The position numbers and the translations under genes were made by a program. A DNA stretch of 30,030 bases, taken from the IMG/VR virus record IMGVR_UViG_3300008108_000922, positions 1 to 30,030 of that record, one strand, 5' to 3'. Under the pieces are notes generated by a model. The model did not search any database and had not been told where the DNA came from. It saw nothing but the letters and a program-made list of their open reading frames with translations. Origin of the DNA: a virus. Below, one piece after another: positions 1 to 30,030 of this stretch; the first letter of the stretch is position 1, and every line of letters begins with the position of its first letter.

Positions 1-849
1 ATAGAGCGCACCAGCGTTCAGACGGGAACGCGCCGTTGCACGGAATGTGCGGTTCAAAAGTAGAAGTTCAGCACACAAGTCTAAAATTCCACGCATTGAT
101 GAATCGGCTTCTTCGGAAAAGCGTGGGTGTGCTTTCCAAATACGACCAATGAACGCACCTTTCGGCAAAACATAAACGCCCTTTTGAGTTCCACCACCAG
201 CGGTCTTTAGTTCTCGTCTAGGACTGATAACAACATTTGCTCTGCTATCAACTGTGATTTCATCAACGGAACGAATATCCCAAGACTCTGGAGTTCCATC
301 TGAAGGGCGTTGAGGAATTTGACTTAGGTAGCACTCACCAGTTACTTGGAGATTTAGTGCTGCGTCTTTTAGCAGACCAGCCTGACCGCCATACGCTGAA
401 TCAAGTCTTGCTAGAGCACGCTCAGCGGCAGCGACAATACGCTGGTCAAAGGCTTCAACATTTCTAATTGGACTTGGGCTTTCAGCGGGATTAGAAACTA
501 CTGCTGGATAAAGACGAATACGAGAAACAACGCTAGCAACAAGATTGAAAGCGTATTTGATTTCACCAATTGCGTCGTAGTATTCCCACGCTTCTGATTG
601 CCAAGCAGACGACGCTGCTGCCCTACGATTTTTGAATTGCTCGGCTTCGGACTTGTCGCCAATTTTTAGTTGAGCAGCCGCAGCGGTCAATGCTCTAGGT
701 GCGTTGTAAGGGGCAGACGGGGCAGCGTTAGGAACTGGTTTTAGAAAAACAGAGTTAGCAGGGAGAGTATTCGCTACTGGATTAGAAGCACGAATACCAC
801 GCTGTGGAGTATTTGTTGCGGGTGATTTATCACGCCTGAAAACGCCCAA
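1..849 (-). CDS. Portal protein, N-terminal part (3' end beyond the window)
   Basis: The open frame covers 283 codons and leaves the window at the left edge, so the C-terminus is missing. The translation has the actinophage portal pattern: after a Pro/Ala-rich leader, a stretch reading AWQSEAWEYYDAIGEI then FNLVASVVSRIRLYP, and later LLKDAALNLQVTGECYL. Portal proteins form the dodecameric ring at one capsid vertex through which DNA is packaged and ejected. The start is a TTG preceded by AAAGGAG with 8 nt spacing; no ATG fits the SD. It lies directly downstream of the DUF1360 gene. Family assignment is by recognition of sequence pattern, not by search. Confidence 0.8.
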   Translation of the reverse strand, partial: MGVFRRDKSPATNTPQRGIRASNPVANTLPANSVFLKPVPNAAPSAPYNAPRALTAAAAQLKIGDKSEAEQFKNRRAAASSAWQSEAWEYYDAIGEIKYAFNLVASVVSRIRLYPAVVSNPAESPSPIRNVEAFDQRIVAAAERALARLDSAYGGQAGLLKDAALNLQVTGECYLSQIPQRPSDGTPESWDIRSVDEITVDSRANVVISPRRELKTAGGGTQKGVYVLPKGAFIGRIWKAHPRFSEEADSSMRGILDLCAELLLLNRTFRATARSRLNAGALY

Positions 850-862
850 GTTGTGTTCTCCT

Positions 863-1153
863 TTAGTCGTCTAGACGCTTGGAAATGAGTGCGGCAACTG
901 CTGATAATGCAAAAGGTAGAGCAACGATAGCAGTTGCCACAGGAACTATTGTATAGCAAATTGCGAAAGCCGATGAAATCCAAATGCTCAAACACCAATA
1001 ACAAGTAATCAAATAACCTAGCCAAGTATGTGGTGGAAACTTTTTCCAAATCGCTTCTCGCAAACGCTCAAAGATTTGGTCTTCAATAATTAGTCTGCTA
1101 ATTCTGAAAACGGCAAGGGCAATAAGAATAAAAGTAAATGGGTCAATAAACAT
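863..1153 (-). CDS. DUF1360-type small membrane protein
   Basis: 96 residues with a hydrophobic N-terminal segment (FTFILIALAVFRISRLI), the signature GYLITCYWCLSIWIS and a long hydrophobic C-terminal segment. The W-x-GYL-x-T-C-x-W-C pattern is that of DUF1360, a membrane family often found next to portal genes in actinophages; its function is unknown. The start chosen is the ATG sharing its A with the stop of the upstream gene (TAATG) and preceded by AAAGGACC. A longer in-frame form starting at 1198 lacks an SD and would overlap the neighbour by 46 bases. Expected in the host membrane. Confidence 0.72.
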   Translation of the reverse strand: MFIDPFTFILIALAVFRISRLIIEDQIFERLREAIWKKFPPHTWLGYLITCYWCLSIWISSAFAICYTIVPVATAIVALPFALSAVAALISKRLDD

Positions 1154-1530
1154 TAGAACTGGTCCTTTACGGAGTGAAGTGTGCGATACGGATTCCAACT
1201 CTTGAGCCTAGACCCGCATCCACAGTTGCTGTCTTTTTGAAACGCTATGAGTTTTCCGCTTATGGTTTTTGCTCTGGACACCTGCTCTTGTTTGTCCGCT
1301 TTGTAAAATTCTGATAAACGCTCTTGGAAAATAATTTGAGCACCTGTTGGTGAATCTTGAGCGACCCAAATCGTTAGACCTTTTTCATCTTCAATAATTA
1401 CTATACGAGTAATGTCTCGGTAAAAAACGCCCTTTGGATTTCCCTGAGCCTCAATTGAAAACACATCGTCTGAATAATCGGTTGGAGCAACGCTTAGGTG
1501 AGACGGAAAGATGTCGTGAATTATTTTCAT
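1153..1530 (-). CDS. Hypothetical protein with C-terminal CGCG motif
   Basis: 125 residues, not recognised. The first ~80 residues look like a compact beta-rich fold (alternating hydrophobic strands such as DITRIVIIEDE and GLTIWVAQD), followed by a helical stretch and a tail with N-C-G-C-G-S that could bind metal. The ATG overlaps a TAA (TAATG) which terminates the alternative frame of the upstream gene, and its own TAA overlaps the ATG of the DUF1360 gene, so the three genes are translationally coupled in the head-packaging block. Confidence 0.6.
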   Translation of the reverse strand: MKIIHDIFPSHLSVAPTDYSDDVFSIEAQGNPKGVFYRDITRIVIIEDEKGLTIWVAQDSPTGAQIIFQERLSEFYKADKQEQVSRAKTISGKLIAFQKDSNCGCGSRLKSWNPYRTLHSVKDQF

Positions 1531-1560
1531 TACTTACCCAATCTACGAGCAATGGCTCGG

Positions 1561-1899
1561 TTAACGCTTCTGTGTTTCTTGTGTAATACCGGGGGACTTA
1601 GGGCGTTTGAGTTGATAGCCTTTTACGGGTTTTGGCATAGGAGCGTCGGCGAACCCGCCCCAAGGAGATGGAACTGGTTTGTTTGTGGCAAAGGCTGGGT
1701 TAGCCTGTGTTGTCCAATACTGAACAGTGGAGCGTTGTTGCGTTGGCGTAAACGCATTTCCTATTGCTTGTAGCGACCAACCCGCATCAAAAAGTTGCTT
1801 GGCTCGGTAGTACTTTGCTTTTTTCGTAAGGGCGTTGATGAAATCAACTTCGTCTTGGCCGAGTTGATAGTTTCTAGCGTATTCTCTATCTTTACTCAT
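1561..1899 (-). CDS. HTH-like DNA-binding protein, probably frameshifted near its C-terminus
   Basis: 112 residues as read. A helix-turn-helix candidate sits at about residues 32-60 (AKQLFDAGWSLQAIGNAF followed by a polar turn and STVQYW), a pattern seen in small phage DNA-binding proteins. No SD is visible before the ATG. The last 10 or so codons look wrong: if one C of the C5 run opposite positions 1591-1595 is skipped, the frame continues to a basic tail ending RSVNRAIARRLGK with a TAA at 1530-1532 that overlaps the ATG of the next gene. That coupling, used by the neighbours, suggests the second frame is the true C-terminus, reached by a +1 frameshift or present because of a one-base indel. 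Confidence 0.6.
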   Translation of the reverse strand: MSKDREYARNYQLGQDEVDFINALTKKAKYYRAKQLFDAGWSLQAIGNAFTPTQQRSTVQYWTTQANPAFATNKPVPSPWGGFADAPMPKPVKGYQLKRPKSPGITQETQKR

Positions 1900-2666
1900 A
1901 ATGTATTGAGTTTAGCACTGTGTATTGGAAGCGATTTTTTTGGAAAATCCGGGAGCGGCCCTTATGCGATAAAAACTTATTACTGACGGAGAAAAAAGAT
2001 ACATTAGTGTTTTTTGCCTTTGGCGGGTGAGATGGCTACGGTTACTGGCGAGCACATCGAAATTTGTTTCGAGAAGCGGCCAAAAATGCCGAAAAAAATG
2101 CCGTTTTTATGCCGATTTTAGCGACCAAACAGCCTATTTATGACTTATTTATGACTTATTTGACATATGTGAGCACTTGTGATGACTTATTTGTTCTTAG
2201 AAGAAGCAATGTAAGACTTATCTAGGACTTATCTAGGCTCTACATAGCCTATCTAAGACTTATTAGTAGGCTAAGAAAAGCCTATGAGTAGGCTATCTTA
2301 GGCACTTAGGTTAGCCTGACCTAACTAAATGCCTCAAAACAGGGCTTAGATGGTGGGAGTTGGCATACCGACCTGCCGACAAGCCCAGACGAGCAGTACA
2401 AATACAATTCATAAGAACTGGCTGACCGCATTATCATTCGGGAGCAAGTACGGAGAAAAGCGGGCTTGCTATACCAGTTATTACATAAGATGCTATGTTT
2501 CTAAGGACACACGGGCTCAGATGGGGCAAAAAGAAAAGGAAAATCTGGTAACCCAGGGGAGAAACCCTATGTTGTTTGTGTGTGTGTCGGTGTGTGAGCA
2601 GCCGTGTATCTGGGGCGGACTGGGCGACACCCGTGTATATGCGACTAAGTAAATAACTGGGAACGG
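1900..2666. other. Gene-free control region of the lone plus-strand gene
   Basis: No convincing gene on either strand. Left to right it holds three ATGCCG copies (2087-2115), six GACTTAT iterons (2142-2263), a dense set of AGGCT/AGCCT inverted pairs (2235-2320), then about 300 bases of unremarkable sequence with a CCCAGGGG-AGAAA-CCC hairpin and a TG-rich stretch near 2575-2600, ending at the plus-strand promoters. It separates the leftward portal block from terminase and lies beside the only rightward gene. Confidence 0.6.
2142..2263 (+). repeat. Six phased GACTTAT iterons
   Basis: GACTTAT occurs at 2142, 2153, 2184, 2215, 2226 and 2257, giving start-to-start distances of 11, 31, 31, 11 and 31 bp, i.e. 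one or three helical turns. All six are in the same orientation. Such phasing is typical of iterons bound by a replication initiator or of operator arrays for a dimeric regulator. The neighbouring 3' side (2235-2320) has TAGGCT/AGCCTA inverted pairs that could fold. Whether it is an origin or a regulatory switch cannot be decided from sequence. Confidence 0.6.
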
Positions 2667-2678
2667 CAAGGAAATCTG

Positions 2679-2704
2679 GGAATAAATAGCCTATCCGTAT
2701 GGTT
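2679..2704 (+). promoter_or_regulatory. SigR-like promoter of the phosphatase gene
   Basis: GGGAAT, exactly 18 bp, then GTTATAG. It is the only plus-strand member of the GGAAT-N18-GTT set in this window and precedes the only plus-strand gene, which argues against chance. A second, vegetative-type promoter lies about 40 bp further on. Confidence 0.6.
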
Positions 2705-2744
2705 ATAGATAGAGTAGTGATAGAAAGTAATCTATCTAAACCAC

Positions 2745-2772
2745 TTGACAAATAGTTATCTGTTTGTAATAA
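2745..2772 (+). promoter_or_regulatory. Sigma70-type promoter of the phosphatase gene
   Basis: TTGACA, 16 bp, TAATAA (or 17 bp and AATAAT). The start codon of the phosphatase follows with GAAAGGAGTGATTACAA immediately before the ATG. Confidence 0.6.
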
Positions 2773-2813
2773 TAGTGGTATCACTTATAAACAAACGAAA
2801 GGAGTGATTACAA

Positions 2814-3359
2814 ATGACACTACCAACAAGAAATAATCTGTCTGACTTTGAGCGACCACGGCACAATGATTTGCCTAAATCTCTATGGACTGAAACTTTG
2901 CCTGACCTATGGCAAGGTGGAACACTTGATGCTTATGGCAATGAAGACTGGTTTGAGCAAGTAGATGTTATCGGCAAAGAGATTAGCAAGAAACACTTTG
3001 ATTGCGTCTATACACTTTACGCAAGTGCTGACCCAGTTGATTGGTTCGTCAAGGAACTTAGGTTCGGCTTCTATGATAGTTCGCTAACTGACTTTGACCC
3101 AGTAGAAAATCTATTGGACATAGTTAAGATGGCTCATAAAGATTGGAAGTCTGGTAAGAGAGTTCTTATTAGATGTCAGGCTGGACTAAATCGTAGCGGT
3201 TTAGTTATGGCTTTGGTTCTAATTCGTGACGGCTATGAGCCAGCAGATGCTATCAAACTGATGAGAGAGAAGCGTTCATCTTGGGTTCTATGTAATAAGA
3301 ACTTTGAGAGATACTTACTCGGCTTAGATGAAAAGCAGTTAGCAATCTGGAGAAACTAA
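2814..3359 (+). CDS. Dual-specificity/tyrosine phosphatase-like protein (CX5R)
   Basis: 181 residues with the phosphatase P-loop RCQAGLNRSG (nucleophile Cys121, Arg127) at the end of a hydrophobic strand VLIR, as in cysteine-based dual-specificity phosphatases, and acidic candidates for the general acid in the loop DSSLTDFD (88-95). It would remove phosphate from protein Tyr/Ser/Thr or from another phosphoester; the substrate is unknown. Strong SD (AAAGGAG, 8 nt). It is the only rightward gene, inserted as its own unit between the portal block and terminase with two promoters and its own terminator, the layout of a phage moron or of a gene expressed when the rest is silent. Confidence 0.8.
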   Translation: MTLPTRNNLSDFERPRHNDLPKSLWTETLPDLWQGGTLDAYGNEDWFEQVDVIGKEISKKHFDCVYTLYASADPVDWFVKELRFGFYDSSLTDFDPVENLLDIVKMAHKDWKSGKRVLIRCQAGLNRSGLVMALVLIRDGYEPADAIKLMREKRSSWVLCNKNFERYLLGLDEKQLAIWRN

Positions 3360-3364
3360 GATTT

Positions 3365-3393
3365 ATCCCCTGTCAATGTGGCAGGGGATTTTT
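3365..3393 (+). terminator. Rho-independent terminator of the phosphatase gene
   Basis: ATCCCCTG, 9-nt loop, CAGGGGAT, then TTTT. It lies just after the phosphatase stop and just before the convergent terminase stop, so it may serve both strands. Confidence 0.8.
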
Positions 3394-3394
3394 C

Positions 3395-4786
3395 TTATCT
3401 AACTCTAAAGAAACTACTTCTAGCATCTGGTATTTTACGACCAGCCATAGACTTAGCAGTTAGTTTGCCACCTACAAACCCTGCTGGTGGCTTTATCATA
3501 AGAGCGGTAAGAGCGTGAACTAAAGCATCTACTCTGTCTGGCGACCTACCCTCACCCGGAACCCAACTTAGCATCTGACTCTCTAAGTCAGGTAAGTATC
3601 CAATGTGATGGACACGCCCTTGCTCATAGCCAAGCACGACTGGTTCAGCACGAAGTTGCTTTCCGTATTTGCTATGGACTTCTAATACTTTGATACTAGG
3701 GTCAATGGCGTTGATAGCATTACGAACTAATGCTCCACCTTGATTGACTTCAGCAATAACTGGACAGCCCCACTTGCGAGCCATAGCAACTACTCGGTTA
3801 GCCCACACTTCAGGCGAACCTAACACGCTAGCATCTTCTAATACCCAAGCCTGACGCTTATACAAATCTCTCTCACCAGTTGATGCGACTACAACTATTC
3901 CGCATTCATCTCTAGGGTTCTCAGCAACGCTAGGGTCAACACCAATACAACGCAGTGGTGTGTTCAGTGGTAGAGCGTTCTGTCTATGTACCTCAATCAA
4001 ATCATCATTCCACAAAGCACCCTCAACGCTATCCAACATCTCACCATAAAGTTCCTGTTGAGCAAGACGAGTTCCAGCATAGACACCCGTAATAGCATCA
4101 AGATAAGCAACGCTTAGGTTTCCAGAGTTATCAAGAGTAGAACCACGAGTGATAACTACACGACCAGTGTTCTTACTTTCTTCTATCAACTTGTAGAGCA
4201 ATGGAACACGCTTAGGTGTAGTAGTAACCATAATCTGTGGATTACGACCAAGACGAGTTCCTACACGCAAGTTATCAAAAGCAGTCATACCTGCTGCGTC
4301 AGGTGTCTGTCGCCAAGCAGCAATCTCATCTCCCCAAGCGTGAGTAAATTGTGGACCACGCAAAGAGTCAGGCTCATCGGCAGTAAAGCAAGTAGCAGTA
4401 TTTCCATTAGGCCAAGTTAGTCTTCGCTTTGATGGTTCATACAATGGTCTTTCGCTAGGTGGAGATACATTCATAATTCCACTCTCACCCTCAACGATTA
4501 CATCTCGCACATCTGCTGCTGTTCTCGCAACCAAAGCAAAACGCCTTTGACCCGTGTTAGTGTATTTGGCTTGCTCTCTCACCCACTCGGCTGCGGCACG
4601 GGTCTTACCAGCACCACGACCACCAAGATACATCCAGACTGCCCAATCACCTACGGGAGCGTGCTGTTCAGGTCTGCCCCAGACTGACCAATCCCACATA
4701 AGAGTATCGGCATCCATGCCAGATAAGACGAGTGCTCTCTCTGCATCAGGCAGAAGAGCGATTTGTTCCATTATAGATTTGGCCAT
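3395..4786 (-). CDS. terL: Terminase large subunit
   Basis: 463 residues. Walker A is GGRGAGKT (near residue 57), the ATPase acidic pair is in HAWGDEIAAW, and the C-terminal RNase-H-like nuclease begins with CIGVDPSVAE and later has a conserved VPGEGRSPDRVDALVHALTAL segment. This is the motor and nuclease that packages concatemeric DNA into proheads. The ATG chosen has no SD but lies 6 nt after a TACAAT -10 box (4793-4798), which would give a leaderless mRNA; the same geometry is seen at the next upstream gene. A GTG at 4804 would lie inside the promoter. The length fits actinophage terminases. Confidence 0.93.
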   Translation of the reverse strand: MAKSIMEQIALLPDAERALVLSGMDADTLMWDWSVWGRPEQHAPVGDWAVWMYLGGRGAGKTRAAAEWVREQAKYTNTGQRRFALVARTAADVRDVIVEGESGIMNVSPPSERPLYEPSKRRLTWPNGNTATCFTADEPDSLRGPQFTHAWGDEIAAWRQTPDAAGMTAFDNLRVGTRLGRNPQIMVTTTPKRVPLLYKLIEESKNTGRVVITRGSTLDNSGNLSVAYLDAITGVYAGTRLAQQELYGEMLDSVEGALWNDDLIEVHRQNALPLNTPLRCIGVDPSVAENPRDECGIVVVASTGERDLYKRQAWVLEDASVLGSPEVWANRVVAMARKWGCPVIAEVNQGGALVRNAINAIDPSIKVLEVHSKYGKQLRAEPVVLGYEQGRVHHIGYLPDLESQMLSWVPGEGRSPDRVDALVHALTALMIKPPAGFVGGKLTAKSMAGRKIPDARSSFFRVR

Positions 4787-4792
4787 GAATCT

Positions 4793-4798
4793 ATTGTA
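4793..4798 (-). promoter_or_regulatory. -10 box for leaderless terL
   Basis: TACAAT followed 6 nt later by the terL ATG, with no SD between. No good -35 is visible. Confidence 0.35.
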
Positions 4799-4849
4799 AT
4801 GCACAGAAAAAATGGCAACCCAGGCAAACTTGCCCAGTGGATGGAGATG

Positions 4850-5119
4850 TTAGTTGCTTCGTTCTTTCTTCAGCATCAACTCGATGCCACGATTTGCGAT
4901 ATCTACTGAGAGCCTAATCAATGCTTCTTTCTTAGCGGTATTCATACCACGAACAGGGGCAATCAGGTTTTCTTTCTCGGTAGCGACTATCTGGTTCAGC
5001 ACTTTAGTAATTGCTTTTCCAATAGACATACAGGCTTCTTCATCGGTGAGCCTGTCCCAAGGCACGCCTTGGTAGTACTTGGTGTATAACTTATCTGAGA
5101 GTTTTTCTATGTTGTTCAT
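4850..5119 (-). CDS. Hypothetical helical protein upstream of terL
   Basis: 89 residues beginning MNNIEKLSDKLYTKYY; mostly helical, charged, no recognised motif. It could be a packaging accessory protein by position, since it lies between an HTH protein and terL, but nothing in the sequence proves it. The start is an ATG 6 nt after a TACAAT (5126-5131) and has no SD, the same leaderless arrangement as terL. A 13-codon N-terminal extension in frame exists but starts inside the preceding hairpin. Confidence 0.6.
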   Translation of the reverse strand: MNNIEKLSDKLYTKYYQGVPWDRLTDEEACMSIGKAITKVLNQIVATEKENLIAPVRGMNTAKKEALIRLSVDIANRGIELMLKKERSN

Positions 5120-5141
5120 ACAAGTATTGTATCGCAGTAAA

Positions 5142-5174
5142 GTGAAAACCCCTGACATTTGTCAAGGGTTTCAC
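5142..5174 (-). terminator. Hairpin after the HTH gene
   Basis: GTGAAA-CCC arms pair with GGGG-TTTTCAC around a TTGACAAATGTCA core that is itself an inverted repeat. It sits between the HTH gene and the next gene; it may terminate or, given the TTGACA inside it, carry a -35. Confidence 0.5.
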
Positions 5175-5196
5175 TATTGGCGAACAAGTTTCGGTA

Positions 5197-5739
5197 TTAC
5201 TCAATTACCCTAATCGTGAGCGAGCAATATGGATTACTCTGCCAGTTGTATCTATTAGTTAGAAAAACTGACCCGTATTGCCAGTTAGTATAAGTAGTTG
5301 CTGTTCCAGTGGCTAATCCAACAGAACCATCTCCACAGCCAAGAAGACTTGTACCATTTCCTATGTATTCTAGGATTTCAGGCGATGGCTCAACAAACTC
5401 TCTTTCCACTTTTGCTGGATACATCGGTGGAGTTGGGTTAGTGAAGTCAGGTGGCATTGGTCCATCAATTGGTGTTTCACAAATCTGACGAACACGCTCT
5501 CTACTGAGTTCAACTGAGCGAGAGATAGCACTTAGTGTCCATCCATTGTTACTCAATGAACGAATTATGTTATCTCTATCTGCTGGCTTAGCGGAATTGA
5601 GCAATGAAGTGATGTAAAACGGCAACTTTTGATTTGCTTTCTTTATCTTTGTCATTTCTTCTTTTATCTTTCTATGTAATGACCCGTATGGGTCTGTGGT
5701 TTCTATTGAAATTGTATCTGTAATACAAATGTTATTCAA
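5197..5739 (-). CDS. HTH protein, candidate small terminase subunit
   Basis: 180 residues. An HTH resembling sigma-70 region 4 lies at about residues 60-87: LSNNGWTLSAISRSVELSRERVRQI. Similar W-T-L-x-x-I-x-x-x-x-x-x-S-R-E-R-V-R-Q helices occur in actinophage proteins encoded just before terL. The C-terminal 80 residues are Gly/Thr/Tyr-rich and look beta-structured. By position and HTH it may recognise the packaging site, but this is inference. The start is uncertain: a TTG gives 180 residues without SD, an ATG at 5655 preceded by AAAGAAGAA gives 152. Confidence 0.6.
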   Translation of the reverse strand: MNNICITDTISIETTDPYGSLHRKIKEEMTKIKKANQKLPFYITSLLNSAKPADRDNIIRSLSNNGWTLSAISRSVELSRERVRQICETPIDGPMPPDFTNPTPPMYPAKVEREFVEPSPEILEYIGNGTSLLGCGDGSVGLATGTATTYTNWQYGSVFLTNRYNWQSNPYCSLTIRVIE

Positions 5740-5760
5740 TTGTGTTTGCTATTGGAATAA

Positions 5761-5931
5761 CTAGCCTCGGAGCGAGAGAATTGAGAGCGAAATTGCTGAC
5801 AATCCTGTCCCAAGTATCAATCCAATGTTGCTTGGAGCAAAAATAGCGATGAAAATAGTCGCAATGACGGCTATAATCGCAAAAATTGATGTCCAAACCA
5901 AATCTCTGAGTAAAATCAACCAACTTGGCAT
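5761..5931 (-). CDS. Small membrane protein, two transmembrane segments
   Basis: 56 residues beginning MPSWLILLRDLVWTS, with two hydrophobic helices (about 14-32 and 36-52) and a short basic end, a hairpin topology like small holins. Its ATG abuts the TAG of the upstream gene (TAGATG) and the upstream gene's tail supplies purines but no clear SD. Holin is a possibility only; no lysin is adjacent. Confidence 0.6.
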   Translation of the reverse strand: MPSWLILLRDLVWTSIFAIIAVIATIFIAIFAPSNIGLILGTGLSAISLSILSLRG

Positions 5932-6099
5932 CTATTTTTCTTCTTTCTGTTCGTTTTTAGGCATTACAACACCTAAAAGTGCTGAAATTTCCTCTTCATC
6001 CGTGTATTCAATCGGTTCTGTCCTCTTATCGACTGCTATTGCTAGCCAAACGATGACAAGAAAACCTAAAATTGCTAAAATAACGACGAAGATGTCCAT
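5932..6099 (-). CDS. Small single-pass membrane protein
   Basis: 55 residues: MDIFVVILAILGFLVIVWLAI forms one N-terminal transmembrane segment, followed by an acidic/basic cytoplasmic tail ending NEQKEEK. A good SD (AGGAG, 7 nt) precedes the ATG. It is coupled to the following two-helix membrane protein, so the pair may act together in the envelope. Confidence 0.65.
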   Translation of the reverse strand: MDIFVVILAILGFLVIVWLAIAVDKRTEPIEYTDEEEISALLGVVMPKNEQKEEK

Positions 6100-6193
6100 T
6101 TCAACTCCTGTTTTACCCTGGGTGGCCAGTTTTTCTGTGTAAGATGCTTTGCATGAGAGCGATTAGTGCTCCCACACAACGCAATCCTACCAT

Positions 6194-7162
6194 CTACTCT
6201 GATTTTTGAGTTCCTTCGTAGATGTCTTTGACGACATTAGCCCATATTCTCGGTGTATGTGTGAGTGGTTGATACCCACCAGCACCACCAATCAATACAC
6301 GCCCATCGGCAAACTTGTTTGCTAGTTCAGCAATTACTTTTGAAGCATAAGCGTAGCCATCGTAGGTATATTTCAACCCCCAATGCTCTTCCTCATGTCC
6401 ATCAGCACCAGTAGCAAGCAAGATTACATCTGGCTTATACTCGGCAACTTTCTTAGCAATCTCATCAATTGCCCATTTGAACGCTTGGTCGCCCTCGCCT
6501 TGCTGTAAGCAGTAGTTATACCAGTGTTGCTCGTCATTTTGATAGATGTAATTGCCATCTACTCCAGCCTCACGAAGCCATGTGTCTGAGTGAGTTGGGT
6601 AGATTCCGTGTCCGTGGATACTGAAAGTTGGAATATCGGTATCCGCAAGTAGGTTCTGCACTCCATCACCAGCATTCACATCCCAGTCGATGTAAACAAC
6701 TTTGAGCCCATTCTGCACGAAATTTTTGGCAGCCCAGGCAAAATCGTTGAACACGCAGAAGCCCTCGCTCCATCCGTATTGAGCGTGGTGCTTTGCTCCC
6801 TGTGGATTGAAGCCAACTTGAGTTTCACCAGCGAGTATCTTCTCAACCAGTCTTACTGTTCCAGAAAACATCTGACCAGCGGTATGCCCCATCTCAGGCT
6901 TGAAGCCAAGCCAGTCATAAGACCTACCCTCATCAATAACCTCTGAAACATAGTTAGGGTCGTGGATAGATTCAATCTTCTCTCTGTCCTCATCTTTGAA
7001 TTCAGGTTCAATGATTTCAACATTGTCCGCACCCACTTCATCTACCAAGTAATCGGTAGCAATCTTGGCACGGATAGGCTTGGTTGGATGTGAGCCATCT
7101 CCCGAACCTAAATTCCAGTTCAGGTAGTCGTCGCTATATGCGATAGTTAGTTTCTTTGTCAT
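6194..7162 (-). CDS. Histone deacetylase/AcuC-fold hydrolase with altered metal ligands
   Basis: 322 residues across the whole HDAC-like fold. Conserved marks: the His pair at 125-126 (QGAKHHAQ), the GFCVFND strand (135-140), the third-ligand motif TGADGHEEE (Asp254) and GGAGGYQ with the catalytic Tyr297. The expected D-x-H-H-G metal/charge-relay motif reads DVNAGDG (161-167), so the zinc-ligand His and its neighbour are Asn163 and Ala164. Family members remove acetyl or other acyl groups from lysine or polyamines; here the activity or metal may differ. Strong SD (AAAGGAG) and a TTGACA promoter precede it, so it is an independent unit. Confidence 0.8.
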   Translation of the reverse strand: MTKKLTIAYSDDYLNWNLGSGDGSHPTKPIRAKIATDYLVDEVGADNVEIIEPEFKDEDREKIESIHDPNYVSEVIDEGRSYDWLGFKPEMGHTAGQMFSGTVRLVEKILAGETQVGFNPQGAKHHAQYGWSEGFCVFNDFAWAAKNFVQNGLKVVYIDWDVNAGDGVQNLLADTDIPTFSIHGHGIYPTHSDTWLREAGVDGNYIYQNDEQHWYNYCLQQGEGDQAFKWAIDEIAKKVAEYKPDVILLATGADGHEEEHWGLKYTYDGYAYASKVIAELANKFADGRVLIGGAGGYQPLTHTPRIWANVVKDIYEGTQKSE

Positions 7163-7189
7163 TTCTTCTCCTTTGTCGCTAACTAGATA

Positions 7190-7218
7190 ATGTTACCAAT
7201 TTGTTATAATCCTGTCAA
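7190..7218 (-). promoter_or_regulatory. Sigma70-type promoter of the HDAC-like gene
   Basis: TTGACA, 17 bp, TAACAT, about 25 nt before the start codon. Confidence 0.55.
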
Positions 7219-7234
7219 GCATAAGCCGTATGCT

Positions 7235-7264
7235 AAAAACCCTGCTTGCGAGGGGCAAACAGGG
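7235..7264 (-). terminator. Terminator after the 78-residue hypothetical gene
   Basis: CCCTGTTTGC pairs with GCAAGCAGGG around CCCT (one or two mismatches), followed by a T run on the minus strand. Confidence 0.75.
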
Positions 7265-7289
7265 CTTTTAGGGTCTTTTATAGAGTTTT

Positions 7290-7526
7290 TTACGCCTCTG
7301 GGCGTTCAATGTCCTCTACAAGCGTTTCTGGCTCATTTTGTGCGTTTTCGGCTTTGAGCGTTTCAAGCAATTCCTCTGCTGACACAATCCAAGTCGTGTA
7401 TAGCAATTTATCTACGCCTGAGTATGATTCATCGTGTTTCAGATTTAGTTGCCTCAAAGCAAACTCGGTAAGCCCTACGGCAAACTGTAACTGCTCTTCG
7501 CTAATTGAAATTAGTTTCTTTGACAT
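7290..7526 (-). CDS. Hypothetical acidic protein
   Basis: 78 residues, helical, with an acidic C-terminal tail; not recognised. Good SD (AAAGGAC with 7 nt). It follows the 59-residue gene by 2 bases and ends at a terminator. Confidence 0.6.
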   Translation of the reverse strand: MSKKLISISEEQLQFAVGLTEFALRQLNLKHDESYSGVDKLLYTTWIVSAEELLETLKAENAQNEPETLVEDIERPEA

Positions 7527-7528
7527 TT

Positions 7529-7708
7529 CTAGTGTCCTTTCGTCTTTAGGTGTTGTATCTTTACAACAAGATAATCATAGGCATATCCTATGACATTTGT
7601 CAAATACCTTTTTCGGTGTTTCTTGCGTGGAAACTTAGTTGATTGCCACTGAGCCCAGTGAGCAACTTTAAATGCTATTCCACTAATCCAGTGTAGTAGG
7701 CGGTACAT
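7529..7708 (-). CDS. Small basic protein
   Basis: 59 residues beginning MYRLLHWISGIAF, with a Trp-rich amphipathic N-terminus and a basic middle (KFPRKKHRKRYL). Short proteins of this style (an amphipathic N-terminus followed by Arg/Lys) are common in actinophages, function unknown. SD GGGAG at 6 nt. It overlaps the upstream gene by 26 bases. A TTGACA-TATGAT promoter for the next gene lies inside its 3' half. Confidence 0.55.
   Translation of the reverse strand: MYRLLHWISGIAFKVAHWAQWQSTKFPRKKHRKRYLTNVIGYAYDYLVVKIQHLKTKGH
7574..7603 (-). promoter_or_regulatory. Sigma70-type promoter inside the basic-protein gene
   Basis: TTGACA, 18 bp, TATGAT, reading into the 78-residue gene. Confidence 0.45.
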
Positions 7709-7931
7709 CTTCTTCTCCCTTTTCAAGTTGTTCAATAAGCCAATCAATGTCAATGAAGCCACAGTTCCCGTGTTCAAAAAATCTTTTCTTAGGGTCTGGG
7801 TAAGCAACTTCCATTTGCTCGTATGTCATGTCAACACACTCGCATCGGTAAGACTTGATTACATCAACTAATCTTTGTCTTTCTTCTGCTTTGCCATCTT
7901 GCTTTCCGTAATCATAAGCATCTATGCTCAT
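7683..7931 (-). CDS. Hypothetical protein
   Basis: 82 residues beginning MSIDAYDYGKQDGK. Two Cys in CEC and one in GNCGF; a Lys/Glu-rich helical start and an acidic end. Such short YD-x-G-x-x-D-G proteins occur in phages without known function. No strong SD before the ATG. Overlaps the following gene. Confidence 0.55.
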   Translation of the reverse strand: MSIDAYDYGKQDGKAEERQRLVDVIKSYRCECVDMTYEQMEVAYPDPKKRFFEHGNCGFIDIDWLIEQLEKGEEDVPPTTLD

Positions 7932-7979
7932 TTAAATTCACTCGCTTTTCTTTTTCTCTTGACACTCTCTTACAGACTA

Positions 7980-8462
7980 CTACTTTGTGAATAGCACCAG
8001 CAAATGAGTAATGTAAACAAGATAAGTAATAACTCCTAAACGGATAGTGTAACTGATAGTGTCTGGGTATCTCTTTCTAAAAGCAAGCACCGCAGTAACT
8101 ACTAGACCAATGAATAGTGCAATTACTAGAATAGTAAGCCAAACCCATAGGCTCTTCCAAGATAAAGTCAGACCCATCAAAACAATAAGTTTGACATCGC
8201 CCATACCAATAGCATCGGTCCTGATATTAAATATAGTTAGCCCAACTAATAGCGGTAGTCCAATAGCAAGTGGTAGCACTAAAGCATTTAGCCAATCTCC
8301 AGATAGAGCGGTATAAGCAATGGCAGACACTAACCACACTAGGTAGCCTGGAAAAACAATAGAGTTCTTTAGTCTGCTCTCGCGAATATCGGTGATTAGC
8401 AACGGGATGCTTACAACAAGTAAGTAAGCAATCGGTAGTAATAGAATTGTTTGTAAATTCAT
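7980..8462 (-). CDS. Type IV prepilin peptidase-like membrane protease (A24)
   Basis: 160 residues, five or six hydrophobic segments. The two catalytic aspartates of A24 aspartic proteases are in place: Asp25 in LLITDIRESRLKN (first motif after helix 1) and Asp89 in GMGDVKL, the family's G-x-GD signature. It lacks the N-terminal methyltransferase domain, like CpaA/TadV-type peptidases. These enzymes cleave leader peptides of type IV/Tad pilins in the membrane. A prepilin peptidase in a phage genome is unusual: it could process a phage protein, alter host pili, or be acquired host DNA. No pilin-like gene was seen here. Confidence 0.75.
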   Translation of the reverse strand: MNLQTILLLPIAYLLVVSIPLLITDIRESRLKNSIVFPGYLVWLVSAIAYTALSGDWLNALVLPLAIGLPLLVGLTIFNIRTDAIGMGDVKLIVLMGLTLSWKSLWVWLTILVIALFIGLVVTAVLAFRKRYPDTISYTIRLGVITYLVYITHLLVLFTK

Positions 8463-8497
8463 TTGTCTTTCTGTCTTTCTTTTTTATTGGCGGTTGG

Positions 8498-8830
8498 CTA
8501 TAAACCAATCACATATTCTGGTCCGTATAGTTGCGTACCGAGAAGTTTTCCTAGTTCAGCATATACAAGTTCGTATAGCAATCCGTATCTAGAATCAAAG
8601 TTTGCTTGCTTTGACCCTGCACGATGAAAATACTCAAAAGCGAAGAATAGATTTAGAAGTCTAGGCAAGTCGAACTGCTCTGATGCTAGGTACTCATTGA
8701 TGTCAATGTCACCCTCTTCAGTCTGTTGAACGAAGTTCTTACCCTCTTTTTCAATAAGAGCGTGTAAATCGTTAGGGGACATTTGAGAAATGTCTGTCGG
8801 CACTGGTTGTGCTTTGTCTTCAGCCATCAT
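8498..8830 (-). CDS. Hypothetical protein
   Basis: 110 residues, acidic N-terminal half and a hydrophobic helical core (LPRLLNLFFAFEYFHRAG). Not recognised. SD AAGGATT is close to a double ATG start. A TATAAT box (8853-8858) lies just upstream, so it probably begins a unit with the prepilin peptidase. Confidence 0.6.
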   Translation of the reverse strand: MMAEDKAQPVPTDISQMSPNDLHALIEKEGKNFVQQTEEGDIDINEYLASEQFDLPRLLNLFFAFEYFHRAGSKQANFDSRYGLLYELVYAELGKLLGTQLYGPEYVIGL

Positions 8831-8852
8831 AATCCTTACTGTAAGTATTCCA

Positions 8853-8858
8853 ATTATA
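8853..8858 (-). promoter_or_regulatory. Probable -10 box
   Basis: TATAAT, in the context GTTATAAT, 22 nt before the start of the 110-residue gene. The -35 (CAAGAT at 18 bp) is poor. Confidence 0.35.
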
Positions 8859-8874
8859 ACCTAAGCCAAAACTC

Positions 8875-9699
8875 TTATCTTGTAGTCCAATTTACATCTG
8901 GATAATTACGCTTGTTCTTTTTGATTTGAGCATCGGCTTTGGCTTGGATTAGAATTCTCTGCTCCTCAACCGAAGTTCCTCGCTTGTGTGCCAAAGCAAC
9001 CAAGATGGTGTCAAGTGACTCTTGGCTACGCTCAATCTCTTCAGGTGTGCGACCCATGCTTTGAATACCAACTAGCATATTGACGGCAATTGACTGAGCA
9101 GTACGCTCTGCCTTGACCTCAGTCTTGTATCTGCTAAATGCGTATTCAAGCACTACTAGCGGTGTGCCATCTGGATTCCAGATACCAGTCTTCAAACGCT
9201 TAGCCTCAATCTCAGCCTTACGAACCTGACGAAGACGGCGTGCCTCTACTACCTCTGGGTCTTCCAACTCGCATTGTCTGAGGAAGTAAGCAGATGGGGC
9301 GTGAGCATAGCAAACAGTACAGGCTTTCTCGCCAGCAAGAAACGCAATCTCAAGTTCATCTCGACCTGACATCTCGGTAAGCCAAACATACTGAGTAGTA
9401 GGAAAGCAGGTTCCGCAATTACGACTCTTGTGAATGTGCCCATTGCTATTCCGCACAAGGTAGGCACGGGACCATCCTGTGTAGAGTGCCTTGAGGGCTG
9501 CCAGTTTTTCCTTGTCGACGGCAAGTTCTTTTTCGAGAGCATCTCGTTTGATTTCTTTTTGCTCCACTTCTTTGCCCATCCAAGAGTGCTTCTTGTTGTA
9601 CTCGATTGACTGATTCAGTGAGTGGATGCTTATGTTCTTTGACTCAATAGACGCAAGTAGTTCTGCGATTTGTGTGTCAATAATAATCGGTGTAGTCAT
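8875..9699 (-). CDS. Coiled-coil protein with CxxC zinc site (common actinophage family)
   Basis: 274 residues. Residues 1-70 are predicted coiled coil (heptad-like Leu/Ile, many Lys/Glu). The middle has the signature NGHIHKSRNCGTC (about 85-98) and later KACTVCYAHAP (about 124-134), together a four-Cys zinc site with nearby His. A helical, charged C-terminal third follows. Proteins with this N-G-H-I-H-x-S-x-x-C-x-T-C pattern are frequent in actinophages; role unknown. Its ATG overlaps the TAA of the upstream membrane gene (TAATG) and has SD AGGAG. Confidence 0.7.
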   Translation of the reverse strand: MTTPIIIDTQIAELLASIESKNISIHSLNQSIEYNKKHSWMGKEVEQKEIKRDALEKELAVDKEKLAALKALYTGWSRAYLVRNSNGHIHKSRNCGTCFPTTQYVWLTEMSGRDELEIAFLAGEKACTVCYAHAPSAYFLRQCELEDPEVVEARRLRQVRKAEIEAKRLKTGIWNPDGTPLVVLEYAFSRYKTEVKAERTAQSIAVNMLVGIQSMGRTPEEIERSQESLDTILVALAHKRGTSVEEQRILIQAKADAQIKKNKRNYPDVNWTTR

Positions 9700-9908
9700 T
9701 ATCTTCTGCTCCTGACATTTCTACGAAGAGCCAGTGGTCTGTTCTGCCAAGCAAAGATGAGCCCAGCAAAACCCCCAACTACAAGAGTGATTGATGATAG
9801 GAGTATGGCTAACTTATCGGCACTGATTGACAGTGTGCCAGCCTTGATACTGAGCCCCAAAGCAAGTAGCCCCAGTCCCAGTGGTATTGAAACAATCATT
9901 GTTTTCAT
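9699..9908 (-). CDS. Small two-helix membrane protein
   Basis: 69 residues: two hydrophobic segments (about 5-22 and 34-55) and a strongly basic tail NRPLALRRNVRSRR, expected in the cytoplasm. SD GAAAGGA. Coupled to the coiled-coil gene and driven by a SigR-like promoter 27 bases upstream. Role unknown; a holin-like function is only a possibility. Confidence 0.65.
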   Translation of the reverse strand: MKTMIVSIPLGLGLLALGLSIKAGTLSISADKLAILLSSITLVVGGFAGLIFAWQNRPLALRRNVRSRR

Positions 9909-9934
9909 TTGAATCCTTTCGGTATGTATTCAAT

Positions 9935-9960
9935 AACTAAAACTTATAGGAATTTATTCC
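9935..9960 (-). promoter_or_regulatory. SigR-like promoter (membrane protein / coiled-coil operon)
   Basis: GGGAAT, 18 bp, GTTATTGA. A CTTGACA lies just upstream. No ClgR-type palindrome upstream. Confidence 0.55.
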
Positions 9961-10001
9961 CATTGTCAAGTGGAAACGCACAGAAAAAATGGCGGCCCAG
10001 G

Positions 10002-10032
10002 AAGGAGAAATCCCCGCCATTTCTGACGGGGA
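10002..10032 (-). terminator. Terminator after the NlpC/P60 gene
   Basis: TCCCCG, 10-nt loop, CGGGGA, followed on the minus strand by ATTTCTCCTT. Confidence 0.55.
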
Positions 10033-10049
10033 GTTCCTGAAGTTTATCT

Positions 10050-10631
10050 TTACGCAGTCGGTATTACCCGAACATAGATTATTCTGTTGTTTTCGTAATC
10101 GGAGAGTGGCTGTATGTGAGTTCCACCAAATCCACGATTGGCATTTACTACCTTGTCCTTACCAATGTAAATAGCGGAGTGGTAGAAACTCTTAGAGCCA
10201 CGATAGCCAAAGATTACTATATCTCCAACTTTTCGTTCTTTCTTAGATACTCTTTCACCAACATACGCTTGTGCTGTTGCTGAGTGTGGTACTTCTACAC
10301 CCAGTTGCTCGTAAGCCCATCTGACCATCCCAGAGCAGTCCCACCCATAAATAGATGAACCAGTCGGAACATAGGGGGTTTTACCTACTCGGTGTATTAA
10401 TCGGATTACGACTTTATTCAGTTTTTTTCTATTTTCAATACTTTCCGCATACTTCGCAAACGAAGTGGATTTAGATATTACGGGGTTATTGAAAATGTTC
10501 TTTGATGCGACAATTTGTTGAGTTTCCACACTCCTTGTCACTTCATCTTTTGCTAACTGACTTGCTATTGCCGAAGATGATACACACCCATTGAGCAACA
10601 AAGCCATTGTTATTGTCAGCAACCATTTCAT
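10050..10631 (-). CDS. NlpC/P60 peptidoglycan hydrolase, predicted lipoprotein
   Basis: 193 residues. The N-terminus is a lipoprotein signal: MKW, a hydrophobic stretch and the lipobox LNGC with Cys16. The catalytic domain (about 75-190) has YGWDCSGMVRW (nucleophile Cys99), SFYHSAIYIG (His151) and a polar third residue in VVNANRG, matching NlpC/P60 cysteine peptidases that cut stem peptides of peptidoglycan. Lipidation would anchor it outside the membrane, so it may act in the infected cell's wall, in superinfection control or late lysis rather than as a free endolysin. SD AAAGGTAGG lies before the ATG. Confidence 0.82.
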   Translation of the reverse strand: MKWLLTITMALLLNGCVSSSAIASQLAKDEVTRSVETQQIVASKNIFNNPVISKSTSFAKYAESIENRKKLNKVVIRLIHRVGKTPYVPTGSSIYGWDCSGMVRWAYEQLGVEVPHSATAQAYVGERVSKKERKVGDIVIFGYRGSKSFYHSAIYIGKDKVVNANRGFGGTHIQPLSDYENNRIIYVRVIPTA

Positions 10632-10745
10632 TAGGCGACCTACCTTTCCTTGTTAGTTAGTACTTGGTCGTTGTTTGTTTTGGTTCTCCCAATACATATT
10701 CAGTTATAGGTAATATTTTACCCACATAAATCGGTGTTTATGTGT

Positions 10746-10773
10746 AAAAAGAGCCAGTTTAGACACTTGGCTC
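10746..10773 (-). terminator. Terminator after the XRE-type gene
   Basis: GAGCCA arm, 11-nt loop, TGGCTC arm, then TTTTT on the minus strand. Confidence 0.8.
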
Positions 10774-10799
10774 AGGTGTTTGCTACTAAATAGCGGGGT

Positions 10800-11042
10800 T
10801 TACTGCCACATACCAAGTGCTTTCATCATCTCGTTTGGCGTGACTTTGAGTTCTTGGCAGAGTTTTGCCATCATACCTGACGGCAACTGTCGTTGCTGAT
10901 GGAAGTATCTACTTAGACTGCTTTTCTGCATTCCAGTAGCCATCGCAAATTGGTTTAGAGATTTGTAGCCACGCTTTGTGTACATAGCAACAAACCAATC
11001 CCAACTAGCATCGGCGTTCTTTTTTGTCATATTTGCTCTCAC
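10800..11042 (-). CDS. XRE-type HTH regulator
   Basis: 80 residues. HTH at about 24-50: SLNQFAMATGMQKSSLSRYF, followed by the typical C-terminal helix pattern LPSGMMAKLCQELKVTPNEM of Cro/C1-type proteins. Likely a DNA-binding repressor. Start choice: GTG preceded by AAAGGAGGGG at good spacing. An alternative is the ATG at 11081 that overlaps the stop of the upstream gene (TAATG), adding 13 residues; both could be used. Confidence 0.75.
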   Translation of the reverse strand: MRANMTKKNADASWDWFVAMYTKRGYKSLNQFAMATGMQKSSLSRYFHQQRQLPSGMMAKLCQELKVTPNEMMKALGMWQ

Positions 11043-11080
11043 TTTTACCCCTCCTTTCGTGAGTTGTGTTTGCTCTTTCA

Positions 11081-11596
11081 TTAGCAAATCTCAAATCCAC
11101 CAGAGTTCTCTAGGAACTCGGCAAACTCTTCTAAATCATCAAGGTCAAGTGAGTAGGAAGTTTCCCACGCATCTTTCTTACCTTCGCCATCGCAACCATT
11201 ACACCAACCATGTGTGCGATTAGTTAGTGATGCCATCTCAGGTGAAAGTTCTCTAATCGGCATCTTGTGCTCTACGCCAAGTGCATCGGTACGAATACCA
11301 GTTCCTTGGCAGAGTTCGCAGTTAGGTCGTTCAAGTGATGCTAAACGAGAATTACGCTTTTCAATGTAATCCTTAGCCTCACCAGTTTTTAGTTGTTCTC
11401 TAATTCGGCGTGCTAGTTCCAAACTGCCAGCGTTGTTCAATCCATCGCCATCGTTGTAATGTCCAGATACTTCGCCAACTAGGTCGTTGAAGTTATCAAC
11501 GCAGTAGTCCCAGAGTGGTCGCCAGCCCCAAACATTACGGCGGAAGTACTCGCCAGTTTCGTTCTTAGGGCTCTTGCCATATACATCCATACCCAT
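11081..11596 (-). CDS. DnaJ-zinc-finger-like protein, paralogue 1
   Basis: 171 residues. The N-terminus MGMDVYGKSP and FRRNVWGWRPLWDY is a recognisable phage family. Two CxxCxGxG repeats, CELCQGTG (about 93) and CNGCDGEG (about 132), match the zinc-binding repeats of DnaJ but only two of the usual four are present, enough for one zinc. The C-terminus is acidic and ends EEFAEFLENSGGFEIC. Strong SD (GGAGAAAATACT before ATG). It is a paralogue of the next gene upstream. Confidence 0.7.
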   Translation of the reverse strand: MGMDVYGKSPKNETGEYFRRNVWGWRPLWDYCVDNFNDLVGEVSGHYNDGDGLNNAGSLELARRIREQLKTGEAKDYIEKRNSRLASLERPNCELCQGTGIRTDALGVEHKMPIRELSPEMASLTNRTHGWCNGCDGEGKKDAWETSYSLDLDDLEEFAEFLENSGGFEIC

Positions 11597-11655
11597 AGTA
11601 TTTTCTCCAATCGTTTGTTGTTACCATTTGGTATATATGAAATCTACACAACGGC

Positions 11656-11690
11656 ACTGACATTTGTCAAGCGTGTCGCAAAAGATTTTT
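11656..11690 (-). promoter_or_regulatory. TTGACA promoter region of paralogue 1
   Basis: CTTGACA near 11667-11673, with a weak TAGATT -10 at 18 bp spacing to the left (about 11643). A TGTCAGTG like the SigR-type spacers follows the -35. Confidence 0.4.
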
Positions 11691-12187
11691 TACCAGTTTG
11701 CTCCACCTGAGTTTTTGAGAAACTCGGCGAACTCTTGGATATCTTCTACTTCTAAGTAATAACTACTGTTGTTGGTCTTCCTTGAGCCAAACCCACCACA
11801 GCCATTGCAATATCCGTGTGTCCTACCAACTTGTTCGGCAAGCAGAGCCACTAACTCCATCTTGTCCATACCCTTTTCTTTTCCAAGTTCATCGGCACGA
11901 ATACCAGTGCCAGCACAGATTTCACATACGACAGTTGGCTCTGCTTTTACAGTGAGCATAAAGTTATCGGCATATTTCTCGGCCTTGCCACTTGCGATGT
12001 CTTCAAACAGAGCATCGGCCAGTCTGCTTGCTTGGAGTTTAGTGAGTTTGCCATCAAGAAAGGCTTTCTCGTATTTGTTGTGATTTTCAAGAACATAGTT
12101 CTTCAGTGGAGTCCAGCCCCACACATTTCTACTGAACGACTCTCCTACGGCGTGAGTCGGCTTCAATCCATCAACAGTCGTGCCCAT
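11690..12187 (-). CDS. DnaJ-zinc-finger-like protein, paralogue 2
   Basis: 165 residues beginning MGTTVDGLKP. It shares with its neighbour FSRNVWGWTPLKNY, the zinc repeats CEICAGTG and CNGCGGFG, and the C-terminus IQEFAEFLKNSGGANW. The central helical part differs, so the duplication is not recent. Start: the second ATG is taken because the SD AAAGGAG lies too close to the first. A near-consensus sigma70 promoter precedes it. Confidence 0.7.
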   Translation of the reverse strand: MGTTVDGLKPTHAVGESFSRNVWGWTPLKNYVLENHNKYEKAFLDGKLTKLQASRLADALFEDIASGKAEKYADNFMLTVKAEPTVVCEICAGTGIRADELGKEKGMDKMELVALLAEQVGRTHGYCNGCGGFGSRKTNNSSYYLEVEDIQEFAEFLKNSGGANW

Positions 12188-12222
12188 CGGCATCTCCTTT
12201 TGTCATTATCGTCTTGTGTTTT

Positions 12223-12251
12223 ATTGTAGGCGGCAGGTTTTTCCATGTCAA
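12223..12251 (-). promoter_or_regulatory. Sigma70 promoter of paralogue 2
   Basis: TTGACA, 17 bp, TACAAT. The spacer contains TGGAAAAA of the CCATG-type element. Confidence 0.75.
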
Positions 12252-12520
12252 GAGGAAATCTTCGTTGTGTATCCTATCCTGTTGAGTGCATCTTCGGTAT
12301 CCACATACGGGATAGTTGATAACGAATTACCCCAGTCCACATCATCTCCCTCCAAATCATTACAGAGAAAGACACTTGTTTCTTCATAATCCTGCCTCGC
12401 CAACGAGGAAATCAGAACTATTCTCCCATCATGCACCCCACCTGAAAGGAAGTAAAGAAAAGAGATGCGTTCATCAAACGCGTCAAGCAGTTTTATCGGT
12501 GTAGCAGAGTGAAAGGACAT
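12248..12520 (-). CDS. Hypothetical protein
   Basis: 90 residues beginning MSFHSATPIKLLDAF; alternating beta strands (ISFLYFLSGG, RIVLISSL) and an acidic region. Not recognised. No SD: the ATG follows a small GCTACCTTTGTAGC hairpin. Its 3' end overlaps the -35 of the next promoter. Confidence 0.5.
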   Translation of the reverse strand: MSFHSATPIKLLDAFDERISFLYFLSGGVHDGRIVLISSLARQDYEETSVFLCNDLEGDDVDWGNSLSTIPYVDTEDALNRIGYTTKISS

Positions 12521-12580
12521 GCTACAAAGGTAGCATTGTGAACGGAAAAACAGGCTGCCCACGCCATCTTCGGCATAAAG

Positions 12581-12603
12581 AAAAAGGCTCGGTTTCCCAA
12601 GCC
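12581..12603 (-). terminator. Terminator of the 12.6-13.8 kb operon
   Basis: GGCTTGGG pairs with CCGAGCC with mismatch, then TTTTTCTTT on the minus strand. Confidence 0.6.
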
Positions 12604-12621
12604 AGTTTCTCTTTCTCTCTT

Positions 12622-13014
12622 TTAGTCGGTAACTATCCCATCGGGATACTTCACCAGCATTTCTCTTGCGTAATCTATCGCCTTGTCCAGTTCAGAAAAC
12701 GGCTCAGAGTAGTAGTCGGTGTGATGGATAGAGTAAATCTCAAACCAAGGGTTCATAACTATTGTTAGCAGTTCTTCATCTTGTTCATACAATTTGCTAA
12801 GTTCCCCATCGTTGCTGATTTCTTTTAGCAAAGCATCGGTGTATCTGATTATCTTTACACTTCCATCTTTTTCGGTTTTGTGGATACGCATTTCGCCATT
12901 TCGCACTACGAAAAATGGATTATCTTTATCAGCCCAGACTTCTTCGTATCCAGTTTCCCAGACATAAAACTCAGGGGATAATCTTTCGGTGTTGATTTTA
13001 GTTTCCTGATTCAT
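12622..13014 (-). CDS. Hypothetical protein
   Basis: 130 residues, mixed alpha/beta, rich in acidic and aromatic residues (FYVWETGYEEVWAD); not recognised. Last gene of a five-gene operon with overlapping ends: its ATG lies inside the upstream 46-codon gene. Confidence 0.6.
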   Translation of the reverse strand: MNQETKINTERLSPEFYVWETGYEEVWADKDNPFFVVRNGEMRIHKTEKDGSVKIIRYTDALLKEISNDGELSKLYEQDEELLTIVMNPWFEIYSIHHTDYYSEPFSELDKAIDYAREMLVKYPDGIVTD

Positions 13015-13138
13015 TTTTATCCAGCACTTTCTTAATTTGTTCCATAGTCAAACCCATACGCAAACAAATCTGAATGGTTCTAACATTTATCAACGCTTTT
13101 TCTTTATTGTTGATTAGTTCTTTTTCTTTATCGTTCAT
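12998..13138 (-). CDS. Very small protein with HTH-like end
   Basis: 46 residues beginning MNDKEKELINNKEKAL; the second half VRTIQICLRMGLTMEQIKKVL looks like the recognition part of a small HTH. Start ATG overlaps the stop of the upstream gene (TAATG); its stop overlaps the next gene by 17 bases. No other evidence. Confidence 0.5.
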   Translation of the reverse strand: MNDKEKELINNKEKALINVRTIQICLRMGLTMEQIKKVLDKNESGN

Positions 13139-13416
13139 TAGTCGTTCTCTCCTAATAGTCGGATTTGTTCTGCCACATCTTCAGGGTCGGCAGGTTCAGT
13201 TGCTCCACACTCTTCGCACCAGTTCTGTGTCGGGGTGTTGGCTATGTTCATTTGTAAAGTCCAAGTGTGGTTCTCGCACTCAACTTCTTTGTCAAAGTCC
13301 AGTAGCACTTCACTACACTCTTCGCACTCAATGGCGACATTAGTATCGGCATAGGTCACAACTACTACATCGTGTCCTATGTGTCGGCTTAGGTCGTTGT
13401 AATCGGTAGCACTCAT
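13138..13416 (-). CDS. Zinc-ribbon-like small protein
   Basis: 92 residues. Cys pairs ECEECSEV and NWCEECGAT, with an additional CENH, suggest a zinc site. Start is the ATG sharing a base with the upstream TAA; an in-frame GTG nine bases earlier is less likely. Confidence 0.6.
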   Translation of the reverse strand: MSATDYNDLSRHIGHDVVVVTYADTNVAIECEECSEVLLDFDKEVECENHTWTLQMNIANTPTQNWCEECGATEPADPEDVAEQIRLLGEND

Positions 13417-13619
13417 TAGTCCCACACTTCCAATACTTCTACATCGGTATCAACTAACTTGTGATTAGATAAGTCAAAACCATCTTCTTCTTTTATGCGT
13501 TCTATCGCCAAGTCAATAATTTCTTCTTGGTCAGTTGTCGGTGTTGTAACACTCGTAATGTAACTCGTAGAGTTTGTGGTCAGAGTGACTGTATAAGTTG
13601 CTGATGAATAGTTATACAT
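13416..13619 (-). CDS. Hypothetical small protein
   Basis: 67 residues with a Thr/Ser-rich beta N-terminus (YTVTLTTNSTSY) and an acidic helical second half (EIIDLAIERIKEED). Overlaps the upstream gene by 8 bases. Not recognised. Confidence 0.55.
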   Translation of the reverse strand: MYNYSSATYTVTLTTNSTSYITSVTTPTTDQEEIIDLAIERIKEEDGFDLSNHKLVDTDVEVLEVWD

Positions 13620-13827
13620 TATCCACCACTTCCGTAATCTCTCTCCAACTATCTCCCGAACCTTCGATAAGACTTAGGTTAGAGCCATTGTCCCATTGCA
13701 CTACAATTGTTCGGTATCCCCAAGGGTCAATGTATTCCATCACCTTAGTTCCTAATGCACCCTTAGTTAGATTTGTATAAGGGTCGGAAGTAGAAATCAG
13801 TTCTACTCTTATTTTTGTTTTTTCCAT
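13612..13827 (-). CDS. DUF4314-like small protein
   Basis: 71 residues. The pattern RVELISTSDPYTNLTKGALGT, then VQWDNGSNLSLIEG, resembles DUF4314, short SH3-like beta proteins found in phages and plasmids; function unknown. First gene of the 12.6-13.8 kb operon, behind a SigR-like promoter. Confidence 0.6.
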   Translation of the reverse strand: MEKTKIRVELISTSDPYTNLTKGALGTKVMEYIDPWGYRTIVVQWDNGSNLSLIEGSGDSWREITEVVDNV

Positions 13828-13859
13828 TAGTTATCAATTCCTTTCTTGATAATTACTAT

Positions 13860-13885
13860 AACTAAAACGGCAGACATTTTATTCC
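13860..13885 (-). promoter_or_regulatory. SigR-like promoter of the 12.6-13.8 kb operon
   Basis: GGGAAT, 18 bp containing TGTCTG, then GTTATAGT. Its -35 overlaps the stop codon of the upstream membrane-protein gene. No palindrome upstream. Confidence 0.7.
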
Positions 13886-14058
13886 CTGTTTCCAAACAGA
13901 TACACTACACAGCCCACAAACCCAGAGAAGAAAAGCAAAAGCCCAGCCCATAGAGCAGGTAAGTTTCCACCAAAGATAAAGGCGTGTCCGAGTTGGTCGG
14001 TGATGCGAAGACAATTCCAAAAACACCACATACCTAGCAAAGCAATAACAATTTTCAT
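13879..14058 (-). CDS. Small two-helix membrane protein
   Basis: 59 residues beginning MKIVIALLGMWCFW, with two hydrophobic segments (3-17 and 32-52) and a short basic end. Start set by SD GGAAAGGAG with 6-7 nt spacing; an upstream in-frame ATG lacks an SD. Confidence 0.6.
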   Translation of the reverse strand: MKIVIALLGMWCFWNCLRITDQLGHAFIFGGNLPALWAGLLLFFSGFVGCVVYLFGNRE

Positions 14059-14099
14059 TGCGTTCTCCTTTCCGAGAGATTTTGTTGCCATACAGCAAA

Positions 14100-14127
14100 T
14101 CTATACCCTACGGCACAAATTAGTCAA
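14100..14127 (-). promoter_or_regulatory. Sigma70 promoter of the small membrane protein
   Basis: TTGACT, 16 bp, TATAGA. An inverted copy of the GTTATCAAATNGTTAT element (14147-14162) lies 19 bp upstream of the -35. Confidence 0.6.
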
Positions 14128-14146
14128 GTATTTCTATCGGCAGTTC

Positions 14147-14162
14147 ATAACAATTTGATAAC
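14147..14162 (+). repeat. GTTATCAAAT element (copy with one change)
   Basis: Reads ATAACAATTTGATAAC on the plus strand, i.e. GTTATCAAATTGTTAT on the minus strand; the three other copies (15484, 15954, 18065) read in the opposite direction. Confidence 0.5.
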
Positions 14163-14168
14163 GGGGGT

Positions 14169-14300
14169 TTAGGCTCTTACGCCTTTAATTTTTATAGGTT
14201 TGCACTCGTTGTGGCAGTTCGTGCATTTTTCTTGCTCGTTATTGTAAAGGTGAGCACAAGCGGTGCACTCCCACATCGTAAATAGAAACTCGTATTCCAT
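14169..14300 (-). CDS. 43-residue zinc-finger-like protein
   Basis: Four Cys in ECTACAHLY and KCTNCHNEC, a compact zinc ribbon, with a basic C-terminus (KPIKIKGVRA). Start: ATG six bases after GGAG; an ATG two codons earlier is too close to the SD. Confidence 0.6.
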   Translation of the reverse strand: MEYEFLFTMWECTACAHLYNNEQEKCTNCHNECKPIKIKGVRA

Positions 14301-14333
14301 TTTCATCTCCTTTCGGTATTGGTTGTTGATTAC

Positions 14334-14362
14334 ATTGTCCCAGATAATAAAACAAAAGTCAA
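14334..14362 (-). promoter_or_regulatory. Sigma70 promoter of the 43-residue protein
   Basis: TTGACT, 17 bp, GACAAT. Confidence 0.55.
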
Positions 14363-14377
14363 GTCAGGGTCGCCGCA

Positions 14378-14393
14378 TTTTCCATGCCCATGG
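14378..14393. repeat. CCATGC element, short form
   Basis: TTTTCCATGCCCATGG, followed directly by GCGAAC. Member of the interspersed CCATGC/GCATGG family. Confidence 0.5.
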
Positions 14394-14398
14394 CGAAC

Positions 14399-14440
14399 AA
14401 AAAACTATCCCGCATCGGCTTTTTTCTCCAATACGGGATA
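14399..14440 (-). terminator. Terminator of the 70-residue zinc protein
   Basis: TATCCCG, 21-nt loop, CGGGATA, then TTTTTT on the minus strand. Confidence 0.75.
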
Positions 14441-14444
14441 CTTT

Positions 14445-14657
14445 TTAGATGGTTGGGTCGTCTTCATCAAAAATGTTTGCACCGCACACCAAACAAACTT
14501 GATTTGATGTCGCAGGACACTCACTTTTGCATTCCAGACAGAAATACCAACTCAGTTCTCTATGATTTTGCTTCACGAAGTCAAAAACCGCGTTCTTTCC
14601 TTGCTCAACAACAAGTTCGGCACATAACTTTTGTAAAGTTTTTTCGTATTCATGCAT
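14445..14657 (-). CDS. Zinc-ribbon-like protein
   Basis: 70 residues: helical first half, then CLECKSEC and CLVCGAN in the second half, a four-Cys zinc ribbon. SD AAAGGAGG before the ATG. Upstream in-frame ATG lies at the predicted transcription start and lacks an SD. Confidence 0.65.
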   Translation of the reverse strand: MHEYEKTLQKLCAELVVEQGKNAVFDFVKQNHRELSWYFCLECKSECPATSNQVCLVCGANIFDEDDPTI

Positions 14658-14681
14658 GAGTTCCTCCTTTCGCATAACTTT

Positions 14682-14710
14682 ATTATAAACATTGCCCCAG
14701 CGGATGTCAA
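14682..14710 (-). promoter_or_regulatory. Consensus sigma70 promoter
   Basis: TTGACA, 17 bp, TATAAT: a perfect vegetative promoter, serving the 70-residue zinc protein. Confidence 0.85.
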
Positions 14711-14784
14711 TACTTTTTCTAAAAATAAAATAACACGGCGTTTAGGGAATGGAAAATTCGGCAGCCCACCCAGCCGAGCCCAGC

Positions 14785-14814
14785 AAAACAAAACCCCCAA
14801 CCTGAGTTGAGGGT
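14785..14814 (-). terminator. Terminator of the 77-residue zinc protein
   Basis: ACCCTCAA pairs with TTGGGGGT, then TTTTGTTTT. Confidence 0.7.
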
Positions 14815-14834
14815 CGTGTTTGGAAGATTCGGTG

Positions 14835-15068
14835 TTAGTTTGCCTCGTCTTTGTGAGTAAAGAAAGCGTTTGAGCATTCAACGCACATACCAAGTTCTTC
14901 GGCGTGTGTATCTGCTTCTATCTTCTCCCCGCACTTATCGCAAGGCAATAGTCCACCATTGATTAGTTGCTCCAAAGCGTGCAACGCTTCATCGGCGTTA
15001 GTTGTCCCATTGTGATAATCGGTGTAGATAGCCTTTACTGCTTGCTCTTCTACTGCTGTTAGTTCCAT
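14835..15068 (-). CDS. Zinc-ribbon-like protein
   Basis: 77 residues: helical N-terminal half, then LPCDKCGEKI and MCVECSNAFF, a four-Cys ribbon resembling DksA/TraR-type zinc fingers in spacing (CxxC-x17-CxxC). SD GAGGAGGTGGG. Single-gene unit behind a SigR-like promoter. Confidence 0.65.
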   Translation of the reverse strand: MELTAVEEQAVKAIYTDYHNGTTNADEALHALEQLINGGLLPCDKCGEKIEADTHAEELGMCVECSNAFFTHKDEAN

Positions 15069-15100
15069 AGTCCCACCTCCTCTCGGTGTAAAAGAATAAT

Positions 15101-15126
15101 AACCGAACCCCCTGACAAATTATTCC
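15101..15126 (-). promoter_or_regulatory. SigR-like promoter of the 77-residue zinc protein
   Basis: GGGAAT, 18 bp containing TGTCAG, GTTATTAT. The promoter lies inside the upstream gene's terminator hairpin. Confidence 0.7.
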
Positions 15127-15138
15127 CAGAGGGTTCGG
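15103..15138 (-). terminator. Hairpin enclosing a promoter
   Basis: CCGAACCC arm and GGGTTCGG arm flank the -35 and spacer of the SigR-like promoter, followed by TTATTATTCTTTT. Termination of the upstream gene and initiation of the next thus share bases. Confidence 0.6.
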
Positions 15139-15145
15139 CATTGGT

Positions 15146-15415
15146 TTAGATAAACAACTGCTGGTCGACCATCTCCATCACAAAATCCAAATCCCGGCCC
15201 TCTAAGTCTTCTTCTATGTAAGTTGAGAAGTCGTAAGTTCCATCTTGGTTTGAGGTAAAGATGTTGACGATAGTTGTGTCGTGTTGCCAAGTTGCTAGGT
15301 CGCCATCGGTGTTCGCACCAATAATCGCACCCCAATACTTAACAAGGTCACTCGGCGTAAGTTTAGTTTGTGGAATACCACCAACAACTTGTTGCCCCGC
15401 GTCATTTAGTTCCAT
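15146..15415 (-). CDS. Hypothetical protein
   Basis: 89 residues beginning MELNDAGQQVVGG; mixed fold, acidic C-terminal half (YIEEDLEGRDLDFVMEMV). Not recognised. SD AAAGGTGGTG sets the start four codons inside the longest frame. Confidence 0.6.
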   Translation of the reverse strand: MELNDAGQQVVGGIPQTKLTPSDLVKYWGAIIGANTDGDLATWQHDTTIVNIFTSNQDGTYDFSTYIEEDLEGRDLDFVMEMVDQQLFI

Positions 15416-15443
15416 AGTAATCACCACCTTTCATAGTTATAAT

Positions 15444-15469
15444 AACCCCCGCCCCCGACAAAAACTTCC
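15444..15469 (-). promoter_or_regulatory. SigR-like promoter of the 89-residue gene
   Basis: GGGAAG, 18 bp containing TGTCGG, GTTATTAT. A GTTATCAAATCGTTAT element begins 14 bp upstream of the -35. Confidence 0.65.
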
Positions 15470-15483
15470 CAAGCATCGGCGTT

Positions 15484-15509
15484 GTTATCAAATCGTTATA
15501 AATCGTTAT
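15484..15509 (+). repeat. GTTATCAAATCGTTAT element plus a third CGTTAT
   Basis: Three GTTAT units at 10-11 bp steps (15484, 15495, 15505), upstream of a SigR-like promoter. Candidate binding site for an activator that binds direct repeats. Confidence 0.55.
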
Positions 15510-15676
15510 CACACAAGTCGGCGTTCTCTTATGTTATAGATGAGGAAGCCCCACCACTCATCACAGCGAATGACGGCGTATCCAAACGAAAAACCGGGCA
15601 TGGAAATTCTAGGAACCCCGGCTCAAAATAATTCAGCATCCACCTGCGTTCTCTGGGTTTCGGCGTTAAACACAAA

Positions 15677-15700
15677 TGCCAACCCCGAATGGAGTTGGCA
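15677..15700 (-). terminator. Terminator of the 57-residue Cys-rich protein
   Basis: TGCCAAC, 10-nt loop, GTTGGCA, then TTTGTGTTT on the minus strand. Confidence 0.65.
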
Positions 15701-15717
15701 CTTGCGGTATTCAGTTA

Positions 15718-15891
15718 TTACTTTGCTATTGTGTCGCACCCGGGGTCGCCACAACCGCATTCATCACTACAAACATTGTAGGTTTCGCAGTCGTGGGTTT
15801 CGTAAATCTTTACTTCGGTGCTTGGGTCAAATAGGTTTCCGCAACCCCCGCACTCAATAAAGGCTTCGCCCTTGCTGTTTAGTATCGGCAT
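15718..15891 (-). CDS. Cys-rich small protein
   Basis: 57 residues with seven Cys: ECGGCGN, then NVCSDECGCGDPGC. One or two zinc sites are likely. SD AAAGGAAG sets the ATG; two extra in-frame codons earlier lack an SD. Confidence 0.65.
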   Translation of the reverse strand: MPILNSKGEAFIECGGCGNLFDPSTEVKIYETHDCETYNVCSDECGCGDPGCDTIAK

Positions 15892-15923
15892 AGTAATCAC
15901 TTCCTTTCTATCTCACTAACATA

Positions 15924-15949
15924 AACGGATAATCCCCCGTATTTATTCC
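15924..15949 (-). promoter_or_regulatory. SigR-like promoter of the Cys-rich protein
   Basis: GGAAT, 18 bp, GTTTATGT. A GTTATCAAATCGTTAT element begins 4 bp upstream. A second chance-level match (GGAAT-N18-GTT at 15986-16011) lies behind it. Confidence 0.55.
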
Positions 15950-15953
15950 TGTC

Positions 15954-15969
15954 GTTATCAAATCGTTAT
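15954..15969 (+). repeat. GTTATCAAATCGTTAT element
   Basis: Exact copy, 4 bp upstream of a SigR-like -35; offset by one helical turn relative to the 15484 copy. Confidence 0.55.
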
Positions 15970-16043
15970 AATAATCTCCAAACGCAACAAACTTCTTGAC
16001 GCAAAGATTCCCGTGATGCAGAAGAAATTCCAGGTCCCCTGGG

Positions 16044-16157
16044 TTTCCATGCAGACATGCGAAATTAATTTTGCAAATCGCTTGACATGTGTAAATCATC
16101 TTCTTATACTTACAAACTTTCTCCCACTGAGCGAATAAACTTCTCCCAAACAGAACT
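16044..16157 (+). repeat. 114-bp direct repeat, copy 1
   Basis: Identical over 114 bases to 16464-16577 (offset 420). It begins with TTTCCATGCAGACATGCG and includes TTTGCAAA and a CACTGAGCGAA stretch that resembles half of the ClgR-type palindrome. Confidence 0.95.
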
Positions 16158-16463
16158 ATAAATGTCTGCACGCACAGCCCAGCCCAAATCCAAATGAGAA
16201 ATCAAATCTATTTGATGAGAGGAAGCAGACGAGAGGCAGAAATTTAAAACATAAGAAGCATGGAAATTCCAGGAACCTGGAACTGCACGCACTCGTATTT
16301 TTTTTACTGACAAGAAATCTTCTGGACTTTTTCTCAAACATGTTTTATACATGTTTTATTTTTATGTTATTTTTTGCTGACAAGAAATCTTCTCTTCATT
16401 TTTTTCTCCATCCGACCTTTACACTGATGAATCTTATGTTTTTATTTGTTCGCCCAGGCAGTT

Positions 16464-16577
16464 TTTCCATGCAGACATGCGAAATTAATTTTGCAAATCG
16501 CTTGACATGTGTAAATCATCTTCTTATACTTACAAACTTTCTCCCACTGAGCGAATAAACTTCTCCCAAACAGAACT
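16464..16577 (+). repeat. 114-bp direct repeat, copy 2
   Basis: Identical to copy 1. The sequence between the copies also holds two CTGACAAGAA-TCTTCT copies and poly-T tracts. Lack of divergence implies recent duplication or gene-conversion-like maintenance. Confidence 0.95.
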
Positions 16578-16789
16578 GAACTTCCATTGTTGATGAGGCT
16601 TCATTTCAGCCAGAGGAGCGAGGTTTTAATAACATTCTGCATGGAAATACCACCTACCCAGGCCCCCCCGGAAAGCGACCTTCCAACCAACTTTCTCCCA
16701 TGAACCCAAGTCCAGCCCACCAGAAGCGAACTTCCAGCCCAAACAGGCGACCCAAAGCCACTTCCAGCCCACTTCCCACCAAATCCAAA

Positions 16790-16862
16790 TCTTCCAAATC
16801 TTCCAAATCTTTACAAATCTTTACAAATCTTCCAGAACTACATAAATCTTCCAGAAATGCAA
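16790..16862 (+). repeat. AAATCTTCC low-complexity run
   Basis: Imperfect 9-10 bp units AAATCTTCC / AAATCTTTAC repeated about six times. Confidence 0.7.
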
Positions 16863-16896
16863 GTCTTCCAAACCAGATGCTTATGTAATAAAGTCC

Positions 16897-16924
16897 CCCA
16901 GGCCAGCCTGGGTTGCCTTTTTTT
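16897..16924 (+). terminator. Plus-strand terminator-like hairpin
   Basis: CCCAGGC, CA, GCCTGGG, then TTGCC and T7. No plus-strand gene ends here, so it may mark an untranslated plus-strand transcript. Confidence 0.4.
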
Positions 16925-17059
16925 CCTTTCGCCTCTTTTCGCATTTTTTCTCCCATGTCTTCGTATTTTTATGTTTTTTCTCCCTCTTGCGTTTTTCTTC
17001 TCCACTTTTCCAGACGCAATGCCTCTGTATTTTTATTTGTAATTAATCATTAAAAAGGC

Positions 17060-17382
17060 TTACCGTTGGCTTTTTTCACGCCTACCTACATACCACTCGT
17101 AAAAAGGCTCACCGTTGGCTTTTTATCTCTTATAAGGCTTGCCGTTAGTTTGTAAAAGGCAAGCCGTCAAAAAGGCTTGCCGTTAGTGTTTTAAAGGCTA
17201 GCCGTTAGTTGCTAGCCGTTGGCTTATAGGGCGAGCCGTCAAAGGCTAGCCGTTGGCTTTTATACAGGCTTGCCGTCAAAGGCGAGCCGTTAGAACTGCT
17301 AACGGTGTTCAGCAAGCCAGCCGTTCCAGATAAAGAAAAACCCTTGCCGTTTCCAGCAAGGGCTTTCTAGGGGCGAGCCGTG
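17060..17382 (+). repeat. Cluster of 14 GCCGTT-type repeats
   Basis: Fourteen CCGTY cores, nearly all as GGC-(T/G)-(T/A/C)-(G/A)-CCGT(T/C), all in the same orientation, 14-49 bp apart. Neighbouring units pair (GGCTTGCC with GGCAAGCC; GGCTAGCC is self-complementary), so the region could fold into successive short hairpins. Related units recur near 20100, 23810, 28390-28580 and inside the CHAP-like gene. Confidence 0.85.
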
Positions 17383-17383
17383 T

Positions 17384-17530
17384 TTAGTCGTCTATGTCCG
17401 CACCGCAGTTTGAACAAGTAGCGAAGTCGTGACCCTCACCGTCATTGAGCGCAAGTTCGCACTCGTCACAATGTAGCCACAGGTAGTCGGCGTTACAGCA
17501 AGCCGACTTAGGTTCGGTGTTGGTAGCCAT
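17384..17530 (-). CDS. 48-residue zinc-ribbon protein
   Basis: Cys-rich: KSACCNADY, HCDECELAL and TCSNCGADID. CxxC pairs suggest a zinc ribbon. Start ATG overlaps the stop of the upstream DUF6011-like gene (TAATG). Confidence 0.6.
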   Translation of the reverse strand: MATNTEPKSACCNADYLWLHCDECELALNDGEGHDFATCSNCGADIDD

Positions 17531-17988
17531 TAGACCCTACCCGCACAAACCGGGCCGATACCCTGAGCAACTGATACAGGGTCGGTAAGGAACTTACCGC
17601 ACCATACGCAGAAACCGTATTCAACGCCAAAGGCTTTCGCCTCTTCAATAGTCATACGCATTTCGGCAGTTAGACCACGCATAGCGCCCTGCTCGTAGAT
17701 GAACTTGCGTTCAGCAACATCAAGGACTTTTGCGTAAAGGTTGCCTGTCTCTCGACTTGCTTGAACCTTGTAGATAACGCCATTGGCGTTGCGATACATA
17801 CCTTCAGCAACAGGGGCGTTGTTGCGTGGGGCGGAGATTAGCGAACCAATAAGGTCGCTGGCTTGCTTAGAAGTGAGAGTGGCAAAATCAACAACAAGGT
17901 CGTTTGCCCTTTCGCTAATAAGGGTTTTGAGAAAAGCAACCTGCTTTTCAGAGGCCGGGCGAGCCGGGGTGGGTGATGTGATAGTCAT
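17530..17988 (-). CDS. DUF6011-like protein with C-terminal Cys motif
   Basis: 152 residues. The N-terminal half (ASEKQVAFLKTLISERAN, then LTSKQASDLIGSLI) and the C-terminal FCVWCGKFLTDPVSVAQGIG with PVCAGRV match a common actinophage type in which a CxxC-GxPLTDP...GIGPVC metal site ends the protein (DUF6011). Function unknown; perhaps nucleic-acid binding. Start fixed by AAAGGAGG; a 50-codon in-frame extension runs through the promoter and is not used. Confidence 0.72.
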   Translation of the reverse strand: MTITSPTPARPASEKQVAFLKTLISERANDLVVDFATLTSKQASDLIGSLISAPRNNAPVAEGMYRNANGVIYKVQASRETGNLYAKVLDVAERKFIYEQGAMRGLTAEMRMTIEEAKAFGVEYGFCVWCGKFLTDPVSVAQGIGPVCAGRV

Positions 17989-18015
17989 TTGACTACCTCC
18001 TTTCATACTAACTAT

Positions 18016-18041
18016 AACAGGTCGCACTGACTTTTTATTCC
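18016..18041 (-). promoter_or_regulatory. SigR-like promoter of the DUF6011-like gene
   Basis: GGGAAT, 18 bp containing AGTCAG, GTTATAGT. The GTTACCAAATCGTTAT element begins 23 bp upstream of the -35. Confidence 0.7.
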
Positions 18042-18064
18042 CGAACAGCAAACTTTTTTCTTTC

Positions 18065-18080
18065 GTTACCAAATCGTTAT
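18065..18080 (+). repeat. GTTAT-type element, variant
   Basis: GTTACCAAATCGTTAT, one change from the copies at 15484 and 15954; 23 bp upstream of a SigR-like -35. Confidence 0.5.
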
Positions 18081-18184
18081 CTTTGCCTATCGCACAGGTT
18101 TTCGGTGTTCTTATGTTTTTTCCGAGATACACCAGCACACTGACAAGAACTCTTCTCCATCTCAGGTCGGAGCCGGGTGGCGTG

Positions 18185-18215
18185 TTTTTCCATGCTCATG
18201 GATGGCATGGAAAAA
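18185..18215. repeat. CCATGC/GCATGG element
   Basis: TTTTTCCATGC, 9 nt including CATGGATG, GCATGGAAAAA: an 11-bp inverted repeat directly after the terminator of the 84-residue gene. Confidence 0.75.
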
Positions 18216-18238
18216 TCCCTACCCCACAAAAAACGGCA

Positions 18239-18268
18239 CAAAAAATCCCGCGTCTTCCAACGCGGGAC
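18239..18268 (-). terminator. Terminator of the 84-residue gene
   Basis: TCCCGCG, 9-nt loop, CGCGGGA, then T7 on the minus strand. Confidence 0.85.
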
Positions 18269-18281
18269 TTTTGTTTTGAGA

Positions 18282-18536
18282 TTACTTTTGGAATGAATCC
18301 ATAGAGAAGATTGACTCCAACTCGGCAGTTTCAACACGCTTATTTGCAATCTGTAAATCAGCGTGAGCCAGAATAATCTTGCGAGTTTGTTTAGATAACT
18401 TTTTTGGTATCTTTTTACCAGCCAACTCCATTTGTTTTTGAAGTTCGACAGAAGTAATGATAATGTCCCCCATTGTATCTAACATTGTGTAGACAGTTTT
18501 AGTTTCTAGTTCCAGAGTTCTTTTTGAGTTCTCCAT
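18282..18536 (-). CDS. Hypothetical helical protein
   Basis: 84 residues, almost wholly helical and charged (KTVYTMLDTMGDIIITSVELQKQM), probably a small coiled-coil. SD AAGGAGG. Second gene of a two-gene unit; a TGAGC...GCTCA hairpin precedes its SD. Confidence 0.6.
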   Translation of the reverse strand: MENSKRTLELETKTVYTMLDTMGDIIITSVELQKQMELAGKKIPKKLSKQTRKIILAHADLQIANKRVETAELESIFSMDSFQK

Positions 18537-18543
18537 AATCAGC

Positions 18544-18592
18544 CTCCTTAAGACTTTTGTAGTGTTGAGCCTTTTTACAACTTGCTCAGGTT
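18544..18592 (-). other. Intercistronic hairpin, copy 1
   Basis: TGAGCAAGTTGTAAAAA then GGCTCA, about 30 nt before the SD of the 84-residue gene. A similar CCTGAGCAAGT-CTAAAA-TGCTC hairpin lies at 19395-19432 in the next two-gene unit. Confidence 0.45.
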
Positions 18593-18599
18593 GCCAAGA

Positions 18600-18974
18600 C
18601 TAGATAGCCTTGAAAGTGATGTTGCCTGTCCCAACAGGCTCATCATGAGAATAGCGAACCAATACCAACTCGCCATTGGCATAAGTAAATACCAACTTGA
18701 AGTCGCCATTGAGCGAGAACCTCTTGATTAAGTCATCAGCGTTGAACGCCATAACAAAATCGCCAGATACTCTACGCCAAGATACTCCCCTGTATTCAAC
18801 CTGAACCTCTGTCTCATCTGTCCAGCCTTTATCAGCCTGAACCTCTTTAACAAGTAAGTCCAAGTCATACTTGGAATCATCCCAACAACCAAAACACTCT
18901 TCAATGAAGTTGTCATCTTCATCAACGCAAGTGCAGTCGCTGTTAAGCGTGACTTTTGTCTCTAAGTTATCCAT
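18600..18974 (-). CDS. Hypothetical acidic protein
   Basis: 124 residues; N-terminal Cys in CTCVDED and ECFGCWDD, then beta-strand-rich C-terminus (FKLVFTYANGELVLVRY). Not recognised. SD GGAGGTG. First gene of its unit behind a SigR-like promoter. Confidence 0.6.
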   Translation of the reverse strand: MDNLETKVTLNSDCTCVDEDDNFIEECFGCWDDSKYDLDLLVKEVQADKGWTDETEVQVEYRGVSWRRVSGDFVMAFNADDLIKRFSLNGDFKLVFTYANGELVLVRYSHDEPVGTGNITFKAI

Positions 18975-18999
18975 AGTTTTTCACCTCCATACAAATAAT

Positions 19000-19025
19000 A
19001 ACCCAATACATTACTTTTTTATTCC
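19000..19025 (-). promoter_or_regulatory. SigR-like promoter of the 124-residue gene
   Basis: GGGAAT, 18 bp, GTTATTAT. A ClgR-type palindrome begins 18 bp upstream. Confidence 0.7.
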
Positions 19026-19043
19026 CATGTGCCAACTTTTTTT

Positions 19044-19060
19044 GTTCTCCCTCAGTGAAC
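19044..19060. promoter_or_regulatory. ClgR-type palindrome (degenerate)
   Basis: GTTCTC-CCTCA-GTGAAC, 18 bp upstream of the -35 at 19025. Confidence 0.5.
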
Positions 19061-19150
19061 GCTAAGAAGCCTCCAGGCCCTGGAGAAAAAACATAAGACA
19101 ACAAATAAATAGAAGTTGAGGCAAGACGCATCAAGTTTCCCGGTCCCCTG

Positions 19151-19169
19151 TTTTTCCATGCACTATGGA
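19151..19169. repeat. CCATGC element, short form
   Basis: TTTTTCCATGC, 2 nt, TATGGA, after a CCGGTCCCCTG stretch; lies between terminator and ACATAAG box. Confidence 0.55.
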
Positions 19170-19196
19170 ATCCCCGGCCCAGCCAAGTTCGGATGC

Positions 19197-19229
19197 AAAA
19201 AAAATCGCCCACTATTTCTAGTGAGCGAC
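19197..19229 (-). terminator. Terminator of the 43-residue gene
   Basis: TCGCTCACT pairs with AGTGGGCGA around AGAAAT, then T8. Confidence 0.85.
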
Positions 19230-19241
19230 TTTTAGTGGCGA

Positions 19242-19373
19242 CTACTCAGCCTGAGCGAGTTTGTCGCAAGCATGACAACTTAGGTCAGTTTCCACCCCAA
19301 GTTGCAATCCCCCAGAGTGAGTATCGCAGAGTGGATAACCATAGCCATCAAAAATAAAGTAAAACTTTACCAT
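19242..19373 (-). CDS. 43-residue protein with paired Cys
   Basis: Begins MVKFYFIFDGYGYPLCDTH and ends with SCHACDKLAQAE: Cys-x3-His plus CHAC could bind zinc. SD GGAGG. Second gene of a two-gene unit. Confidence 0.55.
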   Translation of the reverse strand: MVKFYFIFDGYGYPLCDTHSGGLQLGVETDLSCHACDKLAQAE

Positions 19374-19440
19374 TGAGCGCCTCCTTACAAAGAATAGGTT
19401 TAGAGCAGTTTTAGGACTTGCTCAGGTCGCAGGTGGCTAT

Positions 19441-19593
19441 TTAGTAAGCGTTCACATACATAGCCAGCGAGTTATCTAGGCTGTGCTTAGATGAGTTGAA
19501 TAGTTCAACAAAGGCGTTAGCCTCATCTAGCGTAGCGAAGAAGTGATTACCCACATTGACATTGCCAATGTGTATCTCTACTTTATGGTTCAT
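19441..19593 (-). CDS. 50-residue hypothetical protein
   Basis: Begins MNHKVEIHIGNVNVGNHFF; beta strands then a helix (DEANAFVELFNSS), a pattern like small phage dsRBD-sized folds but not assignable. SD GGAGGTG. First gene of its unit behind a SigR-like promoter. Confidence 0.6.
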   Translation of the reverse strand: MNHKVEIHIGNVNVGNHFFATLDEANAFVELFNSSKHSLDNSLAMYVNAY

Positions 19594-19616
19594 GTTCCAC
19601 CTCCTATACATACAAT

Positions 19617-19642
19617 AACTCCAACCCCAGACAAAATCTTCC
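19617..19642 (-). promoter_or_regulatory. SigR-like promoter of the 50-residue gene
   Basis: GGGAAG, 18 bp containing TGTCTG, GTTATTGT. A ClgR-type palindrome begins 18 bp upstream. Confidence 0.7.
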
Positions 19643-19660
19643 CAAACAGGAAAACTTTTT

Positions 19661-19677
19661 GTTTGCCCAGAGCGAAC
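19661..19677. promoter_or_regulatory. ClgR-type palindrome
   Basis: GTTTGC-CCAGA-GCGAAC, one mismatch between arms. Confidence 0.65.
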
Positions 19678-19776
19678 AAAAAAATCTTCTCCAAACTCAA
19701 ATTAAAAACATAAGAACAAAAAAATCTCATCTTCGCCTCTGCATCCAAATCTCAAAGGTAAAAATCCGGGTCCCTT

Positions 19777-19819
19777 ATTTTTCCATGCGAAGCATGGACT
19801 TCTGGGTTGCATGGAAAAT
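19777..19819. repeat. CCATGC/GCATGG element, long form
   Basis: ATTTTTCCATGC, GAA, GCATGGA, 10 nt, GCATGGAAAAT. Flanked by CCGGG and CCCAG. Confidence 0.8.
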
Positions 19820-19879
19820 CTGGTATCCCAGATTTTTGCCTCATGCTTTCTTATGCTTTATTTCGCAATGTGCATTGTT

Positions 19880-19917
19880 TCTTCTGCTTCTGCTTCTGCT
19901 TCTGCTTCTGCTTCTTC
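19880..19917 (+). repeat. CTTCTG hexanucleotide run
   Basis: About six tandem CTTCTG units. Confidence 0.9.
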
Positions 19918-20023
19918 CTCTTGTGCGTTGCTTATGTTATTTCTTCTCCCTCAGCCACTCTGCTTCTGCAGGTGCAAAAACACGACCCGTTAGGGTTTGT
20001 GTGCGTCTATTACATAAAAGCGA

Positions 20024-20165
20024 CCCGTCAAGCGTTCTACGCTTGTGCTATAAGCACCCGTCAAGTCTCCCGTCAAGCGTTCTACGCTTGCGTAAAAGGC
20101 TTGCCGTCATTTCTACAAAGGGCAAGCCGTTAGGGGCTAGCCGTTCTAGGCAAGCCGTTAAAAGT
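20024..20165 (+). repeat. CCGTC/GCCGTT repeat cluster
   Basis: Two copies of a 22-bp unit containing the CAAGCG-TTCTA-CGCTTG hairpin, then GGCTTGCCGTC, GGCAAGCCGTT, GGCTAGCCGTT and GGCAAGCCGTT, all in the orientation of the 17.1-kb cluster. Confidence 0.8.
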
Positions 20166-20196
20166 AAAACCCCTAACCGCGTCATACGGTTAGGGG
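20158..20196 (-). terminator. Strong hairpin downstream of the 107-residue gene
   Basis: CCCCTAACC, 9-nt loop, GGTTAGGGG, then TTTTACTTTT on the minus strand. Confidence 0.75.
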
Positions 20197-20270
20197 CTGG
20201 CAAACAGAAAGGGCAGGTTCTTGCTTGCCGTGCCGTTAGGAAAATGGAAGTGAAACCTAACGGAGTTTGT

Positions 20271-20320
20271 TTGGTGGGCAGTGCCAGTGATTTGAAAGGA
20301 AGTGAAACACTGCCCACCAA
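20271..20320 (-). terminator. Long perfect hairpin at the end of the 107-residue gene
   Basis: TTGGTGGGCAGTG and CACTGCCCACCAA are perfect 13-bp arms around a 24-nt loop, starting 4 bases after the stop codon. No T run follows, so RNA protection or processing is as likely as termination. Confidence 0.6.
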
Positions 20321-20324
20321 GTTT

Positions 20325-20648
20325 TTAGTTTATCGCTCTGATGAACTCGTAAGAGCCGTCAACTGCGACTGCGGTGTAGACCTCTGGAAACTCCGCTTGA
20401 AGTTTCTTAAGGTCTGGTCTGTCCATAATTACCTGCATCATTTTGAACGCCTTTTGTCCGCTAATGGTAGCGAACTCTGCGTCACCGAGAGCAAGTCTTA
20501 AGACTTCCTCAGCCTCTTCTTTGGCTTTGTCGGCTAACTTCTTAGCCTCCAGAGCCTCGCTGAACTTGTCCAATGCAACTCGGACATTGTGGTCAAAACC
20601 AACTTCTACGGTCTTGCCCTTGATTATGTTTGTTAGTGGCTTTTTCAT
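20325..20648 (-). CDS. Hypothetical helical protein
   Basis: 107 residues. N-terminal helix with Ala/Lys/Glu heptads (DKFSEALEAKKLADKAKE), then FATISGQKAFKMMQV and a segment DRPDLKKLQAEFPEVYTAV that resembles the C-terminal region of some phage exonuclease/recombination proteins. Function not assigned. SD AAGGAG. Single-gene unit with a SigR-like promoter. Confidence 0.6.
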   Translation of the reverse strand: MKKPLTNIIKGKTVEVGFDHNVRVALDKFSEALEAKKLADKAKEEAEEVLRLALGDAEFATISGQKAFKMMQVIMDRPDLKKLQAEFPEVYTAVAVDGSYEFIRAIN

Positions 20649-20705
20649 TTGGTATCTATCTCCTTCGTTTAGCCACCAAGCATTTCTGCTTGATACATTT
20701 ACTAT

Positions 20706-20731
20706 AACCTACAACACTGACATTTTATTCC
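20706..20731 (-). promoter_or_regulatory. SigR-like promoter of the 107-residue gene
   Basis: GGAAT, 18 bp containing TGTCAG, GTTATAGT. A ClgR-type palindrome begins 18 bp upstream. Confidence 0.75.
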
Positions 20732-20749
20732 AAAACGCCAAAGTTTTTT

Positions 20750-20766
20750 GTTCGCTCTAAGAGAAC
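20750..20766. promoter_or_regulatory. ClgR-type palindrome
   Basis: GTTCGC-TCTAA-GAGAAC. It overlaps the stop codon of the upstream 45-codon gene. Confidence 0.6.
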
Positions 20767-20903
20767 TAGAAGTTCTCGTTAACCCACTCCAAAAGTTCGG
20801 TGTATGGCTTGTTCTGTTTGATTAGAGCAATCAACTCCTCACTTTCAGCAAGTAGGTAGATGTCCACTGTGGATTCGGCAGATAGCCTCAGCAATGTGTT
20901 CAT
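20766..20903 (-). CDS. 45-residue hypothetical protein
   Basis: Begins MNTLLRLSAESTVDIYLLA; helical, acidic. Start set by SD AAGGAGA; an in-frame extension upstream overlaps the ClgR-like gene. Not recognised. Confidence 0.5.
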   Translation of the reverse strand: MNTLLRLSAESTVDIYLLAESEELIALIKQNKPYTELLEWVNENF

Positions 20904-20923
20904 TTCGTCTCTCCTTATGTTTT

Positions 20924-21202
20924 TTAGAAGGCTACTAGATTTTCCATGCCCCGGTTTTCTTTTTCTCTTTCGTCTGCACACATTAGTGATACTGAGCATT
21001 CTGAAAGTATTAAGTAAAGCGGAACATCTAAACCATCTGCGATACTCTGCAAGACTGTTGAAGAAACTTCTTTCGTTCCTCGTTCAATCTCAGACAGATA
21101 CCCAAGCGAAGTATGCGACCTTGCGCTGAGTTGTCTTAGGGTTATCTCCCTATCGACTCGCATTTTTCTAATGGTATTTCCGAGTGCTATTGCTAGGTTC
21201 AT
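20924..21202 (-). CDS. ClgR-like XRE-family transcriptional regulator
   Basis: 92 residues. The region from about 9 to 68 follows actinobacterial ClgR closely: IRKMRVDREITLRQLSARS, then SLGYLSEIERGTKEVSS with the recognition helix, then VLQSIADGLDVPL. ClgR activates clp and lon protease genes in Streptomyces, Corynebacterium and Mycobacterium by binding GTTCGC-N5-GCG operators. Five palindromes of that form lie upstream of promoters in this window, so this protein is the likely phage-encoded regulator of them; direct binding is inferred. The C-terminal 20 residues are not ClgR-like and read through a CCATGC element. SD is weak (AAGAGACAA). Confidence 0.78.
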   Translation of the reverse strand: MNLAIALGNTIRKMRVDREITLRQLSARSHTSLGYLSEIERGTKEVSSTVLQSIADGLDVPLYLILSECSVSLMCADEREKENRGMENLVAF

Positions 21203-21232
21203 TTGTCTCTTTGTCTTTCTGTTTGAGGCAGA

Positions 21233-21499
21233 TTACTCTGCTGTTTCTTCTTTGTCTTCAACCTTGTTTAAGGTTGCTGGTGTAGAGCCAGCCAAGAACT
21301 TTCCATTCTCGTCTTCAACCCTGATTGTAACTGGGTGGATAGACGGAGTTGGCAAGTCTGCGTATTCGTTGTCATACCCCCTTGCGTCTGGGTCGCCAAC
21401 AAATCTGGCTAGGGCAATAAGCCCCTGTCTTTCAGCGGAGAACTCGTCAGTGTCATAAACTTCAAAGTTCACTTCTGCAACTACAATGTATTTCTTCAT
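21233..21499 (-). CDS. Hypothetical protein upstream of the ClgR-like gene
   Basis: 88 residues: beta start KKYIVVAEVNFEVYDTD, helix FSAERQGLIALARFVG, then beta and an acidic tail. SD GAGGTG. Probably co-transcribed with the ClgR-like gene (30-base gap). A TTCACA-N18-TATAGA promoter lies just upstream. Confidence 0.6.
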   Translation of the reverse strand: MKKYIVVAEVNFEVYDTDEFSAERQGLIALARFVGDPDARGYDNEYADLPTPSIHPVTIRVEDENGKFLAGSTPATLNKVEDKEETAE

Positions 21500-21513
21500 G
21501 ATTTTTTCACCTC

Positions 21514-21543
21514 AATCTTTTCTATAAATCATTTTACACTTTG
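21514..21543 (-). promoter_or_regulatory. Sigma70-type promoter of the ClgR-like operon
   Basis: TATAGA at about 21519-21524 and TTCACA 18 bp upstream; moderate match. The regulator gene itself thus lacks a SigR-like promoter. Confidence 0.4.
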
Positions 21544-21559
21544 TTGTGAATGGCGATTA

Positions 21560-21589
21560 CCACTCACCCTACAAGTATAGGGCAAGTGG
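21560..21589 (-). terminator. Hairpin after the frameshifted gene
   Basis: CCACTTGCCCTA pairs with TAGGGTGAGTGG with mismatches around ATACTTG. No long T run. Confidence 0.5.
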
Positions 21590-21606
21590 CTTTCGCTTGT
21601 CAATGG

Positions 21607-22028
21607 TTAGACTTCTGTAATGTCGTTGCCAAGTTCTTTGGCAAGTTCGTAAATGTCACGCAGGTCAATAGTCTTAACTTCGCCTTTCCAGTTGTAAGCG
21701 TGAGCATAGCCCATTACATAACGCAGCCCATTACATAACGCATTTTCTCGTTACCAGCGTGCATGATGATTGCGACAGAACCCTCTGCCAAGTGTGCTTT
21801 GAAAAAGTCAGCCCACTCTAACTCAAATGTGTCGCCTTCGTGTTCGTAATAAGCAGGTAGCCCTTGCCCATTTTCATAATCCCCAAGAATCGCAAAATAA
21901 GTTTTGCCATCCTTTTCTTTTCTAAGGATTTCGTGGTTGCCCAAAAAAGTTTGGACATCTTCTAAGAACCCCTCTTCGTTGTTAACCAAGAAGTAGTTGG
22001 TTCTTTCTGTTGCGTAGTAGTTTGCCAT
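21607..22028 (-). pseudogene. Hypothetical gene broken by a 17-bp tandem duplication
   Basis: The frame starts with a good SD (GAAAGGAGAA) and encodes about 98 normal residues (MANYYATERTNYFLVNNEEG onward), then hits a stop within the second copy of GCCCATTACATAACGCA (21709-21725 and 21726-21742, seen on the plus strand). Removing one copy restores a single frame of 134 codons whose tail reads AYNWKGEVKTIDLRDIYELA and ends at the TAA at 21607-21609. As given, the product is 104 residues with a foreign 6-residue end. It may be a disabled gene, a recent variant or an assembly artefact. Function of the intact form unknown. Confidence 0.75.
21709..21742 (+). repeat. 17-bp tandem duplication
   Basis: GCCCATTACATAACGCA twice in succession inside a coding region; 17 is not a multiple of 3. 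Confidence 0.97.
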
Positions 22029-22066
22029 TTGGCAGTTCTCCTTTCAAGAGAGTTGTTATGTATTTT

Positions 22067-22096
22067 ATTATAGAGTGTGGGGCTGACACTTGGCAA
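22067..22096 (-). promoter_or_regulatory. Sigma70-type promoter of the frameshifted gene
   Basis: TTGCCA, 18 bp, TATAAT. The spacer is the upstream gene's terminator arm. Confidence 0.6.
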
Positions 22097-22104
22097 CCCC
22101 ACAC
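22075..22104 (-). terminator. Hairpin overlapping the promoter
   Basis: GTGTGGGG, 14-nt loop, CCCCACAC; the T-rich TATAATAAAAT follows. Confidence 0.6.
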
Positions 22105-22113
22105 CCAGAGTTT

Positions 22114-22419
22114 CTACTTTATGTCGTAGGACTCGCAGATTTCGGCAACTGCGTCATTGAGAGCGTTGACGAGTAATGAAATCTCGTTGTCGTTTAGGTG
22201 CTCAACCATTTCTGCCAAAACAGTTGACTGCCAAACAATCCCAGAAACTTCCCTGAGTTGCTTTTTGTAATCTGCGAAAGCCTCGTTCATTCCACACGCA
22301 GAACAGATTTCTGTTTTGTTATCCTTGCGTGAGATAGCACCGGGGTATGCTCCGGGAGTTTCGTTGTTCGGAATCTGCCCATCACAAGTTGGGCAAGGGT
22401 GGGTTCTGTTGTCAGTCAT
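22114..22419 (-). CDS. Zinc-ribbon protein
   Basis: 101 residues. Cys pairs HPCPTCDGQI and EICSACGMNEAF in the first third, then a helical, acidic C-terminus. N-terminal sequence is of a common phage type (CPxC...CxxCG). ATG overlaps the upstream TAA (TAATG). Confidence 0.68.
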   Translation of the reverse strand: MTDNRTHPCPTCDGQIPNNETPGAYPGAISRKDNKTEICSACGMNEAFADYKKQLREVSGIVWQSTVLAEMVEHLNDNEISLLVNALNDAVAEICESYDIK

Positions 22420-22748
22420 TATTTCACCTCGTTGCTTATGAAGTTGTATGCGTGGTTTGCGAAAGTCTCGGAGTCGCTCTTAAAGAACAATGTTTCTTCG
22501 TTCTTTAAGTCTTCTTCGATACAGGCAGATAGAACTGCTACGCGAGCAAGAGCAAGAGAAAGAGTTGCGTAAAACTCGTTCCACTCATTTACTACATAGT
22601 CAGTCCATTGAAGACGATAAATAGCCTCGCCCTCAGCGTTAGCGAAAGAGTCAATGGTGACTCCTGATTTACCAGCCAAGTCAAACTTGATTGGGGTTGT
22701 TAGCAACTGAGCCTTTGCTGACTCAGTGTGGATTCCTAGTCTTTCCAC
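22419..22748 (-). CDS. Hypothetical protein
   Basis: 109 residues; beta-rich first part (FDLAGKSGVTIDSFANAEG), helical second part (ATLSLALARVAVLSACIEE). Not recognised. Start is GTG with SD GAAAGGAG. First gene of a two-gene unit behind a SigR-like promoter. Confidence 0.6.
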   Translation of the reverse strand: MERLGIHTESAKAQLLTTPIKFDLAGKSGVTIDSFANAEGEAIYRLQWTDYVVNEWNEFYATLSLALARVAVLSACIEEDLKNEETLFFKSDSETFANHAYNFISNEVK

Positions 22749-22785
22749 TTTGTTCTCCTTTCAAAAGAACTTCTATAATAACTAT

Positions 22786-22811
22786 AACTATGATTATTCA
22801 GGATTTATTCC
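22786..22811 (-). promoter_or_regulatory. SigR-like promoter of the GTG-start gene
   Basis: GGGAAT, 18 bp, GTTATAGT. No palindrome upstream. Confidence 0.7.
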
Positions 22812-22829
22812 CAAATGTCAAGTTTATTT

Positions 22830-23114
22830 TTAACTATTTTTCAAGACTTTTTCTGTGTAGCCTTTGTCAATCTTTTCGTAGAACTTATCCCAAGCAAAAG
22901 CAACTGCCTCCTGCTCTGTCGCAAAAATCTTTTCACTGCCCATCCAAGAGTTAGGTGCTTCTTCTCTGCCCCAAGACATAAAGACGCACCAACGCCCTGT
23001 GGGGTTTAACTGCCTTATGTAAATCATGTAGGCTTTTCTAGCCCCATACTGCCCACGCTGTCCCTGTGAACGCTTTACTAGGGTTACCTTTGGAAAAAGA
23101 GTTGAGTATTGCAT
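22830..23114 (-). CDS. Hypothetical basic protein
   Basis: 94 residues beginning MQYSTLFPKVTLVKRSQG; a strand-rich middle (RWCVFMSWGREEAPN) and an AFAWDKFYEKIDKG helix. Looks like a small RNA/DNA-associated fold, not assigned. SD GGAG; a 35-codon in-frame extension runs through the promoter and the ClgR-type site. Confidence 0.6.
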   Translation of the reverse strand: MQYSTLFPKVTLVKRSQGQRGQYGARKAYMIYIRQLNPTGRWCVFMSWGREEAPNSWMGSEKIFATEQEAVAFAWDKFYEKIDKGYTEKVLKNS

Positions 23115-23155
23115 TTGGTCTCCAATCGTTTTGTCATTTCCCATACAAGAAAGAT

Positions 23156-23181
23156 AACACACTACGCTGACATTTTCTTCC
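23156..23181 (-). promoter_or_regulatory. SigR-like promoter of the 94-residue gene
   Basis: GGGAAG, 18 bp containing TGTCAG, GTTATCTT. A perfect ClgR-type palindrome begins 19 bp upstream. Confidence 0.7.
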
Positions 23182-23200
23182 CTTTGGCAAGTATTTTTCT

Positions 23201-23217
23201 GTTCGCCCTGAGCGAAC
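23201..23217. promoter_or_regulatory. ClgR-type palindrome, perfect arms
   Basis: GTTCGC-CCTGA-GCGAAC: six-base arms match exactly, and it fits the reported ClgR operator. Confidence 0.75.
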
Positions 23218-23271
23218 AAGAAGACGACACCTTCAAACGAAGAAAAAACATAAGGAAACGCAGGTTATTGG

Positions 23272-23314
23272 TTTTTCCATGCGAAGCATGGAACAAACCT
23301 CTCGCATGGAAAAA
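23272..23314. repeat. CCATGC/GCATGG element, long form
   Basis: TTTTTCCATGC, GAA, GCATGGA, 11 nt, GCATGGAAAAA, followed by CCCCAGG. Confidence 0.8.
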
Positions 23315-23333
23315 GTATTACCCCAGGTGCAAC

Positions 23334-23360
23334 AAAAAATCCCCTGAAAAATCAGGGGAC
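23334..23360 (-). terminator. Terminator of the 134-residue gene
   Basis: TCCCCTGA, short loop, TCAGGGGA, then TTTTTT on the minus strand. Confidence 0.85.
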
Positions 23361-23374
23361 TCTTTGCGTTTGGT

Positions 23375-23779
23375 TTATTCCAGAACTCTGTTCCAAAATG
23401 TATGATTGCCCATAGTCGTTGTGCTGTATTCAATCCTGAACACTTTGCTCAACGCTTTGCGAACATCAGGGGTAATGTCTTTGTATTGAGCCTCTGCCAA
23501 CTGATAAATAGCGTCAGCCCCAACAAATCCGGGCACTGCGTCTTTGTCTGTGTAATCTCCCACAATCAAAACTCTGTCGCCTACCCAGCGACCAGAAATG
23601 TCTGTCATGGGGAAATCTCCACCACCACTATCAGGGCTTGTCATTACAAGCACATACATTGCGTCTGCTAGTGATGCATCGCAACCCGTTTGCTCATACT
23701 GCTTTGACCCTAGACCTAATCCGTGAGGGTCTACCCACTCTTGCTTATCTATGTTAACTAATCTGTGATACTGTCCCAC
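23375..23779 (-). CDS. Conserved actinobacterial/phage hypothetical protein
   Basis: 134 residues. Begins MGQYHRLVNIDKQEWVDPHG, then SGGGDFPMTDISGRWVGDRV and VGDYTDKDAVPGF. I recognise this pattern from hypothetical proteins of Streptomyces and actinophages, function unknown. GTG start with SD GGAGA. It follows the VWA gene after a hairpin, and no own promoter is evident. Confidence 0.7.
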   Translation of the reverse strand: MGQYHRLVNIDKQEWVDPHGLGLGSKQYEQTGCDASLADAMYVLVMTSPDSGGGDFPMTDISGRWVGDRVLIVGDYTDKDAVPGFVGADAIYQLAEAQYKDITPDVRKALSKVFRIEYSTTTMGNHTFWNRVLE

Positions 23780-23804
23780 CGTTAGTCTCCTATTCTTTCT
23801 ATCT

Positions 23805-23860
23805 AAGGCAAGCCGTTAGGCTTGCCGTTAAGGTTTGAAGTAAGGGCTAGCCGTTCTCTT
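23805..23860 (+). repeat. GCCGTT-type repeats
   Basis: GGCAAGCCGTTA, GGCTTGCCGTTA and GGCTAGCCGTT; the first two form a perfect 8-bp hairpin with a GTTA loop. Confidence 0.75.
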
Positions 23861-23875
23861 GCCAGCCCCTACTTC
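23837..23875 (-). terminator. Hairpin after the VWA gene
   Basis: GAAGTAGGGGCTGGC pairs with GCTAGCCCTTACTTC around a short loop; one GCCGTT unit is part of it. Confidence 0.6.
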
Positions 23876-23887
23876 TACACGAGCCGA

Positions 23888-25783
23888 TTAGACTCGTGAG
23901 CCGATTGCCGAGACCACTTTGGCCGCGGTCTGTCCGATTACCTGCGCTGCTTTGACTGGCGACTCGGTGCTGTTGAGCGATACAATCTCGCCACTTGTTC
24001 CGTCTAGGTATGACTTAGCGTAGCCAGTCTTACCGTCAAATGTCAGCCACAAGATAGCCACGCCCTTACGGTCAGCCTCTTTGAGCAACTGCTTGGCGTA
24101 TGCTTGCTGGTCGCTACGGTATCTACCGTCAGAAACAACTACGAGCAATCTCGCACCGTCTCCACTGGTTAGACCCAAGCCACTGTCAAGAGCCTTGAAC
24201 GCTTTGGCAAACTCTTCGGTTGAGTCGGTGGCAGTGAAAGTCTTCACTTTGTCCAACTTCTGTCCCGGCTTAAGAGTGGCAAATACATTCTGACCGTAAT
24301 AGACCATTGCACACTTGCCCTGAATCCTACGAACTGCCTCTGACATAATCCACGCAGTAATGCCCATTGGTTGCATTGCTGGTTTCATAGAACCAGAAAT
24401 GTCCACCATAACGCCAACCTTTAATGTTGGGTCTTCTGTTTGCTTACGCTGTGTGCGTCTCCAAGTTTCAATCGGAGATACAACGCCCTTAGCCTTAAGA
24501 GCCTCACGCTGAACAACTGCACGAGAACGCAAGCGACCTGGTGGAACAACGCTACCAGCACGAACTTGTGAACGCTCACGATACTTTGCTTTACGCAAAG
24601 CGTTAGCAACTTTGTTGGCTGCTGCCAGTTCTTCTGGCTTAGGTGAGCGAGAGTCTTGAAGAACAGAGTTGGTTCTAATTCCAGTTATGTGAGAACCAGC
24701 AGAGAAAACTTCGTCAGCAATCTTGTCACGATGTTTCTTTTCTTCGTGTGCTTTGTCTCTTTGCTCGACTTCTTCTTTGCGTTCATCCATGTCAATCTCG
24801 TCATTGATGTCGTCTTGGTTGGCAATCTGAACAATGTCTTTCATTTCTTCAACTGCGTCTTTGACTTGCTCAATGAACTTCTTGAACTGCTTGACTTGCT
24901 CGTCAGTAGGTTCGTTGCTTGGTGTAGGTGTGCCATCCTCGCTCGGCTTTGATGTGCCCGGTTCTGGTGTGCCACTCTCTCCACCCGGATACTCGCAACC
25001 ACCTTTTGGTGTTTCAGTTGGTTTCTCGCCAACTTCATCTTTGCGTGCATCAAGAACTTCAATGAAACGATTTGTAAGTTCGTAAAGTGGTAATGCGTTT
25101 TCGTGGTCGCTGTGTGCTTGGAACTCTTTCCAGATTTCACGCAACTGGTCAATGGTCTCTTTACCAAGAACCTCGTGCAGGATTTCCATAACAACTTCTG
25201 GAACATCATTTGCATCCAAAACGCCAGCGTCTACTCTCGCAAGAGTGAGCAGAGCAGTAAAGGCAGCAGCGTCTACTTTTGAAACATTTTTAACTTGCTC
25301 GTCAAGTTCTGCCATAACGATTTCCATTGCACAAGCACGAAGTAGCAATCTGTTCTCTGGAACAAATACGCAACCCCAATACTCAATGCGACCCTCTTCC
25401 ATAGCATGCAAGAAACGCAAGTGTCTTGCATCTAAATCTTTTGCTGCTTGCTCTAATGACCAGCGAGAAATCCTAGCGTGGAGTGCCTCGTGGAAAATAG
25501 CACCAGTAGCAGTTGGGTGCTTAAGTTGATTTTTTCGGTGTGTAAGTTCGCCAACTTCTTTTGGCTCAACATTGCCAAACGCTTTGCTGATACAAACTTC
25601 AATCTCTGCTGTGGCAGGATTGAAACACGCAGGTGCACCAATGGTGGTGTCCTCAACTAGACCTACAACTAGGTCTTGGCGTAGCGACCATTTGTTGACA
25701 ATCTTGCCAACGCTGGCATTGACTTTCAACCAGTCAGGGTGGGTGCGACCAATGGTTTTGGTGCTTACTTTGTAGTGGCTCAT
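23888..25783 (-). CDS. Metallopeptidase-like / VWA-domain protein (CobT-type, MoxR partner)
   Basis: 631 residues. N-terminal half: HEALH (98-102) with a downstream EEGRIE (129-134) is a gluzincin-like zinc site as in DUF2201-type metallopeptidase domains. Middle (about 255-360): Pro/Gly/Glu-rich linker and a highly charged coiled region. C-terminal half: VWA domain with the MIDAS motif DISGS (461-465) and VVVSDGRYRSD. This N-peptidase/VWA layout occurs beside MoxR ATPases, where the VWA protein works with the AAA+ ring in remodelling or assembling a target; the target is unknown. CobT-like names refer to the VWA part only. SD AAAGGAG. The MoxR gene lies directly upstream. Confidence 0.85.
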   Translation of the reverse strand: MSHYKVSTKTIGRTHPDWLKVNASVGKIVNKWSLRQDLVVGLVEDTTIGAPACFNPATAEIEVCISKAFGNVEPKEVGELTHRKNQLKHPTATGAIFHEALHARISRWSLEQAAKDLDARHLRFLHAMEEGRIEYWGCVFVPENRLLLRACAMEIVMAELDEQVKNVSKVDAAAFTALLTLARVDAGVLDANDVPEVVMEILHEVLGKETIDQLREIWKEFQAHSDHENALPLYELTNRFIEVLDARKDEVGEKPTETPKGGCEYPGGESGTPEPGTSKPSEDGTPTPSNEPTDEQVKQFKKFIEQVKDAVEEMKDIVQIANQDDINDEIDMDERKEEVEQRDKAHEEKKHRDKIADEVFSAGSHITGIRTNSVLQDSRSPKPEELAAANKVANALRKAKYRERSQVRAGSVVPPGRLRSRAVVQREALKAKGVVSPIETWRRTQRKQTEDPTLKVGVMVDISGSMKPAMQPMGITAWIMSEAVRRIQGKCAMVYYGQNVFATLKPGQKLDKVKTFTATDSTEEFAKAFKALDSGLGLTSGDGARLLVVVSDGRYRSDQQAYAKQLLKEADRKGVAILWLTFDGKTGYAKSYLDGTSGEIVSLNSTESPVKAAQVIGQTAAKVVSAIGSRV

Positions 25784-25824
25784 TTCTGAACTCCTTTTCT
25801 TGTTACTACTACTTTACTGTATAA

Positions 25825-25850
25825 AACTAAAAAATGTCAAGATTTATTCC
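25825..25850 (-). promoter_or_regulatory. SigR-like promoter of the VWA gene
   Basis: GGGAAT, 18 bp containing TTGACA, GTTTTATA. The embedded TTGACA could also act as a vegetative -35. Confidence 0.5.
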
Positions 25851-25864
25851 CAGATTTTTAGGGT

Positions 25865-25905
25865 GTGTGTGGGGCGGAAATCTAAGGGTAAGCCACCCCA
25901 CACAC
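25865..25905 (-). terminator. Hairpin between MoxR and VWA genes
   Basis: GTGTGTGGGG, 21-nt loop, CCCCACACAC. Together with the next hairpin it separates the two genes into different units. Confidence 0.65.
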
Positions 25906-25906
25906 G

Positions 25907-25934
25907 AGCCAAAATCGGAGACCTAGATTTTGGC
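25907..25934 (-). terminator. Hairpin at the MoxR stop
   Basis: AGCCAAAAT, 10-nt loop, ATTTTGGCT, overlapping the stop codon of the MoxR gene. Confidence 0.55.
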
Positions 25935-26957
25935 TGGCTTGAACTCTGTGCCATAGACACGAGTAAATACATCAGCGACAATCGCTCTGTCTTCAACTGG
26001 TGCTTGGGCAATCAAGTTAGAGACTGCCCAGTCTGCACCAAGTTCAGCAGAGATGTCTCTGTAATCTAGCAACTCACGCATTTGTGGTGACCAGTTGACT
26101 TCATCAGACTGTTGCTTTTTGGCTAGGTTCTGTGCACAAGTTACTGCTTGTGCTGGAACTCCTAACTTACGAGCAAGTGTCCAGTCAGTAGTCATTTCTG
26201 CTTGAATACCAAAGCGAGAGAGTAGAGCCTCAGAAAGATTTACTCCGGGAGCGTTAGGGTTAGTAGCAGCCACCACGAAGAAACCATCCTTAGCCTTAAC
26301 GATTGCTCGTTCAGGGTTGGCAGTTACTTTGAGTTCTCTACGACCATCCATAAGACCATAGACGACTGAAAGAACTTTGGGGTCAATCAAACCAATCTCG
26401 TCAATCAGTAGGACTTTGCCCTCTTCTGCTGCTCGCACTAGCGGCCCATCCACCCACTCAAAGCCACCAGCGATTGTTTGAACATAGCCACCAACTAGGT
26501 CGCCAACTTCGGTGTCGCCAGTTCCAAGAACTGTGATTAGGTCGTCACCAAAAGCACCTTCAAACATTGCTGTCTTTCCAGTGCCCGGTGCACCATAAAG
26601 CAAGATTGACTTTCCAGTCGCACTTGCTCGCTGGCTACGAGCAACTTCAACATCTGTGTGTTGCCCCCACTTACGAGTGAAGTATTTCTGTCCATTAGGG
26701 CGAACATAAAAACTTTCACCAGCAAGAGCGTCGACTTGCGTCACTTGAACTCCTGCTTTCTCAGTGTTGGCGTTATCACGATTGCGAATAACTGCTTTAC
26801 CTGCTGTCTCGTCATAACCTAAGTTTAGGTCAGATGCGACAACTGGATTTAGAACTTGCCCAACAACTGCGCTGAGCATGACTGGTAGGTTCTCGTGAAT
26901 CCTACGCTGGTTTTCAACCCACTCTTGTGAGGTTGGATTTGTGTTTGGTGTAGTCAT
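25923..26957 (-). CDS. MoxR-family AAA+ ATPase
   Basis: 344 residues. Walker A GAPGTGKT (122-129), Walker B VLLIDEIGL (182-190), sensor-1 VVAATNP, and an arginine-rich LSRFGI segment; all match MoxR-type AAA+ proteins, which form rings and act with VWA proteins. The N-terminal 100 residues are a phage-type extension. SD AAGGAG. It is followed by the VWA gene and preceded by the 184-residue gene, so the three probably act together. Confidence 0.9.
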   Translation of the reverse strand: MTTPNTNPTSQEWVENQRRIHENLPVMLSAVVGQVLNPVVASDLNLGYDETAGKAVIRNRDNANTEKAGVQVTQVDALAGESFYVRPNGQKYFTRKWGQHTDVEVARSQRASATGKSILLYGAPGTGKTAMFEGAFGDDLITVLGTGDTEVGDLVGGYVQTIAGGFEWVDGPLVRAAEEGKVLLIDEIGLIDPKVLSVVYGLMDGRRELKVTANPERAIVKAKDGFFVVAATNPNAPGVNLSEALLSRFGIQAEMTTDWTLARKLGVPAQAVTCAQNLAKKQQSDEVNWSPQMRELLDYRDISAELGADWAVSNLIAQAPVEDRAIVADVFTRVYGTEFKPAKI

Positions 26958-26971
26958 TTTGGTTGGTCTCC

Positions 26972-27526
26972 TTATCTTGCTACGCCGGGAGTTACTGGTG
27001 TCAGGGTGACAACAGTTGGTGTTGCAGGTGCTACTGGTGCAGGTGCATCAAATAACGCCTCTGGGAAATTAAACGCTTTACGAGAGCGTTCAATCCTACG
27101 AACAAGTTCGTTTGAAGTCTTACCAGATTTGATAAGTTCAACATCCTTGTAAGTTGCCTCAACTGTGATTGGTTGCTTGAACAACTTCCAATCTCTGTGA
27201 ATAAGTGAGTCAATGGTTTTTGAAACTAATCTGTGTAGGTGTGTAGCAGAAATGTGCTTTACACGATTTAGGTCAGTCTCTTGCTGGAACTCGCCACTCG
27301 CTTGACGAGGTAGAACGAAGTCCCCAGTTGTTGGAACTGATGAAAAGTTCCAGTTCTTGCGTGGATGCCAAGACGAAAGTCGTCTCTCCATTACACAAGC
27401 CGGGATTACCCCACCTTCAGCGTTAGTCGCTGGTGGCGTGATAACCATTTGGTAGGTGTAGTTGTCTTTGCGGAACTCTAAATAGAGTGCCTTGCCAACT
27501 ACTGTTTTTTCTGTGTTTGCGTTCAT
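26972..27526 (-). CDS. Hypothetical third member of the MoxR-VWA block
   Basis: 184 residues, beta-rich N-terminal half (ALYLEFRKDNYTYQMVITPP), a helical basic middle and a Pro/Val/Thr-rich tail (PATPTVVTLTPVTPG) of low complexity. Not recognised. 14 bases upstream of the MoxR gene, so co-transcribed. SD AAGGAGA. It has two tandem promoters. Confidence 0.6.
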   Translation of the reverse strand: MNANTEKTVVGKALYLEFRKDNYTYQMVITPPATNAEGGVIPACVMERRLSSWHPRKNWNFSSVPTTGDFVLPRQASGEFQQETDLNRVKHISATHLHRLVSKTIDSLIHRDWKLFKQPITVEATYKDVELIKSGKTSNELVRRIERSRKAFNFPEALFDAPAPVAPATPTVVTLTPVTPGVAR

Positions 27527-27569
27527 TTGGTCTCTCCTTATCTAAAACGCTTTTTTGTATCTACTATCA

Positions 27570-27597
27570 ACAATAGTGATTTTCACCACTTTGTCAA
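27570..27597 (-). promoter_or_regulatory. Sigma70-type promoter of the MoxR block
   Basis: TTGACA, 16 bp, TATTGT, 44 nt before the start codon. It lies between the gene and the SigR-like promoter, so the block has both types. Confidence 0.6.
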
Positions 27598-27649
27598 GTC
27601 CATTTCCAAAACTTTTTTTGGGAGTGTTTTTCGTTGATACACAGACTAT

Positions 27650-27675
27650 AACACCAAGTGTTCGTCATTTATTCC
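27650..27675 (-). promoter_or_regulatory. SigR-like promoter of the MoxR block
   Basis: GGAAT, 18 bp, GTTATAGT. A ClgR-type palindrome begins 19 bp upstream. Confidence 0.7.
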
Positions 27676-27694
27676 AAAATGTCAAAAAAACTTA

Positions 27695-27711
27695 TTTCGC
27701 CCAGAGCGAAC
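27695..27711. promoter_or_regulatory. ClgR-type palindrome
   Basis: TTTCGC-CCAGA-GCGAAC: one mismatch in the left arm; same position relative to the -35 as the other copies. Confidence 0.65.
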
Positions 27712-27806
27712 AGAAATGGTGAGGCTCATCTCCCTGAAAAAACATAAGGCTTATGTGTTAGATGAAGGGCCTGGACTCCGGGGGTTCTGGATTTGTGGGT
27801 TAGCAC

Positions 27807-27849
27807 TTTTTCCATGCGTCAGCATGGAAATGGGCGTGCATGGAAAAAA
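27807..27849. repeat. CCATGC/GCATGG element, long form
   Basis: TTTTTCCATGC, GTCA, GCATGGA, 9 nt, GCATGGAAAAAA, followed by GGGACCTGG. Confidence 0.8.
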
Positions 27850-27863
27850 TGGGGACCTGGAGA

Positions 27864-28091
27864 CTACAAAACAGGGGTGGCGCAGTCTTTACAAACTACC
27901 CACTCAGCCTCATCATCAAGTATGAAACAGAATGGCACAAACTTCTTACTTACAGGGGTTTCGCCTACTTGTTTAAAGCATTCTTCGCAAGTTTCAGATG
28001 CCTCGCATTCCAGGCCAACTTGATTGGCTGTAATGACATCTTTGGATTCTTCAATCAAATGGATTTCTATGTGTCTCATGACTTTTATCAT
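27864..28091 (-). CDS. Cys-rich hypothetical protein
   Basis: 75 residues. Cys pairs ETCEECFKQ and VVCKDCATPV with a hydrophobic strand between, a four-Cys zinc ribbon. Start is ambiguous between the first ATG and one four codons later; no clear SD. Confidence 0.6.
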   Translation of the reverse strand: MIKVMRHIEIHLIEESKDVITANQVGLECEASETCEECFKQVGETPVSKKFVPFCFILDDEAEWVVCKDCATPVL

Positions 28092-28116
28092 AAAACATTA
28101 GAAACTATGTGATTTT

Positions 28117-28362
28117 TTATTCTGTGGAAGAAATCCCTAATCCAATGTTTGTTGCACGCCAGATGCTTGGAGCGTGGTTCTCTTCAACCTCTATCTTGTG
28201 TTCCAGTGTGTCGTAGAGACGCAAAATGTGGATACAAGGGTCTCCCTCTTCAAACTCTTTATCTTCTGCCTCTGATGTAGGCAACCCGTCATGCGTTTCG
28301 CATATAGGTGCACCAACCCACCCGTTAGCGAATCCTATGCTCAACCACTCGTCAAATGTCAT
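28117..28362 (-). CDS. Conserved phage hypothetical protein
   Basis: 81 residues. MTFDEWLSIGFANGWVGAPI then CETHDGLPTSEAEDKEF, DPCIHILRLY and NHAPSIWRATN: a pattern I recognise as a small conserved actinophage family. Two Cys and several His suggest metal binding. SD weak (GAAAGAA). Confidence 0.7.
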   Translation of the reverse strand: MTFDEWLSIGFANGWVGAPICETHDGLPTSEAEDKEFEEGDPCIHILRLYDTLEHKIEVEENHAPSIWRATNIGLGISSTE

Positions 28363-28387
28363 CCGTTATTCTTTCTTCTGCTCATGG

Positions 28388-28582
28388 CTCGCCGTTTTTT
28401 GCGTCTAAGGCTTGCCGTTATGTTTTTTATCTTATACCCCCTTTCGCTTGCCGTTGCTTCTCGCTCCATTGCTTCTTACCGTGTCCTTATGCTATAAACC
28501 CCGATGGAAGGCTCGCCGTCATCTCCTCCCGCGATGCGTGCTTGCCGTTCTTATGTAATAACCCCCGATGGAGACTTGCCGT
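28388..28582 (+). repeat. GCCGTT-type repeats with CTTATG..CCCCGATGGA units
   Basis: CTCGCCGTTT, GCTTGCCGTT (three times), GCTCGCCGTC and ACTTGCCGTT, same orientation as the other clusters. Two copies of a CTTATG/CCCCGATGGA unit precede GCCGTY cores at 28484 and 28549. Confidence 0.75.
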
Positions 28583-28598
28583 TATCCCTGGGTTATCG

Positions 28599-28630
28599 TT
28601 TTTTCCATGCGGCGGGCCCGCCGCGTGCAT
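28599..28630. repeat. CCATGC element with GC-rich palindrome
   Basis: TTTTTTCCATGC leads into GCGGCGGGCCCGCCGC (16-bp perfect palindrome) then GTGCAT. The palindrome replaces the usual GAA loop and GCATGG arm. Confidence 0.75.
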
Positions 28631-28663
28631 CCCGTCTTATGAAATAACTTAAGGAATTTGTTC

Positions 28664-28694
28664 AAAAAAATAAACCCCCGTTTTTACAGGGGTT
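28664..28694 (-). terminator. Terminator of the CHAP-like gene
   Basis: AACCCC, 10-nt loop, GGGGTT, then TATTTTTTT on the minus strand. Confidence 0.75.
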
Positions 28695-28718
28695 CCGGGG
28701 GAATTGTATCGTTTTGCA

Positions 28719-28745
28719 CTTTAGGATATGGGACATATCCTAAAG
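28719..28745. repeat. 12-bp perfect inverted repeat
   Basis: CTTTAGGATATG, GGA, CATATCCTAAAG. No T run on the minus strand; may be an operator or an RNA stem. Confidence 0.8.
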
Positions 28746-28823
28746 CGATTTTTGGGATTTGTCAATAGATATTGCATAAAATTTAAGTTTTTTTTAAGAA
28801 ATCTTGAATGTCAGTGGCTGCTG

Positions 28824-29600
28824 CTATGGCTTTGCGTTGAAGAAACCAGTCAGTTCGCCCAACAGTTTCAACGAGTTGTAGTCTGCATCGCCAGATGCTG
28901 AGATGCCAACATAACCAATGTCTCTTTGGAACTTGGCGTAAGCAAGTTTGGTCTTTGTATCAAAGTGTCCTCTTGGCAAGCCTTTGATGCCTGTGACTTT
29001 TGAGAGGGCTAACTGAACCAAAACGACGCTCTTATGTTTTATTCCAGCGCGGACCTGAGCAGGAGTAATTACTGGTGCGTTCTCGTTTGGGGACAAAGGG
29101 CTAGCCGTCTTGTATTTTGGTCTTGCGTATCCAATGACTTCCGTTTGATGACGGGTGCGTACATAGACACCGTTAGGTGTCTGTGGTTGTTTAGGTAGTC
29201 CGCTAGAGGTCATACCTTCCACCGTTTGTATAGTCCCGTCTATGGCGTGCCGTTTAGTGTCCAGAACAATACCGATATGTGGCGAGCCGAATTCGCTTGC
29301 CGTTGATGTTTGGAGAAAGACGATATCTCCTCGCCGTGGTCTTACATGGAAAAAACCGTGACCCAGGTAATAGGCGAGGGCAACCGTTGAGACTGTGTGG
29401 GCTACGGGTAAGCGGACACCCGCTTCACTGGCAACGACATCAATAAACAATCCGTTCCATGGCTTGCCGTTGATGTTCAGCCCCTGGGCAAAGACATTTT
29501 CCATGCCGTTATTTGTATAGTAGCCCGTGTGCTCTAATGCTTTATTTATGAAGCGTTCCCGAAGACTACTCGCCGTTGGTGGTTTTGGTTTCGGTGTCAT
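28824..29600 (-). CDS. CHAP-like protein with peptidoglycan-binding tail, no catalytic Cys
   Basis: 258 residues. The N-terminal 150 follow CHAP/NlpC layout: GKPWNGLFIDVVASEAG (45-61) where enzymes have PW-C, then RPRRGDIVFLQ and GSPHIGIVLD (His108). The Cys position is Asn49, and the whole protein contains no Cys. The C-terminal part (from about 190: VLVQLALSKVTGIKG then GHFDTKTKLAYAKFQRDIG) resembles a peptidoglycan-binding type-1 domain. It may bind cell wall without cutting, use another nucleophile, or belong to a related non-Cys subfamily; endolysin is therefore only a candidate. It overlaps the preceding gene by 35 bases. Several GCCGTT motifs fall in its codons (for example NGKP). Confidence 0.7.
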   Translation of the reverse strand: MTPKPKPPTASSLRERFINKALEHTGYYTNNGMENVFAQGLNINGKPWNGLFIDVVASEAGVRLPVAHTVSTVALAYYLGHGFFHVRPRRGDIVFLQTSTASEFGSPHIGIVLDTKRHAIDGTIQTVEGMTSSGLPKQPQTPNGVYVRTRHQTEVIGYARPKYKTASPLSPNENAPVITPAQVRAGIKHKSVVLVQLALSKVTGIKGLPRGHFDTKTKLAYAKFQRDIGYVGISASGDADYNSLKLLGELTGFFNAKP

Positions 29601-29760
29601 CTGTATCCTGGAAATTCATAAGGTTATGTAATAAGTTCGTGGCTTCGTTTGCTCTGGCCGTCAATCTAATGTGTTCTAAACGAGTGGAAGCAAGTTTGAC
29701 ATCGGAGTGAAGATTGTCCGTCAACGCCACTAACTCTTCAATGATTTCATTTAGCGTCAT
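29566..29760 (-). CDS. Hypothetical helical protein
   Basis: 64 residues beginning MTLNEIIEELVALTDNL; helical, acidic tail (DTDDTETKTTNGE). Not recognised. Its ATG lies inside the end of the upstream gene; overlaps the CHAP-like gene. Confidence 0.55.
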   Translation of the reverse strand: MTLNEIIEELVALTDNLHSDVKLASTRLEHIRLTARANEATNLLHNLMNFQDTDDTETKTTNGE

Positions 29761-30030
29761 CTTCGACAACCTCTGCTTCTTCTGTTTCTTCTACTATAAC
29801 GGTCTCTGGTTCTAAACGCCGTTGGGCTTCAATAGCGTTTTGAGCAATGCGTTCCAAACGCTCAGCAATGATTGAAGCGGCGGGGCGGACATCAAGAGTG
29901 ACATCGGTATTGATGTCAATACCAGCACGAATACCAGCACGGTCAAGAATTTCAGAGGCCGCCTTGAGTTTGACGGGTTCGGACTCTGCCGAGTTCATAA
30001 GTTCCTCAAGAGTGTCGACGGCGGTTGGGG
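29747..30030 (-). CDS. C-terminal part of a phage protein (5' end beyond the window)
   Basis: The frame enters from the right edge and runs 93 codons before TGA. It contains VDTLEELMNSAESEPVKLKAA, SEILDRAGIRAG and a long helix (ASIIAERLERIAQNAIEAQ) with an acidic tail. The K-A-A-x-E-I-L-D-R-A-G pattern is common in phage small-terminase-like and other structural or DNA-binding proteins, so no firm name is given. An internal ATG at 29998 is unlikely to be the start, since the frame continues upstream. Confidence 0.55.
   Translation of the reverse strand, partial: PTAVDTLEELMNSAESEPVKLKAASEILDRAGIRAGIDINTDVTLDVRPAASIIAERLERIAQNAIEAQRRLEPETVIVEETEEAEVVEDDAK

Follow-up and report, generated by a model that had tools for sequence, protein, structure and literature searches.

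Candidate promoters in a block of small phage genes

Which form of RNA polymerase reads the element repeated across this locus? The window (the whole stretch of DNA analysed here, 30,030 nt) is part of a ~135-kb freshwater actinobacteriophage, and one ~26-kb block of small genes within it holds 14 sites of the form GGAAK-N18-GTT. A reading made from the sequence alone had listed 14 such sites as SigR/SigH-type promoters or look-alikes, and all its left ends were matched exactly (14/14). The sites and the genes behind them, which are small and mostly of unknown function, are as follows.

2679..2704, plus strand: putative SigR/SigH-type promoter (GGAAT-N18-GTT), before the dual-specificity-phosphatase-like gene 2814-3359
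9935..9960, minus strand: putative SigR/SigH-type promoter, before gene 9699-9908 (69 aa)
13860..13885, minus strand: putative SigR/SigH-type promoter, before gene 13612-13827 (DUF4314)
15101..15126, minus strand: putative SigR/SigH-type promoter, before gene 14835-15068 (zinc-ribbon-like, below cut-off); kept in G003
15444..15469, minus strand: putative SigR/SigH-type promoter with GGAAG, before the gene with start 15415 (89 aa)
15924..15949, minus strand: putative SigR/SigH-type promoter with GTTT, before the gene with start 15891 (57 aa); lowest matrix score of the 14
18016..18041, minus strand: putative SigR/SigH-type promoter, before the gene with start 17988 (152 aa, DUF6011 / phrog_636); kept in G003
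19000..19025, minus strand: putative SigR/SigH-type promoter, before gene 18600-18974 (124 aa); kept in G003
19617..19642, minus strand: putative SigR/SigH-type promoter with GGAAG, before the gene with start 19593 (50 aa)
20706..20731, minus strand: putative SigR/SigH-type promoter, before gene 20325-20648 (107 aa)
22786..22811, minus strand: putative SigR/SigH-type promoter, before gene 22419-22748 (GTG start)
23156..23181, minus strand: putative SigR/SigH-type promoter with GGAAG, before the gene with start 23114 (94 aa, WGR domain just below cut-off); kept in G003
25825..25850, minus strand: putative SigR/SigH-type promoter with GTTT, before gene 23888-25783 (631 aa, VWA/CoxE-like, below cut-off); kept in G003
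27650..27675, minus strand: putative SigR/SigH-type promoter, before gene 26972-27526, then the AAA ATPase gene 25923-26957; kept in G003

The observation was confirmed. GGAAK-N18-GTT occurred 18 times in the window vs. a mean of 2.11 (maximum 5) in 100 shuffles, and was found 0 times with N17 and twice with N19; equal numbers at these spacings or in shuffled sequence, which would have refuted the promoter reading, were thus not observed. At every other spacing from 10 to 26 there were at most 4 matches per strand. Four of the 18 matches (6630, 15986, 20246 and 20298) were excluded, as they had been before, and were not analysed beyond their sequence context: they carry GTTC, GTTG or GTTT and have no AA following GGAA(T/G). 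GTTT is also present in two of the 14 sites (15924 and 25825). A start codon with a Shine-Dalgarno sequence lies downstream of GTT in 14/14 sites, the orientation towards it is fixed, and the core is asymmetric. The distance to the gene, given earlier as 20–110 bases, was 23–123 nt from GTT to the start codon.

The sites had also been described as lying mostly within GGGAATAAA-TGTCAG-GTTATAGT. Exact GGGAATAAA was found in 7/14 sites, GTTATAGT in 5/14 and TGTCAG in 3/14 (TGTC in 6/14), and because these exact counts are so low the string is a consensus and not the usual exact sequence. The idea that TGTCAG is a further binding site receives only weak support; the hexamer is less conserved than claimed. 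GTTAT is present in 12/14 sites. The fifth base of GGAAN is T in 11 sites, G in 3 and never C (the search pattern itself allowed only T or G), and the sixth base, which was not selected for, is A in 13/14. An A directly after GTT, in the column of the SigA −11 A, occurs in 12/14 sites and in 24/32 unselected sites, of which 22/32 read GTTAT. Many sites read GTTATAGT or GTTATTAT and resemble a SigA −10 with an extended −10 G as well. Columns 34–37, counted from the first G, are mostly T-R-T-R, compatible with a start ~9 nt after GTT (no RNA data). Two other readings of the core were rejected: of a palindrome TGACATTTT-GGAAT-AAAATGTCA only fragments are present, inconsistent over the 14 sites, and an overlapping sigma-70 promoter, TTGTCA-N17-TANTAT (judged by eye), was dropped because most sites are without a usable −10 there.

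Agreement with SigR/SigH promoters and with candidate hosts

The published SigR/SigH promoter is GGAAYR-N17(-18)-GTT (PMC4803200, PMC10012870, PMC6411747, PMC3489674). SigH prefers GGAAT and tolerates other fifth bases, and SigE requires C (PMC10012870); at SigH promoters GTT lies at −11 to −9, a 17-bp spacer is optimal and transcription starts ~9 nt after GTT (PMC6411747). The phage form, GGAA(T/G)(A/T)-N17-GTT, agrees with this −35, spacer and −10 in 14/14 sites, these being the elements used for selection.

The host is unidentified. The search for SigR-RsrA-type pairs was run on candidate actinobacterial genomes, most of which have such pairs. The set comprised 19 genomes chosen by title as likely aquatic, mostly small actinobacterial. 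A SigH_actino match was present in 18/19 (above the curated cut-off in 3, below it in 15, absent in 1), and the 17 genomes of ≤1.5 Mb have only 0–2 SigH model matches each. Of 18 sigR-type loci, 17 adjoin an anti-sigma-like ORF with a ZAS motif, and 15 have GGAAT-N17-19-GTT near the start (12 at N18), with no upstream site in 3; the RsrA matches tested (n = 3) were all below cut-off. One helix, TVMSRLHRG-like in most of the candidates, differs in the low-GC genomes G025 and G028. Exact GGAATAA-N16-GTTA gave 21 hits in 17 genomes vs. 3 for the reversed control, lying before sigR (8 genomes), ssrA (2), clgR (1), dnaK (1) and other genes (9 hits). The phage itself encodes an ssrA (tmRNA) and the following regulator-like gene.

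20924..21202, minus strand: ClgR-like HTH gene; top NCBIfam match is ClgR, below its cut-off

In actinobacteria clgR is tied to SigR/SigH, and clgR and dnaK are among the named SigH targets of C. glutamicum (PMC4803200, PMC10012870, PMC6411747, PMC3489674). A SigH promoter is reported there for clgR; in an rshA mutant no clgR change was detected and the dnaK change was weak.

The host could not be narrowed further. In the order of G033, 55 of 60 genomes (1.2–5 Mb) gave a SigH match, 47 above cut-off, and the match is not host-specific. The tmRNA tag had 0 matches in genome contigs, with one degenerate pattern that did not cover all Ser/Arg codons. The full phage tmRNA matched 131/199 genomes of one family, every listed match being the last ~30 nt only (the conserved 3′ end). 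Tetranucleotide comparison with G001, limited to one or two stretches from each of 14 genomes, gave r of 0.34–0.55 (11 genomes, 45–61% GC) and 0.08–0.17 (three, >70% GC), with no clear winner.

Recurrence in related phages

The motif recurs in close relatives with altered spacers. When selected by GGGAATAA alone, 38 distinct occurrences in 8 phage sequences had GTT at N18 in 30 and at N17 in 2, and none had GTT at N16 or N19. A smaller peak at hexamer-N23 probably reflects the second GTTA of GTTATAGTTA. Among 106 orthologous pairs of G001 and G003, a site was present in both for 6, in G001 only for 3, in G003 only for 3 and in neither for 94 (Fisher 3.8e-6). The relative G005 has just 2 matrix hits; with the fifth base unrestricted, one GGAAC was seen among the matrix hits in relatives (G005). 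In a similar region of more distant relatives, different multi-copy elements precede good TATAAT-like boxes.

In viral contigs, strict GGGAATAA-N16-GTTATAGT was found in 26 stretches. In 12 records behind them GGAAT-N18-GTTA was present in 7 and 3 copies in two records bearing the window's own sites, 3 in G298 (control 1), 2 in G303 (control 0) and 1 in each of the other eight (chance level uncomputed). Exact GGAATAA-N16-GTTA reached 9 copies in one phage genome vs. 0–4 per bacterial genome (17 genomes).

The Actinomycetia phage DSL-LC01 (OQ999401) and Microbacterium and Gordonia relatives have a related terminase (77%, 63% and 49% identity). In DSL-LC01 a similar small-gene block lies between endolysin and terminase and also carries a promoter-like motif in repeated copies, but its sites are TCTAA-N8-TAAT inside GATTCTAAAGATGTTATAATAGAATC, and no GGAAT-N18-GTTAT-type sites are present. 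Five cultured Microbacterium/Gordonia phages had 0–3 GGAAK-N18-GTTA vs. 0–2 in the reversed control.

SigA-type promoter-like sites and the search for a phage sigma factor

Five SigA-type promoter-like sequences lie on the gene strand of the window, and the GGAAK-N18-GTT sites are therefore a second promoter class.

22067..22096, minus strand: TTGCCA-N18-TATAAT; counterpart in G003 seen by eye
21574..21603, minus strand: TTGACA-N18-TATACT
14682..14710, minus strand: TTGACA-N17-TATAAT
12223..12251, minus strand: TTGACA-N17-TACAAT
7574..7603, minus strand: TTGACA-N18-TATGAT

A few sites in relatives, exemplified by G003 75361/75371, join GGAAT-N18-GTT with a SigA-type promoter.

Sigma70_r2 was detected in 0/17 phage records at E 0.001, with a positive control in 10/14 genomes, and Sigma70 r4_2 appeared below cut-off only (4/17 records). 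An HMM of bacterial SigR-type proteins, run without filters on 6 phage sequences, returned nothing significant (best E 4.2). A weak Sigma70_r4-like stretch, scoring below cut-off, lies in gene 5197-5739. The phage G001 appears complete. Several HTH genes are present in the phage, none linked to the GGAAT-N18-GTT motif.

Discussion

The sites, their spacing, their position before genes, their spread over the block, their recurrence in relatives and their identity with the published consensus and with candidate-host promoters before sigR (in a few genomes ssrA, clgR and dnaK) are shown here, and no sigma factor was detected in the phage. The reading that most probably accounts for them is that the 14 sites are promoters of one phage regulon read by a host SigR/SigH-type ECF sigma factor. 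Sequence evidence supports this, as the sequence-only reading had proposed, and does not prove it: there are no transcript-start or binding data, and the host is unidentified. Also weighing against it are the SigA-like −10 of many sites, the SigR and RsrA matches that mostly fall below cut-off, the deviating helix of G025 and G028, the 3 sigR-type loci without the upstream site, the mere 2 matrix hits in G005 and the clgR and dnaK results from the C. glutamicum rshA mutant. We infer that the host is a small-genome actinobacterium with SigR and that its SigR binds the sites. RNA polymerase with a host ECF sigma factor of the thiol-oxidative/protein-damage stress type would read them, with sigma region 4 on GGAAT(A) at −34 to −29 and region 2 on GTT at −11 to −9. 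Transcription would start 9–10 nt past GTT and run straight into the Shine-Dalgarno sequence of the small gene, and activation of the block would follow the release of SigR by RsrA, in response to stress or infection.

Three rival explanations were considered. In the first, host SigA reads TATAGT/TATTAT with an extended −10 G, and a phage activator on GGGAATAAA(TGTCAG) replaces the −35; T4 MotA is a phage activator acting in place of a −35. The TATA(A/G)T-like −10 of many sites favours this, as do the other multi-copy elements before TATAAT-like boxes in distant relatives, which a drifting activator would give. However, GTT is kept while the following bases vary (A in 24/32, GTTAT in 22/32 unselected sites); −35, spacer and −10 are all SigH-compatible; ordinary TTGACA-N17/18-TATAAT-like sites are also present in the window; the motif also lies before sigR, ssrA, clgR and dnaK in bacterial genomes; and no activator was identified (without a systematic search). 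We consider this explanation unlikely.

Still less probable is a very divergent phage sigma factor or RNA-polymerase appropriator with SigR-like specificity. Phages often supply their own specificity factors, a sigma-70 gene is reported for two isolated Nanopelagicales phages (PMC10202952), and gene 5197-5739 has its weak Sigma70_r4-like stretch; against it stand the absence of Sigma70_r2 from 17 records, r4_2 matches only below cut-off, the lack of any significant SigR HMM match and the apparent completeness of G001.

That the repeats are operators, cassette boundaries or SigR-titrating decoys instead of promoters is also very unlikely: TTGACA upstream and TGTCA downstream of GGAAT form a loose inverted repeat in some sites, and the 9 exact copies in one phage genome exceed those of any of 17 bacterial genomes, but the fixed orientation before a Shine-Dalgarno sequence and start (14/14), the promoter geometry and the asymmetric core argue against it. 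Titration of SigR might nevertheless occur as a side effect of promoter sites.

With the Streptomyces SigR and the M. tuberculosis and C. glutamicum SigH regulons, the phage sites share the GGAAT/GGAAYR −35, the hexamer-N17-18 spacing and the GTT −10, and the sigR/sigH-rsrA/rshA pairs of Streptomyces, Mycobacterium and Corynebacterium have counterparts in the candidate hosts. Unlike in those regulons, the sites occur in many copies in a phage genome, the −35 is extended to GGGAATAA, the −10 is mostly GTTAT, and SigR dependence is not shown. T4 middle promoters (MotA/AsiA) are similar in that one class of phage genes combines a −10 with a conserved element near −30 that is not of SigA type. In contrast to them, the sites described here keep GTT more strictly than the other −10 bases, nothing MotA-like was identified among the genes, and bacterial genomes carry the element as well, in front of sigR and a few SigR-type targets. 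Alphaproteobacteria phages with CtrA-controlled promoters (PMC9437464) likewise hand control of their genes to a host regulator that answers to physiological signals of its own; CtrA belongs to the response-regulator transcription factors, whereas here a stress-type sigma factor is implied. The open-licence literature searched yielded no paper on phage promoters that depend on SigR/SigH or on any other ECF sigma factor of the host.

A bolder reading, which we regard as no more than possible, is that the phage is a member of the SigR regulon of a streamlined freshwater actinobacterial host. It would have more than 12 genes under SigR-type promoters; its tmRNA and ClgR-like regulator would be its own versions of genes that follow such promoters in bacteria; and its WhiB-family protein may increase sigR expression in the host, by analogy with WblC/WhiB7 in Streptomyces. 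The phage would then make and sense its own sigma supply and soak up the host stress response.

Phages usually begin with the housekeeping sigma factor and later supply specificity factors of their own. The promoter type offers a possible route to host prediction, and a reporter-based test is feasible in the genetically tractable relatives Rhodoluna lacicola and Aurantimicrobium photophilum (PMC11577799). If the SigR/SigH reading is true, a group of small phage genes without a known function would be expected to act under stress, and a phage gene class placed on a host ECF stress sigma factor would have its expression coupled to redox state and protein damage in common freshwater bacteria.

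Promoter-like sites in the window

The sequence-only reading had proposed 14 SigR/SigH-type promoters, GGAA(T/G)-N18-GTT, in one phage region. All 14 coordinates were correct (14/14), and the promoter reading was re-examined by analysing the sites and the downstream genes, the remainder of the phage, related phages and candidate hosts. The pattern occurred 18 times in the window (4 plus, 14 minus strand) vs. a mean of 2.11 and a maximum of 5 in 100 shuffles. GGAAK-N17-GTT (K, T or G) was absent from the window (0 plus, 0 minus), and GGAAK-N19-GTT was found once on each strand. The proposed counts at the three spacings and in shuffled sequence showed the spacing to be specific for N18. Four further N18 matches (6630, 15986, 20246 and 20298, with GTTC, GTTG or GTTT) were left out of the 14-site set; GTTT is also present at two of the 14 (15924 and 25825).

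A start codon with a Shine-Dalgarno sequence lay 23–123 nt 3′ of GTT at 14/14 sites. The fifth base was T in 11 sites and G in 3, the search pattern having allowed only these two. Exact GGAATAA was present in 11/14 sites, GTTAT in 12/14, GGGAATAAA in 7/14 and GTTATAGT in 5/14. The claim of a conserved TGTCAG in the spacer held only in part: because this element was exact in only 3/14 sites (TGTC in 6/14), we regard it as a tendency, not a fixed part. A dual-specificity-phosphatase-like gene (2814–3359), in the opposite orientation to the block, lies behind a SigR-type promoter.

The phage and its gene block

The window, part of a 37.5 kb virus record, matched in pieces (99.8–100% identity) the 135,336-base contig G001 of the same phage. 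G001 appears to be complete, as the genes at its left and right ends are neighbours in DSL-LC01. The gene content of the window includes a terminase, a partial portal and an endolysin, and by terminase the nearest annotated phage is Actinomycetia phage DSL-LC01 (77%), of lake origin (PMC10611076). GGAAK-N18-GTTA was found 12 times in the endolysin-to-terminase block of G001 and twice outside it, and 11 times in that block and 0 outside in the related phage sequence G003 (135,069 bases).

The phage carries a histone-deacetylase/AcuC-like gene (window 6194–7162), a WhiB-family gene (phage sequence L090, 9878–10345) and a ClgR-like protein whose match is below the ClgR cut-off. It also encodes a tmRNA, with tag AESRSAFALVA (phage sequence L091, 8972–9311) or AESRSAFALAA (L098, 12691–13036); no SigR-type site was seen in the 200 bases upstream of it.

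Conservation in related phages

A position matrix was built from the 14 sites and matches above 13 bits were counted. G001 had 16 matches vs. 0.8 in shuffled sequence.

Matrix matches above 13 bits in related phage sequences
G003: 15
G004 (34 kb): 14
G007 (36 kb): 7
G005 (34 kb): 2

The motif is nearly lost in G005, DSL-LC01 had 0 matches above 13 bits, and five cultured Microbacterium and Gordonia relatives were near control level for GGAAK-N18-GTTA (0–3 vs. 0–2 for the reversed pattern). The stricter GGAAT-N18-GTTAT was present in 7/17 related records and absent in 10/17. Among 106 reciprocal best gene pairs of G001 and G003, an upstream site was found in both for 6, in G001 only for 3, in G003 only for 3 and in neither for 94 (Fisher p 3.8e-6). 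At most shared sites the two boxes were kept and the spacers changed.

To avoid selection for GTT, every GGGAATAA in eight phage sequences was collected (38 distinct). GTT followed at N18 in 30/38, at N17 in 2/38, and at N16 and N19 in 0. The base after GTT was A in 24 of these 32 sites, and the −10 element was GTTAT in 22/32. A smaller peak at hexamer-N23 is probably a second GTTA within GTTATAGTTA.

Other promoter classes and repeated elements

SigA-type sites on the gene strand of the window (TTGACA-like, N17–18, TATAAT-like)
22067, gene strand
21574, gene strand
14682, gene strand
12223, gene strand
7574, gene strand

These have counterparts in G003 (by eye), and three additional SigA-type sites lie on the opposite strand. 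Since the window also has SigA-type sites on the gene strand, the GGAAT sites form a second, separate promoter class.

Each related phage has a multi-copy promoter-like motif of its own; across clades the TATAAT-like box stays and the upstream element differs.

Clade-specific motifs in related phage sequences
DSL-LC01 (L081), 23589–40582: TCTAA-N8-TAAT, 19 copies, 18 in block
L036: ATCTA-N8-ATAA, 13
L055: TTGTC-N16-ATAG, 10
L066: GTCAG-N11-ACAA, 12
L016: TGTAC-N18-TATA, 7

Another repeated element, (GCAT)GGAAAAAnnnnnACCC, is found in the window at 2538, 18209 and 23308 (plus) and 27813 and 28606 (minus), and also in G005 and two further phage sequences (L014, L019). It is often in facing pairs (TTTTTCCATGC...GCATGGAAAAA) and lies 127–168 bases upstream of a SigR-type promoter in four cases; other relatives have a related form, GGAAAAn(6-7)ACCCC. 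These elements might be cassette borders, but their function is unknown.

Search for sigma factors in the phages and in candidate hosts

Sigma70 region 2 was not found in 17/17 phage records (control matches in 10/14 genomes), and region 4_2 gave only sub-cut-off matches, in 4/17. An HMM of 14 bacterial SigR-type proteins, run unfiltered against six phage sequences, gave no significant match (best E 4.2). None of the ORFs called in G001 and G003 was seen to carry an HxxxCxxC motif.

Actinobacterial genomes were gathered by using the ClgR-like protein of the phage as query (best 80 of 544), and 19 were picked by title as likely aquatic. SigH_actino matched in 18/19, above the curated cut-off in 3. 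Among 18 sigR-type loci, GGAAT-N17-19-GTT lay near the sigR start in 15 (N18 12, N17 1, N19 2) and a ZAS-motif ORF adjoined sigR in 17; the RsrA model matched 3/3 tested ORFs, each below cut-off. M. tuberculosis SigH was the closest solved protein for two sigR-type proteins (E 1.5e-39 and 1.5e-10).

Exact GGAATAA-N16-GTTA had 21 matches in 12/17 genomes vs. 3 for the reversed pattern. It lay upstream of sigR in 8 genomes, of clgR in 1, of dnaK in 1 and of ssrA (tmRNA) in 2 (L232, L228). The remaining 9, several of which may be chance, include a 94-aa protein (GGAATAAATGTCAG...) in two genomes and a 494-aa membrane-protein-like gene.

Interpretation

The M. tuberculosis SigH promoter is GGAAYR-N17-18-GTT (PMC4803200). 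C. glutamicum SigH uses GGAAT-N18-19-GTT and tolerates other fifth bases, and SigE requires C (PMC10012870). In the SigH open-complex structure, GGAAYA spans −34 to −29 and GTT −11 to −9, with a spacer optimum of 17 bp (PMC6411747); the phage sites are alike in geometry. Starts are predicted, without RNA data, at columns 34–35 counted from the first G, positions at which T and a purine are common. The C. glutamicum SigH network names clgR and dnaK, each preceded by the phage-like pattern in one actinobacterial genome; in a C. glutamicum rshA mutant, no change of clgR was detected and that of dnaK was below threshold (PMC3489674).

A phage activator working with a SigA-type −10 at these sites is possible, because different repeated elements, several of them accompanied by good TATAAT boxes, are used by relatives outside the clade. 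In addition, GTTATAGT is similar to a SigA −10.

The simplest account is that a host SigR/SigH-type sigma factor transcribes the gene block. The sites, their geometry and distribution, and their bacterial counterparts are shown. That such a factor reads the block is likely, with host, binding and timing inferred and the host not identified; freshwater actinobacteria amenable to editing exist (PMC11577799). Under the SigR/SigH account, the block genes would be expressed once SigR is free, through stress at infection or through some action of the phage on SigR-RsrA. In Streptomyces, WblC/WhiB7 increases sigR (PMC4921905); by analogy, the phage WhiB-family protein might raise host sigR in the same way.
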